Source: Bacteroidales bacterium
Lineage (GTDB): Bacteria; Bacteroidota; Bacteroidia; Bacteroidales; F082
Assembly (NCBI GenBank): GCA_017549805.1
Contig: JAFYNJ010000016.1
Span: 1 to 64,000, forward strand
DNA: 64,000 nucleotides
Reading direction: 5' to 3'
Below are positions 1 through 64,000 of the stretch, piece after piece. The notes under the pieces were generated by a model. That model searched no databases. It was not told where the DNA came from and saw nothing but the letters and a program-made list of their open reading frames with translations. Every line of letters begins with the position of its first letter. Position 1 is the first letter of the stretch. Made by a program: the position numbers and the translations under genes.

Positions 1-1945
1 CGATGCTGTAGGGCTTGCGGCGCACACGCTCGGTGAGCTGGCCGCCCTCCTCGTAGCCTACATATCCCGGAGGCGCTCCGATGAGGCGGCTGACGGCGAA
101 CTTCTCCATATACTCGCTCATGTCTATGCGTATCATCGCAGCTTCGCTGTCGAAGAGGTATTTTGCCAGCACCTTGGTGAGGTAGGTCTTGCCGACACCC
201 GTGGGACCGAGGAAGAGGAAACTGCCTATCGGGCGGTTGGGATCCTTGAGGCCTGCGCGGTTGCGGCGGATGGCCTTGGTGACCTTGCTGATGGCCTCGT
301 CTTGACCGATGACAGTGCCGGCCAGCTCGCTTTCCATGTTCATCAGGCGCGTGCCTTCGTTTTGGGCGATGCGTTGCACGGGCACGCCCGTCATCATGGC
401 GATGACTTCGGCGACGTCCTGTTCGGTCACAGGCATCTTATGGGTAAGGGTGTCCTTTTCCCAGGTTTTCTTGGCGTTGTCGAGCTGTTCGGTAAGCTTC
501 ACTTCCTTGTCGCGGAACTGTCCGGCATCCTCGAATTTTTGTTCCGAGATGGCTTGTTTTTTCTTCTTTCGGACAGCTTCTATCTTTTGTTCAAGTTCCG
601 TGATTTCACTGGGAACGTTGATATTGCGGATGTGTACCCTGGCACCTGCTTCGTCCAAGGCATCGATGGCCTTGTCGGGGAGATAGCGGTCCGACATGTA
701 GCGGTTGGTCAACTTGACGCACGACTCAATGGCTTCAGGGGTGTAGGACACGCTGTGGTGTTCCTCGTATTTCGACTTGATGTTGTTCAGGATCTCGATG
801 GTCTCCTCGGGCGTGGTGGGATCCACGAGCACCTTCTGGAAACGGCGTTCCAAGGCGCCGTCCTTCTCAATGTACTGGCGGTATTCGTCGAGGGTGGTGG
901 AGCCGATGCATTGCAGCTCACCGCGTGCCAAGGCAGGCTTGAACATGTTGGAGGCGTCGAGCGAGCCGTTGGCATTGCCGGCACCCACCAAGGTATGGAT
1001 CTCGTCGATGAACAGGATGATGTCGGGATTCTTCTCCAGCTCGTTGAGGATGGCCTTAATGCGCTCCTCAAACTGGCCGCGGTACTTGGTTCCCGCCACC
1101 ACGCTGCCGATGTCGAGCATCACGATACGCTTGTTGAAGAGGGTGCGCGACACCTTGTGCTGTACGATCCGGATGGCCAGACCCTCGGCAATGGCCGACT
1201 TGCCCACGCCAGGCTCGCCAATCAGGATGGGGTTGTTCTTCTTGCGGCGGCTCAGGATCTGCGCAATGCGCTCCAGTTCCTTGTCGCGACCCACGATGGG
1301 ATCCAAGCGGTTCTCCTCGGCGGCACGGGTCAGGTCGCGCCCGAAGTTGTCCAGCACAGGCGTCTTGCCTTTGATGTTGCTGGTCTTTTTGGGCTTTTCT
1401 TGTTGTGGCCTGATGTTTTCTTCCACATCCTCGTCATCGTCATCGCTGAAGATGTTTTGCGGCGGTTCCTCGGTTGGAGTGGCATCCTTAGGCAGGTCGC
1501 GTCCCATGGCAGCATTGTATTTGACCAATTCCTCCCTGAAGTTTTCGTAGGTAATGCCTTCAAACTCCAGGTTTTGGGAGATGATGTTGTTCCTCTCGTG
1601 AAGGATGGCTAACATGAGGTATTCCGACCGCACTGTCTCGCTATGAAATTCCTTGGCGATGATATAGGTGTATTTCAATACCCTTTCCGCCTGTTTCGTC
1701 AGGGGAAGGCTCTCATTGATCATCTTTGCCGGATTGACCACCCGGATGGAGGCCTCCAGCTTCTGTTTGAACACCTCGATGTTCAGGTTTAGGTTGCCCA
1801 ACAGCTCGATGGCGCAACTGCCACCGTCTTTCAACATGCCTAAAAACAGGTGTTCCAGCCCGATATAGGCGTTTCCCAGCCTTGTCGCTTCATTATGGCT
1901 GTATGACATAATGTCACGAACCCTGGGAGAAAATTTTGCATCCAT
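1..1945 (-). CDS. clpC: ATP-dependent Clp protease ATP-binding subunit ClpC (3' end off window)
   Basis: Hsp100 unfoldase that threads proteins into the ClpP peptidase in the cytoplasm. Read on the minus strand it shows a Clp_N domain (about residues 1-145), a first AAA+ module with Walker A GEPGVGKS near residue 243, a UVR-like middle segment ([17 protein letters not shown], near 460) typical of ClpC rather than ClpB, and a second Walker A GPTGVGKT near 580. It ends in-frame at the window edge within the second module ([18 protein letters not shown]); 648 codons are visible of the usual ~830-850. The ATG at 1945 gives MDAKFSPRV, the expected N-terminus. It is divergent from gyrA, and its leader carries a heptamer array. 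Confidence 0.95.
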
Positions 1946-1954
1946 ATTTCTATA

Positions 1955-2006
1955 GTTAGAAGTTGGTAGTTAGGAGTTAGGAGTTTTCAGTCCTCCGTTT
2001 TCCGTT
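1955..2006. repeat. Heptamer array, words GTTAGRA and AACGGAR
   Basis: Units GTTAGAA, GTTGGTA, GTTAGGA, GTTAGGA and a decayed GTTTTCA run from 1955 to 1989. Two units of a second word, CTCCGTT and TTCCGTT (AACGGAR on the other strand), follow at 1993-2006. The array lies between the likely clpC promoter and the clpC start, so it should be transcribed in the clpC leader. Confidence 0.8.
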
Positions 2007-2016
2007 AAAACTCATG

Positions 2017-2024
2017 CAAAGTTA
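2017..2024 (-). promoter_or_regulatory. -7 box for clpC
   Basis: On the minus strand these bases read TAACTTTG, matching the Bacteroidota -7 consensus TAnnTTTG. The clpC start is about 70 bases downstream. I see no clear -33 TTTG at the right distance. Confidence 0.55.
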
Positions 2025-2117
2025 ATAACAAAAATCGCTCCTTGCTTGTTTTTTGGGCCAAATTGACAAAAATTCATGAAATTTCATTTTTTAAACCCTT
2101 CTTAAAGGTATTTTTTG

Positions 2118-2125
2118 TAAATTTG
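2118..2125 (+). promoter_or_regulatory. -7 box for gyrA
   Basis: TAAATTTG matches TAnnTTTG and lies about 60 bases before the gyrA ATG, giving a leader of roughly 50 bases. No convincing -33 element is visible. Confidence 0.55.
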
Positions 2126-2184
2126 CACCTGCTAATAAAATAGGCCTTAAAATAGAATTTTGAATTAAGAAGCAAGTAGTAAAA

Positions 2185-4767
2185 ATGGAAGAGAATAACA
2201 ATCCGAATGAAGAAATGCAATCTGGTGAAAAGATCATTAAGGTGAATCTTGAAAACCAGATGAAATCGGCTTACATCGACTATTCGATGTCGGTCATCAT
2301 CTCGCGTGCCTTGCCGGATGTGAGGGACGGATTGAAGCCGGTGCACCGTCGTGTGCTGTACGGCATGCTGGGTTTGGGAGTGACTTCCCACAGCGGTTAC
2401 AAGAAATCGGCGAGAATCGTCGGTGAGGTGCTCGGTAAGTACCACCCGCACGGCGACTCCTCAGTATATGACGCCATGGTGCGTATGGCCCAAAGCTGGT
2501 CGCTGCGCTATCCCTTGGTGGACGGTCAGGGCAACTTCGGCTCTGTTGACGGCGACAGCCCGGCTGCCATGCGTTACACCGAAGCACGTCTGAAGAAGAT
2601 TGCAGAGGAGATGCTCGACGACCTCGACAAGGATACCGTCGATTTCCAGAACAATTTCGACGACTCGTTACAAGAGCCCACCGTGCTGCCTACGCAGATC
2701 CCCGCCTTGCTGGTCAACGGCTCCAACGGCATTGCCGTGGGTATGGCCACCAACATGGCACCGCACAACCTCAGCGAATGCGTTGACGGCATCATCGCCT
2801 ATATCGACAATAACGACATCACGGTGCAGGAACTGATGGAATACATCAAGGCACCCGATTTCCCGACCGCCGGCGTGATTTACGGCTACGAAGGCGTACG
2901 CGAGGCGTTTGAGACGGGTAGGGGACGCATCGTGGTTCGCGGCGAGGCTACCATCGAGGAACACAATGGCCACGAGCGCATCATCGCCACCTCCATCCCT
3001 TATCAGGTCAACAAGGCCGACATGATCAAGAAGACTGCCGACCTGGTCAACGACAAGAAACTCGACGGCATCGCCGACATCCGCGATGAGTCAGACCGCA
3101 AGGGCATCCGCATCGTATATGAACTGAAGCGCGACGCCAATGCCGAGGTGGTGCTGAACAAGCTGTATCAGATGACCGCCTTGCAGAGCTCGTTCAATGT
3201 GAACAACGTGGCGCTGGTCAACGGCCGTCCCTATACGCTGAACCTGAAAGACCTGATCAAGCATTTCGTCGACCACCGCCATCAGGTGGTGATCCGCCGT
3301 ACCCAGTTCGACCTCAAGAAGGCTGAGGAACGCGCCCATATCCTGGAAGGTCTGGCCCGCGCCATCGACATCGTCGATGAGATCATCGCCACCATCCGTG
3401 CCTGCAAGGGCGGCTCTGCCGAAGCCAAACAGGCCATCATGGAGAAGTTCGGTTTCGACGATCCGCAGGCTTCCGCCATCGTGGCTTACCGTTTGGGTCA
3501 GTTGGCCGGTCTCGAAATCAAGAAGATCATGGATGAATTGGAGGATCTTGAGGAAAAAATCCGCCATTTCCACGAAGTTCTACAAAATGTGGACATGCAG
3601 TTCCAGATCATCAAGGACGAACTCACTGAAATCAAAAACAAATATGGCGACGAGCGCCGTACCCAAATTGTTCCTGCTGCGGGTGAATTCCGCATCGAGG
3701 ACATGATTGCAGACGACACCGTGGTGGTCACCATCTCGCATCTCGGCTATGTGAAGCGTACCCCGTTGCGCGAATACCGTCGCCAAAGCAGGGGAGGCAA
3801 GGGCTCCAAGGGCTCTTCGACCCGCGAAACAGATTTCATTGAGCAAGTGTTCACCTGCACCAACCACAATTACCTGCTGTTCTTCACTGAGCAAGGCAAG
3901 TGCTACTGGTTGCGCGCCTTCGAGATTCCCGAGGAAGGCAAGAACAGCAAGGGTAGGGCCATCCAAAACCTATTGAACCTCGAAAAGGACAACAAGGTGA
4001 TTACCGTACTGAATGTGAGGGAACTGAAAGACGAGGACTTCATCAACAACCATTACGTGATCCTGTGCACCAAGAAGGGCATCATCAAGAAGACCACCTT
4101 GGAGGCCTATTCGCGTCCGCGCAAGGCTGGCATCAACGCCATCAACATTCGTGAGGGCGATGAACTGTTGACGGCCAACATGACCAGTGGCGAGGACGAG
4201 GTGCTGATGGCATTGCGTTCCGGCAAGGCCGTTCGTTTCAACGAAAATACCGTGCGTCCGATGGGCCGTAACGCCTCGGGTGTGAAGGGTATCACCCTGG
4301 CTTCGGAAAGCGATGAGGTGATCGGCATGATCTGTATCCACAAGCCCGAACAGACCGTGTTGGTGGTCTCAGAAAAGGGCTTCGGCAAGCGCAGCGGCAT
4401 CGAGGATTACCGCATCACCAACCGTGGCGGCAAGGGTGTTAAGACCTTGAACATCACGGAAAAGACGGGTGACCTGATTGCCATCAAGGACGTGACGGAC
4501 GAGGACGATCTCATCATCATCAACAAGTCGGGCATCCTGATCCGTATCGGTGCCGACACCTTGAGGGTCATGGGTCGTGCCACCCAGGGCGTGAAGCTCA
4601 TCGACCTGAGGGGCAACGACGAGATTGCCGCTGTCACCAAGGTGAAGAGGGAAGAGGAGGACGAAGAAGAAGCCGAGGTCCAATACGACGAAGAGGGCAA
4701 CCCGATTCCTGTGGAACCCCAAGAGCCACAAGAGACTGCAGAAGCCCCTGAAAATCCAGAAGAATGA
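2185..4767 (+). CDS. gyrA: DNA gyrase subunit A
   Basis: Breaks and rejoins DNA as the A subunit of gyrase. The winged-helix/tower region opens with [19 protein letters not shown]; the catalytic tyrosine is Tyr131 in MRYTEARL. The quinolone-resistance region reads [10 protein letters not shown], keeping the serine (Ser92) and aspartate (Asp96) equivalent to E. coli Ser83 and Asp87, so no common resistance substitution is seen. A GyrA-box-like SRGGKGS near residue 536 and the repeated beta-pinwheel blades mark gyrase rather than ParC. The C-terminal tail is strongly acidic. Length 860 aa is normal for the family. The ATG follows the promoter at 2118. Confidence 0.96.
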
Positions 4768-4783
4768 TTTTGGAATAGGTTTT

Positions 4784-4818
4784 GATGAAAGATAAAAGAT
4801 AAGAGATAAAAGATAAAA
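4784..4818. repeat. Heptamer array, word GATAARA
   Basis: Five units, GATGAAA, GATAAAA, GATAAGA, GATAAAA, GATAAAA, lie between the gyrA stop and the next start. The purine-rich strand is the sense strand of gyrA. No facing inverted array is present here. Confidence 0.8.
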
Positions 4819-4845
4819 GTTGTATAACTAATAAACTGAAAGAAA

Positions 4846-6009
4846 ATGAAAAAGTTAGTGATTTTATTGGCTGTCGTCTTTACTGCTAATGTGATGATGG
4901 CTCAAAAAACCGACCGTACGAATGCATACATGTACAACAAGAACGGTCAGTACGAAAAGGCTGTGGAAGCCATTGAGAAATGTGTGAATCACGATGGTTT
5001 TCTTGGCATGAAACCCAAAGATCAAGCTCAAGCCTGGCTGTATCGTGGCATGATCTACCTGAACATTCACCAGAACGCTGAATTGGCCGCCAAGTATCCC
5101 GATTGCCTTGAGAAAGCTTACGAGGCTCTTGAGAATTGTATCAAGACCGATGCCGGCTATGCCAAGGACAACGCCCAGGACATCTATCCGAGAATCGCCG
5201 CCATCGCCGTGAATTTCTTCCAAGACGGTGTGGAAAACTTCAACAATCAGGTGTATCCCCAGGCTGCTGTCAGCTTCAGAAAGTCCTACGACATTTCTTT
5301 GAGCGGTGCCAATCCCGACACTTCTGCTTTGGTGAACGCTGCTTTGGCTTACCAGAGAGGTGGCATGTACGAAGAGGCTTTGGCCAACTATGAAGACCTG
5401 AAGAACCTCGGCTACAAGCAAGTTGACTTGTATAAGAACATGGCTGCCTGCTACAATGGTTTGGGCAACGAAGAGAAGAGCCTTGAAATGATTCAGGCCG
5501 GTCTGGATAAGTTCCCGGGCGATGCTGCCATGATTATTGAAAAGGTGAATGTCTATCTGAAGAACGGTCGTGGAGAGGATGCCATTGCCGACCTCAACAA
5601 GCTCCACGAGATGGATCCGAACAACGCATCAATCCTGTTTATCTTGGGAACTATTTATGGTGACGATACGCATGATATTTTCGATGCTGACAAGGCTATC
5701 GAGTATTACACCCAGGCTTTGCAAGTGAATCCCAAGTTCTACGATGCTGATTTCAACTTGGCTGCTCTGTACATCAACCTTTCTAACAAGAAGAAGGCTG
5801 AGGCCAATGAAATCACTGGTTTCTCAAAAGCTGAGATTCAGAAATACAACGGCTTGATCCAAGAGGCAGAGGAGTTGCTCCGTACCGGTTTGCCATACGC
5901 CAAGGAAGCTTACGATGCAGAGCCTTCAGACGAACTGAAGCATGTGTTGAAGAGCATCTATGTCCAGCTGAAGATGATGGACGAGGCCAAGGCTTTGGAT
6001 GCTGAGTAA
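4846..6009 (+). CDS. Exported tetratricopeptide-repeat protein
   Basis: A 387-residue protein with a signal peptide (MKKLVILLAVVFTANVMMAQ, cut after AQ) and at least four TPR helical pairs, for example YNKNGQYEKAVEAIEKC near residue 28, YQRGGMYEEALANYEDL near 170, and AIEYYTQALQVNP near 285. TPRs bind other proteins, so a periplasmic or outer-membrane scaffold role is likely; the partner cannot be read from the sequence. It lies 78 bases after gyrA on the same strand with a heptamer array between, and may be co-transcribed. No enzymatic motif is visible. Confidence 0.8.
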   Translation: MKKLVILLAVVFTANVMMAQKTDRTNAYMYNKNGQYEKAVEAIEKCVNHDGFLGMKPKDQAQAWLYRGMIYLNIHQNAELAAKYPDCLEKAYEALENCIKTDAGYAKDNAQDIYPRIAAIAVNFFQDGVENFNNQVYPQAAVSFRKSYDISLSGANPDTSALVNAALAYQRGGMYEEALANYEDLKNLGYKQVDLYKNMAACYNGLGNEEKSLEMIQAGLDKFPGDAAMIIEKVNVYLKNGRGEDAIADLNKLHEMDPNNASILFILGTIYGDDTHDIFDADKAIEYYTQALQVNPKFYDADFNLAALYINLSNKKKAEANEITGFSKAEIQKYNGLIQEAEELLRTGLPYAKEAYDAEPSDELKHVLKSIYVQLKMMDEAKALDAE

Positions 6010-6014
6010 GATTA

Positions 6015-6057
6015 GGTGAAAGGTGAGAGGTGAAAAATTTAAAAGTAACCTTTCACC
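6015..6057. repeat. Heptamer hairpin, word GGTGARA
   Basis: Three sense units (GGTGAAA, GGTGAGA, GGTGAAA; 6015-6035) face an inverted copy (TTTCACC at 6051-6057, followed by decayed TTTCAAT and TTTCAAC). Bases 6014-6024 pair perfectly with 6048-6058 (11 bp). It directly follows the TPR gene and could act as a terminator. Confidence 0.75.
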
Positions 6058-6190
6058 TTTCAATTTTCAACTATCAATTTAACATAATATTGATTATATT
6101 TGAAAAGGGATAACCAAAAGGCAGTGAGCGTTTTGTGAAAAAGATTGGAAGAATCTTCAACAAAGTGAACATTTTCGAGGATTTGAGACT

Positions 6191-6198
6191 TATCTTTG
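6191..6198 (+). promoter_or_regulatory. -7 box that sets the start of the DUF3127 gene
   Basis: TATCTTTG is a perfect -7 box. Transcription would begin near 6204, so the upstream in-frame ATG at 6196 cannot be used and the ATG at 6226 is the start. Confidence 0.65.
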
Positions 6199-6225
6199 CA
6201 TCTGAATCTTATAAAAACATCGTAT

Positions 6226-6624
6226 ATGGAAATCACAGGAAAAGTCGTGAGACTTGGCGGTCTCACCGAAGGAACAAGCGCCAAAGGCCCATGGCGCAAA
6301 CAAGATCTCATCATTGAAACGGACGAACAGTATCCAAAGACCGTATGCCTGACCTGCTGGACGAACCAGATCAACGAAATCCAAAGCATGGTGCCCGGAC
6401 AACTCATCAAGGCACAAATCGACATCTCCTCCAGGGAATTCAACGGCAAATGGTACACGGATGTGCGCGTGTGGCGCTTCGATCCTGTTACAACAGCCGC
6501 TCCTGCTGCTGCACAGCAGCCTGCACCACAAGCCATTCACCAAACGCCTCCAGCGGTCCCTACAGGCGGACCTGAGGAGTTCTTCGGCACGGATTCCAAC
6601 AACGGAGACGATCTGCCGTTTTAA
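6226..6624 (+). CDS. DUF3127 protein with SSB-like acidic C-terminal tip
   Basis: A 132-residue protein whose first ~85 residues match DUF3127, a Bacteroidota family of unknown function (MEITGKVVRLG, WRKQDLIIETDEQYPK, CLTCWTNQINEI). A low-complexity Ala/Pro/Gln linker (about 88-115) leads to an acidic end, NNGDDLPF. Folded domain, disordered linker and DDxPF tip is the layout of single-stranded DNA-binding protein, whose tip (DDIPF in E. coli) recruits repair enzymes. A DNA-maintenance role is therefore inferred, not shown. Start 6226 is used because an in-frame ATG at 6196 overlaps the promoter. The stop codon abuts a heptamer hairpin. Confidence 0.75.
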   Translation: MEITGKVVRLGGLTEGTSAKGPWRKQDLIIETDEQYPKTVCLTCWTNQINEIQSMVPGQLIKAQIDISSREFNGKWYTDVRVWRFDPVTTAAPAAAQQPAPQAIHQTPPAVPTGGPEEFFGTDSNNGDDLPF

Positions 6625-6697
6625 ACGGAGAACGGAAAACGGAAAACGGAGAACGGAAAGTTAAGTTACTAAAGTTCTCCGTTTTCCGTTCTCCGTT
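6624..6697. repeat. Facing heptamer arrays, word ACGGARA, between convergent genes
   Basis: Five units on the plus strand (AACGGAG, AACGGAA, AACGGAA, AACGGAG, AACGGAA; 6624-6658) face three inverted units (6677-6697). Bases 6624-6643 match 6678-6697 as a 20-bp inverted repeat. The left arm starts inside the DUF3127 stop codon; the right arm encodes the last residues of the convergent kinase. Probably a two-way terminator. Confidence 0.8.
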
Positions 6698-7748
6698 TTA
6701 CACTTTCAAACAGTTTCCACTGCGCTCTTGTGCGCACCATGTTGTGCTCGGGATACTGAATCTTGTAATAGGTATCTCCATTAATATAATCGGCGAAAAA
6801 CCTTACCGCCTGCATGTATGGGAACAATGTGGCGGCGTATGGCAGATGCTCACGCTCCACAGGCGTCAGGAAGGATTTGGTGCCTTCCAGATAGCCCTTT
6901 AGGAAGGCATCGTAAATCTCTATGTTGAAATGGATGTTGCCCAAGTCGGGATCGTCCTCAGCGCCTGTGTTGGCTGCCGACCGTAGGAAATCGCCGAAAT
7001 CGGAAAAGACGAAGCTCGGCATGATGGTATCCAAGTCGATGATACACAATACTTTACCATATTTGTCGAAGAGCATGTTGTTGACCTTGGTGTCGCAATG
7101 GCAGATGCGTTTGGGCAACTTGCCTTCGCGGTACAAACGCTCGCCAAGACACATCTCGTAGGCTAAGTCCTTGATTTTCTTGACATAATCCAGGACTTCA
7201 CGGTCTTTCATCCTTCCCACGGCGTCAGCGGCAATGGCATCGTCAAGCTGCTTCAGCCTGAACTCGATATTGTGGAAATTGGGAATGATCTCCCCTATCG
7301 GCTCCTTCACATCGGCCAGCAACGACTCGAAATCACCGAACGAAAGACCGGCATCGTAGGCGGATTGGGGCGTGACGGCATCCTGGGTCACGCTGTCGGC
7401 GATGAAGTCCATCACACGCCAGTACTCCTCGCCTACTTTCACGTAGGTCTTGCCCGTGTCGGCCTTCAAGAAATGCAGCACGCGGCGGTCGATGTCGGGC
7501 ATTCTGGCAGCCTCATATTTGCGACGGATATGGTTAGTCACAATCTCGATGTTGCGCTGCAGCATGTCCACGTCGGTAAACACCTTGTCGTTGATGTGCT
7601 GTAGGACGTATTTAGGTTGCTCCTGCCCTGCTATCATGATCTTATAGGTGTCGTTGATCAACCCATTGCCCAAGGGCTGGATAGTTGCTATTTGAGCCGC
7701 ATCGACAAAATGGGCGGCGATGGCAAAAAGTGCATTTCCTTCGTTCAT
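6669..7748 (-). CDS. NahK-like N-acetylhexosamine 1-kinase (APH fold)
   Basis: Aminoglycoside-phosphotransferase-fold kinase. The catalytic loop CHCDTKVNNMLFD (about residues 216-228) and metal-binding IIDLDTI (about 235) resemble NahK, which phosphorylates GlcNAc or GalNAc at C1; homoserine-kinase-like proteins share the fold. It is divergent from a GH109 alpha-N-acetylgalactosaminidase with overlapping promoters, so GalNAc is the likely substrate (inference). The ATG at 7748 (MNEGNALFAI) is preferred over a TTG at 7754. The last nine residues, KRRTENGEL, are encoded by the adjacent heptamer array and are probably not part of the fold. Confidence 0.75.
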   Translation of the reverse strand: MNEGNALFAIAAHFVDAAQIATIQPLGNGLINDTYKIMIAGQEQPKYVLQHINDKVFTDVDMLQRNIEIVTNHIRRKYEAARMPDIDRRVLHFLKADTGKTYVKVGEEYWRVMDFIADSVTQDAVTPQSAYDAGLSFGDFESLLADVKEPIGEIIPNFHNIEFRLKQLDDAIAADAVGRMKDREVLDYVKKIKDLAYEMCLGERLYREGKLPKRICHCDTKVNNMLFDKYGKVLCIIDLDTIMPSFVFSDFGDFLRSAANTGAEDDPDLGNIHFNIEIYDAFLKGYLEGTKSFLTPVEREHLPYAATLFPYMQAVRFFADYINGDTYYKIQYPEHNMVRTRAQWKLFESVKRRTENGEL

Positions 7749-7760
7749 GGTCAAGGTATT

Positions 7761-7792
7761 TTTGACAAAATTAAGAAACTTTCCTAAATTTG
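7761..7792 (+). promoter_or_regulatory. Consensus promoter for the GH109 gene
   Basis: TTTG at 7761-7764, a 20-base spacer, then TAAATTTG at 7785-7792: a full Bacteroidota -33/-7 promoter. The predicted transcript starts about 20 bases before the ATG at 7820. A minus-strand TAATTTTG (7766-7773) for the kinase lies inside the same interval, so the two promoters overlap. Confidence 0.7.
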
Positions 7793-7819
7793 TCCGTCAA
7801 AATCACAAAACAACACATA

Positions 7820-9232
7820 ATGAAAACGAAACTTTTAGCCACTCTATTCGTCGTGGCTTGCATCTTGTCGGCTTGCACGCCCAAGCCCCAGGAGGATCGT
7901 CACGGCAACTATGTCATCAAGAACAACACCATCGTGTTCGACGAGCCTCAGCGTCAGGAAGGACAAAAGAGCGTCCTGCAATTTACGGTGGATCCCATTG
8001 AGAATGTCCGCATCGGATTCATTGGACTGGGCATGCGCGGACCGGATGCCGTGGATCGCATGACCTATATCGACGGCGTGACGGTGGTCGCACTTTGCGA
8101 CATAGAGCCCGACCGTGTCGAGAAAGTCCAGACCGACATCCTCGAAGCTAAGGGCCTGCCTCGTGCGGCTGCCTACACAGGCCGTGAAGGCTGGAGGGAA
8201 CTCGTCGAGCGCGACGACATCGACCTCGTCTATATCTGCACCAACTGGCAAACCCATGTGATGATGGCCACCTACGCCATGCAGTGCGGGAAGCATGTGG
8301 CGCTGGAAGTGCCTGCCGCCACCACGTTGGAGGAATGCTGGCAACTCGTCGATGTGGCCGAACAGACGCAGCGTCACTGCATGATGCTCGAGAACTGCTG
8401 CTACGACTTCTTCGAGTTGACGGCGTTGAACATGGCACAGCAAGGCATGTTCGGCGAACTCGTCCACGGCGAAGGCGCTTACATCCACAACCTGGAGCCT
8501 TATTGGCGCGACTATTACGAGAACTGGCGCCTGGAGTTCAACCAGAGCCATGCAGGCGACGTGTATCCCACCCATGGCCTCGGACCCCTCTGCCAGGCTT
8601 TCAACATCCACCGCGGCGACCGCATGAAGACCTTGGTTTCCATGAGTACGCCTTCCTATAACGGCAAGAAGATTGCCAAGGAGCTGATGGGTGTGGACGA
8701 CTTCGCCAACGGCGACATGACCACCACCATGATCCAGACGGAGAAGGGCAAGACCTTGCTTATCGAGCATGACGTCTATACCTATCGTCCTTACAACCGT
8801 CTCTATCAGCTGACGGGTACGGACGGCTTCGCCAACAAGTATCCCATCGAGGGCTTCACGCTCCTCGACGATAAGCTGCCTGCAGGCTTCCTCGCCGAAG
8901 GCCAACACCTGAATCCCCATGGCTTTGTGCCTGCCGAGGTGCGCGACAAGATCCTGAAGGAATACCTCCATCCCATCGCGGTGGAAATCGAGGAAAAAGC
9001 CAAGGAAGTGGGCGGTCACGGCGGCATGGACTTCGTGATGGACTACCGCTTGATCTATTGCCTGCAGAACGGCTTGCCGCTCGACCAAGACGTGTATGAC
9101 GCCGCTGAATGGTCCTGCTTGGGCGAGCTCACCGCAGCTTCCATCGCCAACGGTGGCATGCCGGTGGCCATGCCCGACTTCACCCGTGGCGATTGGGACA
9201 AGGTTGATGGCTATATACATGCTGTTAGATAA
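7820..9232 (+). CDS. GH109 family alpha-N-acetylgalactosaminidase, lipoprotein
   Basis: Exported Gfo/Idh/MocA-fold glycosidase; GH109 enzymes use bound NAD to cleave terminal alpha-GalNAc, as on mucin or blood-group A glycans. From the ATG at 7820 there is a lipoprotein signal with lipobox LSAC, so the enzyme should be anchored to a membrane. The Rossmann dinucleotide site reads GFIGLGMRGPDAVDRM (about residues 63-78), then VVALCDIEPDR, LVYICTNWQTH and VALEVPAATT. The remaining ~300 residues form the substrate domain, with MDFVMDYRLI near the C-terminus. An in-frame TTG at 7790 is rejected because it overlaps the -7 box. The stop codon lies inside a heptamer unit. Confidence 0.85.
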   Translation: MKTKLLATLFVVACILSACTPKPQEDRHGNYVIKNNTIVFDEPQRQEGQKSVLQFTVDPIENVRIGFIGLGMRGPDAVDRMTYIDGVTVVALCDIEPDRVEKVQTDILEAKGLPRAAAYTGREGWRELVERDDIDLVYICTNWQTHVMMATYAMQCGKHVALEVPAATTLEECWQLVDVAEQTQRHCMMLENCCYDFFELTALNMAQQGMFGELVHGEGAYIHNLEPYWRDYYENWRLEFNQSHAGDVYPTHGLGPLCQAFNIHRGDRMKTLVSMSTPSYNGKKIAKELMGVDDFANGDMTTTMIQTEKGKTLLIEHDVYTYRPYNRLYQLTGTDGFANKYPIEGFTLLDDKLPAGFLAEGQHLNPHGFVPAEVRDKILKEYLHPIAVEIEEKAKEVGGHGGMDFVMDYRLIYCLQNGLPLDQDVYDAAEWSCLGELTAASIANGGMPVAMPDFTRGDWDKVDGYIHAVR

Positions 9233-9308
9233 AAGATAAGAGATAAAAGTTAGTGATAGTCAAAGCTTTTATCTCTTATCTTTTATCTCTTATCTCTTAT
9301 CTCTTATC
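9228..9308. repeat. Facing heptamer arrays, word GATAARA, between convergent genes
   Basis: Three sense units (9228-9248) face six inverted units (TTTTATC/TCTTATC, 9267-9308) across an 18-base loop. The GH109 stop (9230-9232) and the stop and last codons of the convergent glycosyltransferase (from 9297) are both built from repeat units. The hairpin is long enough to terminate transcription both ways. Confidence 0.85.
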
Positions 9309-11267
9309 TCCTCCCGAGATCGATTTGAAGAAGATCTCCGCGTCCTTCCAGACGGTGTAGTCACGGGCGTAGAGCAGATTCAACTGGTTATGGAACTCGG
9401 TATCGTTCGCGGTGCCGAGTTTTTCAATGGGTGTCGCTGGCGTATAGATGCCACGGCGGATCTTGGGCAGCTTCTGGGTCTCATCGCCAGTGTTGCAGTA
9501 GCCGACCCATGTGCGACGGCCTATCAGCACCAAAATGGCGTTCTTCAGGAAGCGGACGGGTTGCTTCACCACCAAAGCCAACGGCAACCAGAACAGGATG
9601 CTGAATCCGGCGAGGATGAAGTCGAGCAGCCTTTTGTTGCGGCGGTTGGCCACGGTGTCGATGGCTTTGATGTCAATGGTGTAAAGGTCTCCCCTCGTGT
9701 TGATGCTGTTGCTGCCGATGATGGAGAGGCTGTCCTCAGGCGCAATCTTGTAATCCACGTTGGAGGCATGCCACTCCACCATCTTGTCGATGATGACCTG
9801 GTGTGGCACGTCCTTTGAGCAGAAGATGACTTCTGTGATCTTGTAGATCGTGATGATGTCGGGCACTTGGTTGATGCGTCCGATGAATCCCTCGGGGGTC
9901 TCCCCTTTCATATCCGAGCTGACCAGTCCGATGAAATCGGGCTTGATGGAGGTGCTTTGGATCAGCGATTCAACACGCTGTGCCTCTTCGGGACTGCCAA
10001 TCAGAATGAAGCGCTTCTTGGCGTTGCGTTTCGATAGGAAGGAGTCCTTCCCCATCCAGATGCCGATGAGTCGGGTGAGGCTCATCTCGATGGCGAGCCA
10101 AAGCGTGCCGAAGAGGATCAAGGCACGGGAGAAGCGGAGCGACTCAGGCAGCAGGGCGTAGAGCATCAGCACGAAGACGCTGCCGATGGCGACGCCGAAC
10201 ACGCCTTTGCCGATGCTGTAGGGCTTGTCGTAGCCTCCAGAGAAATAGGTGAAGAGTAGCCATATCAGGATGTAAGCCGGCAAGACCAAGGCGAAGAGTG
10301 TGGTGGGATAGCTTCCCACGCCTTCATAGACGGTCATCTTGCCCCAGAAATAGCTGATGGCGGCCAAGCCTCCATAGCCCAACACCGCATCGAGGAACGG
10401 GATGGCGATCTTGTGGAAGAATTGGCTGATCAGCGCCAAAAAGGCCTTGAAATAGATGGCGATGTTGATGAAGAAGGAGAACCAGAAGGCGCGTTTTTGT
10501 CCGAAGTGCTTCTTGGCGAAGATCTCCATGGCCTTGTAGAACACCAGCACATAGTTGACGCTGGTCTTCTTGGTGCTCTCTCCCTTGTAGTGGATGATGC
10601 GGGTCTCGGGAAAATAATAGTTCTTGTAGCCGCCTTGGGTGATGCGATACGAGAGGTCGATGTCCTCGCCATACATGAAGAAGGTCTCGTCCAGCAGTCC
10701 TACCTTGTCCAAGGTCTCGCGACGCATCATCATGAAGGCACCGGCCAGGATCTCCACCTCGTTGGTCTCGTCGTTGGAGAGATGCCCCATGTAGTAATGG
10801 GAGAAGCGCTTGGAGTGTGGAAACAGCTTGGCGAGGCCGAACATCTTGTAGAAGGCGGCGGCCGGGGTGGGCAGTCCGCGCTTGGACTCGGGCAGGAAGT
10901 TGCCTTTGCCGTCAACCATCTTCACGCCAAGGCCGCCGGCATCGGGATGGGCATCCATGAAGGCGATGCACTTCGAGAAGGTGTCGTCCTCCACCACGGT
11001 ATCAGGATTCAACAGCAAAACGTATTCACCCGTGGAGACCTTGATGGCTTGGTTGTTGGCACGGCTGAAGCCCACGTTTTCCTTGTTGGCGATGACCTTC
11101 ACCTCGGGAAACTTCTCGGCCAGCATCTTCAACGAGCCGTCCACCGAGTTGTTGTCAACCACAAACACCTCTCCGTCGATGCCTTGCATGGCCCTTCGGA
11201 CAGAATAGAGGCACTGTTCCAAAAACAGCTCCACATTGTAGTTGACGATGACGACGGATAGCTTCAT
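9297..11267 (-). CDS. Family 2 glycosyltransferase fused to a membrane/Rossmann module
   Basis: Inner-membrane enzyme likely making surface polysaccharide. Residues 1-260 are a GT2 domain: VVIVNYN at the N-terminus, VVDNNS, and LLNPDT as the metal-binding site near 90, with GEDIDLSYR near 210. After several hydrophobic spans (about 265-405) comes a Rossmann-like segment (KKRFILIGSPEEAQRVESL, near 420) as in polyprenyl-phosphate sugar transferases. A helix RRNKRLLDFILAGFSIL follows, but I do not see the catalytic signature of that transferase family. The ATG at 11267 (MKLSVVIVNYN) is preferred over a TTG at 11285. The final GDKR and stop come from the heptamer array. Divergent from a flippase. 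Confidence 0.75.
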   Translation of the reverse strand: MKLSVVIVNYNVELFLEQCLYSVRRAMQGIDGEVFVVDNNSVDGSLKMLAEKFPEVKVIANKENVGFSRANNQAIKVSTGEYVLLLNPDTVVEDDTFSKCIAFMDAHPDAGGLGVKMVDGKGNFLPESKRGLPTPAAAFYKMFGLAKLFPHSKRFSHYYMGHLSNDETNEVEILAGAFMMMRRETLDKVGLLDETFFMYGEDIDLSYRITQGGYKNYYFPETRIIHYKGESTKKTSVNYVLVFYKAMEIFAKKHFGQKRAFWFSFFINIAIYFKAFLALISQFFHKIAIPFLDAVLGYGGLAAISYFWGKMTVYEGVGSYPTTLFALVLPAYILIWLLFTYFSGGYDKPYSIGKGVFGVAIGSVFVLMLYALLPESLRFSRALILFGTLWLAIEMSLTRLIGIWMGKDSFLSKRNAKKRFILIGSPEEAQRVESLIQSTSIKPDFIGLVSSDMKGETPEGFIGRINQVPDIITIYKITEVIFCSKDVPHQVIIDKMVEWHASNVDYKIAPEDSLSIIGSNSINTRGDLYTIDIKAIDTVANRRNKRLLDFILAGFSILFWLPLALVVKQPVRFLKNAILVLIGRRTWVGYCNTGDETQKLPKIRRGIYTPATPIEKLGTANDTEFHNQLNLLYARDYTVWKDAEIFFKSISGGDKR

Positions 11268-11343
11268 AAGTGAAAAATCGGTCAAAATTAGAAAAATTTC
11301 TCACAAGGACCTTTCTAATAACGAATAATCTCCAAAAGAATTG

Positions 11344-11351
11344 TATTTTTG
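11344..11351 (+). promoter_or_regulatory. -7 box for the flippase gene (possibly leaderless)
   Basis: TATTTTTG ends four bases before the ATG at 11356. With the usual start a few bases after the -7 box, the transcript would begin at or next to the start codon. Confidence 0.5.
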
Positions 11352-11355
11352 TTCC

Positions 11356-12642
11356 ATGTTTAAGAAGATACTCGGCACAGGCGTAACAAGGGTGTTGAAC
11401 CTGCTGATCGGTTTCATCACGATGCTGATGGGAACGAAGGTGCTTGGTCCAGCCGAATGGGGCATCGGCTTCACTGTGCTGACCGACCTTACTTTCTTGT
11501 TGATTGGCGTGGAGCTGATAGCAGGAAACGGTTTGGTGTATTTCACGCCGCGAAAGAAGCTCTCCACCTTGATGAAGGTGTCCTATACTTGGATTGTGTT
11601 GGTGATTGCCCTGTATGCCTTGCTTTTCTGGATCCTCTCCCACTATCCGGTGACGTTCGATCGTATCGTTCCGAAGGGTTACGAGGGTCTTACCCTGCTG
11701 TTGGTGTTGGTCTATAGTTTCCATGAGTTCAACCTGAATGTCTTTCTTGGCAAGGAAAAAGTGAGCACCTACAACTGGATCTTCCTCTTGCAGATTCTGG
11801 TTCAGGTCTGCTCGATGGCGCTGTTCATCTTCGTGTTCCACATCCATGACGCGCATGCCTTTGTCTATTCGTTGCTGTGCGGCTATTCCACGGCCTTTGT
11901 CGTCGGTTTTATCGTGCTACTGCCGATGGTTGGCAAGGACGGCTACGATCCGTTTTTCCTTACCGCCAAGGAAATGTTGAAATACGGTTCCGTCATTCAG
12001 CTCTCCACCTTGGTGAGCACCTTGAACCGCCGCATGAGCATCTTCCTGCTACGCCAGCATTGCACCGAAGACGCGGTGGGCGTGTATGGCGCAGGCTCCC
12101 AGGTTGGCGAGGGCGTGAAGGTGTTCGGGGTGAGCGTCTCGATGGTGCAATTCTCCAAATTGAGCAATCTCACCGATCAGGAAAAGATCGCCAATCTTAC
12201 CGTGAAATTCCTGAAGATCACCGTGGTGCTGACGTTGGCTGCCTTGGTAGCCATCGCCTTCCTGCCCGTAAGTTTCTTCGCATGGCTGTTCTCCGATGCC
12301 TTCGGGCAGGTCAAGGAGATCATCCTGCTCATGTCGCCCGGATTGCTCTTCGCCTCCGCCCAGCTAATCTTCGCCAACTATTTCATGGGAACGGGCATGC
12401 CGAAATACAATCTCTACGCGTCCTTGGTGGGTTTGGCAGTGACGATCCCCACCACCCTTCTCTTGATCCCGCGGATGGGCATTGAGGGTGCGGCCATCTC
12501 ATTCTCTTGCACCTATCTCGCCATCATTTTATATCAATGGTTTGTCTTTAAAAAACTGACGGGCATCAAGGCCAAGGAATTGTTGCTGACGAAAGATGAC
12601 TGGAGTTGGTTTAAAGAAGAGATTTTGAGGTGGTTTAGATGA
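11356..12642 (+). CDS. Polysaccharide flippase (Wzx/MATE-like)
   Basis: A 428-residue integral membrane protein with about 12 hydrophobic spans and the N-terminus of oligosaccharide flippases (GTGVTRVLNLLIGFITMLMGT, LGPAEWGIGF). Such proteins move lipid-linked oligosaccharides across the inner membrane. The central NRRMSIFLLRQ and C-terminal FANYFMGTGMPKYN are typical of the family. Divergent from the GT2 gene, which suggests one glycan pathway (inference); the glycan is unknown. The start is the ATG at 11356, since the TTG at 11341 overlaps the promoter. The protein ends in a charged tail (DDWSWFKEEILRWFR). Confidence 0.85.
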   Translation: MFKKILGTGVTRVLNLLIGFITMLMGTKVLGPAEWGIGFTVLTDLTFLLIGVELIAGNGLVYFTPRKKLSTLMKVSYTWIVLVIALYALLFWILSHYPVTFDRIVPKGYEGLTLLLVLVYSFHEFNLNVFLGKEKVSTYNWIFLLQILVQVCSMALFIFVFHIHDAHAFVYSLLCGYSTAFVVGFIVLLPMVGKDGYDPFFLTAKEMLKYGSVIQLSTLVSTLNRRMSIFLLRQHCTEDAVGVYGAGSQVGEGVKVFGVSVSMVQFSKLSNLTDQEKIANLTVKFLKITVVLTLAALVAIAFLPVSFFAWLFSDAFGQVKEIILLMSPGLLFASAQLIFANYFMGTGMPKYNLYASLVGLAVTIPTTLLLIPRMGIEGAAISFSCTYLAIILYQWFVFKKLTGIKAKELLLTKDDWSWFKEEILRWFR

Positions 12643-12728
12643 TGGATTGACGCAATGGTTCATTCAATACAATCCGTACTATACTATTCTTACTATGCAG
12701 TACTTAATACCTATATCTTTTCATTGAA

Positions 12729-13214
12729 ATGGTAAAAAAAACATTGTTATTCAGCATATTATTATTAACAATCTCGAGCATAGCAAGAAGCCAGTCTATC
12801 AGACAGGATGGTGTTCCTTGTTACTTTGTTAAACCAGAACGTGGCATTCCCTACAGATCCCAAAAACTATTCTATAATATCAATGAAATACTTGATTTCC
12901 ACTTCCCTGATGAATGTGAGAACAAAGTGTTCTATATTAACGGTCTTCTATTGTCAGAAAAGGATTTTATTTCATTAAAGATACGTAAAAAAGAAGTTGA
13001 TCTTAATCAATGCTATTATACTTTGGACTATTGCGGTGATAGTGTCATACGTATTAATTATTATACAACACTAATAATACCAATTATGGTCAATGGAAAG
13101 GGATATGTCGTTGGAGATACTTTGCCTAAAGGAGTATGTGGTGAACAAATCATTTCGATAAAAAAAGACAGAAGGGTGTTTAATGAAAACAGAATTGAAA
13201 TTCAGATCAAATAA
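12729..13214 (+). CDS. Hypothetical exported protein, AT-rich
   Basis: A 161-residue protein with a signal peptide (KKTLLFSILLLTISSIARSQ, cut near residue 22). The mature part has four cysteines (PCYF, DECEN, NQCYY, YCGDS) plus GVCGEQ, and beta-rich stretches. I do not recognise the family. Its DNA is visibly richer in A and T than the flanking genes, with many AAA/TTA codons, which fits recent acquisition or weak selection. The ATG at 12729 follows an 86-base gap without a clear promoter. Confidence 0.6.
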   Translation: MVKKTLLFSILLLTISSIARSQSIRQDGVPCYFVKPERGIPYRSQKLFYNINEILDFHFPDECENKVFYINGLLLSEKDFISLKIRKKEVDLNQCYYTLDYCGDSVIRINYYTTLIIPIMVNGKGYVVGDTLPKGVCGEQIISIKKDRRVFNENRIEIQIK

Positions 13215-13286
13215 TCTCTTCTTTGATATCAAAACAATTATGGATTCTAATATCTTAGTATCCCAAAAACAACAAAACATATCATC

Positions 13287-13877
13287 ATGAAAAAGACATT
13301 TACCTTCCTCGCATTGGCGGTTATATTACCTTTATTCGCTGCTGCTCAGTATGGCAGACAACCCGTTTCCATCATTGGACACTTCAGCGGCGGCTGGGGC
13401 GGATTTCCAGAAAAAGCAATTGGCGTTCAACATTGGATTGGCGCTGTAGGAGCCGACGCAAAAATCGGTCTAACAAACAATTGGTCATTGCTCGTCGGCT
13501 TGGATTACCAGTTCCGTTTCATTAATGAAGGCTATACGGGATATAACGGTTTATACAACACATATAATCACAAGCTACTTAAAGGTCATTATCTCCGTTT
13601 GCCCGTTCGTATGGAATATGACCACAATTGGTTCTACCTAGCCGTGGGACCTTATATAGAAAAAGGTTTCGGTAATATTACGGAAACGTATGATGTCTTA
13701 CTCGTCGGTGTCAATGTTGAATTGGGAGGCCGTCTTGAACTCAATCGTCAAGACCATCTCCGTATTGGCCTTCTTAATACCACTGGCTGTTCATTGCAAA
13801 ACCGCCAATCACATGTCTTGGTGGGTTACTATGAGCTCAATTGGTTGCTGCGTATCGGGTATGAGCATCGGCTTTAA
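13287..13877 (+). CDS. Hypothetical outer-membrane beta-barrel-like protein
   Basis: A 196-residue protein with a signal peptide (KKTFTFLALAVILPLFAAAQ) and alternating hydrophobic/aromatic strands (YLRLPVRMEYDHNWFYLAVG, YELNWLLRIGYEHRL) ending in a charged-hydrophobic strand, as in small OmpW/PorT-type barrels. Probable location is the outer membrane. Function unknown. It lies 72 bases after the AT-rich hypothetical and 56 bases before parE, whose promoter is in that gap. Confidence 0.6.
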   Translation: MKKTFTFLALAVILPLFAAAQYGRQPVSIIGHFSGGWGGFPEKAIGVQHWIGAVGADAKIGLTNNWSLLVGLDYQFRFINEGYTGYNGLYNTYNHKLLKGHYLRLPVRMEYDHNWFYLAVGPYIEKGFGNITETYDVLLVGVNVELGGRLELNRQDHLRIGLLNTTGCSLQNRQSHVLVGYYELNWLLRIGYEHRL

Positions 13878-13906
13878 AGTAAAAGCCATTGGTTCGTTTA
13901 TTTTTG

Positions 13907-13914
13907 TATCTTTG
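13907..13914 (+). promoter_or_regulatory. -7 box for parE
   Basis: TATCTTTG, 19 bases before the parE ATG; a perfect -7 match. A TTG at 13889 is slightly too close to be an ideal -33 element. Confidence 0.55.
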
Positions 13915-13933
13915 CAAAAAAAAATAAAAACTG

Positions 13934-15892
13934 ATGTCAAACGAACCTTTTGAAGAAAATCAGAATATTTTCAACCAGCCTGAAGAGGCTCCCGTGGTGA
14001 AAGAAGATTACGGCGATGACAAGATCGTGCACCTTGAAGACATGGAGCACATCCGTCGCCGTCCAGGTATGTATATTGGCAAGTTGGGCGATGGCGCCTC
14101 CCAAGACGATGGCATCTATGTGTTGATCAAAGAGGTGATCGACAACTCCATCGACGAATTCACCTCGGGTTATGGCAAAAAGATTGAACTCACTATCAAC
14201 AAGGCGGAGAAGAAAGTCTCCATCCGTGACTACGGTCGTGGCATCCCGCAGGGAAAACTGGTGGAAGCCGTCTCGCAACTCAACACTGGCGCCAAGTACG
14301 ACAGCAAGGTGTTTCAGAAGTCGGTGGGACTGAATGGCGTAGGTACCAAGGCCGTCAACGCCCTCTCCTCCTATTTCAAGGTGCAGTCCATCCGCGACGG
14401 CAAGACCCGTATCGTGGAGTTTGCTCAAGGCAAGCAAACCAGCGATACAGGCATCATCCCCTACAGCAATCCTGATGAGACTGGCACCTTAGTGGAGTTC
14501 ATTCCCGACAGCGCCTTGTTCGGCAACTTCCACTATGTCGATGACTATGTGGAGAAACGCGTTTGGAACTATGTGTATCTGAACCGTGGCCTGACCATGG
14601 TTTACAACGACAAGCGCTATTACTCGAAGAACGGCCTGCTCGACTTGCTTCAGAACAATATGGAAGGTGAAGGCCTCTATCCTGTCATCCATATCAAGGA
14701 CGGCGACTTCGAAGCCGCGTTCACCCATGTCAACAACCAGTCGAGCGACTATTTCTATTCCTTCGTCAATGGCCAGCACACCACCGAAGGCGGCACCCAC
14801 CAGTCGGCCTTCCGTGAAGGCTATGCTCGTGTGGTGCGCGAGTTCTTCCAAAAGGAATACGAGCCGGCCGACATCCGCCAAGGCTTGATCTGCGCCCTTT
14901 GCGTGAGGATCCAGGAACCCGTGTTTGAAGCCCAGACCAAGACCAAATTGGGCTCCACCCACCTGGCACCCAACAACCCCGACGGCACCAACGACAGTCC
15001 CTTCCTCAAGACCTACGTGTTCGACATCCTGAAACGGCATCTCGACAATTACTTGCATAAGAATCCTGCCACGGTGAGCGTGCTGCAACAGAAGATTGCG
15101 GCCAATGAGAAGGAACGCAAGGAGATTGCCGGCATCAAGAAGGCGGCTCGCGAGAGCGCCAAGAAGGTCAGCCTGAACAACAAGAAACTCCGCGACTGCC
15201 GCATCCACCTCAACACCAATCATGAGAAACGACTGGAAAGCACCATCTTCATCACCGAGGGCGACTCCGCATCGGGAAGCATCACCAAGAGCCGTGATGT
15301 GCAGACCCAGGCCGTGTTCAGCCTGCGTGGCAAGCCGCTGAACTGCCTTGGCATGACCAAGAAGGTCTGCTATGAGAACGAGGAGTTCAACCTCCTGCAA
15401 GCTGCCTTGAACATCGACGAGGACATCGAAAACCTGCGCTATAACAACATCGTCATCGCCACCGATGCCGATGTGGACGGCATGCACATCCGCCTGCTGA
15501 TGCTCACCTTCTTCCTCCAGTTCTACCCCGACTTGGTGAGGAATGGCCATGTCTATATCCTTCAGACACCTTTGTTCCGTGTCCGTAACAAGAAGGAGAC
15601 CTATTATTGCTACACTGAGGAAGAACGCATCGAATCCATCATCAAATGCGGCAAACAGGCCGAGATCACCCGATTCAAAGGTTTGGGCGAGATCTCACCT
15701 GACGAGTTCCGTGCCTTCATCGGTCCCAACATGCGCCTGGAGCCAGTGATCCTCCAATACGATTTCGGCATCAAGGAGTTGCTGAAATACTATATGGGCA
15801 ACAATACCCCCGAACGCCAAAGGTTTATCATCGACAACCTAAGGATTGAGGATGATACTTATATTGATAAATTGGAAGTCAGGAATTATTAG
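13934..15892 (+). CDS. parE: DNA topoisomerase IV subunit B
   Basis: ATPase subunit of topoisomerase IV, which separates linked daughter chromosomes. The GHKL ATP site shows [17 protein letters not shown] and [14 protein letters not shown]; the TOPRIM domain shows TEGDSASGS and the metal-binding DADVDG (about residues 513-518). The start [14 protein letters not shown] and [20 protein letters not shown] follow the Bacteroidota ParE pattern, not GyrB. At 652 aa it is near family length. No parC lies beside it in this window. Confidence 0.88.
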
Positions 15893-15895
15893 TTT

Positions 15896-16651
15896 ATGGC
15901 AATTATTAACACTATGAGGTTTGTGTTCATTTCTGTTGCGGTGCTGTTATTGGGTTTGGGAGCCATGGCCCAGGAAACGATCCCTTTTGAACCGGATACA
16001 TCGGTTTATGCGGTAGTGGATGAAATGCCTCAATTCAACGGTGGCGATTCCACTTTGGTGAACTACATCAAAGAGTTTGTCCATTATCCTGCCACAATTA
16101 CCACTCCTGGAGTCTATGAAGGCAAAGTCTTCGTCAACTTCATTGTCGAAAAAGACGGTACCCTATCCAATATCAAGGTATTAAAAGGAATTGGGGAAGA
16201 ATTTGACGCGGAAGCCGTTAGAGCTGTGAGAGACATGCCGGCATGGATACCTGGCAAAAAGGACGGCGAACCTGTTAGGGTGAGTTTTACGTTACCCATC
16301 AATTTCAAGGCTGTTGCACCCAAACAGATCATGAGTTATGATGAATTGCCACCCGAGGGAATGCCCATGTTTCCTGGTGGATTAGGAGAATTGTTGAAAT
16401 ATATTACCTCTAACATAAAGTATCCTGCTGAAGCACGCAGAAAGGGACTCCATGGTCGAGTTTTTGTCGCTTTTGTGATAGAAACCGATGGATCCATCAC
16501 AAACGCACGAATCCTTCAGGGAGTTTGTGAGAGCATTGACCAAGAAGCCCTTCGCCTTGTGAATTCGATGCCAAATTGGATACCTGGTTTATATCGAGGC
16601 CAAACCGTAAGGGTGGAATATGTTTTACCTCTGAATTTTTCGCTTCATTAA
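15896..16651 (+). CDS. Exported protein with two TonB C-terminal domains
   Basis: A 251-residue protein with an N-terminal hydrophobic signal ending AMAQ, followed by two TonB_C-like domains: one around residues 60-140 (VHYPATI, GKVFVNFIVEKDGTLSNIKVLKG) and one around 170-250 (IKYPAEARRKGLHGRVFVAFVIETDGS). TonB normally has a membrane anchor and a proline-rich spacer; both are missing. If the signal is cleaved it would be a free periplasmic protein. It begins three bases after the parE stop, so the two are likely one transcript. The start could also be the in-frame ATG at 15914. Confidence 0.75.
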   Translation: MAIINTMRFVFISVAVLLLGLGAMAQETIPFEPDTSVYAVVDEMPQFNGGDSTLVNYIKEFVHYPATITTPGVYEGKVFVNFIVEKDGTLSNIKVLKGIGEEFDAEAVRAVRDMPAWIPGKKDGEPVRVSFTLPINFKAVAPKQIMSYDELPPEGMPMFPGGLGELLKYITSNIKYPAEARRKGLHGRVFVAFVIETDGSITNARILQGVCESIDQEALRLVNSMPNWIPGLYRGQTVRVEYVLPLNFSLH

Positions 16652-16682
16652 CAAAAACAATAACAAAAAAATACACTAATTT

Positions 16683-18824
16683 ATGAAGAAAAAAACCTTA
16701 CTGTTTATGGGATGCTTGATTGCATTTGCTGCATGTGAGGAGACGCCGAAACAACCTGCTTACCAGGTGACGGCCTATCCGGAAACCTACCGGGACACCA
16801 CCGTGGTGGACGACTATTTCGGGACCCTCGTGGCGGATCCCTACCGCTGGCTCGAGAACGACACCTCTGAGCAGACCGCGGCCTGGGTGGAAGCCCAACG
16901 TGCCGTGACGGACGACTATCTCAGCCACATCCCCTTCCGCGGTGCCATCAAGGACCGCCTGACCGAAATCATGAACTATGAGCGCTATAGCGTTCCCGGA
17001 AAACGTTTCGGACGTTACATCTACAGCAAGAACGACGGTCTGCAGAACCAGAGCGTGATTTATATCCAATATCCCGACAAGGAGCCCGAGGTGCTGTTGG
17101 ATCCTAACAAACTCTCCGACGACGGCACGGTGGCTTTCGGCGGTGGATCGCAGTCGAACGACGGAAAATACTATGCTTACCTTATTCAACGCAGCGGCTC
17201 CGACTGGGTGGAGATCTACGTGATGGACATCGCCACTAAGGAGCTCCTCCCCGACCATATCGAATGGGCCAAGTTCACAGGCGCCTCGTGGTACAAGGAC
17301 GGCTTCTTCTATGCCGCCTACGACAAACCCGTTGCCGGCAAGGAATTCAGCAACGTGAACGAGAACCACAAGATCTATTACCATAAGCTCGGCACCACCC
17401 AAGATCAGGACCAGCTATTCTACTCCAACCCTGCCCAGCCAAGATACTTCCATCAAGTGGATCTGACCGAGGACGAGCACTACATGTTCCTCTTCGAGAG
17501 CGGACAAGGCGCCGGCAGCACCTTGTGGATTCGCGATATGCAGGATCCCAAGGGTAAGTTCGTGCAGATTGCCGAGGACATGGACTACCAGTACATGCCT
17601 ATCGACGTCATCAACGACGAGCTCTATATCTTCACCAACTTTGACGCACCTAAGGGCCGTGTCGTCAAGGTGTCGGCCAAGGCTCCCCAGATGGCGAATT
17701 GGAAGGACCTGATTCCCGAAACGGACGACGTGTTGGTCTCCGCACAGATGGCGGCTGGCAAGATGATCGTGACTTACGACAAGGATGCCGCCAACCATGC
17801 TTACGTGTATGACCTCGAAGGCCAGATGCTCCATGAGATTGCCCTGCCGACCTTCGGCGAAGTGGGCTTCAGCAGCCGTTACGACGAGCCTGAGGTTTAT
17901 TATGGCTTCACCTCTTTCGTTTATCCAATGACGGTGTTCAAATATGACATTGAGAAGAACGAATCCACCGTGTTCCGTGCCCCGAAGGTGGACTTCAAGC
18001 CTGAGGACTTCACCACCGAACAAGTCTTCGTCATCAGCAAGGACGGCACCAAGGTGCCGATGTTCTTGACCTATAAGAAAGGCCTCCAAATGGACGGCAA
18101 GAACCCGACTTTGCTTTACGGTTACGGCGGCTTCAACATTACCTTGAATCCCGGCTTCAGCACCTCGCGCCTGCCCTTCTTGGAGAATGGCGGCATCTAT
18201 GCCCAGATGAACCTCCGTGGCGGCAACGAATACGGCGAGGAATGGCATCTGGCCGGCACCAAGCTGCAGAAGCAGAACGTGTTTGACGACTGCATCGCTT
18301 GCGCCGAATACCTGATCCAGAAGAACTACACCTCACCCGACTATCTCGCTTTGAACGGCGGCTCCAACGGCGGCCTGCTGGTGGGTGCCGTGGTGAACCA
18401 ACGTCCCGACCTCTTCAAGGTGGCCGTGCCCCAGGTGGGCGTGATGGATATGCTTCGCTACCATCTGTTCACCATCGGCTGGAACTGGGCCAGCGACTAT
18501 GGCACCAGCGAGGACGACGAGGCCATGTTCAAGGCTTTGTATGCCTACTCGCCGCTGCATACCATCCAAAGTGGTGAAGATGTGCATTATCCTGCCATCA
18601 TGGTGACTACTGCCGACCACGACGACCGTGTGGTGCCCGCCCACTCCTTCAAGTATGCCGCCGCACTGCAAGCCGCACAAACGGGTCCGGAGCCGAAGAT
18701 CATCCGCATCGACAGCAAAGCCGGTCACGGTGGCGGCAAGCCCATCGCCAAGGTGCTGGAGGAACAGGCGGATATCTATTCGTTCATCCTTTATAATATG
18801 GGATTAACATATCCTCAAAAGTAA
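16683..18824 (+). CDS. Prolyl oligopeptidase (S9A), lipoprotein
   Basis: Serine peptidase cutting after proline in short peptides. A lipoprotein signal with lipobox FAAC is followed by a beta-propeller (about residues 80-430) and an alpha/beta-hydrolase domain. The catalytic triad is visible: Ser561 in GGSNGGLL, Asp in DHDDRVVPAHS (about 646), His in KAGHGGGKP (about 682). YGYGGFNI and RGGNEYGEEWH near 490-520 are family landmarks. At 713 aa it is full length. Placement in the periplasm or outer membrane fits peptide scavenging. Confidence 0.93.
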   Translation: MKKKTLLFMGCLIAFAACEETPKQPAYQVTAYPETYRDTTVVDDYFGTLVADPYRWLENDTSEQTAAWVEAQRAVTDDYLSHIPFRGAIKDRLTEIMNYERYSVPGKRFGRYIYSKNDGLQNQSVIYIQYPDKEPEVLLDPNKLSDDGTVAFGGGSQSNDGKYYAYLIQRSGSDWVEIYVMDIATKELLPDHIEWAKFTGASWYKDGFFYAAYDKPVAGKEFSNVNENHKIYYHKLGTTQDQDQLFYSNPAQPRYFHQVDLTEDEHYMFLFESGQGAGSTLWIRDMQDPKGKFVQIAEDMDYQYMPIDVINDELYIFTNFDAPKGRVVKVSAKAPQMANWKDLIPETDDVLVSAQMAAGKMIVTYDKDAANHAYVYDLEGQMLHEIALPTFGEVGFSSRYDEPEVYYGFTSFVYPMTVFKYDIEKNESTVFRAPKVDFKPEDFTTEQVFVISKDGTKVPMFLTYKKGLQMDGKNPTLLYGYGGFNITLNPGFSTSRLPFLENGGIYAQMNLRGGNEYGEEWHLAGTKLQKQNVFDDCIACAEYLIQKNYTSPDYLALNGGSNGGLLVGAVVNQRPDLFKVAVPQVGVMDMLRYHLFTIGWNWASDYGTSEDDEAMFKALYAYSPLHTIQSGEDVHYPAIMVTTADHDDRVVPAHSFKYAAALQAAQTGPEPKIIRIDSKAGHGGGKPIAKVLEEQADIYSFILYNMGLTYPQK

Positions 18825-18833
18825 TCGAAGATT

Positions 18834-18922
18834 ACGTCATTGCGAGCGAAGCGAAGCAATCCAACCTGACCCGAAATAGTTCTGGTTGGATTGCTTCGTC
18901 GTTTCACTCCTCGCAATGACGT
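18834..18922. repeat. Palindromic REP-like element
   Basis: An 89-base imperfect palindrome: the left arm begins ACGTCATTGCGAG and ends GAAGCAATCCAACC, and the right arm carries their complements, with about six extra bases and a 17-base loop. The core ATTGCGAGCGAAGCGAAGCAATC belongs to a palindrome I recognise as widespread in bacterial genomes. It fills the space between two convergent genes and could end transcription of both. Confidence 0.75.
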
Positions 18923-18936
18923 TTCAGAGGCTTTTT

Positions 18937-19833
18937 TCATGAATTAAGCATCATGGCATCCAAAACCACCAATGCTGCCATGGCCTCAACAATGACCGTT
19001 GCCCTGGGCAGGGCACACACGTCGTGACGGTTGCCGCGACCTAAGGTGGGAATAGGCTTGAAGGCCACGTTGAAACAGACTTCCTCTCCGTTGGTGATGC
19101 CGCCAAGGATGCCACCGGAATGGTTGGCTTCGCTGCCTTTCATGGCAGCCATGGCAAAGCCGTCGCCATATTCAAAGCCTTTGACGGCTGGGATGCTGAA
19201 CATGGCTTTGGCCAGGCATGCCTGGAACTTGTCAAACATCGGCTCGCCAAGGCCGGCAGGCAATCCTGTAATGCTGCCCTGGACGATGCCGCCCACCGTG
19301 TCGCCTGCCTCACGGCATTGCTGCAGCAAGGCCTCTATTCGTTCGGGATCTGTCTCGCCTCCGATGCTTTTCACCTCGGCTTTGACCTCAACGCCCTTTT
19401 GAGCCAACCATTGTTTGGCGATGGCACCGGCGACCACCACGGAAACGGTGGTCCTTGCCGAGGCCCTGCCACCTCCCTTCCAGTCGCGGATGCCGTATTT
19501 TATTTGGTAGGTGTAGTCGGCATGGTTGGGACGGAAAGTGTCTTTCAAGTCGGCATAGTCCTCAGGACGGGCGTCGGTGTTGCGCACCATGAAAGCGATG
19601 GGCGTTCCAAGCGTCACGTCGTCGAGCAGGCCCGACAAAAACTCAACCTCATCGGCTTCCCTGCGTTGGGACGCCGATGAGGTTGTTCCTGTAGCCCTGC
19701 GGGCCAGATCAGTTGCAATCAGCTGTTTATCGATCTTGATACCTGAAGGACATCCGTCAATCACCCCTCCAATGGCAACCCCATGGGATTCCCCAAAGGT
19801 CGTGACCCGAAATATGTCCCCAATGGTATTCAA
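18937..19833 (-). CDS. aroC: Chorismate synthase, compact form with TTG start
   Basis: Converts 5-enolpyruvylshikimate-3-phosphate to chorismate with reduced FMN, the last shared step to aromatic amino acids. Catalytic landmarks remain: TTFGESHG (His near residue 17), FRPNHADYTY (near 105), GGGRASAR, and GRGNRHDVCALPRA near 275. At 298 aa it is shorter than the usual 350-390: the stretch after the first half of the FMN-binding region and the loop before RHD are both reduced. The only in-frame start before the conserved NTIGDIFRVTTFGESHG is a TTG at 19833; a TAG lies two codons upstream, inside a heptamer array. Confidence 0.85.
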   Translation of the reverse strand: MNTIGDIFRVTTFGESHGVAIGGVIDGCPSGIKIDKQLIATDLARRATGTTSSASQRREADEVEFLSGLLDDVTLGTPIAFMVRNTDARPEDYADLKDTFRPNHADYTYQIKYGIRDWKGGGRASARTTVSVVVAGAIAKQWLAQKGVEVKAEVKSIGGETDPERIEALLQQCREAGDTVGGIVQGSITGLPAGLGEPMFDKFQACLAKAMFSIPAVKGFEYGDGFAMAAMKGSEANHSGGILGGITNGEEVCFNVAFKPIPTLGRGNRHDVCALPRATVIVEAMAALVVLDAMMLNS

Positions 19834-19835
19834 TC

Positions 19836-19863
19836 TCTAAACTCTAAACTCTCAACTCTAAAC
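19836..19863. repeat. Heptamer array, word GTTKAGA
   Basis: Four units, TCTAAAC, TCTAAAC, TCTCAAC, TCTAAAC on the plus strand (GTTTAGA/GTTGAGA on the minus). It is squeezed between the stop codon of the DUF349 gene (sharing its last base) and the aroC start, which begins two bases beyond. Confidence 0.8.
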
Positions 19864-21818
19864 TAATCATTGACGATCTTCAGCTTCGCTTCCAAAACCT
19901 TCAGATCGTTCTTGGCTTTGTTGATCTTCTTTTCGTACTCGGCCCTCATCAGCTCTGAGTTCTTGCTGTTGGAGAAGAAACCGATGTTGTTTTCGAGGAC
20001 GGCGATCTCGTCGCGGAGCTTCTGGATCTTGTTGGCCAAGTTGGTCTTTTCACGGCGCATCTTGTCGCCCGACTCAGGATCGTCCTTCATGAGTTCCACC
20101 ATCTCCTTGTATTCATTGGTGGAGATCTCGTTCTGGTTGCTTCTCATCTTGTCGAAGAGGGCATCCACGGCCTGGCGGTATTCGCTGTTGATGCTGTCCT
20201 TGACCTTCATCGGCACATGGCCGATTTCGATCCATTGTTTCTGCAGGGCCTTGATGGCTTCCATGTTCTCAGCGCGGTTCGGCTTGAGCTCGAAGTTCTT
20301 GATGGCTTCGATGATGGCTTGCTTGGCGGTGAGGTTGGCAGCCTCTTCTTCTTTCAGTCCTCCGAAATGCTCGGCCTTGCGTCCGAAGAAGGTGTCGCAG
20401 GCGGCTCTGAAACGCTTCCAGATCTTGTCGGCATGGCGCTTCGGAACGGGACCGATGGTCTTCCATTCTTCCTGCATCTTCTTGAACCTTTCGGTGGCCT
20501 TCTTCCATTCGGTGGATTCCTGCAGGGCTTCGGCTTCGATGCAAAGGTTGATCTTGCGTTCAAGGTTCTCAGTCTGCCTGTCTTTCAAGTTGGCGAAGAA
20601 CTCTTTCTTCTTGGCGAAGAAGGTGTCCATCGTACCCTTGAATCGAGCCCAGATCTCTTCGTTTTGTTTCTTGGAGGCAGGACCGACGGTCTTCCAAACC
20701 TTGAAGAGCTCGCTGAGGTCGTTTGATTTCTTCTGCCAGGTGTTGATGCTGGTGTATTCTTCGGCGAGCAGCTCCTCGGCCTTCTCGCAAAGCGCGGTCT
20801 TGGTGGCGAGGTTAGCGTTCTGTTCCTCTTGGATCTTGGAATAGTGCTCGCGACGGATGGCGTTGATCTTGTCGGTAGCCGCCTTGAAGCGCTCCCAGAT
20901 CTCGTCTTTCTTGTCCTGCGGCACAGGACCCACTTCCTTCCACTCCTCATGGAGCTGCTGGAGGGTCTTGAAAGCCTTCGACATGGACTTCTCGTCGAGC
21001 AGTTCCTCGGCCTTCTCGCAGAGCGAGATCTTGGCGTCGAGGTTCTTCTTCATGTCGAGGTCGCGGAGTTCGCGGTTGATGTTGACCTTGTCGAAGAACT
21101 TCTCCACTAAAAAGTGGTAGGTGTTCCAGAGGTTAGCGTTCTCGGTAGCCGGCACCTGGCCGATGGTCTTCCACTTCTCCTGCAGGGCGCGGAAGTCGTC
21201 GTAGGTCTTCTTGAGGGTCTCTTCCGAGGCGATGAGCTGCTTGAGCTCTTCGAGGATGGCCTTCTTCTGTATCAGGTTGTCGCTCTTCTGGGCGTCGATG
21301 AGTTCATTCTGCTTGGCGCGGTTGGCTTTGTAGATGCCGAATGCGGTGTTGAAGCGCTGTTCGGCCTCGTCGGGAACGTGCTGGTAGCTGTCCTTGTCGC
21401 CGCCGCCCTCCAGGAAGGCTTCCATTTCCTTGTCCATGTCTTCCTTGTTGAGCTTCATAAAACGAACGCGAATGGCGGTGACATTGTCCTTCACCTTCAT
21501 GACATCGGGATCTTGGACAATCTCTTCGAGCATGGCGGCCAATTCTTCCTTGGTCTTACCTTCAATGTCAAGTTTTTCAACAGCAGCCTCTTCCTCCTCT
21601 TCTGCCTCTTCCATCTCCTCGTTGGTCACGATTTCAGGAAGGACTTCGTCCTGAGGAACGATCTCCGTGGGCTTCACCTCTTCTTCAACGGTTTCCTCAA
21701 CCAAGGTCTCCACTTTGATCCTCACGCTTCCCGGAAGGATCGAGGACTGGTTCAATTTCACGATTTTCTTTTTCTCATTGCCATCAATGGCCTTAAGCTC
21801 TTTGTTTTCCATTTTCAT
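19863..21818 (-). CDS. DUF349 repeat protein
   Basis: A 651-residue, highly charged, mostly helical cytoplasmic protein. After an acidic segment (about 40-80) come about seven DUF349 repeats of ~70 residues, each with a W-K-x-G-P/V-P core such as EEWKEVGPVPQDKKDEIWERF, EEWKTIGPVPKRHADKIWKRF and QWIEIGHVPMKVKDSI. It ends in a coiled coil (NLANKIQKLRDEIAVLENN). The role of DUF349 is not established; no enzyme motif is seen. The start is ATG 21818 or 21812. A minus-strand promoter lies at 21873-21880. Confidence 0.85.
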   Translation of the reverse strand: MKMENKELKAIDGNEKKKIVKLNQSSILPGSVRIKVETLVEETVEEEVKPTEIVPQDEVLPEIVTNEEMEEAEEEEEAAVEKLDIEGKTKEELAAMLEEIVQDPDVMKVKDNVTAIRVRFMKLNKEDMDKEMEAFLEGGGDKDSYQHVPDEAEQRFNTAFGIYKANRAKQNELIDAQKSDNLIQKKAILEELKQLIASEETLKKTYDDFRALQEKWKTIGQVPATENANLWNTYHFLVEKFFDKVNINRELRDLDMKKNLDAKISLCEKAEELLDEKSMSKAFKTLQQLHEEWKEVGPVPQDKKDEIWERFKAATDKINAIRREHYSKIQEEQNANLATKTALCEKAEELLAEEYTSINTWQKKSNDLSELFKVWKTVGPASKKQNEEIWARFKGTMDTFFAKKKEFFANLKDRQTENLERKINLCIEAEALQESTEWKKATERFKKMQEEWKTIGPVPKRHADKIWKRFRAACDTFFGRKAEHFGGLKEEEAANLTAKQAIIEAIKNFELKPNRAENMEAIKALQKQWIEIGHVPMKVKDSINSEYRQAVDALFDKMRSNQNEISTNEYKEMVELMKDDPESGDKMRREKTNLANKIQKLRDEIAVLENNIGFFSNSKNSELMRAEYEKKINKAKNDLKVLEAKLKIVND

Positions 21819-21872
21819 TCATTTTAAAGTGTTCAGGACCGAAGTCCCGTAATTAGAGTTCGCAAATCGTTG

Positions 21873-21880
21873 CAAATTTA
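21873..21880 (-). promoter_or_regulatory. -7 box for the DUF349 gene
   Basis: Reads TAAATTTG on the minus strand, with TTG at 21899-21901 about 18 bases upstream as a likely -33 element. Confidence 0.6.
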
Positions 21881-21926
21881 GTAATAAAAAGCGTATCGCA
21901 ACTTATTTTAAGAAAAATTTGTTTTG

Positions 21927-21934
21927 TATCTTTG
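21927..21934 (+). promoter_or_regulatory. -7 box for the amgK-rapZ gene
   Basis: TATCTTTG, 24 bases before the ATG at 21959; the short leader supports that start. Confidence 0.55.
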
Positions 21935-21958
21935 TAATCTGAATTATGATGATTGACC

Positions 21959-23396
21959 ATGCTTGACTGCGACATTCAAAACACCTTGGCGGGACTTGTC
22001 CGATCGATAGGGATGAACCCTGTTGACATCAAGCCGATCGCCGAATCGGGTTCCGCCAGGAAATACTATAGGATTCTCACCGCCGAAGGCTCCATCATCG
22101 GCACCTATAACGCCAATGTGGAGGAAAACGAGGCTTTCTTTTATCTGACGGAACATTTCGGTCAGTACCACCTCAAGGTGCCCAAGCTGCTGGCGATCAA
22201 CGAGGAGCGGAATTGCTACCTCCAGTCGGACCATGGCGACGAGACCCTTTTCGACCATGTCCAACGCGATCTGAAGTCGGACTCCTATAGCCCAGAAACC
22301 ATCTCGCTCTATAAGAAGACGCTGGAACAGCTGGTGCGTTTCCAACTGGAAGGCCATCTCGGTCTCGACTATTCAAAGGTGTATCCCATGCCCTGTTTCG
22401 ACAAGTCGGCGGTGATGGACGACCTCGACTATTTCAAGTATTATTTCGTGAAGCCGCACGCCGAGATCGTCTTTAACGAAACCCGACTCAAAGCCGAATG
22501 CAACGCCTTTGCCGATTTCATTGGCCAAGCCTTTAGCGAAGCCTTCATGTACCGTGATTTCCAGTCGCGGAACGTCATGGTGGATCATGGTGAGCCCTGC
22601 TTCATCGATTACCAAGGCGGAAGAAAAGGCCCTCTGCAATATGACGTGGTGTCGCTGCTCTACCAAGTGAAGGCGCAATTGCCACCCGACATGCGGAATG
22701 ACTTGCTTGGACATTATAAAAAGGCTTTGTCGGCCTATCTGGATCCCTCTTCGGTGGATTTCGACAAATACTATCCCTATTTCGTTTATCTGAGGCTGCT
22801 TCAGGTGTTAGGTGCCTATGGCTTCCGTGGCCTGATCCAGAAGAAGGCCCACTTCATCGAAAGCATCCCCTACGCCTTGAAGGAACTGAAATCCTGGAAC
22901 GATCAATACCCACTTGAAGCCTATCCCGAACTCCAAAATGTCATCCTCCAAGTCGTCGCCCTCCTCGACCATCGTTACCTTTCACCTCTCACCTCTCACC
23001 TCTCACCTCTTACCGTCACTCTCAACAGCTTCTCTTTCAAAAAGGGTTATCCCGACGATTTCAGCGGCAACGGCGGCGGCTTTGTGTTCGACTGTCGCGC
23101 CTTGCCCAATCCAGGCCGGGAGCCGCAGTTCAAGACCAAGACGGGACGCGACTGGGAAGTGGTGGAATACCTGATGGAGAAACCGCAAACCCATGTCTTT
23201 CTGGACCATGTCAAAGCCATCGTGGGACAAAGCATCGACAACTATTTGGAACGCCATTTCAGCAACCTGATGGTCTCGTTTGGATGCACCGGAGGACAGC
23301 ATCGGTCCGTATTCTTCGCCCAGAGCATCGCCGACTGGATCAAGGCCACCTACCCTACAGTGAACGTGAAAGTGAACCACATAGAACAGCACATCC

Positions 23397-23404
<8 letters not shown>
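21959..23404 (+). CDS. AmgK-like sugar kinase fused to a RapZ C-terminal domain
   Basis: Residues ~1-325 are an APH-fold kinase like AmgK, which makes MurNAc/GlcNAc-1-phosphate: catalytic loop YRDFQSRNVMV and metal site FIDYQGGRKGPLQYDVVSLL. Residues ~358-480 match the RapZ C-terminal domain, including SFSFKKGYPDD, VFDCRALPNPG and the signature GCTGGQHRSV; in enteric bacteria RapZ senses glucosamine-6-phosphate. Between them, five heptamer units (22977-23011) encode a Ser/Pro/Leu/Thr linker in frame. The next gene is MurU-like and overlaps by 8 bases, so the pair fits cell-wall amino-sugar recycling. The ATG at 21959 is preferred over TTG 21953. Confidence 0.85.
22977..23011. repeat. In-frame heptamer array inside amgK-rapZ, word GGTGARA
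   Basis: Five units: ACCTTTC, ACCTCTC, ACCTCTC, ACCTCTC, ACCTCTT (GGTGARA on the other strand), the same word as at 6015, 46139 and 48412. The array lies between the kinase and RapZ domains and is read as a Ser-Pro-Leu-Thr-Ser-His linker. As 7 is not a multiple of 3, a change of one unit would shift the downstream frame. Confidence 0.85.
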
Positions 23405-24168
<764 letters not shown>

Positions 24169-24175
24169 AACCATC

Positions 24176-26950
24176 ATGACCTTCCTCTCCAATCTCGCCC
24201 ATCATATCAAAAGCCATTACGACCTGCGCAACGAAGAGCTCATCGTGGTGTTTCCCAACAAGCGCGCGGCATTTTATCTCAGGTCGGTATTCAAGGAAAT
24301 CTACACCGAAAACATCTGGCTGCCTCAGATGCTTTCCATCCAGGAAGCCATGACGCAGTGGAGCGGCATCCAGCTGGTCGATACGGTTGACATGCTGTTC
24401 GAACTCATCTCCATCGACTCGGAGTTGACCCATAAGGAGAACAATATCGGCATTTTCGGCAACATGGCCGCCCAAATGGCCAAGGACTTCGACGAAATCG
24501 ACCAGTACAATGTGAATGCGGACCGTCTGTTTTCGTACATAGAGCAGGAAAAGTGCATGGGGGTATGGCATCTCGACGAGGAAACAACCTTGAAAGAAAA
24601 AGGGTATCTGCGGTTTTACGAAAGCCTGAAGGATTACTATCGCTTGTTGAGGGAACGACTGCAGCGCCAAGGCAAGGGCTATTACGGCATGATTACAAGG
24701 CAATTGGCGGAACTCGACGATGCTGAACTGCTGGAAAAGACAGGTCGGCGCAAGGTGATTTTTGCGGGTTTCAACGCCCTTACACCTACGGAACAAACCA
24801 TCATCAACAAGCTGTATCGCAACCAATGTGCGGAGGTGATATGGGATTTCGACCGCTATTATGTGGAGGATCCCCATAACGAAGCAGGGCTCTTCGCAAG
24901 GCGTTATATCGAGAAAGACCTGCCATGGAAACCCAAGGAATTTTCGGACGGATTTTTGGGTGGCATCAAGGATATCCACCTGATTAGTGCTACTGGTAAT
25001 ACCATACAAACCAAAGCATTGCAAAGTTTACTTCAAGTGGAGGTTGAAGCCAATCCCAAGGTGATTCTTGCGGATGAAAACCTGATGATCCCCACCCTGA
25101 ATTCCATTCCCGAAGATCCCCGCTTCGTCTCGTTGAAGGTCTCCATGGGCTATCCCTTGCGCCAAACCGCCATGAACGACTTCGTATTGGGATTTTTCAC
25201 CTTGCACCGTAAAGGACGCAAAATGAGAAACGGGAATTGGCGTTGGTACATCTGGCCAGTGATCAGGATTTTGGATTTGGAACTGATCAAAACCGTCTTC
25301 GACAAACAGGAGATCAGTGAGCTGGACGCATTCAAGGCAGCCATTCGCGACAACTCCCATTTCCTTTTCGATAGCACCGAGTTCAACAATTGTTGTCAGA
25401 GCCCTGATTTGCGGCAATTCATTGATTTGTTGTTAGGCTCGGCCGAAACCGAGGAAACGCCCCAGTCCCTACTGTCGGCGCTTGGCAAATTATTGGCGTT
25501 TATGGCCAACAAGATCCATGGATCGGAACATGCCGAAAGCATGCTCTTCCTGCTCAACCAGATCAGCGAGACGGGCAAAGTCGTCAATCGGCTGAACGGC
25601 ATTCTGAAACGCTATCCGACATACGTTCGCAACCTCGATGAACTGGAGGTGCTCTATCGCCTGGTGTCGTTCAACACCAGCATCAAACTCAATAGCAGTG
25701 CCACCGATGGACTGCAGGTCATGGGACTGTTGGAGGCGCGCAACCTCGATTTCGACACCTATTACATGGTAGGCGTCAACGAGGGTGTTCTGCCCACCGA
25801 CAAGTCAAACGGCAGTTTCATCCCCTATCCGATCCGGAAAGAGTGTAATCTCCCCGATTATCAGGAGAAGCAGGCCGTTTACGCATACCATTTCTATCGT
25901 CAACTGCAAGGTGCCAAGCGGGCTTATTTCATTTACAACAGCAATGTTGGAGATCCCTGCGGAGAGCCGAGCCGTTTCCTGATGCAGCTGAAATACGAGT
26001 TGGCCAAACGGAATCCCAACATCAAGATCCACGAGGCGGTTTTTGCCAACAAAGCCGACAAGAACTATGTCCCCGATCTGCTTAAAGCCCATAAGACGGA
26101 TAAGATCAAGACGGACTTGGCCCCCACTTCCATCTCTACCTATATCAAGTGTCCGCTTCAGTTTTTCATGTATTACATCATGAATGTTAAGGACAAGAGC
26201 ATGGATGAGGAAAACCAAAGTAATGTCGTCGGCAGTGCCGTACACGATGCTTTGCAGCATTTCTACGAAAACCGTCTCAACCAGCGGATCGACGCCAAAG
26301 TGTTCGACGACCCCATCACCATCACCCATGAGCTGTCGGATGTGGGATACAACTACCTCGATCAAGTAGCCATCAAGAAGATGCTGGAAAACTACAAGCG
26401 CTATGAAAAAGAAGAGGTAGCGGAACACAGTTTGCAGATTCTCCAGGTGGAATACACCATGTCCACTCCACTTTCGGTCAACGGCATCCAATTCACCATT
26501 TCCGGCAAAGCCGACCGGATCGACTGTCGCGACGGTGTGGTAAGGGTTATCGATTACAAGACTGGCATCCTGAATGACAAGGATGTGATCGTGCCCAACG
26601 GGATCGCTACTGTCAGGGACATTCCCGAGAAGGCCTTGCAGCTGATGATTTACAAGTACTTGTATCTAAAGGAACATCCGGGAACCCCTCCAGATAATGT
26701 GACGGCGGCGCTTTATGGCTTGAAGAACCAGAAACTGTGTTTCGATTTGAAGATCGAACATCAACCTTTGCTTGACGATTTTATGGGTACCATGGAAACG
26801 CTGCTGACCGAGACAGTTGCCTCGATGATTGATCCTTCACAACCCTTTGCACAGCCTGACAACACCAAGATCAAACCCTGTCATTTCTGCCCTGCCAAGG
26901 CTATTTGTGCCCATACCGTAATGGGACCAAAACTGGCAAATGATCACTGA
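24176..26950 (+). CDS. AddB-like PD-(D/E)XK nuclease of the RecB family
   Basis: A 924-residue partner of a UvrD-type helicase in end resection, as in AddAB. The N-terminal inactive helicase part starts ELIVVFPNKRAAFYL (a degenerate Walker A). The C-terminal nuclease has GKADRIDCRDGVVRVIDYKTG near 780-800, the D and the E/D-x-K catalytic core. One cysteine in STYIKCPLQFFMYY near 661 and three in CHFCPAKAIC at the C-terminus match the iron-sulfur staple of AddB. No addA lies in the window. Its last 50 bases overlap the convergent EEP gene. Confidence 0.85.
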   Translation: MTFLSNLAHHIKSHYDLRNEELIVVFPNKRAAFYLRSVFKEIYTENIWLPQMLSIQEAMTQWSGIQLVDTVDMLFELISIDSELTHKENNIGIFGNMAAQMAKDFDEIDQYNVNADRLFSYIEQEKCMGVWHLDEETTLKEKGYLRFYESLKDYYRLLRERLQRQGKGYYGMITRQLAELDDAELLEKTGRRKVIFAGFNALTPTEQTIINKLYRNQCAEVIWDFDRYYVEDPHNEAGLFARRYIEKDLPWKPKEFSDGFLGGIKDIHLISATGNTIQTKALQSLLQVEVEANPKVILADENLMIPTLNSIPEDPRFVSLKVSMGYPLRQTAMNDFVLGFFTLHRKGRKMRNGNWRWYIWPVIRILDLELIKTVFDKQEISELDAFKAAIRDNSHFLFDSTEFNNCCQSPDLRQFIDLLLGSAETEETPQSLLSALGKLLAFMANKIHGSEHAESMLFLLNQISETGKVVNRLNGILKRYPTYVRNLDELEVLYRLVSFNTSIKLNSSATDGLQVMGLLEARNLDFDTYYMVGVNEGVLPTDKSNGSFIPYPIRKECNLPDYQEKQAVYAYHFYRQLQGAKRAYFIYNSNVGDPCGEPSRFLMQLKYELAKRNPNIKIHEAVFANKADKNYVPDLLKAHKTDKIKTDLAPTSISTYIKCPLQFFMYYIMNVKDKSMDEENQSNVVGSAVHDALQHFYENRLNQRIDAKVFDDPITITHELSDVGYNYLDQVAIKKMLENYKRYEKEEVAEHSLQILQVEYTMSTPLSVNGIQFTISGKADRIDCRDGVVRVIDYKTGILNDKDVIVPNGIATVRDIPEKALQLMIYKYLYLKEHPGTPPDNVTAALYGLKNQKLCFDLKIEHQPLLDDFMGTMETLLTETVASMIDPSQPFAQPDNTKIKPCHFCPAKAICAHTVMGPKLANDH

Positions 26951-27911
26951 AACCGCCCAAATACCTTGGCCCAAGATAAGTGCGGTTCAATTTCTCCCCG
27001 TGATAGGTGCAGTCTTCCGTCAAAAGGAAGCCTTTGTGTACTATTCGAGCATCGCTTGAATTACAATGTAGCGAATCACTATATATCAATGATTTGCTTA
27101 CAATGATTTGATCGAAAATCATCCAGGCGTCCTGGTATTTTAGCGTGCCTTCAAAACCCAAGTCGCTGGACTTGGCAAATAGGTTCACCAGCATGTCGCC
27201 GTCACCGCATTCCGATAGGTGTTTGGCTCCCAACACTTCTTTGATGCAAGGCGACTCGGGTGTGTCGTTGAAATCGCCCATCAGGATAATCTTGGCATCA
27301 GGGACGATGGCGACAATCGAGTCCACCTTGTTTCGGGCGATTCTTGCAGCGCAGTTGCGGGCTTCCACGGTCTCCAGCTCCCCTCGGTATTTCGATGGCC
27401 AGTGGTTGACGAAACAATGGATGGTGTCGTTCCGATAGTCGAAAAACTTGGCATAGAGGATATCGCGCGAGATGGCAGTGCTGTCAAGTGGATTTCGATA
27501 AGGCACCGTCTCGCTGTAGATGAGTTGGAAGAGGTCTTTCGAATAAACGATGGCAGGATCGATGCCGCGCCGGTCAGGGCCATCGTAATGGATCCATCGG
27601 TAATTGAACCTTTTTAGCGGCGTTTGGGCAAACAGGGCATTCAGTACCAAATCGTTCTCCACCTCGCAAACACCCAAGATACCAAGGGGCTGGTTCTTTG
27701 AAAAGGACAAGATGGCCTTGTAGAGGTTGTTGCGCTTCTTGTAGAATCGCGTCTTGGTCCAATGCTGTCCGCCCTGTTCGGTGTATTCGTTGTAAACCCT
27801 TGTCGAATCCGTGTATGGATCGAAGAAGTTTTCCATGTTCCAAAATGCAACCATAACGGAATCAGGAAGTTGTGCCTGCAATAGCATAATCAAGAAGATG
27901 CAAATTCTCAT
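26901..27911 (-). CDS. Exported endonuclease/exonuclease/phosphatase family protein
   Basis: EEP-fold metal-dependent phosphohydrolase with a short signal peptide ending near residue 13-15. Family motifs: FWNMENFFDP (about 23-32), GVCEVEND with the metal-binding Glu, FVNHWPSKYRG with the catalytic His, LMGDFNDTPESP, and GGFSDHLPV at the end. Substrate could be nucleic acid or phospho-compounds; export suggests nutrient scavenging. Its 3' end overlaps the AddB-like gene by 50 bases tail to tail. A -7 box TATTTTTG lies on the minus strand at 27932-27939. Confidence 0.85.
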   Translation of the reverse strand: MRICIFLIMLLQAQLPDSVMVAFWNMENFFDPYTDSTRVYNEYTEQGGQHWTKTRFYKKRNNLYKAILSFSKNQPLGILGVCEVENDLVLNALFAQTPLKRFNYRWIHYDGPDRRGIDPAIVYSKDLFQLIYSETVPYRNPLDSTAISRDILYAKFFDYRNDTIHCFVNHWPSKYRGELETVEARNCAARIARNKVDSIVAIVPDAKIILMGDFNDTPESPCIKEVLGAKHLSECGDGDMLVNLFAKSSDLGFEGTLKYQDAWMIFDQIIVSKSLIYSDSLHCNSSDARIVHKGFLLTEDCTYHGEKLNRTYLGPRYLGGFSDHLPVLVPLRYGHK

Positions 27912-27931
27912 ATCTAAATTAATTATGTCAA

Positions 27932-27939
27932 CAAAAATA
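27932..27939 (-). promoter_or_regulatory. -7 box for the EEP gene
   Basis: Minus-strand TATTTTTG, 20 bases before the ATG at 27911. Confidence 0.5.
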
Positions 27940-27989
27940 TAAAATTTAATTAATTTATAACTTTTTTATGCAAACATTATTTTTTTTGT

Positions 27990-27997
27990 TATCTTTG
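27990..27997 (+). promoter_or_regulatory. -7 box for aat
   Basis: TATCTTTG, ten bases before the aat ATG at 28008, giving a very short leader. Confidence 0.55.
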
Positions 27998-28007
27998 CAA
28001 TCATACC

Positions 28008-28793
28008 ATGAATAGGATTTTTCAGTTGAACGACGATGACTACAACTTCCCGCCTGCTTCGATGGCGAACAAGGACGGGTTGTTGGCTTTTGGCGGCGAT
28101 TTGTCGTCGGAACGTCTCATTGTCGCCTACGCCAACGGCATCTTCCCTTGGTCCAACGAAAATGGTCCGATCCTTTGGTGGTCGTTGGATCCGCGACTGG
28201 TGATCCGTCCGGGTGAGATGAAGGTTTCCAAGTCGTTGCGCCACACCTTGCATTCAGGTCGTTTCGAGAGCAAGATCGACGCGGATTGCGAAGGCGTGAT
28301 CAGGCATTGCGCCCAGATGCCCCGTGAAGGCCAAGACGGAACCTGGTTGAACGACGACATGATCGAGGCTTACCTCCAGTTGCATCAGATGGGGTTGGCG
28401 CATTCGTTTGAGACCTATTGCGAAGGGGAATTGGTGGGTGGCCTATATGGTGTGGCGTTGGGCAAAGTGTTCTGCGGCGAGTCGATGTTCCACACCATGA
28501 GCGATGCCTCCAAGGTTGCGTTCCATCAGCTCCACACCTTCCTTCTCGAACACGGGTTCAAGCTCATCGATTGCCAACAGGAGACGAAGCATCTCGTCAG
28601 CCTGGGCGCCTATCCCATCGACAGGCAGGATTATATCGATGAGTTGCGGCAATTGGTGAAGGAGCCCACGTTGAAAGGCAACTGGGGCGATGGCACGGCA
28701 GAAGAATACTACATTAACATAACGCAAGCCGGAACGGCGCGATTCAGGACCTACAACCTGGATGCCGATCTGGCGCTTAATACAGACGATTGA
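28008..28793 (+). CDS. aat: Leucyl/phenylalanyl-tRNA-protein transferase
   Basis: Adds Leu or Phe from tRNA to N-terminal Arg or Lys, marking proteins for Clp degradation by the N-degron route. Family landmarks: GLLAFGGDLS, YANGIFPW, WWSLDPRLVI, and GGLYGVALGKVFCGESMFHTMSDASK (given by its key parts GGLYG and ESMF), with LIDCQ near 190. The family is usually ~210-235 aa; here 261, with about 35 extra residues after the conserved core (GTAEEYYINITQ and on). A sirtuin gene starts two bases after the stop, forming an operon. Confidence 0.92.
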   Translation: MNRIFQLNDDDYNFPPASMANKDGLLAFGGDLSSERLIVAYANGIFPWSNENGPILWWSLDPRLVIRPGEMKVSKSLRHTLHSGRFESKIDADCEGVIRHCAQMPREGQDGTWLNDDMIEAYLQLHQMGLAHSFETYCEGELVGGLYGVALGKVFCGESMFHTMSDASKVAFHQLHTFLLEHGFKLIDCQQETKHLVSLGAYPIDRQDYIDELRQLVKEPTLKGNWGDGTAEEYYINITQAGTARFRTYNLDADLALNTDD

Positions 28794-28794
28794 C

Positions 28795-29547
28795 ATGGAA
28801 GAGAAAATCAAAGAAGCGGCACGCATCTTGTCGAGTGCCAAGAAGATTGTGGGTTTCACGGGGGCTGGCACCTCGGCCGAAAGCGGCATCCCTCCTTTCC
28901 GCGGCGAAGGCGGCATTTGGAACCAATATGATCCGAAATCGCTCGACATCGAGTATTACTATCGGCATACGCAGGACTCATGGAATATCATCCGCGAGGT
29001 TTTCTACAACTATTTCAATAGCCAGGACGTGAAGCCGAATCCCGGCCACGAGGTGCTGGCCAAATGGGAACAGGAAGGCCGCTTGAGTTGTGTGATCACC
29101 CAGAACATCGACGACTTGCACACGGTGGCGGGAAACAAGACGGTGTATGAGTTCCATGGCAACATGTCGCGTTTCGTCTGCACGGAATGTGGACGCAAAG
29201 TGGATGCCAAGGCGATGAAGTTTACCGACAACCCACCTCGTTGCGAGCATTGCGGTGGCCTGATGAAGCCCGATTTCATCTTCTTCGGCGAAGGCATTCC
29301 CGAGGATGCCTATTATGGCTCAGTCAAAGCCGCCGAGGATTGCGACGCCTTTGTCATCATCGGCACATCGGGACAGGTGAGTCCGGCCAACATGATTCCT
29401 GGCATCGCCAAACGCCATGGTGCCAAGATCATCGAGATCAACATGGAGCCTTCCACCTATACGAACTACATCACCGACATCTATCTCCAAGGCAAGTCGG
29501 GCGAGATCCTGCCTAAGATTGACGATTATATGCACCAACTTGGCTGA
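28795..29547 (+). CDS. NAD-dependent protein deacylase (sirtuin, CobB-like)
   Basis: Removes acyl groups from lysine using NAD. The NAD site reads GFTGAGTSAESGIPPFRG (about residues 18-35), then TQNIDDLH, the catalytic His in FHGNMSRFVC, two Cys-x2-Cys pairs for zinc (CTECG and CEHCG), and GTSGQVSPAN. At 250 aa it is a complete class of small bacterial sirtuin. ATG 28795 is chosen because it follows the aat stop by one base; the in-frame start at 28762 would overlap aat. The 3' end overlaps the convergent fucosidase gene by 35 bases. Confidence 0.9.
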   Translation: MEEKIKEAARILSSAKKIVGFTGAGTSAESGIPPFRGEGGIWNQYDPKSLDIEYYYRHTQDSWNIIREVFYNYFNSQDVKPNPGHEVLAKWEQEGRLSCVITQNIDDLHTVAGNKTVYEFHGNMSRFVCTECGRKVDAKAMKFTDNPPRCEHCGGLMKPDFIFFGEGIPEDAYYGSVKAAEDCDAFVIIGTSGQVSPANMIPGIAKRHGAKIIEINMEPSTYTNYITDIYLQGKSGEILPKIDDYMHQLG

Positions 29548-30952
29548 CGCACAGGGTGCCTTTCTCAATCAAGAACCTGATTCTTAGCTTTTCCGCATGG
29601 ATGGTCTGGAAACGGACAATCCTCTTGTAGCCTATGGTGGTCATGGTTTCGTCCGTCACCACAGGCAGCCATTTTCCGTTGCAGTAATAGGAAATATTGA
29701 ACGCCTTTACATTTTGTCCCAATGGGATGTATTCCTTCAACACGACCGTGTTGATGCTTGTGGTTTCGGGGAATCCGAAGACCAGCTCGGCCTTGTTGAT
29801 GCCATCTTCGGTAGCCCAATAATGGGTATATTCGTCGCAAAGTACGTGTTTGGGGCTGAATCTATGTGATCGGGTGTTGCTGGCGATCACTTTGCAGCCT
29901 TTCAGCAAGTTTTCGGCAAAAGCGCCCTCAATGGCTTGATGCCATTCCATGGCGCGGAGACTGTCTTCCTTGCTAATCCTTCCAGTTTGATTTACAGGGA
30001 AGTTCAGCAACAGGTTGGCGTTGCGACCCACGCTTTGGTAATAGATGTCGAGCAGCTGCTCCAAGGACTTAGGGTTCTCGTTTTCATGATAGAACCAACC
30101 TGGTCGGATGGATACGTCCACCTCGGCGGGAATCCAAGCCTCCCCGTCGCTGAATCCAACCGACAGGCTCTTGGTGTCGTTTAGTGAAGCGAAATCCGTA
30201 TGGTAGGCCGACCAGAGCGTCGCTCCTGCCCTGCCTTCCTCGTTACCGATCCAACGGATGGTTGGCACCGTGCCGCCAAAGATCATGGCATCGGGATTGT
30301 TTTTCCATACGATGCCACGGGCTTTTTCATAATCGTAATAGTTTTCCGCTACGATGGACCTGGTTTCTTTGGCGCCGCCATACCAGCCATCGCCGCCGTT
30401 GGCACCGTCGAACCAAAACTCAAACAAGGGCCCGTAGTGGTCGGTGAGTTCCTTGATCTGTCGGTGATAAATCTCCACATAGCCTGAACGGCCATATTCT
30501 GCCTGATGCCGGTCCCAAGGTGAGAGGTACAGTCCAAACTTCAATCCGTGTTTACGGCAGGCTTCACACAACTCTCCTACCACGTCGCCCTGACCGTTCT
30601 TATAAGGTGAGTTCTTGATGGAATAGTCGGTGGTTTCCGTCGGCCACAGGCAGAAGCCGTCGTGGTGCTTGGCGGTGAGGATCACGCCTTTCATGCCGCA
30701 GGCTTTCAAGGTCAACACCCATTGCTCACAGTCCAAGTCCGATGGGTTGAAGGTCTCGGCTGGCGTGTCGCCATAGCCCCACTCCATATCGTTGAAGGTG
30801 TTCAGTCCGAAATGGATGAAGGCATAGGTCTCCAGCTGTTGCCACTCCAGCTGCTGTTGCGTCGGGACAGGATCGTGTCTGGATGGGTGTCTGGCACAAG
30901 CAGCAAAGAAAAGAATCAGGGTGAATAGGATGATGATTTTTTTTATTGTCAT
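29513..30952 (-). CDS. Alpha-L-fucosidase (GH29), lipoprotein
   Basis: Glycosidase releasing L-fucose from host or plant glycans. From ATG 30952 a lipoprotein signal with lipobox FAAC anchors it. The catalytic barrel has FIHFGLNTF, GVILTAKHHDGFCLWPT (about residues 78-94), FGLYLSPWDRH, and the nucleophile Asp in FEFWFDGANGG (about 180). The C-terminal ~110 residues form a beta-sandwich. The shorter length (479 aa) and WFDGANGG fit the GH29-B subfamily, which prefers alpha-1,3/1,4 linkages (inference). An upstream in-frame start at 31021 would precede the -7 box and is rejected. Confidence 0.92.
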   Translation of the reverse strand: MTIKKIIILFTLILFFAACARHPSRHDPVPTQQQLEWQQLETYAFIHFGLNTFNDMEWGYGDTPAETFNPSDLDCEQWVLTLKACGMKGVILTAKHHDGFCLWPTETTDYSIKNSPYKNGQGDVVGELCEACRKHGLKFGLYLSPWDRHQAEYGRSGYVEIYHRQIKELTDHYGPLFEFWFDGANGGDGWYGGAKETRSIVAENYYDYEKARGIVWKNNPDAMIFGGTVPTIRWIGNEEGRAGATLWSAYHTDFASLNDTKSLSVGFSDGEAWIPAEVDVSIRPGWFYHENENPKSLEQLLDIYYQSVGRNANLLLNFPVNQTGRISKEDSLRAMEWHQAIEGAFAENLLKGCKVIASNTRSHRFSPKHVLCDEYTHYWATEDGINKAELVFGFPETTSINTVVLKEYIPLGQNVKAFNISYYCNGKWLPVVTDETMTTIGYKRIVRFQTIHAEKLRIRFLIEKGTLCVSQVGAYNRQS

Positions 30953-30966
30953 GGGTTGTCGTATGA

Positions 30967-30996
30967 TTTGACAAATATATAAAAATACTATCTTTG
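30967..30996 (+). promoter_or_regulatory. Consensus promoter for the T9SS cargo gene, overlapping a minus-strand -7 box
   Basis: TTTG at 30967-30970, an 18-base spacer and TATCTTTG at 30989-30996. On the minus strand TATATTTG (30972-30979) is a likely -7 box for the fucosidase, so the divergent promoters interleave. Confidence 0.65.
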
Positions 30997-31024
30997 AAGG
31001 TTGTTTGACTATTAAATTCATGGG

Positions 31025-31876
31025 ATGAAAAAGCTATTCTTTACTTTATTTGCCATAGTCATCGGTACGATTACCTTTGCTCAAAACACTATGCTATCCG
31101 AAGGTTTTGAAGGCCAACAGTTCCCTCCTTCAGGGTGGACAAAAGAAACCATCAACATGAGCATGTACACCTGGTTCAGAGGCGCTGCGCTTTACACCAC
31201 CGACTGGTGGGGCATCCAATACCACGTGGTACCACCGGAAGGCATAAGGATGGCGGCGCTTGAAAGTGACCTCAACGAAGAATGGGGCCCTCAGGACGAA
31301 AGCCTCATCACCCCGATGATAGCCGTTGATCGTCCGGCGGTGCTTACATTTGAGACTTTTTGCCAATATGGCCATCCCGAGTATCGTGACCATTATGAAG
31401 TTGATGTTTTGGATGCCACCAACAGCTGGAACACCCTTTGGGACGGTGCAGAGCAACCTGCCGTTTGGCTCAACCAATTCGAAGAACCTGTCAGCATCGA
31501 TTTGTCACCCTATCAGGGACAAAGCATCAAGATCAGATTCCGTGGCTATAACGATGCTGGAGAGGTGTTGACCTATTCCTGGTTCATCGACAACGTGAAA
31601 GTGATTGCCACCGACACCGTTCCCAATTCAGTGAACGAAACAGCGCTTCAAGCCAGCGTATATCCGAATCCCGTGAAACAGATGATGACCGTCAAATCAG
31701 CAAATGAAATACAGCATATCAGCATCCACAACCTTCTTGGCGTCAAGGTAAAAGAGTTCATTGTTAATGACATGGAGGCTGTAATAGACCTTTCAGAACT
31801 TACCACAGGTATGTATTTGATTACGTTGTGGAGCGACAAGAATCAACCATACATTAAAATTATCAACAAGCTATAA
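31025..31876 (+). CDS. Secreted protein with type IX secretion tail and choice-of-anchor J domain
   Basis: A 283-residue secreted protein: signal peptide ending TFAQ, a jelly-roll domain of the choice-of-anchor J/MAM-like type (SEGFEGQQFPPSGW, then IRFRGYN and WFIDNVKV), and a C-terminal type A sorting domain (about 215-283; SVYPNPVKQMMTV, GVKVKEF, TTGMYLITL). The tail sends it through the type IX system whose PorQ lies at 45100. Ligand unknown; adhesion or carbohydrate binding is plausible. It precedes the galactose operon by 55 bases. Confidence 0.85.
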   Translation: MKKLFFTLFAIVIGTITFAQNTMLSEGFEGQQFPPSGWTKETINMSMYTWFRGAALYTTDWWGIQYHVVPPEGIRMAALESDLNEEWGPQDESLITPMIAVDRPAVLTFETFCQYGHPEYRDHYEVDVLDATNSWNTLWDGAEQPAVWLNQFEEPVSIDLSPYQGQSIKIRFRGYNDAGEVLTYSWFIDNVKVIATDTVPNSVNETALQASVYPNPVKQMMTVKSANEIQHISIHNLLGVKVKEFIVNDMEAVIDLSELTTGMYLITLWSDKNQPYIKIINKL

Positions 31877-31931
31877 TGCGAACAATAATACAATTATTTT
31901 TCTTAAATTGCGCCCAAATTAGAAGAACACT

Positions 31932-33077
31932 ATGAACACCGAAGAATTAAAAACTCTATTCCAGCAACGCTTTGGAAACGAGGGCGTTGTCTACACCTCC
32001 CCTGGCCGCGTCAACCTGATTGGTGAGCACACCGACTACAACGGCGGCTACGTCTTCCCCGGCGCTATCGACAAGGGCATCTACGCCTGCATCCGCCTCA
32101 ACGGCACCGACAAGGTACGCGCCTATTCCGCTGACTATGATGCCTACAGCGAGTTCGGCCTGAACGAAGAGGACATGCCCAACGAGCCCTGGGCACGCTA
32201 TATCTTTGGCGTGTGCCGCGAGATCCAGAAGCGAGGCTATACGATCGGAGGTTTCGACACGGTGTTTTACGGCAATGTGCCGTTAGGCGCTGGCATGTCG
32301 TCGTCTGCCGCTTTAGAAAGCACCTTCGCCTTTGCTTTGAATGATCTATTCAACTTGAACATCGACAAGTTCGAGTTGGCGCGCATTGGTCAATCGACAG
32401 AGCACAACTACTGCGGCGTAAAGTGCGGCATCATGGACCAGTTTGCCTCTTTGTTTGGCAAGGCAGGCCACCTGATGCGCCTCAACTGCGCCACCATGGA
32501 GTTCGAGTACTTCCCTTTCAACCCCAAGGGTTACAAGGTGGTGCTGTTGGACACCGTGGTGAAGCACGAGCTGGCTTCATCGGCCTACAACAAGCGTCGT
32601 GCTTCTTGCGAGAACGCCTGCGCCCACATCGCTGCCAAGCATCCCGAAGTGAAGTATCTCAGCGATGCCACCATGGCTATGTTGGATGAAGTGAAGGCGG
32701 AGATTTCTGCCGAAGATTACCTTCGCGCAGAGTATGTCATCGGTGAGAAGCAGCGTGTCCTTGATGTGTGCGACGCCTTGGAGAAAGGCGACTACGAGAC
32801 CGTTGGCGACCGCATGTATGGCACCCATTACGGCATGAGCAAACTCTACGAAGTGAGCTGCGACGAACTGGACTACCTCAACGACATCGCCAAAGAATGC
32901 GGCGTGACCGGTTCGCGCGTGATGGGCGGCGGCTTCGGCGGCTGCACCATCAACCTGGTGAAGGAAGGTCTTTATGATGCCTTTATCGCCACGGCAAAAC
33001 AGAAATTTGCTGAAAAATTCGGACACGAACCGAAGGTTTACGACGTGGTCATATCTGATGGCGCCCGTCGCCTTTAA
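31932..33077 (+). CDS. galK: Galactokinase
   Basis: Phosphorylates galactose at C1, first step of the Leloir pathway. GHMP kinase motifs are complete: GRVNLIGEHTDYNGGYVFP (about residues 25-43), GAGMSSSAALEST (about 120-132), CGIMDQFAS with the catalytic Asp, and GGGFGGCTINLV near 335. 381 aa is normal. First gene of an operon with a nucleotidyltransferase, galM and a sugar transporter; a heptamer array separates it from the next gene. Confidence 0.96.
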   Translation: MNTEELKTLFQQRFGNEGVVYTSPGRVNLIGEHTDYNGGYVFPGAIDKGIYACIRLNGTDKVRAYSADYDAYSEFGLNEEDMPNEPWARYIFGVCREIQKRGYTIGGFDTVFYGNVPLGAGMSSSAALESTFAFALNDLFNLNIDKFELARIGQSTEHNYCGVKCGIMDQFASLFGKAGHLMRLNCATMEFEYFPFNPKGYKVVLLDTVVKHELASSAYNKRRASCENACAHIAAKHPEVKYLSDATMAMLDEVKAEISAEDYLRAEYVIGEKQRVLDVCDALEKGDYETVGDRMYGTHYGMSKLYEVSCDELDYLNDIAKECGVTGSRVMGGGFGGCTINLVKEGLYDAFIATAKQKFAEKFGHEPKVYDVVISDGARRL

Positions 33078-33078
33078 A

Positions 33079-33113
33079 TTCTTACTTCTTACTTTTGAAT
33101 TCTAACTTCTTAA
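33079..33113. repeat. Decayed heptamer array, words TTCTTAC/TTCTAAC
   Basis: Five units TTCTTAC, TTCTTAC, TTTTGAA, TTCTAAC, TTCTTAA (GTAAGAA/GTTAGAA on the other strand), directly after the galK stop and seven bases before the next ATG. Less regular than the other arrays. Confidence 0.6.
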
Positions 33114-33117
33114 AAAT

Positions 33118-34023
33118 ATGAACCCCACATTATTAGTATTAGCAGCAGGCATGGGCTCGCGTTATGGAGCCTTAAAGCAGATGGACGGCGTCGGCCCGAA
33201 TAACGAGGCCATTCTCGATTATTCCATTTATGACGCCAAACGCGCCGGTTTCGGCAAGGTGGTCTTCGTGATTCGCGAGGACTTCGCCGAAGCTTTCAAA
33301 AAAGTCAACAATGCCGAGAAGTTCGGCATTCCCGTGGAATATGTTTACCAGTCGCTCGACAAGTTGCCGGAAGGCTTCAGCGTTCCCGAAGGTCGTGTAA
33401 AGCCTTGGGGCACCTGCCACGCCGTGCTCATGGCCAAAGACGTGATCCACGAGCCCTTCGCCGCCATCAACGCCGACGACTTCTATGGCAAGGAAGCCTA
33501 CGAAGTGCTGGCACACTACCTCATGGAATGCGAAGGCAAGAAAGGCGCCTACAGCATGGTGGCCTACAAGCTCCGCAATACCATGTCGGACTTCGGCACA
33601 GTGAGCCGCGGCATCTGCACAGCCGATGAAAACGACAACCTGCTGACCATCGTCGAACGCTTGGGCATTGGCCATACCGAAGACGGCGGCGCAGCCTATA
33701 CCGACGAGACGGGCTCCCATCCTTTGGACATGGATTCACTCGTTTCGATGAACTTCTTCGGCTTCACTCCCGACTTCTTTGAATATTCCGAGAAAGGCTT
33801 CGTCGAGTTCCTGAAAGGTCCCGCTCAGACCAATATCAAGGCGGAGTTCTACATCCCGCTGATGGTGAACCAAAGCATCAACGACGGCACGGCCAAGCTG
33901 AAAGTGCTGTCGAGCAATGCCTCATGGTTCGGCGTCACCTACAAGGAGGACAAACCCGATGTGATGCGCAAGATCCGCGAATTGATTGAAAAAGGCGTTT
34001 ACCCGAACGAGCTATGGAAATAA
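33118..34023 (+). CDS. Sugar-1-phosphate nucleotidyltransferase in galactose operon
   Basis: NTP-transferase fold with LVLAAGMGSRYGALKQMDGV at residues 6-24 and the metal site AINADDFYGKEA (about 117-128); NFFGFTPDFF and KAEFYIPLMV are further landmarks. Related to glucose-1-phosphate thymidylyl/uridylyltransferases. The operon has galK, galM and a transporter but no galT, so this enzyme may turn galactose-1-phosphate plus UTP (or glucose-1-phosphate) into the UDP-sugar; that is inference from context. Its end overlaps galM by 10 bases, so translation is coupled. Confidence 0.8.
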   Translation: MNPTLLVLAAGMGSRYGALKQMDGVGPNNEAILDYSIYDAKRAGFGKVVFVIREDFAEAFKKVNNAEKFGIPVEYVYQSLDKLPEGFSVPEGRVKPWGTCHAVLMAKDVIHEPFAAINADDFYGKEAYEVLAHYLMECEGKKGAYSMVAYKLRNTMSDFGTVSRGICTADENDNLLTIVERLGIGHTEDGGAAYTDETGSHPLDMDSLVSMNFFGFTPDFFEYSEKGFVEFLKGPAQTNIKAEFYIPLMVNQSINDGTAKLKVLSSNASWFGVTYKEDKPDVMRKIRELIEKGVYPNELWK

Positions 34024-35069
34024 GTGTAAAAACCTGGGGCAAGACCCCTGACGGGAAAGACATCAAGCTCTACACCTTAACCAACGGCAATGGCATCAAG
34101 GTGCAGCTGAGCGACATCGGAGCCGGCATCGTCAGCATCGTCACCCCTGACCGCAATGGCCAGATGGACGACATCGTGTTGGGCTATCCTGATCCCTTGT
34201 CATACTATGGCGACGGTCCCTGTGCCGGCAAGATTCCGGGCCGTTTTGCAAACCGCATCGCCAATGGTCGCTTCAAGATCGACGACAAGGAATACCAGCT
34301 GGAGCTGAATACTGGCGACGGCAAGCATCACCTCCATGGCGGCAGCATCGGCTTCGCCAACCAGAAGTGGGCCAGCCGTATCAACGGCGAGAGCGTGGTA
34401 TTCAGCTATCTTTCGGCCGATGGCGAAGCAGGTTATCCAGCCGAGTTGGTGGCCAAGGTGTACTATACCCTCAACGACGAGAACGAGCTGAACATCCGCC
34501 TGTGCGCCTATTCGTCCGACACCACCATCGTCAACCTGACCAACCACACCTATTTCAACTTGAAAGGAGAAGGTCACGGCGATATCTTGGATCACAAGTT
34601 GAAGCTGAACGCCTCACGCTGGCTGCCTGCCACTGATGAGCTCATCACCACAGGCGAGATAGCACCGGTTGCCGACACCCCGATGGACTTCACCGAAGGC
34701 AAGTTGATCGGCCGCGACATCCACGAGCATTTCGATGCCTTGGTCAACGGAAAAGGTTACGATAGTTGTTGGGTGCTCGACAACTTGGGCAAGGACAAAC
34801 TCAACCTGGCCGCCGAGCTCTCGCACGAAGGCAGCGGCCGCATGGTGCAGCTCTACACCACCCAGCCGGGCATCCAAGTCTATACGGGCAACTGGCTGAG
34901 TGGTTGCCCTCAAGGCAAGAACGGCCATGTGTATCACGACTACGAAGGCGTGGCGTTGGAATGCCAAGCCCTCCCCGACTCGCCTAACAAGCCTAACTTC
35001 CCGAATACCTTCTTGCGCACGGGTGACGAATACAATGAAATTATCATTTTCAAATTTTCAAATCTATAA
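34014..35069 (+). CDS. galM: Aldose 1-epimerase (galactose mutarotase)
   Basis: Interconverts alpha- and beta-galactose. Landmarks: GRFANRIANGRF, HHLHGGSIGFANQKW with the first catalytic His, NLTNHTYFNLKG (about residue 170-181) with the general acid His, and GVALECQALPDSPNKPNFPN near 305 carrying the catalytic Glu. No signal peptide, so cytoplasmic. It starts at ATG 34014 within the end of the nucleotidyltransferase gene and is followed after eight bases by the transporter gene. Confidence 0.94.
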   Translation: MEISVKTWGKTPDGKDIKLYTLTNGNGIKVQLSDIGAGIVSIVTPDRNGQMDDIVLGYPDPLSYYGDGPCAGKIPGRFANRIANGRFKIDDKEYQLELNTGDGKHHLHGGSIGFANQKWASRINGESVVFSYLSADGEAGYPAELVAKVYYTLNDENELNIRLCAYSSDTTIVNLTNHTYFNLKGEGHGDILDHKLKLNASRWLPATDELITTGEIAPVADTPMDFTEGKLIGRDIHEHFDALVNGKGYDSCWVLDNLGKDKLNLAAELSHEGSGRMVQLYTTQPGIQVYTGNWLSGCPQGKNGHVYHDYEGVALECQALPDSPNKPNFPNTFLRTGDEYNEIIIFKFSNL

Positions 35070-35077
35070 AAACAACT

Positions 35078-36376
35078 ATGGAAACGACAAACAAAAAAAA
35101 CTACACCATTCCGATCATCGTGATGATCCTGTTGTTCGGTATGATCTCCTTTGTCACCAACCTGGCTTCACCCATGGGCGACATCCTGAAGAACCAGTTC
35201 AATATCCCGAACTGGCAAGGCACCTTGGGTGTGTTCGCCAACTTTATCGCCTACGCGGTGATGGGCATTCCTGCTGGTAACCTGCTGCAGAAGAAAGGTT
35301 ACAAGAAAACCGCGTTGGTGGCAGTCGTCGTCGGCTTCGTCGGCGTGGCCATCCAGACCCTGTCGGGCTACATGGGCAGCTTCGGAGTGTATCTCCTCGG
35401 CGCCTTCGTGGCCGGCTTCAGCATGTGCTTGCTGAACACGGTGGTCAACCCGATGCTGAACCGTTTGGGCGGCGGCGGCAACCATGGCAACCAGCTGATC
35501 CAGATCGGCGGCACCTTCAACTCCCTGTGCGGCACAGCGGTCATCATCATCACGGGCTTGCTCATCCCCAGCATCATGGATGCCAAGATCAGCGACGTGT
35601 TCCCGTTGATGTACACGGCTTTGGGCATCTTCGCCTTTGCCTTCCTGGTGATCTTGCTGACCAAGATTCCGGAGAACGAACAGAAGCAGGAAGCCGTGGC
35701 CCAGGTGGAGAAAGGCAAAGGCCCCATGGCCTTCCGCCATTTCGTGCTGGGCGCCATCGCCATCTTCATCTATGTCGGCGTGGAAGTCGGCATCCCGAAT
35801 GTCTTGAACAAATGGCTCCAGAATCCTGAACTGAACGTGTTGGGAGCCGGTGTCAACGCCGAAGCCGTAGCCGGCTCGGTGGCGGCCACCTACTGGTTCC
35901 TGATGCTCGTGGGTCGTTTGATCGGCGGCATTATCGGCAACAAGGTTTCGGCCAAGGCCATGCTTACGGTGGTTTCGTTGGTCGGCATCATCCTGACGCT
36001 GTTGGCCATGTTCGGTCCTTCGACCATGGTGAAGTTCCCCGCCTTCAACGGCGCTCATGGCTTTGGCATGGAGAGCATCCCGCTCAATGCAGCCTTCTTG
36101 GTATGCATCGGTTTGTGCACCTCAGTGATGTGGGGCGGCATCTTCAACCTTGCTGTCGAAGGTTTGGGCAAATACACCGAGAAAGCCTCTGGCATCTTCA
36201 TGGCCTTGGTTTGCGGTGGCGGCATCCTGCCCTTGCTCCAGAACGCCATTGTCGATGGTCTGGGCGGCGTGGGTTACCTCCAGAGCTACTGGGTCATCGT
36301 GGCCGGTTTGGCATTCTTGCTGTTCTACGCCCTGTGGGGTTCCAAGAATGTCAACAAGGACATCAAGGTCGATTAA
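35078..36376 (+). CDS. FucP/GluP-type MFS sugar transporter
   Basis: A 432-residue permease with 12 hydrophobic spans, similar to glucose/galactose and fucose proton symporters: FVTNLASPMGDILK, KKGYKKTALV, GFSMCLLNTVVNPMLNRL near 115-133 and a second half with GRLIGGIIGNK. The operon points to galactose as substrate. The gene ends in a strong two-way terminator whose A-run overlaps the stop codon. Confidence 0.9.
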   Translation: METTNKKNYTIPIIVMILLFGMISFVTNLASPMGDILKNQFNIPNWQGTLGVFANFIAYAVMGIPAGNLLQKKGYKKTALVAVVVGFVGVAIQTLSGYMGSFGVYLLGAFVAGFSMCLLNTVVNPMLNRLGGGGNHGNQLIQIGGTFNSLCGTAVIIITGLLIPSIMDAKISDVFPLMYTALGIFAFAFLVILLTKIPENEQKQEAVAQVEKGKGPMAFRHFVLGAIAIFIYVGVEVGIPNVLNKWLQNPELNVLGAGVNAEAVAGSVAATYWFLMLVGRLIGGIIGNKVSAKAMLTVVSLVGIILTLLAMFGPSTMVKFPAFNGAHGFGMESIPLNAAFLVCIGLCTSVMWGGIFNLAVEGLGKYTEKASGIFMALVCGGGILPLLQNAIVDGLGGVGYLQSYWVIVAGLAFLLFYALWGSKNVNKDIKVD

Positions 36377-36405
36377 AAAAAGCGCCTCAACGAGGCGCTT
36401 TTTTT
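36375..36405. terminator. Two-way intrinsic terminator
   Basis: Perfect 14-bp stem AAAAAAAGCGCCTC/GAGGCGCTTTTTTT with a three-base loop. The stop codons of both convergent genes (36374-36376 plus, 36404-36406 minus) lie in its A and T runs. Confidence 0.92.
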
Positions 36406-37870
36406 ATTTGGTCTTTCTTACCGGGTCGCATGTCAACCCCACCCCCAGCTTGCTGAAGATCTTACGATCCACTTCGCTGAGCATCACGGTTGAATGCACC
36501 TGACATCCCTCAAACTGCGGGAGGACCTCCAAGGCTCTCCTGCAGTTTTCGTTTTCGGGACTGAGCACCGAAAGGGCAATCAGCACCTCGTCGGTGTGAA
36601 GCCTTGGGTTGTTGCCCTGCAGATATTCCACTTTGGTCTTCTGAATGGGCTCGATCATGTATTGCGGGATGAGTTTGAGGTCGTGGTCTATGCCGGCCAG
36701 ATGCTTGGTGGCATTGAGGATAAGGGCGGCGCTGGGACCCAACAAAGGGCTGGTCTGGGCAGTGATGATGGTGCCGTCGTCCAACTCGATGGCCGCGCAG
36801 TCCACGCCATCGCGTTCCTTGCGTTCCCTGGCTGCCACTACGCATTTGCGGTCTTCGACGGTGATCTTGGCCTGGTTGAGTAGCACCTTGATTTTCTTCA
36901 CCTCGCTCTCGTTGCATCCGCCCTCCGCCATGGTGTTCAGGGCGGTGAAATAACGGCGGATGATCTCGTCCTTAGCGGCCTTGCAGCACACCTCGTCGTC
37001 GCTGATGCAGAAGCCTACCATGTTGACGCCCATGTCGGTGGGCGACTTGTAGGGACACTTGCCGAAGATGCCTTCAAACAGGGCGTTCAGCACGGGAAAG
37101 ATCTCGATGTCGCGGTTGTAGTTGACGGCGATTTTGCCGTAGGCATCCAGATGGAACGGATCGATCATGTTCACGTCGTTGAGGTCGGCAGTGGCTGCCT
37201 CGTAAGCCATGTTGACGGGATGCTTCAGCGGCAAGCTCCACACAGGGAAGGTCTCGAACTTGGCATAACCGGCGTTGATGCCGCGCTTCTGCTCGTTGTA
37301 GAGCTGGCTGAGGCATACGGCCATCTTGCCGCTTCCCGGGCCTGGGGCCGTGACGATGACCAGCGGACGGGTCGTCTCCACATAGTCGTTCTTGCCGAAT
37401 CCCTCGTCGGAGTCGATCAGCGCCACGTTGTGCGGATAGCCGTCGATGAGGTAATGGTAATAGGCCTTGATGCCCAAGCGTTCCAGACGGTTGTGGAAGG
37501 CCGAGGCGCTGCTTTGTCCGTTGTAATGGGTGATGACCACGCTGCTCACTAGGAAACCGCGTTTCATGAACTCGTTGCGCAGACGCAGCACGTCCACATC
37601 GTAGGTAATGCCAAGGTCGTTGCGGATCTTGTTCTTCTCGATGTCGGTGGCGCTAATCACGATGACGATCTCGGCGCTGTCGCTGAGATTCTGGAGCATG
37701 CGCAACTTGCTGTCGGGTTGGAAACCGGGTAGCACGCGGCTGGCGTGGTGGTCGTCGAAAAGCTTACCCCCCAGTTCCAGGTAAAGCTTGTTGCCGAACT
37801 GTCCGATCCGTTCGCGGATGTGTTCAGACTGAATCTTGAGATATTTCTCGTTGTCGAATCCGTTTTTCAT
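36404..37870 (-). CDS. DUF1846 domain protein
   Basis: A 488-residue cytoplasmic protein matching DUF1846 across its length, a family without an assigned reaction. A glycine-rich turn VTAPGPGSGKMAVCLSQLY (about residues 172-190) looks like a nucleotide-binding loop and DTEVL-type motifs are absent; QTSPLLGPSAALILNA near 385 is conserved in the family. No membrane segment. The ATG at 37870 (MKNGFDNEKYLKIQ) is preferred over the in-frame TTG at 37882, which overlaps the -7 box. Confidence 0.8.
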   Translation of the reverse strand: MKNGFDNEKYLKIQSEHIRERIGQFGNKLYLELGGKLFDDHHASRVLPGFQPDSKLRMLQNLSDSAEIVIVISATDIEKNKIRNDLGITYDVDVLRLRNEFMKRGFLVSSVVITHYNGQSSASAFHNRLERLGIKAYYHYLIDGYPHNVALIDSDEGFGKNDYVETTRPLVIVTAPGPGSGKMAVCLSQLYNEQKRGINAGYAKFETFPVWSLPLKHPVNMAYEAATADLNDVNMIDPFHLDAYGKIAVNYNRDIEIFPVLNALFEGIFGKCPYKSPTDMGVNMVGFCISDDEVCCKAAKDEIIRRYFTALNTMAEGGCNESEVKKIKVLLNQAKITVEDRKCVVAARERKERDGVDCAAIELDDGTIITAQTSPLLGPSAALILNATKHLAGIDHDLKLIPQYMIEPIQKTKVEYLQGNNPRLHTDEVLIALSVLSPENENCRRALEVLPQFEGCQVHSTVMLSEVDRKIFSKLGVGLTCDPVRKTK

Positions 37871-37879
37871 AACGGATAG

Positions 37880-37887
37880 CAAAGTTA
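37880..37887 (-). promoter_or_regulatory. -7 box for the DUF1846 gene
   Basis: Minus-strand TAACTTTG ends nine bases before the ATG at 37870, implying a leader of only a few bases and deciding the start. Confidence 0.5.
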
Positions 37888-37907
37888 AGGCTTTTCTTCA
37901 ACGCTTT

Positions 37908-38822
37908 TTACTTCTGCTGAAAAAAAGTTTTGACCTCCTCTTCCCTCATGTTTCGGAAGCCGTATTCATGGACGACTTGGCCGTCGTCAAGCATCACGAC
38001 GATCGGGAAAACGCCGTTGTTGATCTTCAAGAGCTGTATCACGTCGTCATAGATGACGTATGGATATCGAGCCGATTCCGATTCTTCGAAAAACCGCTCC
38101 ACGCCTTCCTCCGTGCCCATGAACACATAGATGACATCCTCTTCGGGGAAGCCGTAATACGACTGCATCAGGCTCAGCTTTTGGGCGGTCATCATGCAGT
38201 ATTCGCATCCCGAGGAGAAGATACCGACCACCTTCTTCCCTGCTTTCAAGTCTAACTCGTCCAACGGCGGATTGTCCAAGGCCTCTTGGAATAGCTCCAC
38301 TTGCAAGTCGTGGCTGGCGTTATAGGAAGGTGTGTAATTGTCAGGGGGCGAAACGGCAAAAACGGCGATGCTACTTGCCAAGACGACGCCAACGAGTGCC
38401 AACCAGTCGCGTTTGAAATGCCATCCCTTTACCTTAAAGATCAAGGCAAACAGCGCCAGGAGTACCACATTCTTGAGGATGGATTGCCAAGGGTTGAATT
38501 GCAGGTAGTCGCCAAAGCAATGGCAGTTGTCGGTCCGGCCCAATACCATAGCATAAACGAGCAATCCCGTGTAGCCGAGCAGCATCAGCACACTGCCCCA
38601 CCACATCAGCTTGTGGAAGCAGTTCGACACCAACCCGATGCCCAACACTAATTCTATGATGATGGCGGCACGGGCCACCAAGAACGAGAAGTTCAGGCTG
38701 AAAAAGTGGTAACTATAGATATAGATCTCGAACTTGTCCATGTCAGCGATCTTCAGGATGGCGGAGACGATGAACAGGATTCCGAGCAGAATCTTCAGAA
38801 TAAGGGCAAGCCGTTGTTTCAT
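37908..38822 (-). CDS. DoxX/MauE-like membrane protein fused to a thioredoxin-like domain
   Basis: A 304-residue inner-membrane protein of the BT_3928-type family. Four hydrophobic spans form the DoxX/MauE part (about residues 1-145), including NCHCFGDYLQ near 98-107 as in MauE-related proteins. A fifth span is followed by a periplasmic thioredoxin-like domain with the redox pair GCEYCMM near 203-209 and a cis-Pro region NGVFPIVVM. Likely moves electrons or thiols across the membrane; partner unknown. Two cysteine-rich lipoproteins lie directly upstream and are possible clients. Confidence 0.8.
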   Translation of the reverse strand: MKQRLALILKILLGILFIVSAILKIADMDKFEIYIYSYHFFSLNFSFLVARAAIIIELVLGIGLVSNCFHKLMWWGSVLMLLGYTGLLVYAMVLGRTDNCHCFGDYLQFNPWQSILKNVVLLALFALIFKVKGWHFKRDWLALVGVVLASSIAVFAVSPPDNYTPSYNASHDLQVELFQEALDNPPLDELDLKAGKKVVGIFSSGCEYCMMTAQKLSLMQSYYGFPEEDVIYVFMGTEEGVERFFEESESARYPYVIYDDVIQLLKINNGVFPIVVMLDDGQVVHEYGFRNMREEEVKTFFQQK

Positions 38823-38879
38823 AAAACAAGAAGGACGACTAACAATGTAGTCGTCCTCTTAACTTTTCATTAAAAAAGG

Positions 38880-39119
38880 TTACTTTCTCGAGCAATGGAT
38901 TTTTGCGCCGACAATATTGCCAATTTGGGCGTTCCATTGACCGTTGTTCTCAAGGTCGGAGCAGCTACCCGAATCGATGGTAACATCACCGAGTGAAACA
39001 GTGGTGGAAACTCCAAGAACTTCAGCTGTGTATTCACAGTGACAAGTTTTCTCCTTTGAGCATGAAGTGCCCAGTGCCAGCATGGCGAGGGCAGCAAAAG
39101 CTAAAACTACTTTTTTCAT
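38880..39119 (-). CDS. Small cysteine-rich lipoprotein
   Basis: A 79-residue protein: lipoprotein signal with lipobox GTSC, then a mature part of about 60 residues with cysteines in KTCHCEY, SGSCSD and IHCSRK. It resembles the upstream protein at 39132 in signal, CxC motif and spacing (CHCEYTAEV against CQCYAYVDG), so the two are probably paralogues. Function unknown; even cysteine count suggests disulfides. Confidence 0.7.
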   Translation of the reverse strand: MKKVVLAFAALAMLALGTSCSKEKTCHCEYTAEVLGVSTTVSLGDVTIDSGSCSDLENNGQWNAQIGNIVGAKIHCSRK

Positions 39120-39131
39120 GGTATGATGATT

Positions 39132-39524
39132 TTAAGGTTTACCGTTATTTCCTGTGTTATTATTATTGTTGTTGTTATTATTGTTATTGCTGCTGCTGCC
39201 GAACAACTTGTTGAACAAGCGCTCATACCAAGCGCCTTCGGGATCTTTGGGATCCACTTCACGGCAGGTCACCTGACCCCAGCCCACAATCTCCTTGGCC
39301 TTGTCGCTGCAGTTGCCGTCCTCGATGATATACAAGTTGTAGTTGTCACGGGCATTCCAGGCCTCAATCTGTTCTTCCGTCATGTTCCCCACGTCAAGGT
39401 CTTCACCTAAGGGGATGTCCTCGCCGTCAACGTAGGCATAGCATTGGCAATACTTGTTCTTCTGGCAGGAACCAAGCGCCAGCATGAGAACAGCCATTGT
39501 CACCACAAAAAGAAATCTCTTCAT
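39132..39524 (-). CDS. Small lipoprotein with poly-asparagine tail
   Basis: A 130-residue lipoprotein (lipobox LGSC) with CQCYAYVDGED near the N-terminus, GNCSD and VTCREV, matching the cysteine pattern of its smaller neighbour. The C-terminus has SSS followed by eleven Asn encoded by mixed AAT/AAC codons (39156-39188), then TGNNGKP. Likely a disordered tail. ATG 39524 (MKRFLF) is used because the in-frame start at 39554 lies upstream of the -7 box at 39539. Confidence 0.7.
   Translation of the reverse strand: MKRFLFVVTMAVLMLALGSCQKNKYCQCYAYVDGEDIPLGEDLDVGNMTEEQIEAWNARDNYNLYIIEDGNCSDKAKEIVGWGQVTCREVDPKDPEGAWYERLFNKLFGSSSNNNNNNNNNNNTGNNGKP
39156..39197. repeat. Trinucleotide run encoding Asn11 and Ser3
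   Basis: Eleven ATT/GTT triplets then three GCT triplets on the plus strand, read as AAT/AAC and AGC on the minus. Mixed synonymous codons make it less prone to slippage than a pure repeat. Confidence 0.8.
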
Positions 39525-39538
39525 TTTCTTATTTTTTG

Positions 39539-39546
39539 CAAAGATA
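39539..39546 (-). promoter_or_regulatory. -7 box for the lipoprotein pair
   Basis: Minus-strand TATCTTTG, 14 bases before ATG 39524. Confidence 0.55.
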
Positions 39547-39567
39547 CAAAACATCTTTGAATATTGC

Positions 39568-40035
39568 TCAATACCCTTTCAATTGTTTTTCGATGTCGCG
39601 TTTCGAGTCCTTGGTCTTCAAGGTCTCGCGTTTGTCATAGTAATGCTTGCCTCGTGCCAGTGCGATGTTGATTTTGGCCAGGCCTTTCTCGTTGATGAAC
39701 AGCAATACGGGTATGATGGTCAAGCCCTTCTCCTGCACCTTGGTCTTCAGCTTGCGCAACTCGCGGGAGGTCAACAACAGCTTGCGGTCGCGCTTGGGGT
39801 CGTGGTTGTTGTAGGTGCCTTTGTCGTATTCAGCGATATGCATGCCCACGGCAAAGAGCTCATCTCCCTTGAAGGTGCAATACGAGTCGGCCAAACTGGC
39901 CTTGCCGTTGCGGATCGACTTGATTTCCGTACCCGTCAGCACAATGCCGGCTGTGAGCGTGTCCAAAAGGAAATACTCATGTTCGGCACGCTTGTTCTTG
40001 ATGTTGATACTGTTGTTGCTATTTTTCTTGTCCAT
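39568..40035 (-). CDS. smpB: SsrA-binding protein
   Basis: Carries tmRNA to stalled ribosomes. 155 residues with the family core: [36 protein letters not shown] (by its parts TGTEIKSIR and ADSY), [10 protein letters not shown], and the C-terminal tail [20 protein letters not shown] that folds in the mRNA channel. Preceded by an outer-membrane protein gene on the same strand with a nine-base gap. Confidence 0.96.
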
Positions 40036-40044
40036 CTCAATATG

Positions 40045-40596
40045 CTAAAACGACCAACAGTAACCCATCCTGATGATGTAGGGACTTGCGTAGGGACTGT
40101 CGAATCCCCACGACAGGTCGAACAGCATGGCATAGAACATGTAGGATGTCCCCACATATTGGCGGTAGCCACCTCCGACAAACACCGTGTTGTACCATTG
40201 CGTGCTCGGATTGACCGCGCTGCCTCTGATTAGGCAACACATCTCCTCGTCCTCCACCTGGACATAAATGCCTTTGTAAATCTCGTAATTGGCATAGACG
40301 GCACCCGCGAAGTAATGGTAGAAAATGCTGCCAGTGTAGTATCTGCTGAATTCATATTCGAAATCGTAACCGAGACGCACGCCCACCTCAAGGCTCCTGA
40401 AGGGACGGAAGCCCAGTTGTGGCGAGATGCCGAGATGGAGGCAATTGCCGTAGAAACCGGCTCCTACCGTGCCTCCCGTCACCAATTTGCCCTTCATATA
40501 ATCGGGTGCGCCCCATTTTTGGGCATGACCCACCAAGGGCAGAAAACCGACAAACAATGCCAATGTTACTATTGTGACAAATCTTTTCATCATCAT
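40045..40596 (-). CDS. Hypothetical outer-membrane beta-barrel-like protein
   Basis: About 183 residues: signal peptide ending GHAQ and a mature part of alternating strands rich in Gly, Tyr and Phe (GTVGAGFYG, EVGVRLGYDFEYEF, IIRMGYCWSF) with a terminal aromatic residue, as in outer-membrane barrels. Family not recognised. Three consecutive ATGs (40596, 40593, 40590) leave the exact start open. A minus-strand TATCTTTG at 40609-40616 is the promoter. It heads the smpB transcript. Confidence 0.6.
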   Translation of the reverse strand: MMMKRFVTIVTLALFVGFLPLVGHAQKWGAPDYMKGKLVTGGTVGAGFYGNCLHLGISPQLGFRPFRSLEVGVRLGYDFEYEFSRYYTGSIFYHYFAGAVYANYEIYKGIYVQVEDEEMCCLIRGSAVNPSTQWYNTVFVGGGYRQYVGTSYMFYAMLFDLSWGFDSPYASPYIIRMGYCWSF

Positions 40597-40608
40597 ACTA
40601 TTTTGCAG

Positions 40609-40656
40609 CAAAGATAGTTAATATTATACCAATTATGCCAAAAATAGCTAATTTTG
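40609..40656. promoter_or_regulatory. Divergent promoter pair
   Basis: Minus-strand TATCTTTG (40609-40616) serves the outer-membrane protein/smpB genes; plus-strand TAATTTTG (40649-40656) lies 16 bases before the lipoprotein ATG at 40673. Confidence 0.6.
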
Positions 40657-40672
40657 TACCAAATTTAGTTTC

Positions 40673-42109
40673 ATGAAGAGATTTTTCATCCTGATATGCT
40701 GCATTGCGATCGCCTTTGCCTCTTGCCGCAAGGAGAACAACGTCAGCACCGATCCGAGCCATAAACTTGTTTTTTCCACCGATACCGTCCTGTTCGATAC
40801 CGTTTTTACGAGCTTGGGTTCCTCTACCCTTCATCTAAAGATATACAACCCTTATCGCGACGACCTTGTTATCAGCGAGGTCCGTTTGATGGGCGGGGAG
40901 CAATCGCGTTTCAAGATCAATTTCGACGGTGAGACGGGAACGGAGTTTCACGACAAGACAGTTCCTGCCAACGACAGCATCTACACCTTTTTGAACGTCA
41001 CCATCGATCCCACCGACCAACGCACTCCCTTCGTGGTGGAAGACAGCATTATGTTCGTCACCAACGGGAACCTTCAGACGGTGAAGCTGGTGGCCTGGGG
41101 CCAAAATGCGCGTTATATCGTGGCCGACCAAACCATCACTGGATTCCCAGCTTTCAAGATCGTGGCCGACAGCTTGGAGACCACCCATTGGACCAACGAA
41201 TTGCCCTACGTCATCTATGGCTATGCCTTGATCAATTCGTACGGCACCTTGCACATCCACGAAGGAACGCACATTTATGTGCATAGCGGAGGCGGCATCT
41301 GGTCGTGGAGCGACGGACAGCTGATCGTCGAAGGCACGGCCGAGCAGCCCGTAGTCATTGAAGGCGACCGCTTGGAGCCTTATTTCAAGAGCCAGCCTGG
41401 ACAGTGGGACCGCATCTGGCTGATGGACGGCCGCCCCGGTGCCGACCATCGGATCGACCATGCCATTATCCGCAACGGGTATGTCGGCATACAGACCGAG
41501 TCATTCCTAAAGGCCACGCAGTGTGCGCTTCGCCTCAACAACACGGTGATCGAGAACCAGATGGGCTGGGGCATCTTGGCCCGCGCTTATGCCATCGAGG
41601 CCAACAATTTAGTGATCGACAACTGCAAGCATTATGCCTTCGAGGTGCAGTTGGGCGGCGACTATTTGGTCAGGCACTCCACCATCGGCAATTACTGGTG
41701 GCAGGACGGGCGTTCCACGGCTTCATTGTTCTTCTCCAACGCAGCCGAGCAAGACGACGTCTTGTATGAGTTCCCCTTCCATTTCGAGATGGGCAACAGC
41801 ATTGTGTACGGCGCCTTGACGGAGGAGTTCGGCGCTTCGTTCAGCGCCAACGAGGTGGATACCACCTATCTGTTCGACCATTGCCTGGTCAAGACCGAGA
41901 AATACAGCAATGCCAATCCGGGTTTCAGCAACTGTATCTTCAACGAGGATCCCCTGTTTGTGGATTACCGCAATTTCAACATGCATTTGAGCGACGTGCT
42001 CTCCCCTGCCGTTGGCTCAGGCAGTCCCGTCATTGCCGCACAGGTTCCTTTCGACCTTGAAGGCAAGGATCGCACTGGCACACCTGATCTGGGAGCGTAT
42101 CAGTATTAA
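40673..42109 (+). CDS. Surface lipoprotein with right-handed beta-helix
   Basis: A 478-residue lipoprotein (lipobox FASC). An N-terminal Ig-like part (about 30-145; TSLGSSTLHLKIYNP) is followed by repeated short strands with N and G turns, as in parallel beta-helix proteins (GTLHIHEGTHIYVHSGGG, RLNNTVIENQMGWGIL, NNLVIDNCKHYAF), ending DLGAYQY, which is typical of such Bacteroidota proteins. Often a polysaccharide-binding or lyase-like fold; no catalytic residues identified. Its stop overlaps the convergent lpxD stop within TTAA. Confidence 0.75.
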   Translation: MKRFFILICCIAIAFASCRKENNVSTDPSHKLVFSTDTVLFDTVFTSLGSSTLHLKIYNPYRDDLVISEVRLMGGEQSRFKINFDGETGTEFHDKTVPANDSIYTFLNVTIDPTDQRTPFVVEDSIMFVTNGNLQTVKLVAWGQNARYIVADQTITGFPAFKIVADSLETTHWTNELPYVIYGYALINSYGTLHIHEGTHIYVHSGGGIWSWSDGQLIVEGTAEQPVVIEGDRLEPYFKSQPGQWDRIWLMDGRPGADHRIDHAIIRNGYVGIQTESFLKATQCALRLNNTVIENQMGWGILARAYAIEANNLVIDNCKHYAFEVQLGGDYLVRHSTIGNYWWQDGRSTASLFFSNAAEQDDVLYEFPFHFEMGNSIVYGALTEEFGASFSANEVDTTYLFDHCLVKTEKYSNANPGFSNCIFNEDPLFVDYRNFNMHLSDVLSPAVGSGSPVIAAQVPFDLEGKDRTGTPDLGAYQY

Positions 42110-43047
42110 CCTCCGAACTTCTGGTAGTATTCCTTGAGGAAATCGGGCAACTTACGCATGGCGGCCTGTTCGCGCCATTGCTTGCGGACATCCTGGGCAG
42201 GAACGCCGAACACGGCCTTGCCAGGCTCAATGTTCTTATCAACGGCGGAAGTGGCCAGCACCACGGCACCTTCGCCGATCACCAAGTCCTTGTTGATGCA
42301 GACGCGACCCCAGAGGATGACATCGTCCTCGATGCGGGTGACACCGGCAATGGCGGCATGGCTGCCGATAAGGCAGTTGCGGCCGATGTAGCTGTCGTGG
42401 CCCACCTGGCAGTGGTTGTCCATCTTGGTGCCGCGACGGATGGTGGTGTCGGAGGTGACACCCTTGTCGATGCTGCACAAGGCACCGATCTCCACATCAT
42501 CCTCGATCACCACACGGCCGAACGACTCGAACTTCTTGTAGCTGTCGGACCGACGCTGGAAATAATAGGCGTCAGCACCGATGACGCTGCCGGAGTGGAT
42601 GATGACATTGTCGCCAATCACGCAATGGTCGTAGATGGTGACATTGGGATGGATGAGGCAGTTCTTGCCAATCTTGGCATGGTTCCCGACAAAAGAGCCG
42701 GGCATGACGACGGTGCCCTCGCCTATCTCAGCCGACGGACTGATGGCCTGTGTGCAAGGCTCCGACGGGCGGTAATGCCGCATCGCCTTCAAGAAGGCGT
42801 CGAAGGGGTCGTCATGAATGAGCAGGGCCTTGCCCTCGGGACACTCGACGTGCTTGTTGATAAGCACGACGGTGGCGGCCGAGTTCAAGGCCTTGCCGTA
42901 ATATTTCGGGTGATCCACAAAAGTCACATCACCCGGCTCCACCTTGTGAATCTCGTTGAAACCCGTGATGGGGAAATCCGGATCTCCGACGTATTGGGCG
43001 CCAATGAGATCGGCAATGTGCTTCAATGTGGTCTTCTTGATTTTCAT
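42106..43047 (-). CDS. lpxD: UDP-3-O-acylglucosamine N-acyltransferase, LpxD-like
   Basis: Acyltransferase of the lipid A pathway. An N-terminal uridine-binding domain (about 1-100) is followed by left-handed beta-helix hexapeptides (PSAEIGEGTVVMPGSFVG, IGADAYYFQRR) with the catalytic His in NHCQVGHDSYIG (about residue 226-237). At 313 aa it matches the second, shorter LpxD-like protein that sits by efp in Bacteroidota rather than the one in the main lpx operon, so its exact acceptor is uncertain. The ATG overlaps the efp stop (TAATG). Confidence 0.82.
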   Translation of the reverse strand: MKIKKTTLKHIADLIGAQYVGDPDFPITGFNEIHKVEPGDVTFVDHPKYYGKALNSAATVVLINKHVECPEGKALLIHDDPFDAFLKAMRHYRPSEPCTQAISPSAEIGEGTVVMPGSFVGNHAKIGKNCLIHPNVTIYDHCVIGDNVIIHSGSVIGADAYYFQRRSDSYKKFESFGRVVIEDDVEIGALCSIDKGVTSDTTIRRGTKMDNHCQVGHDSYIGRNCLIGSHAAIAGVTRIEDDVILWGRVCINKDLVIGEGAVVLATSAVDKNIEPGKAVFGVPAQDVRKQWREQAAMRKLPDFLKEYYQKFGG

Positions 43048-43610
43048 TAGGCTTTCACGCGTTCGCAATATTCACCGGTACGGGTGTCAACTCTAATCAA
43101 GTCATCGGTGTTGATGAACAGCGGCACGCGGACCATGGCGCCGGTCTCAACAGTGGCTTCCTTGAGCGCGTTGGTGGCCGTGTTGCCCTTCTCGCCAGGC
43201 TCGGTGTAGGTCACCTGAAGCACGGTCTTCACAGGCATCTCAGCGTAGAGGATGGTCTCGGTGGAGGCATCGACGACGACGTCAACGATGTCGTTTTCCT
43301 TCATGAACTTCACACCCGTGATGTTGTCCTCGGCGATCGGGATCTGGTCGTAGGTCTCGGTGTGCATGAAGATGAAATCCTCACCTTCCTTGTAGAGATA
43401 CTGGTAAGGACGGTGCTCGACGCGAACCTCTTCCAGTTTGACACCGATGTCGAATCTCTTTTCAAGTACATTGCCGCTGAGAACGTCCTTCAGCTTGATA
43501 CGCATGATAGTGTTGCCTTTGCCGGGCTTTACGTGTTGGAAGTCGATGCAGAAATAAATCTTTCCGTCCATGCGGATGGCGCTTCCGATCTTTACATCTT
43601 GACTAAGCAT
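43047..43610 (-). CDS. efp: Elongation factor P
   Basis: Helps ribosomes through polyproline stretches. 187 residues: KOW-like N-domain with HVKPGKGNTIMRIKLKD (about 28-44), where the Lys of PGKG is the modified position in many bacteria, a central OB domain (FIFMHTETYDQIPI) and C-terminal OB domain (VRVPLFINTDDLIRVDTRTG). Translationally coupled to lpxD by a TAATG overlap. Confidence 0.95.
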   Translation of the reverse strand: MLSQDVKIGSAIRMDGKIYFCIDFQHVKPGKGNTIMRIKLKDVLSGNVLEKRFDIGVKLEEVRVEHRPYQYLYKEGEDFIFMHTETYDQIPIAEDNITGVKFMKENDIVDVVVDASTETILYAEMPVKTVLQVTYTEPGEKGNTATNALKEATVETGAMVRVPLFINTDDLIRVDTRTGEYCERVKA

Positions 43611-43653
43611 AGTTCGATTTATGATTTAGAATTAAAAATTTTGAATTAAAGGG

Positions 43654-43661
43654 CAAAAGTA
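43654..43661 (-). promoter_or_regulatory. -7 box for efp-lpxD
   Basis: Minus-strand TACTTTTG, 43 bases before the efp ATG. Confidence 0.45.
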
Positions 43662-43700
43662 CTAAAAAATCATAATACCCCACAAGAATTTCTTAGAAAA

Positions 43701-43991
43701 TCACCTAAAAACGATGTCGGTAAGGACTTCGCGGCCAACAAGATTGTTGAGATTGTCGCGGAGCAACGACTTCGCATAGCCCAACTCGTTGCGCAGGCTG
43801 TCGGAAGTGAGCTTCACAAACAGCACGCCTTCCTTAATATAAAGGTCTTTCGTGTATTGGGCAATGAAGGGACCCACCACCCCGTTCCAGCCGTTGATGA
43901 TCTTGAGCTCGTCAAGATAGCCTGAGCCTTTGTGCTCGGCATAATAGGCCTTGATCAGCTCGCCTACCGTGTTCTGGTTCGGATCATTCAT
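43701..43991 (-). CDS. DUF721 (DciA-like) protein
   Basis: A 96-residue protein with the DUF721 fold, the family that includes the helicase loader DciA: GELIKAYYAEHK, WNGVVGPFIAQYTKDLYI, LFVKLTSDSLRNELGYAKSLL. Overlaps the recF end by 8 bases, a common pairing of replication and repair genes near the origin in many bacteria. A role in loading the replicative helicase is inferred from the family. Confidence 0.82.
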   Translation of the reverse strand: MNDPNQNTVGELIKAYYAEHKGSGYLDELKIINGWNGVVGPFIAQYTKDLYIKEGVLFVKLTSDSLRNELGYAKSLLRDNLNNLVGREVLTDIVFR

Positions 43992-45099
43992 GGTGGATTG
44001 GTTTGATGTGTCCGGCTTCGACTTCGAAGATACGGTGGTTGATGTCGGTGTCCTCGAAAAGCCTTTCGATACGTTGCTGTTGGGTGTCGGTGATGAACAC
44101 CTGCCCGAAATGGTTGTCGCCCACGAGCCTGACGAGCTTCATCACGCGTTGGTCGTCAAGCTTGTCGAAGATGTCGTCCAATAGCAGGATGGGCTTGTAG
44201 CCGATTTTCTGGTAGTTGTATTCGAACTGCGCCAAACGGATGGACACCACAAACGACTTCTGCTGTCCCTGCGACCCGAACTTCTTCAGCGGATGCCCGT
44301 CGAGAAGGAATTCCAGGTCGTCCTTGTGGATGCCAGCGTTGGTGTAGCAGGAATAGGCATCCTGCTGGAGATGCTCTTCAAGCAATTCTTGCAAAGGCTT
44401 CTGGTCCAGCTTGGAAGAATAGCTCACCTCAACCTTTTCCTTACCTCCCGAAACCACCTCATAATAGTGTTGGAAGATGGGCTTGAACTCCTTGAGGAAC
44501 TGGTGGCGCTTGGCATGGATGTCGTCGGCGCAGACGCAGAGCTGGTCGTCCCAGAGCTGCAACAGGGAGCGGTCGAAATGACGGCTGTCGGCAAACTGGC
44601 GCAGCTGCATGTTGCGCTGCAACAGGGCCCGGTTATATTTGAGCAGGGCGCTGAGGTAAAGCGGGTCGAACTGGGAGATCACCCCGTCGATAAATTTGCG
44701 CCGCAGCTCGCTGCCGTCGTTGATGAGGTCGCGGTCGTAAGGCGAGATCATCACCAGGGGGAACTTCCCGATATGGTCCGACAAACGGTCGTATTCCTTC
44801 TTGTTGAACTTGAACGATTTCTTGGCATCGCGCTTCTGGACGCAGGAAACGGATTCGTTCTCCTTGTCGTCGAAGCCGTAGGTGCCGTGGATGCTGAAGA
44901 AATCTTGGTCGTGCCGTATGTTCTGCTTGTCGATGGCACCGAAGAAGCTCTTGCAGAAGGAAAGGTAGTAGATGGAATCGAGGATGTTGGTCTTCCCTGC
45001 CCCGTTGAGCCCGACAAAGCAGTTCACCTTCTCCGAAAACGCCAGGTCGGCGCTCTCGCAGTTCTTGAAGTTGGCCAATCGCAATTCCTTCAGGTACAT
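43984..45099 (-). CDS. recF: DNA replication/repair protein RecF
   Basis: SMC-like ATPase that loads recombinase at gaps. Walker A FVGLNGAGKTNILD (about residues 28-41), ABC signature region FGSQGQQKSFVVSIRLAQ (about 283-300) and Walker B PILLLDDIFDKLD. 371 aa is standard. Starts immediately after the porQ stop and ends in an overlap with the DUF721 gene: one operon porQ-recF-DUF721. Confidence 0.95.
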   Translation of the reverse strand: MYLKELRLANFKNCESADLAFSEKVNCFVGLNGAGKTNILDSIYYLSFCKSFFGAIDKQNIRHDQDFFSIHGTYGFDDKENESVSCVQKRDAKKSFKFNKKEYDRLSDHIGKFPLVMISPYDRDLINDGSELRRKFIDGVISQFDPLYLSALLKYNRALLQRNMQLRQFADSRHFDRSLLQLWDDQLCVCADDIHAKRHQFLKEFKPIFQHYYEVVSGGKEKVEVSYSSKLDQKPLQELLEEHLQQDAYSCYTNAGIHKDDLEFLLDGHPLKKFGSQGQQKSFVVSIRLAQFEYNYQKIGYKPILLLDDIFDKLDDQRVMKLVRLVGDNHFGQVFITDTQQQRIERLFEDTDINHRIFEVEAGHIKPIHHE

Positions 45100-46131
45100 T
45101 TAGAACTTGTTGAGATCCATGGTGATGGTGAGATAGTTGGGCGACATGACGATGCTGTTGCGGGAACGGGCATAGCTGATCTCGAACATCTTGATCTTGA
45201 CGCCCAAGCCAGCCGAGAAGCCCACCAGCGTGCGGGTCTCGGGCACGTCCATGGCAAAGCGTTGTCCATAGTTGAAGGCGGAGCGCAACACGATGTTCTT
45301 GCCAAGGGTCAGCTCGCCTCCGACAACGAAATGGCAAGCCAAGTTACGGGCGAAGCGTGCGACGCCCTTTTCCGGGGAATACACCCCCGTGAGCGGATCG
45401 GTGTGCTGTTCGACGTAAATGGTGGTTTCCGTCAGCTTGTCCCACTTCTGGATGTCGTCGTACCACAGCATGACGGTGACAGGCAGATGCTCGAGCTTGC
45501 GCGAGGCGCCGAAGTCCATGGAGAATGGCAACGGACAATGGCGGTAGTCGAAATTGTTGAAGAGCTGCGTGCCGATGTTACGTGCCGTCAGCGACAGCAC
45601 CCAGCCGTTGTCGGTATGGTACATGCCAGCCACATCGACGGCCATGGCACCGGCCGAATACGACTCATATTGAAGCCCGGCGTATTTGATGGCAGCACCG
45701 ATGTTCCAATGGGGCGAGAGCCGTCGGCCCCAGCCCAAGTTCACCGAAAAGTCGTTGCAGGAGAAGTCGCCTGTGACCATGCCGCTTTCCGAGGTCTCGT
45801 CGAAATGGCCGTAGTTGTGGTATTGCACCGTGGCGGCGAAGCTGCCGATCTTTTCGAAAGAACGGGCATACTGGAGCGTCGCGAAGTTGATGTCGGTGTA
45901 GTAATCCACGTAAGATAAGCCGAGCTTGTTGCTCATGCTCTCGTTGATGGTGGCCGGATTGAAGGTGGAGAGCTGGATGTCGCTGTCGTCCATGGGTAAC
46001 GGCAATCCGCCCAAGGCAGCCACACGGGCTGAATTGGTGGCCCTCAGGAACGAATAGGTGCCGTTGGCCGTCTGCGCCGACGCCCCCACCCCCATCATTA
46101 GAACCAATATTGTAATGACTATTTTTCTCAT
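45100..46131 (-). CDS. porQ: Type IX secretion system protein PorQ
   Basis: Outer-membrane barrel that, with the attachment complex, finishes export of type IX cargo. 343 residues with a signal peptide ending ASAQ and the family start TANGTYSFLRATNSARVAALGG; later LSYVDYYTDINFATLQYAR and FSAGLGVKIKMFEISYARS. The presence of two cargo proteins in this window (31025, 48453) agrees. Promoter not identified. Confidence 0.9.
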   Translation of the reverse strand: MRKIVITILVLMMGVGASAQTANGTYSFLRATNSARVAALGGLPLPMDDSDIQLSTFNPATINESMSNKLGLSYVDYYTDINFATLQYARSFEKIGSFAATVQYHNYGHFDETSESGMVTGDFSCNDFSVNLGWGRRLSPHWNIGAAIKYAGLQYESYSAGAMAVDVAGMYHTDNGWVLSLTARNIGTQLFNNFDYRHCPLPFSMDFGASRKLEHLPVTVMLWYDDIQKWDKLTETTIYVEQHTDPLTGVYSPEKGVARFARNLACHFVVGGELTLGKNIVLRSAFNYGQRFAMDVPETRTLVGFSAGLGVKIKMFEISYARSRNSIVMSPNYLTITMDLNKF

Positions 46132-46138
46132 AACTTTA

Positions 46139-46166
46139 ACCTTTCACCTTTCACCTCTCACCTCTA
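46139..46166. repeat. Heptamer array, word GGTGARA
   Basis: ACCTTTC, ACCTTTC, ACCTCTC, ACCTCTA between porQ and nusB. On the minus strand the nusB stop TAG (46164-46166) is formed by the first unit. Confidence 0.8.
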
Positions 46167-47123
46167 CACCAATCCTCTCCCCGTCTTCACTAACTTCCCT
46201 TCCGCCTTGAGCTGTTCAGAAAGCTTGTCGAGGATGCCGTTGACGAACCTACGGCTATCGGGCGTGCTATAGTATTTGGACAGTTCGATGTATTCGTTGA
46301 TGGTGACTTTCACGGGGATGTCTTGGAACTGGCAGAACTCCGTCAATGCCATGAAGATGATGATCTTGTCCATCAGGGCGACGCGGTCGTAATCCCAATT
46401 GGAGATGTTGGCCTTCACCAGCTCCTGGTATTCGTCGGCATGCTTCAGGGTGTCCCTGAAAAGCTTGAGCAAGAAGCGCTTGTCGTCGTTGTTGTCTTCA
46501 TTCTCGGTCTTGTAGGCCGTGGGAAGCTTCGTCGAGGCATCGAAATGCTCGTCCAGCTCGTTGATGAACTTCCACAAGAGGAAGAGCCCGAGCTGATAGT
46601 CGCTGTTATAGCCCAGGTTCTTGTCGGAATAATAGTCGAAGAGCACCTCGTCGTCCTCCAGGTGGTTGTCGATGATGTCGAGAATCAGTTTCTTGTCCAA
46701 GGCAAAGCTGCTCTTGCTGCTGGCCATGTATTCCTGGTATTCGGGATATTCGCGAAGACGGTTGTAGAAGCCGCGGATGAAATCCTCGCGGTCGTCCGTC
46801 CAGTTGATCTTGTATTTCTCGGCCAGGCGCATCAGATCCGTATTGTTCTCCAATGCATTGAGCACATGGTTGTTGACAAACTTGCGGTTCGGGTTCAGGT
46901 CCTCTTCCGTCGGGAAATTCTTGTGCAGGTTCTCTTCAATCCTACGTTCGGCAAAGCATTTCACCTCCACCCAGAATGTCAACTGACGGATAAAAAGTCC
47001 ATAAAGGTTGTCAACACTATCGAGAAGACGGCGCTCGGCGGCCGCCATGTCAGTCTCTTCAGCTTGGTGATAGGCATAGATCTGCTGCAACACCTTGACT
47101 CTCAAAAACCTTCTGTTAAGCAT
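46164..47123 (-). CDS. nusB: Transcription antitermination factor NusB
   Basis: Binds BoxA RNA with S10 to allow full rRNA transcription. The Bacteroidota form is long (319 aa here against ~140 in E. coli). It starts MLNRRFLRVKVLQQIYAY and has a long acidic middle (about 60-205); the conserved NusB C-terminal helices include WDYDRVALMDKIIIFMALTE and KVTINEYIELSKYYSTPDSRRFVNGILD (by its parts INEYIELSK and FVNGILD). A minus-strand -7 box TAAATTTG lies at 47158-47165. Confidence 0.92.
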   Translation of the reverse strand: MLNRRFLRVKVLQQIYAYHQAEETDMAAAERRLLDSVDNLYGLFIRQLTFWVEVKCFAERRIEENLHKNFPTEEDLNPNRKFVNNHVLNALENNTDLMRLAEKYKINWTDDREDFIRGFYNRLREYPEYQEYMASSKSSFALDKKLILDIIDNHLEDDEVLFDYYSDKNLGYNSDYQLGLFLLWKFINELDEHFDASTKLPTAYKTENEDNNDDKRFLLKLFRDTLKHADEYQELVKANISNWDYDRVALMDKIIIFMALTEFCQFQDIPVKVTINEYIELSKYYSTPDSRRFVNGILDKLSEQLKAEGKLVKTGRGLV

Positions 47124-47157
47124 AAAACGATGAATCTATTGACTTGTAACTAAACGG

Positions 47158-47165
47158 CAAATTTA
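47158..47165 (-). promoter_or_regulatory. -7 box for nusB
   Basis: Minus-strand TAAATTTG, 34 bases before the nusB ATG. Confidence 0.55.
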
Positions 47166-47208
47166 GGAATTTATTCTTAATGGAAGGCGCTGCATTCAAA
47201 TAAAATGT

Positions 47209-47216
47209 TATCTTTG
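47209..47216 (+). promoter_or_regulatory. -7 box for reverse rubrerythrin
   Basis: TATCTTTG, 57 bases before ATG 47274, leaving a leader of about 50 bases that has no obvious binding site. Confidence 0.5.
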
Positions 47217-47273
47217 CATGATTAAGTTCAATGAAACGAAAACTAACTCGATTTAATAGAAAGGAATCAAAAC

Positions 47274-47819
47274 ATGAAGAAAAAATTCATTTGCCCCATT
47301 TGCGGCTATGTGCACGAAGGCACGGAAGCCCCGGAACGCTGTCCGCAATGCAAACAGATTGTCGAATGGAAGGTTGTTGACGAAAGCGCTGCCTTGAGCT
47401 TTGTGACCGAACATGTGGTCGGCATCGCCAAGGGCACTGGCGAAGACATGATCAAGGACCTCAACGCACACTTCATGGCTGAAGCCACCGAGGTCGGCAT
47501 GTACCTGGCCATGAGCCGCCAGGCTGACCGTGAAGGCTATCCCGAGATTGCAGAGGCTTTCAGGCGCTATGCCTTTGAGGAAGCCGATCACTGCGCCAAG
47601 TTCGCCGAGCTGTTGGGCGATGTGGTGTGGGACACCAAGACCAACCTCTACAAACGCATGATTGCCGAGGCCGGCGCCTGCGAGGACAAGATGCGTATTG
47701 CCCGTGTGGCCAAGGAACGCAACCTCGACGCCATCCACGACACCGTCCACGAGATGGCCAAGGACGAAGCCCGTCACGGCAAAGGCTTTGAAGGACTTTA
47801 TAAGAGATATTTTGATTAA
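47274..47819 (+). CDS. Reverse rubrerythrin (peroxide-reducing)
   Basis: Diiron peroxidase that detoxifies hydrogen peroxide in anaerobes. The rubredoxin-like iron site is at the N-terminus (CPICGY at 7-12 and CPQC at 24-27), the reverse of classic rubrerythrin. The four-helix bundle carries the diiron ligands in AHFMAEATEVGMYL, FEEADHCAKF and MAKDEARHGKGFEG. 181 aa is full length. Followed by ferritin, suggesting a joint iron and oxidative-stress function. Confidence 0.9.
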   Translation: MKKKFICPICGYVHEGTEAPERCPQCKQIVEWKVVDESAALSFVTEHVVGIAKGTGEDMIKDLNAHFMAEATEVGMYLAMSRQADREGYPEIAEAFRRYAFEEADHCAKFAELLGDVVWDTKTNLYKRMIAEAGACEDKMRIARVAKERNLDAIHDTVHEMAKDEARHGKGFEGLYKRYFD

Positions 47820-47828
47820 TAACATGAA

Positions 47829-47877
47829 GACAGAAGTCAGAAGACAGGAGACAGAATTCTGACTTCCGACTTCTGTC
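47829..47877. repeat. Heptamer hairpin, word GACAGRA
   Basis: Four sense units (GACAGAA, GTCAGAA, GACAGGA, GACAGAA) run straight into three inverted units (TTCTGAC, TTCCGAC, TTCTGTC). The first 21 bases match the reverse complement of the last 21 at 18 positions. It sits between reverse rubrerythrin and ferritin. Confidence 0.8.
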
Positions 47878-47894
47878 TCCTAAATTCTTAAAAA

Positions 47895-48410
47895 ATGATT
47901 AGCAAAAAATTAGCAAAAGCCCTCAACGACCAGATCAATGCTGAAATGTGGTCGGCATACCTTTACCTGAGCATGTCGCAAGACCTCTATGCAAAGGGAT
48001 ACAAAGGCATTGCGCATTGGTTTAAAGTACAGTTCCTCGAGGAACAGGCTCACGCAGCCATCATGATCAACTACCTGCATTCACAGGACGAACGGGTGAT
48101 CTTAGCTCCCATCGCCAAGGTCCAGACCACCTGGAAGAGCGTTCTCGCCATTTTCGAGGACACCCTGAAGCATGAGAAGAAGGTGACCGCCATGATCAAC
48201 AACCTCTGCGACATCGCTGACGAGGACAAGGATCGTGCCGCCGGCAACTTCCTCGCCTGGTTTATCGACGAACAGGTGGAAGAAGAAGAGAATGCCCGCG
48301 AACTCGTCAACCATTGCAAGATGATCGGCGACCACATCGGTGGCATGATCATGCTCGACAAGGACCTGGGCGCTCGCGAGTATCACACTCCGGCTCCGTT
48401 GAAAGATTAA
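47895..48410 (+). CDS. ftnA: Ferritin
   Basis: Stores iron in a 24-subunit shell. 171 residues with four-helix ligands INAEMWSAYLYLSMS, FLEEQAHAAIMINY (the E-x2-H pair) and FIDEQVEEEENAREL. No haem-binding Met, so non-haem ferritin. Shares the strand with reverse rubrerythrin, separated by a heptamer hairpin that may lower read-through. Confidence 0.94.
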   Translation: MISKKLAKALNDQINAEMWSAYLYLSMSQDLYAKGYKGIAHWFKVQFLEEQAHAAIMINYLHSQDERVILAPIAKVQTTWKSVLAIFEDTLKHEKKVTAMINNLCDIADEDKDRAAGNFLAWFIDEQVEEEENARELVNHCKMIGDHIGGMIMLDKDLGAREYHTPAPLKD

Positions 48411-48411
48411 A

Positions 48412-48425
48412 GGTGAAAGGTGAAA
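48412..48425. repeat. Two-unit heptamer array, word GGTGARA
   Basis: GGTGAAA twice, directly after the ferritin stop and running into the A-run of the terminator at 48423. Confidence 0.6.
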
Positions 48426-48454
48426 AAAAGCCCCGATGTTTCGGGGCTTTTTTT
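48423..48454. terminator. Two-way intrinsic terminator
   Basis: Stem AAAAAAAGCCCCGA/TCGGGGCTTTTTTT with loop TGTT. Serves ferritin and the convergent subtilase, whose stop codon (48453-48455) starts in the T-run. Confidence 0.92.
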
Positions 48455-50105
48455 ATTTGGCGATAATGAGTTTCAAGGTCTGAGAGCCTTGTTCCGAATC
48501 GGCCTTGATGAAATAGACGCCGTTGCTCAAGCCGTTGAGGAAATGCTCGAGGGTGGTATGGTTCAGGCCATTGAAATGATAGGTCTTCAATTGGCGTCCC
48601 ATGAAGTCAAAAACGGTCAATTCGGCAATGCCATTTCCCTTCATCACAAGGTGGACTTCGCCTTGCGATGGATTGGGATACACGGCGATGATCTCGTTTT
48701 GCTGCGTGAAGGTATCATCCACATGCAGCGTATTGAAGGCAAGCTCGAGATTGGGAATGCCATAGCCGTAATAGTTGTCGGGATTGTCGGCCCTGTTGCC
48801 GCATTGACGCACCACGTCGCACAACTCCTGCACCGAGGCGTAGGGGAAAGCCTGGCGCAAACATGCCACCGCACCGGCCAACACGGGATTCGAGAACGAG
48901 GTGCCGCTGCCATTGTAATAATCGCCATACCAACCGCCAGGATTGCCCGAGGCCACATAGGTACCCTCGCCCATTGCCATCACATCGGGCTTGATGCGTC
49001 CATCGTAGGTGGGCCCAACAGAGCTGAAATCGGCACGGTTCCCCTCGGCGTTCACCGCCCCCACCGTGAGGATGTGCTCAGCATCGGCAGGGATGCCCAA
49101 GGTACAGTAGCCATCGTATTCGTTGCCAGCCGAATTGGTGCAGATGATGCCACGGCTCGCAGCGATCTCGGCGCCGATGGTCATCGGAGCGGTGTGCCCG
49201 TCGTAATGCTCGAGCGGATGATCCCACTGCGACATGTCGAAATCGATGTAGCCCAATGAGGTGGTGCACACATCCACACCCAAACTGTCGGCATATTCGG
49301 CGCCTGAAACCCAGTTGTATTCCTCCACGATATTCTCGCCATTACCATCTTCGGTATGGAACAGGTAGAACGAGGCCTTCGGGGCTGTGCCCACCATCGT
49401 GTTCGGAACGTAGGCCCCTATCGTGCTTAGGCAAGAGGTGCCGTGGGTACTTTGCGAATACACCGAAGTGGAGCCGTAAACGAAATCGCGCACGCCCAAC
49501 AGACGGCCTTCCTCACGCATGTTGTCGAAACAGGAATGGATGTCGGTGCCGATGAAGCCACCGTCCAAGACGGCGATAACCACGCCCGTACCGTCGTAAC
49601 CCATGTCGTGCAACTTATCGACGTTCAACTGTTTTACCTGGTCTTCAGCACCTCCGTAGAAACCCTTTGAGAAACAGTTGCTCACGATGGGTTTCATCTC
49701 GTCGGCAAGCCAGCGCTCTTTCTTCAATTGCGCATCTGGATTGTTCGGACAGTTTCTTACAACTTCAACAAATTCAAGTGCATTGATGGCATCAATTACA
49801 CTTGTACTTGAAGTATAGACAGAGACGCCGTTAAGCCATTTTGAAGGATTCAAAAGCTGTGCTCCACAGTCGGCCACAGCCTGAAGATATTGCGGGTTTA
49901 CAGGAATGTCATACTCGTCGATGTCGATACCTAAACGGGCACGGCGGTCCAAGGCCCGCTCGCTCAAGTAAGCCTCGGGAGCGTCAATGGAATAAGGCGA
50001 GTCGTTCTTGTCGGTGAACTGCACCCAATAGATATTGGTAGCGATTTGAGCTTGTAAGATAGCACTGGCAAACAACGCCAGCAATAGCAAGGAAAGCTTT
50101 TTCAT
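48453..50105 (-). CDS. Secreted subtilisin-like peptidase with type IX tail
   Basis: S8 serine peptidase exported by Sec and then the type IX system. Signal peptide ends LQAQ; the triad is Asp in VIAVLDGGF (about 179), His in THGTSC (about 219) and Ser in GSGTSFSNP (about 403), with oxyanion Asn in TNSAGNEYDG. The C-terminal sorting domain (about 475-550) has VYPNPSQGEVHL and LSNGVYFIK. Likely degrades host or dietary protein outside the cell. A minus-strand -7 box TATTTTTG is at 50131-50138. Confidence 0.93.
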   Translation of the reverse strand: MKKLSLLLLALFASAILQAQIATNIYWVQFTDKNDSPYSIDAPEAYLSERALDRRARLGIDIDEYDIPVNPQYLQAVADCGAQLLNPSKWLNGVSVYTSSTSVIDAINALEFVEVVRNCPNNPDAQLKKERWLADEMKPIVSNCFSKGFYGGAEDQVKQLNVDKLHDMGYDGTGVVIAVLDGGFIGTDIHSCFDNMREEGRLLGVRDFVYGSTSVYSQSTHGTSCLSTIGAYVPNTMVGTAPKASFYLFHTEDGNGENIVEEYNWVSGAEYADSLGVDVCTTSLGYIDFDMSQWDHPLEHYDGHTAPMTIGAEIAASRGIICTNSAGNEYDGYCTLGIPADAEHILTVGAVNAEGNRADFSSVGPTYDGRIKPDVMAMGEGTYVASGNPGGWYGDYYNGSGTSFSNPVLAGAVACLRQAFPYASVQELCDVVRQCGNRADNPDNYYGYGIPNLELAFNTLHVDDTFTQQNEIIAVYPNPSQGEVHLVMKGNGIAELTVFDFMGRQLKTYHFNGLNHTTLEHFLNGLSNGVYFIKADSEQGSQTLKLIIAK

Positions 50106-50130
50106 AGTCGGCTTTTTTGTGTTGTGGCAG

Positions 50131-50138
50131 CAAAAATA
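50131..50138 (-). promoter_or_regulatory. -7 box for the subtilase gene
   Basis: Minus-strand TATTTTTG, 25 bases before ATG 50105. Confidence 0.5.
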
Positions 50139-50175
50139 AGAATATTTTGTGTAATTTTACCGAAATTTTAATGCC

Positions 50176-50868
50176 ATGCGCATCGACATCATCGCCATAT
50201 TCCCCGAAATGTTCCAAGGACCCTTCACGGAGTCCATCATCAAGCGCGCCGTAAACAAAGGCATCGTGGAGATCGAGCTTCACAACCTGCGCGACTACAG
50301 CACCGACAAGCACAAGAAGGTGGACGACTACCCCTTCTCGGCAGGTGCCGGCATGGTGATGATGATCGAGCCGGTGGACAACTGCATCAGCCATCTGAAA
50401 AGCCAACGCAACTACGACGAAGTGATCTATATGAGTCCCGACGGCGAGCTATTGGACCAGCCCCTGTGCAACCAACTCTCCCTGAAAGAAAACATCATCA
50501 TCCTTTGCGGCCATTACAAAGGCATCGACGAGAGGATCCGCGAGCATCTCATTACCAAGGAGATCTCCATCGGAAACTATGTGCTTTCGGGCGGAGAATT
50601 GGGTGCCGCCGTGCTGGTGGACAGCCTGGTGCGACTCATCCCCGGCTCACTGGGCGACGAGACCTCTGCCCTCTCCGACTCGTTCCAGGACGGACTGGTC
50701 TCTCCGCCTGTCTATACAAGGCCTCGCAATTATAAAGGCTGGGAAGTTCCTGAGGTTCTCCTGTCGGGCAACGATGCGGTCATCAACGAGTGGAAATTGG
50801 AGCAGGCATGGCAACGCACCAAGGAGCGCCGTCCCGAAATGTACGAATTATTGAAAAAAAGCGAATAA
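50176..50868 (+). CDS. trmD: tRNA (guanine37-N1)-methyltransferase
   Basis: Methylates G37 of tRNAs to stop frameshifting. SPOUT knot landmarks: [37 protein letters not shown] (by its parts LRDY and DDYPF), GGAGMVM-type [45 protein letters not shown], and [22 protein letters not shown] (by its parts YTRP and VPEVLLSG). 230 aa. It precedes rplS, as in many bacteria. Confidence 0.97.
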
Positions 50869-50894
50869 AAAACGTTAGTAATCAAATATTTTTG

Positions 50895-50902
50895 TATATT
50901 TG
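50895..50902 (+). promoter_or_regulatory. -7 box for rplS
   Basis: TATATTTG in the trmD-rplS gap, 43 bases before the rplS ATG, so rplS can be made independently of trmD. Confidence 0.5.
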
Positions 50903-50945
50903 CACCCGTTTTTGAGGAAAAATATATAAAAAAATATTATATAAA

Positions 50946-51302
50946 ATGAAGAACGCGTTAATTCAATTCGTTGAAGATCAAGTTGTTGTAAAAGATTTTC
51001 CGAAGTTTAGAGCAGGTGACACTGTCACCGTCACGTACAAGATTGTTGAGGGCAACAAGGAACGTCTTCAGAAGTTCCAGGGTGTTGTCCTGAAGCGCAG
51101 TGGTTGCGGCAAGACTGCCACTTTCACTGTGAGAAAGATTTCGAACAACATCGGTGTTGAGAGATGCTTCCCCATCGCTTCTCCTATGATTGACAGCATC
51201 GAGCTGAACAAGGAAGGCGCCGTCCGCAAGTCGCGCATCTACTACCTCAGAGGTTTGCGCGGTAAGAAGGCCCGTATCAAGGAAGCCAAACGCAAGGACT
51301 AA
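50946..51302 (+). CDS. rplS: 50S ribosomal protein L19
   Basis: Large-subunit protein at the interface with the 30S. 118 residues with FRAGDTVTVTYKIVEGNKER, FQGVVLKRSGCG, TFTVRKISNNIGVER, FPIASPMIDSIEL and the basic end SRIYYLRGLRGKKARIKEA (19 residues). Has its own promoter and ends in a strong terminator. Confidence 0.97.
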   Translation: MKNALIQFVEDQVVVKDFPKFRAGDTVTVTYKIVEGNKERLQKFQGVVLKRSGCGKTATFTVRKISNNIGVERCFPIASPMIDSIELNKEGAVRKSRIYYLRGLRGKKARIKEAKRKD

Positions 51303-51323
51303 TACCCTTAACGATCTCAAAAG

Positions 51324-51355
51324 AAAAATCCCGACCATCCGGCCGGGATTTTTTT
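51324..51355. terminator. Two-way intrinsic terminator
   Basis: Stem AAAAATCCCG/CGGGATTTTT with an inner GGCCGG-rich loop, T-run 51349-51355. The convergent gltS stop (51354-51356) overlaps the T-run. Confidence 0.88.
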
Positions 51356-52787
51356 ATGCTGTCTCCTGACTTCTTTCTTCTTTCTTCTTCTTAAAAATCT
51401 TCTTCCTCATCATAAACACCGTCAACACGGCCCAGAACGCCACAAGGATGCCCAAGGTGATCCATGTGGCTTTCATGCTTTGCGGCGCGAAGCCCATCAA
51501 CAGCAGCACGGGGAAGCCCAACACAATGGCGGCAAGAGTTTGCAGCACCAAGTTGTTGGCGGCAGGCGTTTCGAACTTCGGGTCGATCTCACGAAGGAGG
51601 ATCATACCGTTGGAAGCCGTGCCCGTCAACATGCCGAACATCGAGAAGAAGCCCTCATATTGGTAGTTGGGATAGAGATGCTTGCTGACCCACAGCACAT
51701 AAATGAAGGTGACCAACGCACCCAAGGCACAGATGATGGTGAAGGGCAGCACGAACTTGCCGAACTCGTCGAAGCTGATGGCGGCAGTGCCTGCCACGAT
51801 CATGATGTCGAAGCAGAAGCCGCTGATGCGGTTCAGCATATAATTATTAATGTATTCGCGCTGGATGAGGCGTTGTCTCTTGAACAGCTTCAGGATGTTT
51901 TTGAAGGCGATGCCGAACAAGGTGCCCAACAGGAAGTTAAATCCCCACAGCATGGGCTTCAGCGTGTTAGTGCCGAATTTGCCCAATTCCATGCCTTGGA
52001 TCCAGTTAGTGAACAGATAGACTAAGAAATACACGAACAGTACCATGCAGATTTGCACGGAGAGCTTGTCAATCGATTCGGCATCGGGAATCTCGTTTTT
52101 GCCTTCATAGTCCTCAAGCTTGTTGACTTGTGCTTCGGCGATTTTCTTGGCCGACAGCTTGCCCTTGCGGCGAAGGATGTTCATGAAGATCACGCCGATG
52201 ACGCTACCAACGATGAATCCCATGGCAGCGATGGACAAGCCGAAGTCGGCACCGGCGAAGTCCATGCCCTGCTGCGAAGCCCATCCCGTGAAGATCTTAC
52301 CGAAGTTCAAGGCCTGTCCCGGACCTTGGCCGTAGCCCATGGGCAACAGCAAGCCGGCAGCATAAAACAGCTTCTTGCCAAAGATGTAAAACAGGATGGA
52401 TACGATCAAACCGACGATGCCTTGTATGACGTATGACGAAGCCGTCAAGGCACCCGTCTCAATCACTTTCATCGTCGAGGACCTCGACTCCACTTTGTTG
52501 TTCTTCAAGGCAAGCGCCACAAACCCCAAACCGAGGGCATGATAGGTGACAACTTCCATCATGGGCTTGTTAATCACTTCACTGCAGCCCGGGATGGCTT
52601 TGTAGATCAACAACAGCAAGCCGCCCAGCAAGGCCGAGGGCAACAGACTCTTTTTCAAAACAGGGATTTTGGTCCGCAACACATTGCCGAGCAACAAAGC
52701 TACGGCAAGGATGCAGAACTGAATCAACCATTGCCAGGCCTCCGGCCGGTCAAAAGTCATCACTGGAGAAACATCTAATATAGCCAT
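51354..52787 (-). CDS. gltS: GltS-family sodium/glutamate symporter
   Basis: Integral membrane carrier with about 12 spans in two repeats. Family hallmarks: LLPMGYGQGPGQALNFG (about residues 145-161) in the first half and MFGMLTGTASNGMILLREIDP (as MFGMLTGTASNG) in the second, both glycine-rich re-entrant loops. Substrate is glutamate by homology; other dicarboxylic amino acids are possible. A minus-strand -7 box TACGTTTG lies at 52807-52814. Confidence 0.85.
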   Translation of the reverse strand: MAILDVSPVMTFDRPEAWQWLIQFCILAVALLLGNVLRTKIPVLKKSLLPSALLGGLLLLIYKAIPGCSEVINKPMMEVVTYHALGLGFVALALKNNKVESRSSTMKVIETGALTASSYVIQGIVGLIVSILFYIFGKKLFYAAGLLLPMGYGQGPGQALNFGKIFTGWASQQGMDFAGADFGLSIAAMGFIVGSVIGVIFMNILRRKGKLSAKKIAEAQVNKLEDYEGKNEIPDAESIDKLSVQICMVLFVYFLVYLFTNWIQGMELGKFGTNTLKPMLWGFNFLLGTLFGIAFKNILKLFKRQRLIQREYINNYMLNRISGFCFDIMIVAGTAAISFDEFGKFVLPFTIICALGALVTFIYVLWVSKHLYPNYQYEGFFSMFGMLTGTASNGMILLREIDPKFETPAANNLVLQTLAAIVLGFPVLLLMGFAPQSMKATWITLGILVAFWAVLTVFMMRKKIFKKKKEERSQETA

Positions 52788-52806
52788 AACAATTCAAATT
52801 AGTATG

Positions 52807-52856
52807 CAAACGTACTAATTATATGAGAAATATCCAAAACAATTGTTGTAATTTTG
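52807..52856. promoter_or_regulatory. Divergent promoter pair (gltS / chromate transporter)
   Basis: Minus-strand TACGTTTG (52807-52814) for gltS and plus-strand TAATTTTG (52849-52856) only four bases before the chromate transporter ATG at 52861, implying a leaderless transcript. Confidence 0.5.
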
Positions 52857-52860
52857 CGCC

Positions 52861-53433
52861 ATGAAAATCGTGTTCCAGCTATTCTTCACCTTTTTTAAGA
52901 TAGGTGCCTTCACCTTGGGCGGCGGCTATGCCATGCTCTCCATGGTGGAGAAAGCTGTGGTGGACAAGAAGCAGTGGATTCCATCGGACGAGTTCTGGGA
53001 CATGATTGCCATCGTCCAGTCCTTGCCCGGCGTCTTTGCCGTGAACACGGCCTTGTATGTGGGCCATAGGATTGCCGGACGGAAAGGTGCTGCCGCAGCC
53101 ATGCTCGGAGCCATCATCCCCTCCATCGTCATCATCCTGCTGCTGGCCACCATCTTCAGGGAATATCGCGACCTGCCCGTGGTGGAACGCATCTTCAAAG
53201 GCATCCGTCCCTGCGTGGTGGCCTTGATTCTGGCGCCATCGCTGCGGATGATCAAATCGGCCAAAGTCACCTGGAAGACGGCTATCATCCCCATTGCAGC
53301 CGCTTTCCTGATTTGGTGGTGCAAGGTCTCCCCTGTCATCGTCATCATTGCCTCTATCGCTGGCAGTCTGGTCTATGCCGTTGCCATTGAACGCAAGACC
53401 AAAGCAAAAGCCCGAAAGGAGGAACAGCCATGA
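52861..53433 (+). CDS. Chromate transporter family protein, first half
   Basis: A 190-residue single-domain CHR protein: FFKIGAFTLGGGYAMLSMVE at residues 10-29 and IVQSLPGVFAVNTALYVGHRIAG are the conserved parts, with about six hydrophobic spans. Short CHR proteins work as pairs with opposite topology; the second half overlaps by four bases (ATGA). Whether it exports chromate or another anion is not established. Confidence 0.88.
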   Translation: MKIVFQLFFTFFKIGAFTLGGGYAMLSMVEKAVVDKKQWIPSDEFWDMIAIVQSLPGVFAVNTALYVGHRIAGRKGAAAAMLGAIIPSIVIILLLATIFREYRDLPVVERIFKGIRPCVVALILAPSLRMIKSAKVTWKTAIIPIAAAFLIWWCKVSPVIVIIASIAGSLVYAVAIERKTKAKARKEEQP

Positions 53434-53969
53434 TCTACTTGCAGCTTCTTTGGGTTTTCATCAAGATCGGCGTCTTAGGCTTCGGAGGCGGTTACGCCAT
53501 GCTTTCGTTGATCCAGCACGAAGTGGTTGACAACTACGCTTGGATGACCACCACCGAGTTTGCCGACATGGTGGCCATCTCACAGATGACACCTGGTCCC
53601 ATCTCCATCAACATGGCTACTTACGTAGGCTATACCGCCGGTGGATTTGGCGGTTCCCTCCTCGCCTCTTTTGCCCTCTGCCTCCCATCCATCGTCATGG
53701 TGTATTTCATCATCCGTCTGTTCATGAGCAAGAAAAGCGGCTCGCTGATGACCAACCTGCTGAAGGGACTCAAGCCTGCCATTGCGGGACTGATCTTTGC
53801 CGCCGGTCTCTCGATGATGAATGCCCAGAATTTCGTGCAGATAGGAAAAGGCGAGAACAACATCAGCATCGTGATATGTGTCCTCGCCTTTGTGGCCTCT
53901 TTCTTCTTCAAGGCCAACCCGATATTGCTTATCGTGCTATCGGGTGTTGTGGGTTATTTCGTTTATTAG
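53430..53969 (+). CDS. Chromate transporter family protein, second half
   Basis: A 179-residue partner of the preceding gene: FIKIGVLGFGGGYAMLSLIQ at the N-terminus and ISQMTPGPISINMATYVGY. Its start overlaps the partner by ATGA, so the two are translationally coupled. Its stop shares TTAG with the convergent fadD stop. Confidence 0.88.
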   Translation: MIYLQLLWVFIKIGVLGFGGGYAMLSLIQHEVVDNYAWMTTTEFADMVAISQMTPGPISINMATYVGYTAGGFGGSLLASFALCLPSIVMVYFIIRLFMSKKSGSLMTNLLKGLKPAIAGLIFAAGLSMMNAQNFVQIGKGENNISIVICVLAFVASFFFKANPILLIVLSGVVGYFVY

Positions 53970-55741
53970 CTACCTTCGAACATCTTTTCGATAACGTCCT
54001 TGTACTTGTTGGTGATGACTCTGCGCTTCACCTTCAAGGTAGGCGTCAGCATACCGTTGCCTATCGACCATTCGTCGGCAATCAGCACATGCTTCTTGAT
54101 CTTCTCGGTCTCGCCCAAGCTCTTGTTCAGCTCAGTGACTTCCTTGGCAAAGTATTTCAGCACCTCAGGATTCTTGATGATCTCTTCGTTGGTCGTGTAT
54201 GGAATCTTCTCCTTAGCGCACCAGACTTTCAGGTCGTTGAAACTCGGGATGATGAGTGCACCGGCAAACTTCTGGTTCTCACCCACCACAAGAATCTGCT
54301 CGATCAGCTTGGAGGCGCAGAACTTGGCCTCGATGACGTCGGGGTTGATGTACTTGCCGCCTGAGGTCTTGAACAAGCTCTTGATACGGCCCGTGATTCT
54401 CAAACGGTTGTATTGGTCGAACTCGCCCATGTCGCCCGTGTGGAACCAACCATCCTCGTCGATGACTTCCTTGGTCAGCTCGGGATGCTTGTAATAGCCC
54501 ATCATCACATTGTGGCCGCGGCAGATGATCTCGCCATTGTCGGCGATTTTCACCTCAGTGCCGGGCAACGGTTGGCCTACAAAACCTACTTCACGGCCAT
54601 GCGGATTGCGATTACTGACAGAGATGACCGGCGAAGTCTCGGTCAAACCGTAGCCTTCGAACACCGGCATCTTGATGGCCGAGAAGAAGCCTGCAATCTT
54701 TTGTGAGATGGCAGCAGCTCCCGACACGATGATGTCAAAATTCTCGGCTCCGATGTTGGCCCTAATCTTGCTATAGACCAACTTGTCGGCAATGCTCAAC
54801 TTCCAGTTATAGAACCAATGGCGGCTGGTAGCGTCGATCTTGTAACGCTCACCAAGATGCAAGGCCCAGAAGAAGATGGCCCTGGCGATGCCCTTCTGCT
54901 TCTTTCCCGACTGGTAGATGGCATCATAGAAACGTTCCAGCACACGCGGCACGGCACACATCATCGTAGGATGTACCTCGCGCATGTCGGAAGCGATGGT
55001 GGCCAGGCTCTCGGCATAGTAGATCGACATGCCGCGATACTGGTAGCAATAGATCAACGCACGCTCGTAGGCATGGCATACTGGCAGGAAGCTGAAGGCC
55101 TTGTCGGAGTAGTCGCTGATGGTATAATGGAAGTTCGGGAACTGGTTCATCAAGTTGTGGTGCGAGAGCATCACGCCCTTAGGCGTACCCGTGGTGCCCG
55201 AAGTGTAGATGATGGTGGCACACGACATCTCGTCAACAGCGGCTTTGCGCGCTTCCAATTCCTCGGTATGGGGATGCTCCCTACCCAACTGCAACAGCTG
55301 GTCAAAATAGGGATACTTCTCACGGTCGATCATGGTGTAAACCATCTTGACATTGGGCGCGTCGGGTAAGATATTGGTTACCTTGTTCATAACCGAGAGA
55401 CCATCGATGATGACCAACTTGGCGTCGCAGTCGGCCAAGATGAAACGATAGTCCTCCTCGCTGATGGTGGGATAGATCGGCACAGTGACGGCGCCAATCT
55501 GGCTGATGGCCATGTCCAGCATGTTCCATTCCGGACGGTTGGTAAGAATCATGGCAACTTTGTCGCCGGGCTGGATACCCAGTTCAATAAAGGCATAACT
55601 GAGCAGGTTGGAATGCTCAATATAATCCTGGATGCTATACTTCACCCAGGCGCCGTTTTTCTTTCCAGCAAGCGCTACCTGCTGGTTGGGATACTTCTCC
55701 AGGTAATTCTGGAGAAGATCAAATACGCGTTTGATTTCCAT
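53966..55741 (-). CDS. fadD: Long-chain acyl-CoA synthetase (AMP-forming)
   Basis: Activates fatty acids to acyl-CoA through an adenylate. Motifs: P-loop IIYTSGTTGTPKGVML (about residues 176-191), YGLTETSPV (about 338), WFHTGDMGEFD and RIKSLFKTSGGKYINP (about 425-440) with the hinge. 591 aa fits the bacterial long-chain group. No membrane segment. A minus-strand -7 box TAAATTTG is at 55776-55783. Likely scavenges external fatty acids for lipids. Confidence 0.9.
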   Translation of the reverse strand: MEIKRVFDLLQNYLEKYPNQQVALAGKKNGAWVKYSIQDYIEHSNLLSYAFIELGIQPGDKVAMILTNRPEWNMLDMAISQIGAVTVPIYPTISEEDYRFILADCDAKLVIIDGLSVMNKVTNILPDAPNVKMVYTMIDREKYPYFDQLLQLGREHPHTEELEARKAAVDEMSCATIIYTSGTTGTPKGVMLSHHNLMNQFPNFHYTISDYSDKAFSFLPVCHAYERALIYCYQYRGMSIYYAESLATIASDMREVHPTMMCAVPRVLERFYDAIYQSGKKQKGIARAIFFWALHLGERYKIDATSRHWFYNWKLSIADKLVYSKIRANIGAENFDIIVSGAAAISQKIAGFFSAIKMPVFEGYGLTETSPVISVSNRNPHGREVGFVGQPLPGTEVKIADNGEIICRGHNVMMGYYKHPELTKEVIDEDGWFHTGDMGEFDQYNRLRITGRIKSLFKTSGGKYINPDVIEAKFCASKLIEQILVVGENQKFAGALIIPSFNDLKVWCAKEKIPYTTNEEIIKNPEVLKYFAKEVTELNKSLGETEKIKKHVLIADEWSIGNGMLTPTLKVKRRVITNKYKDVIEKMFEGS

Positions 55742-55775
55742 ATTGATAATTGCTCGTTTTTCAATTATGAAGTTG

Positions 55776-55783
55776 CAAATTTA
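55776..55783 (-). promoter_or_regulatory. -7 box for fadD
   Basis: Minus-strand TAAATTTG, 34 bases before ATG 55741. Confidence 0.5.
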
Positions 55784-55801
55784 AGGATTCCCCATTTAAA
55801 A

Positions 55802-56758
55802 TCAAAACAAATTTCCAATGGCGGAGAAAAATTTGCCTACGACATCGCTCTTCACGCACATGAACACCAAGGCGGCCAGCACCATCATCAAGGGGATGAT
55901 CTTGCTGCGGATATTCTTTTCCTTGAAGAAAAACACGCCATAGAGGAACGACACCACCAGGCGCACACCGTATAATATTAATGGAATCAGCACCAGCACC
56001 GCTGCCTCCTGGGCAAGACCCGAAAGATAGATCACATCGGCCACGGTGACAAACACCGCCATTGCAGCAATGCCCCAACGCCATTCAAAGGGTTGCTCCT
56101 TTCGCTTCGGACGCCAGGCTGCAAAAAACAGCACCGCCATCATCAGGAAGTCATATACTGTGTACCAAGCCTGGATAGTGGCCGGCGAAATGGTCTCCTT
56201 GCTCAACAGAAACTTGTCGTACACACCGCTCAAGGCAACCAGCACTGCCGAAGCCAACAGCATGTAAACCCACTTGTTCGTCTTGAAATGGATTCCCTCT
56301 TTCCTACCCGAACGGCCCATCAGCCAAAACGACACCAAAGCCAGCACCACGCCGGTCCATTGCGTTCCGTTGAGATGCTCCCTGAAGATCAAGAACAGCA
56401 AGATCAACGAGATGGCTGGACGAAGCTGGTTTACGGGACCCACCACCGTGATGGGCAGGTTTTTCATGGCCGAATAACTGAACATCCATGAAACCAAGAT
56501 CAAGGCCGTTTTGCCGAGAATCAGCAGATGCTGCCTAGGGGTCAACGATTCCACGTAAAACACACTTCGAAAACCCTCGGCATACCAGTCGGGACAAAGC
56601 CATGAAGTAACAATAAAAGGAAGGAAAATCAAAGCGCTGATCATCGTACTGTAAAACAACACCGGAATGATAGCGTTGCCTACCACTGTGCTCTTCTTGA
56701 AGATGTCGTAAAAGCCCAGCAAAAAGGCAGAGATCAGAGAGAGTAAAACCCACTGCAT
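55802..56758 (-). CDS. EamA-family (DMT) transporter
   Basis: A 318-residue membrane protein with about ten spans in two EamA repeats (SLISAFLLGFYDIFKKSTV at the start; SAVLVALSGVYDKFLLSK in the second half), and the PVNQLRPAISLILLFLIFRE segment (19 residues shown as PVNQLRPAISL) typical of the family. Substrate unknown; members export amino acids or metabolites. Divergent from clpB. A minus-strand TATTTTTG is at 56778-56785. Confidence 0.82.
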   Translation of the reverse strand: MQWVLLSLISAFLLGFYDIFKKSTVVGNAIIPVLFYSTMISALIFLPFIVTSWLCPDWYAEGFRSVFYVESLTPRQHLLILGKTALILVSWMFSYSAMKNLPITVVGPVNQLRPAISLILLFLIFREHLNGTQWTGVVLALVSFWLMGRSGRKEGIHFKTNKWVYMLLASAVLVALSGVYDKFLLSKETISPATIQAWYTVYDFLMMAVLFFAAWRPKRKEQPFEWRWGIAAMAVFVTVADVIYLSGLAQEAAVLVLIPLILYGVRLVVSFLYGVFFFKEKNIRSKIIPLMMVLAALVFMCVKSDVVGKFFSAIGNLF

Positions 56759-56777
56759 AACTCATGTTTTAGCGCGG

Positions 56778-56785
56778 CAAAAATA
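56778..56785 (-). promoter_or_regulatory. -7 box for the EamA gene
   Basis: Minus-strand TATTTTTG, 19 bases before ATG 56758. Confidence 0.45.
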
Positions 56786-56812
56786 GGCAATTTATCCTTA
56801 TAAAACACATAA

Positions 56813-56859
56813 TGTCAAATTGACACAATAAAAACTACACAAATGACAATTTGGCATTT
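56813..56859 (+). promoter_or_regulatory. Paired inverted repeats over the likely clpB promoter
   Basis: TGTCAAATTGACA (56813-56825) is a perfect 6-bp palindrome around one base. AAATGACAATTTGGCATTT (56841-56859) is a related palindrome with one mismatched pair. Each covers a promoter element: TTGACA in the first as -33 and acaATTTG in the second as a weak -7 box, about 20 bases apart. A repressor site for clpB is inferred; it is not CIRCE. Confidence 0.5.
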
Positions 56860-56917
56860 ATGAGGCTTTGGTTAAGGATTTGATGGATGGCAGGAAAAAG
56901 AAAATACAAAAGAAAAC

Positions 56918-59080
56918 ATGAATATGGAAAACCAAAACTATCAAAACAAAGGAAAGTACGAGTCGCTGAACCGTTACGCCAAAAACCTCAACGAGTTGGC
57001 GAAGAACGGCAAGCTCGACCCTGTGATTGGACGTGACGAGGAGATCCGGCGTGTGCTGCAGATCCTGTCGCGTCGTACCAAAAACAACCCTATCCTGATT
57101 GGTGAGCCTGGCGTCGGCAAGACCGCCATCGTTGAGGGTCTCGCCCAACGTGTCGTCAACGGCGACGTGCCTGAGAACCTGAAACGCAAGATGGTCTTCT
57201 CGCTCGACATGGGTGCCTTGATCGCCGGTGCGAAATACCAAGGCGAATTCGAGGAACGTCTGAAGAGCGTCATCAAGGAAGTGGTTGACAGTTCCGGCGA
57301 CGTGGTGCTATTCATCGACGAGATCCACACCCTGGTGGGAGCCGGTGCCACGGGAGGCGCCATGGATGCCGCCAACATCTTGAAGCCTGCCCTGTCGCGT
57401 GGCGAACTCCAGTGTATCGGTGCCACCACCCTCAAGGAATACCAGCAGTATTTCGAGAAGGACAAGGCACTGGAGCGACGTTTCCAGATTGTCATGGTGG
57501 ACGAACCTGATGAGGCTTCGGCCATCTCCATCCTCCGTGGCCTGAAGGAACGTTACGAGAACCACCATCACATCCGTATCCTCGACGAGGCCATCGTCGC
57601 AGCCGTGCAGCTCTCGGTGCGTTACATCTCCGACCGTTTCCTGCCTGACAAGGCCATCGACTTGATCGACGAAGCCGCTGCCCGTCTGCGTTTGCAGATC
57701 GACTCAGTGCCAGAGGACCTCGAGAACGTGGAACGTAGCATCCGCCAATTAGAGATCGAGCGCGAGGCGCTGAAACGCGAGAACGATACCAAGAAGGTCA
57801 ATGAGCTGACCCAGGAGTTGGACAAGCTCAACGCCCAAAAAGCCGAGATCAAGACCAAATGGGAACAAGAACGCCATTTTGTGGAGATCATCCAAAAAGA
57901 AAAGAACAACATCGAACAATACAAGCACCAGGCAGCCGTGGCTGAACGCGATGGCGACTATGGCCGTGTTGCGGAACTGCGCTATGGCAAAATCCGCGAT
58001 GCCGAAGCCACCATCGAGAAGGCCAAGGCCGATTTGCAGAAAGCCCAGGGTGACCATCCGCTGATCGACGAAGAGGTCTCCTACCAAGACGTGGCCGAAA
58101 TCGTGTCGCGTTGGACGGGCATCCCCGTCAAGAAGATGATGCAGAGCGAGCGCGAGAAATTGCTGAACCTGGAAAACGAGCTGCACAAACGAGTCGTTGG
58201 CCAGGACGAAGCCATCCGTGCCGTGTCGGACGCCATCCGTCGTAGCCGTGCCGGCTTGCAGGATGCCAAGCGCCCCATCGGCTCCTTCATCTTCATGGGC
58301 ACCACAGGTGTCGGCAAGACCGAGCTGGCCAAGGCTTTGGCCGAGTTCCTCTTCGACAACGAGAACAACATGGTGCGTATCGACATGTCGGAATACCAGG
58401 AGCGTCATACCGTTTCGCGTTTGATCGGTGCACCTCCAGGATACGTGGGCTACGAAGAGAGCGGCCAGCTGACTGAAGCGGTACGGCGCAAGCCGTACTC
58501 GGTGATCTTGCTCGATGAAATCGAGAAAGCTCACCCGGATGTCTTCAACATCCTGCTTCAGGTGCTCGATGACGGCCGACTCACTGACAACAAGGGCCGT
58601 ACCGTCGACTTTAAGAACACCATCGTCATCATGACCTCCAACATCGGCGCCAACATCATCCAAGAACGCATGTCGGATGCCGCCACCGCCACCTCAGAGG
58701 CCGTGTTTGAGCAGACCCGAAACGAAGTCATGGACCAGCTGAGGCTGTTCATGCGACCCGAGTTCCTGAACCGTATCGACGACATCATCATGTTCCGCCC
58801 GTTGAACGAAAGCCAGATTGCCGAAGTGGTCAAGATGCAGTTCAACCAAGTGAAACGTATGCTTGCCGAAAACGGCATCAGCATCGACATCTCCCAAGTG
58901 GCCATTGACTTCATCGCACGTCAGAGCTACGACCCGCAATACGGTGCGCGTCCCGTGAAGCGTATGATGCAGCGTGAACTGTTGAACGAACTCTCGAAGA
59001 TGATCCTTGCCGACGAAGTCGACAAGTCGAAACCCATCACCGTGACGGTCCACGACGGCAAACTATGTTTCGAAAACTAA
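56918..59080 (+). CDS. clpB: ClpB disaggregase lacking the N-terminal domain
   Basis: Hsp100 chaperone that, with DnaK, pulls proteins from aggregates. Two AAA+ modules: Walker [14 protein letters not shown] (about residue 62) with [12 protein letters not shown], and [14 protein letters not shown] (about 465) with LLDEIEKAH. Between them a long coiled-coil middle domain (about 260-385) marks ClpB, not ClpC. The ~145-residue Clp_N domain is missing: the protein starts directly at [21 protein letters not shown] and no Clp_N code lies upstream. 720 aa against ~860. The start is ATG 56918 or 56924. Confidence 0.92.
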
Positions 59081-59098
59081 CGACTGCTAACGGCTAAC

Positions 59099-60604
59099 TT
59101 ACTTATTCGTAATCCATGAGGAACGGGAGAAAATCAACAGCACGGTGATGATCTCCAGACGTCCCAACAGCATGTCGGCTGAGAGAATCCACTTGGCCAC
59201 CGACGGTAGGTCGGCCAAGCTGGCACTTGGGCCTGTGGCTCCCGAGCCCAGGCCCAGGTTGCTGAAGCAGGTCAAGAAAGCGACGCAGGCGTCTTCCAGT
59301 CCCATCCCCGTCCAGGTAAGCACCAGCACATTGAGCACCAGCAGCAACATAAACCACGACAAGAAATTGCACACACGCCTGACCGTCATTTCGTCAACAC
59401 TTTGACCCGACATTTTCAGCGAGAACATCCCCGTTGGATGAATCAACTCGTTCAAGACATTCTTGATGAACTTGAAGATGACGATGACACGTGCCATCTT
59501 GATGCCGCCACTGGCCGATCCCGCACAGCCACCAACGATCTGCATCAACAAGGTAGGGATGATGAAGAGCATCCCCCAAAGGTCGTAATTGGAGTTCTGA
59601 GAGGCAAAGCCGGTGTTTGAAAGCATGGAAGCCACATGGAAGAAGGAGGTCTTGAAGACGTCCTTCCCTCCTTTCGGATAACTGGCCAGCTGCTGCTCGG
59701 TGACCCCATCCAAACTCGGGGCTAACACGAACAGGCCCATGAACAACAGCGTCAGCACCACGATGGAAATCAGATACACACGCACCTCTTCGTTCTTCCG
59801 AAGCAAGTCCCAACGACCCGAAACCAGGAAGTAGAACATGGAAAAGTTGATGGCCGAAACGATCATGAACCCTATCGCGACGTATTCAACGTAGTTGGAT
59901 TGGTAATAGGCGATGCTCTCCTGATGCGTGCTGTAACCTCCCGTGGAGATGGTGGTGAAGGCATGGCAAACCGCGTCGAACAGCGACATGGGACCAAACG
60001 AGTACATCAATGCGCACAGGATGGTCATGAGAATGTAGATGGCCCAAAGAATGCGCGAGGTGACATGCATCGAGGGCGACAGTTTCTCCACACTCATGCC
60101 TGGGGCTTCGGCGGCAAACAGGGCTGATTTCCTCTTGGAGCCTTTGGTCACGGCAGGAATGAAGGCAAGCGTGAAGACCACGATGCCCAAGCCGCCCAAC
60201 CATTGCATGATGGCGCGCCAAAACAGAATGCCGTGGGTTTGATCGTCCACATTCCTCATTATCGTGGAACCCGTGGTGGTAAACCCCGACATGGTTTCGA
60301 AAAAGGCATCCGTCACATTGTCGATGGAGCCACTCAGCAGGAAAGGCAGCATGCCAAACAAGGAATACAGGATCCACGAAAGCGACACTACCACAAAAGT
60401 GTCGTCATCGTCGATACCCGTCTTCCAACGCGAACTCGCCAAATACAGCAACAAGCTGACTCCGCCCGTGATGGCGGCCGTAATCAGAAAAGCCTGGTAG
60501 TCGTTCTCTCCGTTGTGCACATGGTAATACCAAGCCACCATCGAAGTCAGCAGCAAAGCTGCTGTTTCGATGAATAGCAACACAGCGAACAGTCTACTTT
60601 TCAT
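59099..60604 (-). CDS. trkH: TrkH-family potassium transporter
   Basis: Potassium-translocating membrane subunit, 501 aa. The four filter loops are seen: GFTTTGST (about residue 111), ISTGGYST (about 222), LSNTGFAS (about 317) and FSNLGLGSG (about 447), each after a pore helix. It normally works with the NAD-binding TrkA, which is not in the window. Last gene of a yidC-DUF2750-trkH set, nine bases after the DUF2750 gene. Confidence 0.93.
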   Translation of the reverse strand: MKSRLFAVLLFIETAALLLTSMVAWYYHVHNGENDYQAFLITAAITGGVSLLLYLASSRWKTGIDDDDTFVVVSLSWILYSLFGMLPFLLSGSIDNVTDAFFETMSGFTTTGSTIMRNVDDQTHGILFWRAIMQWLGGLGIVVFTLAFIPAVTKGSKRKSALFAAEAPGMSVEKLSPSMHVTSRILWAIYILMTILCALMYSFGPMSLFDAVCHAFTTISTGGYSTHQESIAYYQSNYVEYVAIGFMIVSAINFSMFYFLVSGRWDLLRKNEEVRVYLISIVVLTLLFMGLFVLAPSLDGVTEQQLASYPKGGKDVFKTSFFHVASMLSNTGFASQNSNYDLWGMLFIIPTLLMQIVGGCAGSASGGIKMARVIVIFKFIKNVLNELIHPTGMFSLKMSGQSVDEMTVRRVCNFLSWFMLLLVLNVLVLTWTGMGLEDACVAFLTCFSNLGLGSGATGPSASLADLPSVAKWILSADMLLGRLEIITVLLIFSRSSWITNK

Positions 60605-60613
60605 TGCATTGTC

Positions 60614-61024
60614 TTACCACTTTTCAGCCCATCCTTCCCCATAGTCGAAGTCGTCGTCAAGCTCATCCTCGTCAGGCTCTTCCTGATAGGAATCGTCGGC
60701 AAGCGGCTTCACCCATTTGCGGAAATTCGATGAGGCGATGGCCATGATCTGGCCGTCTTTTTCAGGAGAAACAGCGATGTCGATCTCATCGCGCGATAGT
60801 TCTTTCAGCCATACGGCAAGCTCGGAAAAGCCCATTTCCGTCACCTTGTAGTCTTCCCAATCCTCAATAGCGGCCTTCCTGGCCAACTCTTCCGATTCCC
60901 AAACGGGGATGTAGGAATTGCCGTCGCCATCCTCAAGCATGGCAAACATGCCCGTCATGGCCTCAAGCAGCCACACTTGACGGGTTTCAGAGATGACTTC
61001 AAGAAAGGATTCCAAGTTGCTCAT
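60614..61024 (-). CDS. DUF2750 protein
   Basis: A 136-residue cytoplasmic protein of DUF2750, function unknown: VWLLEAMTGMFAMLEDGDG, SYIPVWESEELARKAAIEDW and KVTEMGFSELAVWL match the family layout. The C-terminus (about 110-136) is a highly acidic tail ending GEGWAEKW. It sits three bases after yidC and ten before trkH, so it is co-transcribed with two membrane-protein genes. Confidence 0.75.
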   Translation of the reverse strand: MSNLESFLEVISETRQVWLLEAMTGMFAMLEDGDGNSYIPVWESEELARKAAIEDWEDYKVTEMGFSELAVWLKELSRDEIDIAVSPEKDGQIMAIASSNFRKWVKPLADDSYQEEPDEDELDDDFDYGEGWAEKW

Positions 61025-61027
61025 GGT

Positions 61028-62998
61028 TTATCTTTTTGCGTTTCTCATTTGCTGCTGTTGGGCTTTCTGGGCCTCTTCAAGGCGTTGCATGAACCTCGAC
61101 TTTTTCTGAGGCTTCCTCTTGTTCTCCTCAATCGTAGCACGCACCTTGTCCTCATTGATCATCTTGCGGAACACGAACATCTGCAGGAATGTGATGATGT
61201 TGGCCAACATGTAGTAGTAGCTCAAGCCTGCCGAATAGCTGTTGAAGATGCCAAGGAACATGATCGGCATGAGATACATCATGACCTTCATGCCCTTCAT
61301 CTGCGGATTGGCTCCAGTGTCCATCTGCTTGTTGTTCACATAAGTGTAGATGAAGGTGGTGATGGTCATCAAGAGGCAGAACAAGCTGACATGGTCGCCA
61401 TAGAACGGGATGTTGAAAGGCAGATCCCAGATGCTGTCGTAAGTGGAGAGGTCCTCCGCCCACAAGAATGGCTGTTGGCGCAACTCGATGGATGAAGGGA
61501 AGAAACGGAACACGGCGATGAGGATCGGGAACTGGAGCAGCATCGGGATACAGCCCGAAGTGGGACTGGCTCCAGCCTGCTTCTGGAGATTCATGACCGC
61601 CTGTTGTTTCTTCATGGCATCCTCTTCCTTGGGATATTTCGCTGCGATAGCATCCATCTCTGGCTTCAGCACACGGGTGATAGCCGTTGACTTGTATGAC
61701 TTGAAGGCGATCGGGAACAGCAATATCTTGATCAAGATGGTCAAGATCAGGATGACAATGCCGTAGTTCCATCCGTAGGAACCGAGCCAGTTGAACACAT
61801 AGATGACACCATAGTTGATCCATCGGATCAAGAAGAAGTTACCTACGTCGATCTGGCGTTGCAGGTTCAAGCCATAGCTCTTCAGGGTCTTGAAGTGGTT
61901 GGGGCCGAAATAGAACGACATCGGGAATTCGTTGACCTCGGCATTGAAATCGTACGGAACCTCAAGGCTTGTTGACATGGTCTTGAAGTATTTCGAATTC
62001 TTGGCCCCTTCCTCGGTATTGTTGCCAATCTTAGCACTTGCAAAGCCGTTCTTGGCTACCAGCACATTGCAGAAGAAACGCTCCTTGAACGACACCCAGT
62101 TGACGCTCGAGTTGATCGTCTCTTCCTTGCTCTTACGGTCGTTCAGCTTATCCACCTCATTGTCGTTCATCGGCTTGTAATACACCGTCGAGTTGATGAA
62201 GCGGTCGATGTTCTTCTCGTGTTGCAACAAATCCACGCGCCAATCCAGGTTCATGTAGTTGATGTTGTTGGCAATGATATCCTTCATACCTACGGTACGA
62301 AGGTCGAAGTCGAACATGTAGTTGTCATCGTTGATCGTATAAACGAATTCCAAGTAATGGTCACCGTTTGACGACTCGCCAAGACTGTTGGCATAGAGAC
62401 GCATGGCGACGGCAAGTTGTCCACCTGCCGGCACAGTCAAATCGCCGCCTTGGTAAGGTTCACCATTCACGAAAGGCTGGAAATACAGCTGCGAGGTATT
62501 GATGATGCGGTTGTTCGAGAAGAAGGACAGGTCGAAGACGGCTGTTTCCGGGTCAAAGCTGACTACCTTCACCGAATCTTTCGGGGGGTAGTCGTAGAAC
62601 TCTTTCAAAACGACTTGCTTGATATAGCCGCCCTTGTTGGAGAAGGTGATCCTTTGGAGCTGGTTCTCGACCGTCCAGCATTGCTCCTCGCCTTCGGCGG
62701 CGCTGGCGAATGCCCCGAATTTGTCTTGTTGTTGCTTCAAAAGTGCCGCTGCATAGGCAACCGAGTCCACTTCGTTATCGGGAGTGGGCACAATAAGCTG
62801 GGCTATCGAATCGGCGACACGCTGTTCCTCCGCCAGGCGGATGGAATCGAGGATGGCAGCCTCACGGCGGGCCATCATGATGGAATCCTGAATGCGTTTC
62901 TGTTCGGCAAGCTCTTCCTTGGATGGCTGCATCGTCCACATCCAACCAAACAAAATAATGGCAATCAAGATAAAACCAAAAAGTGACGATTTGTTCAT
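61028..62998 (-). CDS. yidC: Membrane protein insertase YidC
   Basis: Inserts proteins into the inner membrane with or after Sec. From ATG 62998 (MNKSSLFGFILIAIILFGW) it has the first span, a large periplasmic beta domain (about residues 60-370), and the conserved five-span core (about 390-600: WNYGIVILILTILIKILLFP, PTSGCIPMLLQFPILIAVF). The basic end KRKPQKKSRFMQRLEEAQK binds ribosomes. 656 aa is normal for Gram-negative forms. An upstream in-frame start at 63043 lies before the -7 box and is rejected. Confidence 0.95.
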   Translation of the reverse strand: MNKSSLFGFILIAIILFGWMWTMQPSKEELAEQKRIQDSIMMARREAAILDSIRLAEEQRVADSIAQLIVPTPDNEVDSVAYAAALLKQQQDKFGAFASAAEGEEQCWTVENQLQRITFSNKGGYIKQVVLKEFYDYPPKDSVKVVSFDPETAVFDLSFFSNNRIINTSQLYFQPFVNGEPYQGGDLTVPAGGQLAVAMRLYANSLGESSNGDHYLEFVYTINDDNYMFDFDLRTVGMKDIIANNINYMNLDWRVDLLQHEKNIDRFINSTVYYKPMNDNEVDKLNDRKSKEETINSSVNWVSFKERFFCNVLVAKNGFASAKIGNNTEEGAKNSKYFKTMSTSLEVPYDFNAEVNEFPMSFYFGPNHFKTLKSYGLNLQRQIDVGNFFLIRWINYGVIYVFNWLGSYGWNYGIVILILTILIKILLFPIAFKSYKSTAITRVLKPEMDAIAAKYPKEEDAMKKQQAVMNLQKQAGASPTSGCIPMLLQFPILIAVFRFFPSSIELRQQPFLWAEDLSTYDSIWDLPFNIPFYGDHVSLFCLLMTITTFIYTYVNNKQMDTGANPQMKGMKVMMYLMPIMFLGIFNSYSAGLSYYYMLANIITFLQMFVFRKMINEDKVRATIEENKRKPQKKSRFMQRLEEAQKAQQQQMRNAKR

Positions 62999-63017
62999 TT
63001 TAATAGAAATAAGGCCG

Positions 63018-63025
63018 CAAAGATA
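63018..63025 (-). promoter_or_regulatory. -7 box for the yidC operon
   Basis: Minus-strand TATCTTTG, 19 bases before ATG 62998 and only three bases past the gap terminator. Confidence 0.6.
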
Positions 63026-63028
63026 CAA

Positions 63029-63056
63029 AAAAAAGTGTCCCAAAGGACACTTTTTT
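63029..63056 (-). terminator. Intrinsic terminator of gap
   Basis: Stem AAAAAAGTGTCC/GGACACTTTTTT with a four-base loop, 47 bases after the gap stop in its direction of transcription, separating gap from the yidC promoter. Confidence 0.88.
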
Positions 63057-63103
63057 GTTTAATCTCAATCTTAATTTTGACGATTCGACCGTCGTGGATT
63101 GGA

Positions 63104-64000
63104 TTAGTAATACCTGTAGCTCTTCACCTGACCGATATGGCGTGCCAGACGGACCACCTGGTTGCTGTAGCCGAACTCGTTGTCATACCACAGGTACAGG
63201 ATCACGGTCTTGCCGTCTTCGCTGACCTTGGTGGCCGGCGCATCGAAGATACAGGCGCAGCTGTCGCCGATACCGTCGCTTGAGACGAACTCGGTGTTGC
63301 TACTGAATCGGATCTGCTCAATGAGGTTGCCCTCCAAGCAGGCCTTACGGAAGGCTTCGTTCACCTCTTCGACGGTGGTCTCGCGCTCCAGGTCGAGAGC
63401 GAGGACAGCCAAGGAGACATCGGGCGTAGGCACACGCACGGCGTTGCTCGTCAGCTTGCCCTTCAGTTCGGGAATGGCCTTGGCAGCAGCCTTGCCGGCA
63501 CCGGTCTCGGTGATAACCATGTTCAACGGGGCCGAACGACCACGACGCTCTTTCTTGTGGTAGTTGTCCAGCAAGTTCTGGTCGTTGGTGTAGCTGTGGA
63601 TGGTCTCGATGTGACCCTTCACGATGCCGAAGTTCTTCAGCATAACCTCAAGGCCAGGAACGATAGCGTTGGTGGTACAGCTGGCGGCTGAGAAGATGGT
63701 CTCCTTTTCAAGGTCAAGTGTGTCTTGGTTGACACCATAAACGACATTCGGGATGTCGCCTTTACCAGGAGCAGTGAGCAGGACCTTGCTGACACCCTTG
63801 GCCTGAAGGTGACGTGACAACGACTCTCTGTCGCGGAAAGCACCCGTGTTGTCGATCAGCAAGGCATCGTTGATGCCATATTGCGTATAGTCAAGATCTT
63901 CGGGATTCTTAGCTTCGAGGAATAGGATCTTCTGACCGTTGACCATCATGGCATTCTCCTCTAACAGCGGATAGCACACACCATGGAAGTAACGATGCAC
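63104..64000 (-). CDS. gap: Glyceraldehyde-3-phosphate dehydrogenase, long form (5' end off window)
   Basis: Glycolytic enzyme oxidising glyceraldehyde-3-phosphate with NAD(P). The catalytic Cys is in FSAASCTTNAIVPGLEV; HSYTNDQNLLDNYHKKERRG and the end LYLWYDNEFGYSNQVVRLA follow. These insertions match the ~480-residue form of Actinobacteria and Bacteroidota rather than the ~335-residue GapA. The 298 visible residues begin inside the NAD domain (MVNGQKILFLEAKNPEDLDY near 18), so the true start lies beyond 64000; the GTG at the edge is not a start. Confidence 0.92.
   Translation of the reverse strand: MHRYFHGVCYPLLEENAMMVNGQKILFLEAKNPEDLDYTQYGINDALLIDNTGAFRDRESLSRHLQAKGVSKVLLTAPGKGDIPNVVYGVNQDTLDLEKETIFSAASCTTNAIVPGLEVMLKNFGIVKGHIETIHSYTNDQNLLDNYHKKERRGRSAPLNMVITETGAGKAAAKAIPELKGKLTSNAVRVPTPDVSLAVLALDLERETTVEEVNEAFRKACLEGNLIEQIRFSSNTEFVSSDGIGDSCACIFDAPATKVSEDGKTVILYLWYDNEFGYSNQVVRLARHIGQVKSYRYY

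What the first reader, a model, noticed from the sequence alone, without database searches (positions are those of the whole stretch)
1955..48425. A dispersed family of 7-base tandem arrays with changing words
Twelve loci (1955, 4784, 6015, 6624, 9228, 19836, 22977, 24106, 33079, 46139, 47829, 48412) hold 2-9 units of exactly 7 bases. Mostly one word dominates a locus (the array at 1955 mixes two): GATAARA, GGTGARA, ACGGARA, GTTAGRA, GACAGRA or GTTKAGA. Most words share a purine end with A/G at position 6, so the words look like variants of one template nnnnRRA. Same period, different words, always at gene ends or in linkers, suggests an active process that builds or converts arrays, not chance. 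I recognise no named family; heptamer repeats of cyanobacteria are the only analogy I know.
Basis: partly seen in the sequence, partly recalled or inferred. Interest (0 to 1): 0.78.

Follow-up and report, generated by a model that had tools for sequence, protein, structure and literature searches.

The report
Word-swapping heptamer arrays at gene ends
A gut Bacteroidales genome carries more than a hundred short arrays of 7-base repeats, mostly at gene ends, and related species often have arrays at the same spots spelled with different words, which suggests that these spacers are rewritten rather than simply inherited.

Summary
In detail: the window has 15 seven-base arrays above my cut-off, and period 7 is about ten times commoner than any other period (multiples of 7 aside) in 857 kb of this Bacteroidales genome. 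Two species with about 95% identical DNA share arrays at 11 of 56 gaps; 7 keep the word or its class and 4 carry a different one. Against more distant relatives sites often coincide, but words match little more than chance. The geometry is strict. The purine-rich strand starts at the gene edge and runs outward, mainly from stop codons; inverted pairs are purine arm then pyrimidine arm (27 to 1); divergent gaps are avoided. A flip control rules out an ORF-calling artefact. This is not a new kind: Rehm et al. 2015 report the same geometry for GGGAATC heptamers in Xanthomonas and Nostoc. New here are many words, replaced at fixed sites, mostly unable to form G-quadruplexes, so quadruplexes cannot explain the placement. 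Best explanation: heptamer blocks renewed by copying from other arrays plus slippage, with selection confining them to gene ends. The copying step is inferred; local slippage alone remains a serious rival.

The parts
1954..1985 (+). purine-strand array, word AGTTAGR, in the gap between divergent genes (a clpC-like gene, label recalled from my reading, and gyrA)
4784..4819 (+). single purine array AGATAAR between gyrA (ends 4767) and a TPR gene (starts 4846); holds the 30-base string found at 14 loci of this genome
6014..6033 (+). purine arm AGGTGAR just after the TPR gene stop (6009)
6048..6077 (-). pyrimidine arm, partner of 6014-6033; hairpin -23.5 kcal/mol, z -5.2
6624..6657 (+). purine arm AACGGAR overlapping the stop codon of gene 6226-6624
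6674..6697 (-). pyrimidine arm, same word, at the stop of the convergent gene 6669-7748; hairpin -41 kcal/mol, z -6.9
9227..9246 (+). purine arm AGATAAR overlapping the stop of gene 7820-9232
9269..9310 (-). pyrimidine arm, same word, six copies by TRF, overlapping the stop of gene 9297-11267; hairpin -31.6 kcal/mol, z -7.6
19835..19864 (-). array AGTTTAR/AGTTGAR (purine strand is minus) starting at the stop of gene 19863-21818 and running towards the chorismate synthase gene
22977..23014 (-). in-frame array ACCTYTC inside ORF 22013-23404, in the stretch between kinase and RapZ C-terminal domains; G033 and G054 carry ACTCCTC-type units there
24105..24171 (-). array AGTTGAG/AGTTTAG (9.6 copies by TRF); holds the C-terminal tail and stop of gene 23397-24155 and ends 4 bases before the next start
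33079..33112 (-). weak array TTCTTAC-like, periods 7 and 21, between two plus-strand genes
   Evidence: only; below my cut-off
46134..46165 (-). array AGGTGAR/AGGTTAA between two minus-strand genes
47826..47854 (+). purine arm, AGNNAGA class; pairs with 47857-47878, hairpin -27.4 kcal/mol, z -5.1
48402..48425 (+). purine array AGGTGAA overlapping the stop of the ferritin-like gene, followed by a GC-rich terminator-like hairpin

Best explanation
These are heptanucleotide long simple-sequence repeats of the kind described in Xanthomonas and Nostoc, here with many words (23 word families among the own arrays, 12 of them with three or more arrays). Shown: they sit mostly at gene ends with the purine strand starting at the gene edge and running outward; they are rare in divergent gaps; array sites often coincide between species while words are replaced; inverted partners in one gap share a word more often than chance; arrays of several words end outward in AGTT or AACT; for the word AGATAAR the same A/G order recurs at many loci. 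Inferred: array sites are renewed by copying ready-made blocks of about four heptamers from other arrays of the genome (short-homology template switching or gene conversion), with slippage adjusting copy number and fold-back copying carrying a word to the opposite arm. Selection removes copies that damage promoters or coding sequence and keeps those that leave a working stop codon. Paired arms may also act as bidirectional terminators.
For: Period 7: 96 segments against 10 or fewer at any other period from 3 to 13 in 857 kb. Polarity: purine strand outward from the nearest gene edge in 45 of 55 informative own arrays (26 of 33 in the first 464 kb, 19 of 22 in 393 kb fetched after the rule was seen); 38 of 48 in relatives, which include orthologous loci; reverse-complementing the arrays in place and recalling genes gives 13 of 63, and 15 of 46 in relatives. 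Array-free gaps show no purine bias (0.502 after stops, 185 flanks). Order of arrays within 110 bases: 27 RY, 1 YR, 3 YY, 1 RR, own and relatives together. Contexts: 4 arrays in 101 divergent gaps, 21 in 52 convergent, 58 in 258 tandem (p 1.7e-6 for the divergent deficit). Word replacement: G033 and G054 (pieces 91-97% identical) both have arrays at 11 of 56 gaps; 6 pass my same-word cut-off, a seventh is of the same AGNNAGA class, 4 differ outright. Own and G022 share 11 of 52 gaps (p 1e-4), same word at 3 of 11; chance match about 0.10. Outer terminus AGTT/AACT in 10 of 19, 7 of 19 and 14 of 44 arrays against 6-7% background. AGATAAR: of 24 loci with four or more exact units, 14 carry the identical 30-base string; of 19 windows with a single G, 14 have it at unit 2 (p 1e-5). 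Same tally in G054 11 of 17, G033 16 of 28, G022 10 of 20 (tallied by hand, overlapping windows counted).
Against: Over all word families in 857 kb the order-sharing signal is modest and within the range of the shuffles: 47 locus pairs share an exact non-periodic 24-mer, against a shuffle mean of 32 and maximum of 50, so block copying rests mainly on one word and on the outer terminus. No enzyme was identified: reverse transcriptase (56 of 99 genomes) and SbcD (71 of 99 over cut-off) show no obvious link to array richness, judged by eye. Arms reach 0.9 unit identity in only 5 of 13 own pairs (p 0.007 against chance). The start-edge half of the polarity rule is weak: 7 of 10 own, 7 of 11 relatives. 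At most G033/G054 sites change is by units or points. No within-species comparison was possible, so no switch was seen happening.
Confidence: 0.5

Rival explanations
1. Local slippage only. Each array grows where it stands by polymerase slippage with a built-in preference for 7 bases, is lost by deletion, and regrows from another local seed; selection for a working stop codon gives the strand bias at 3' ends.
For: The period-7 preference is a known property of bacterial long repeats (Mrazek 2007 as cited in PMC4679880). Differences between G033 and G054 at 7 of 11 shared sites look like unit gain, loss or point change. Several purine words contain stop codons. Order sharing across all families does not exceed the shuffle range.
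Against: Outright word replacement at 4 of 11 shared sites between G033 and G054; identical A/G order at 14 of 24 AGATAAR loci; a defined outer terminus; the same words recur in several species of the genus.
Confidence: 0.3
2. Selected transcription terminators or mRNA 3'-end structures. Purine arm then pyrimidine arm makes a bidirectional hairpin with a U-rich 3' side, and selection keeps the pairing while words drift.
For: RY order 27 to 1; the four window pairs folded have z of -5.1 to -7.6 with no shuffle as good; at the gap at 6625 both arms carry the same or nearly the same word in each of six genomes while the word differs between them; in G033, G054, G036 and G004 arms flank a classical terminator-like hairpin at the 6010 gap.
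Against: Most arrays are single; the one folded (4784) has no structure. A separate canonical terminator is found in 0 of 12 convergent gaps with pairs against 14 of 60 array-free gaps, not significant (p 0.11), and the strict detector missed at least one that I see by eye (C5 gap at 49379). A looser test without masking found terminator-like hairpins in 9 of 13 gaps with arrays and 33 of 38 without. Does not explain the period or the shared words.
Confidence: 0.12
3. A REPIN-like mobile element: inverted heptamer pairs copied as single strands by a Y1 (RAYT-type) transposase encoded elsewhere.
For: Block of about 30 bases, dispersed, polar, sometimes in inverted pairs.
Against: Most copies are single; arms need not match; many words. 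Family features recalled, not tested.
Confidence: 0.05
4. G-quadruplex function or phase variation, as discussed for other heptamer or shorter repeats.
For: Same geometry as the G-rich heptamers of Xanthomonas and Nostoc.
Against: The commonest words here (AGTTGAR, AGGTGAR, AGATAAR, AACGGAR) have no GGG run; the window neighbours that I named are housekeeping genes such as gyrA and a ferritin-like gene.
Confidence: 0.03

Closest known systems
GGGAATC / GGGGA(C/T)T heptamers of Xanthomonas and Nostoc (Rehm et al. 2015, PMC4692102; passages and sections 13, 14 and 16 read)
   Same: 7-base unit, dispersed, mostly intergenic; G-rich strand close to the ORF on the coding strand downstream and on the non-coding strand upstream; overlap with stop codons; few between divergent genes; inverted pairs; same sites in related species with length and sequence variation
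   Different: One word type per genome studied there, able to form G-quadruplexes; here many words, the main ones without G runs, and the word itself is replaced at the same site
TAACTGA direct repeats of Beggiatoaceae, some Cyanobacteria and five Bacteroidetes (MacGregor 2015, PMC4679880; abstract, sections 3 and 10 and passages read)
   Same: 7-base direct repeats, mostly intergenic, sporadic across phyla, other heptamers mixed in some genomes
   Different: One word dominates in the main genome and related heptamers are rare there; mostly just before start codons; I met no purine-strand rule in what I read. TAACTGA doublets: 0 in 857 kb here; the nearest word is AACTGAA
Short tandemly repeated repetitive (STRR) heptamers of filamentous cyanobacteria (one passage in PMC2670836; Mazel 1990 and Jackman and Mulligan 1995 seen only in its reference list)
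   Same: Short tandem repeats able to form hairpins; a Trichormus plasmid carries an array of the AGNNAGA class (L204 10341-10372)
   Different: At the same cut-off 4 arrays in 200 kb of Trichormus plasmid against 96 in 857 kb here; word replacement not checked there
Long simple-sequence repeats of 5-11 bases (Mrazek 2007, known only as cited)
   Same: Heptanucleotides most abundant
   Different: As cited, it concerns abundance, not geometry or word replacement
REP/REPIN elements (recalled)
   Same: Short, dispersed, polar, inverted pairs
   Different: Units here are not palindromic, not one sequence family, and no transposase was shown

Membership tests
Heptanucleotide long simple-sequence repeats | tandem units of 5-11 bases longer than expected by chance, 7 the commonest | tested here: met
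Gene-edge heptamers of the Xanthomonas/Nostoc type | purine/G-rich strand on the coding strand just after the stop | tested here: met
   stop edges 38 of 45 own, 31 of 37 relatives
Gene-edge heptamers of the Xanthomonas/Nostoc type | purine/G-rich strand on the non-coding strand just before the start | tested here: inconclusive
   start edges 7 of 10 own, 7 of 11 relatives
Gene-edge heptamers of the Xanthomonas/Nostoc type | under-represented between divergent genes | tested here: met
   4 arrays in 101 divergent gaps of 411 gaps; p
Gene-edge heptamers of the Xanthomonas/Nostoc type | G-quadruplex-capable word | tested here: not met
   the four commonest words contain no run of three G; read from the words, no folding test
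Gene-edge heptamers of the Xanthomonas/Nostoc type | preference for four units | tested here: inconclusive
   35 of 114 arrays have three full units, 56 four, 8 five, but strict counts for nine words give 37, 17, 17, 4 for two to five units; short arrays with variants are under-detected
Cyanobacterial STRR | same heptamer words | tested here: inconclusive
   one array of a shared class on a Trichormus plasmid; the published word lists were not available to me
TAACTGA repeats | word TAACTGA in tandem | tested here: not met
   no TAACTGA doublet on either strand in 857 kb
REPIN | palindromic REP pairs with a RAYT transposase in the genome | not tested
Phase-variation repeats | located in or before surface or contingency genes | tested here: inconclusive
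   window neighbours include gyrA, chorismate synthase, NusB-family and ferritin-like genes; only window genes were named

The most novel reading that the evidence does not exclude
A cross-phylum, sequence-tolerant copying process plants blocks of about 30 bases (four heptamers) at gene edges with fixed strand polarity and a fixed outer end, and overwrites the resident block with another word from a genome-wide list, copying it to the facing arm when there is one. The word does not matter; the period, the polarity and the place do.
Probability: 0.27. Interest if true: 0.85.

Novelty: new variant of a known kind. Interest (0 to 1): 0.6.

Why it matters
Rehm et al. discuss the placement of gene-edge heptamers in terms of G-quadruplexes. 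Here the same placement, strand rule and inverted pairing occur with main words that have no G run, so something else must set the geometry, at least here. Because words are replaced at fixed sites between species with about 95% identical DNA, the process may be fast enough to catch between strains, which would make the old question of why bacteria favour 7-base repeats directly testable.

Tried and rejected
Stop-codon overwriting: array-adjacent genes do not clearly use TAG more (own 9 of 59 against 68 of 608; relatives 8 of 33 against 37 of 202), so that idea was dropped. Terminator substitution: not significant. Reverse transcriptase and SbcD as the driver: no obvious link to array richness, judged by eye. 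Rfam: no match at gathering score in the window. Generic pattern AGNNRRR x3: its reversed control also picks up arrays (own 301 against 196), so the genus and phylum counts are only a rough guide to richness. Position-specific variation: suggestive (mostly transitions at unit position 7, mostly transversions at 3 and 4), but the register was chosen on the same bases, so I do not lean on it. Background purine bias as the cause of polarity: rejected. ORF-calling artefact: rejected by the flip control. Genes were called by my own codon-usage script, not by a standard caller; 6 of 114 own arrays with near-equal purine content were dropped from the context counts.
Full report
What is there. The window lies in a 2.73 Mb genome in 33 contigs. 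The nearest named relatives by GyrA are Bacteroidales MAGs (97%, 95% and 94% identity in the best segment; the first is from sheep reticulum by its title). Tandem Repeats Finder confirms period-7 arrays at all twelve coordinates. My own scan finds 15 segments in the window, adding three inverted partners and one further site, and leaving out the weak one at 33079. Period 7 stands alone: in 857 kb there are 96 segments at period 7, 10 at period 8 and 4 or fewer at each of periods 3-6 and 9-13; a Markov control on 464 kb gave none with 11 or more matches at period 7 against 36 observed. Distribution is patchy: among the 80 loci, the three nearest relatives have 3 to 6 arrays of score 12 or more, while the twelve loci L084-L095 (79-84% GyrA identity) have 0 or 1 each.

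Words. Read on the purine-rich strand, the main words are AGTTGAR, AGGTGAR, AGATAAR, AACGGAR, AGCTGAA, AGTTAGR and the AGNNAGA class; by majority word there are 23 families, 12 with three or more arrays. The same words recur across the genome: AGATAAR doublets give 106 matches against none for the reversed control.

Geometry. With genes called by a codon-usage script, arrays lie mostly in tandem and convergent gaps and rarely in divergent ones: 58 in 258, 21 in 52 and 4 in 101 gaps of 20 bases or more, with 25 of 108 inside called ORFs. The purine strand begins at the nearest gene edge and runs outward in 26 of 33 informative arrays of the first 464 kb, where I saw the rule, and in 19 of 22 of a further 393 kb fetched afterwards. 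Relatives give 38 of 48, though these include orthologous sites. At stop edges it is 38 of 45, at start edges only 7 of 10. When every array is reverse-complemented in place and genes are recalled, the figure becomes 13 of 63 (15 of 46 in relatives), so stop codons inside purine words do not create the rule. Array-free gaps show no purine bias after stops (0.502). Arrays within 110 bases of each other are purine-then-pyrimidine 27 times and the reverse once, with 3 YY and 1 RR (relatives included; 12 and 1 in the own genome). The four window pairs that I folded have z of -5.1 to -7.6, while the single array at 4784 has no fold.

Word replacement. I compared 100 gaps of this genome with up to eleven relatives by anchoring on flanking genes; 26 gaps had an array in at least one genome and were found in three or more. 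The pairwise counts cover ten genomes and only pairs with 20 or more gaps, so G008 and G010 do not appear. Sites often coincide: own and G022 share arrays at 11 of 52 gaps (p 1e-4), own and G033 at 11 of 62 (p 4e-4), own and G054 at 11 of 58, own and G036 at 8 of 26. Not every pair is significant (own and G004 p 0.15, own and G013 p 0.33, own and G035 p 0.08). Words agree little: 3 of 11, 3 of 11, 2 of 11 and 0 of 8, where the chance match is about 0.10. G033 and G054, whose DNA pieces are 91-97% identical, share 11 of 56 gaps; 6 pass the same-word cut-off, one more is of the same AGNNAGA class, and 4 differ outright. At the 24156 gap, with flanks 95 and 94% identical between the two, one has AACTGCT-type units and the other AGGTTAA-type units; at 71205 of stretch C even the strand differs (flank identity between the two was not computed there). 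At the 6625 gap, six genomes carry inverted pairs with three different heptamer words, arms matching at 0.94 to 1.0 in each; G033 and G054 carry an octamer-like inverted pair and G013 and G035 have no array. In this genome as a whole, arms reach 0.9 identity in 5 of 13 pairs (p 0.007).

Hints of block copying. Arrays of words other than AGTT- and AACT- types end outward in AGTT or AACT in 10 of 19, 7 of 19 and 14 of 44 cases (own first set, own second set, relatives), against 6-7% background; the same motif lies within 6 bases of the inner end in 1, 0 and 3. For AGATAAR, 14 of the 24 loci with four or more exact units hold the same 30-base string with the same A/G order; among windows with a single G, 14 of 19 place it at the second unit, and 11 of 17, 16 of 28 and 10 of 20 in G054, G033 and G022 (p 1e-5, 6e-4, 3e-4 and 0.014; tallied by hand, overlapping windows counted). 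The string occurs 16, 11, 10, 4, 1 and 1 times in G033, G054, G022, G035, G036 and G038 and in none of nine other genomes of 16 tried. Over all families, however, order sharing does not leave the range of the shuffles: 47 pairs against a mean of 32 and a maximum of 50 at 24 bases. So block copying is likely for one word and unproven for the rest.

What it probably is. The nearest published thing is the GGGAATC and GGGGA(C/T)T family of Xanthomonas and Nostoc. Rehm et al. 2015 (PMC4692102, sections 13, 14 and 16) report the same strand rule at both gene edges, overlap with stop codons, under-representation between divergent genes, inverted pairs, and same sites with varying length and sequence between two Xanthomonas species. 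They showed quadruplex formation by oligonucleotides but could not identify a role in gene regulation. Here the main words have no G run, so quadruplexes cannot be what places them. MacGregor 2015 (PMC4679880) describes a mainly single-word family and cites Mrazek 2007 for heptamers being the commonest class; its word TAACTGA has no doublet in 857 kb here. A Trichormus plasmid that I read carries an array of the AGNNAGA class (L204). I file the finding as a new variant of this known kind: many words, replaced at fixed sites.

Mechanism. My leading account is renewal by copying blocks from other arrays plus slippage, with selection confining the result to places where promoters, starts and stops survive. 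Local slippage alone is the main rival. Paired arms may also terminate transcription: a separate canonical terminator was found in 0 of 12 convergent gaps with pairs against 14 of 60 array-free gaps, but this is not significant (p 0.11) and the detector is strict. No driver gene was found: reverse transcriptases and SbcD do not obviously track array richness (against the rough counts, compared by eye).

Literature limits. I made eight full-text searches. Nothing in the listings I saw describes many-word heptamer arrays replaced at fixed sites, but three listings were capped (15 of 72, 12 of 94 and 40 of 68 papers), and the search for Bacteroidales with heptamer, tandem repeats and intergenic returned no paper. 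Most subscription papers, probably including the original cyanobacterial ones, are not held.

Noticed in passing
window 18834-18922: Large inverted element with ACGTCATTGCGAG / GAAGCAATCCAACC arms in a convergent gap; similar sequence appears at other gaps of this genome and next to an array in G033.
   Followed up: partly
window 22013-23404: One ORF joins an APH-like kinase domain to a RapZ C-terminal domain; the stretch between them is written in heptamers, with a different word in G033 and G054 and an open frame across it in G033.
   Followed up: partly
G033 and G054, gap orthologous to window 6625-6668: Inverted pair with an 8-base unit (GTTGATCA-like, my reading) in place of the heptamer pair; period 8 is also second to period 7 among short periods in the own genome (10 segments in 857 kb).
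   Followed up: no
G010 gap A 35909 and G022 gap at window 34024: A further word class AATGCGG/AATTCGG forms inverted pairs in some relatives.
   Followed up: no
genomes G248, G352, G217 (outside the order): High counts of the generic heptad pattern, with high reversed controls too (333 and 263, 188 and 156, 210 and 119); may be other purine repeats.
   Followed up: no
L204 10341-10372 and 10723-10750: Trichormus variabilis plasmid C: a purine heptamer array and a pyrimidine one at the two ends of a small gene annotated as four helix bundle protein.
   Followed up: partly
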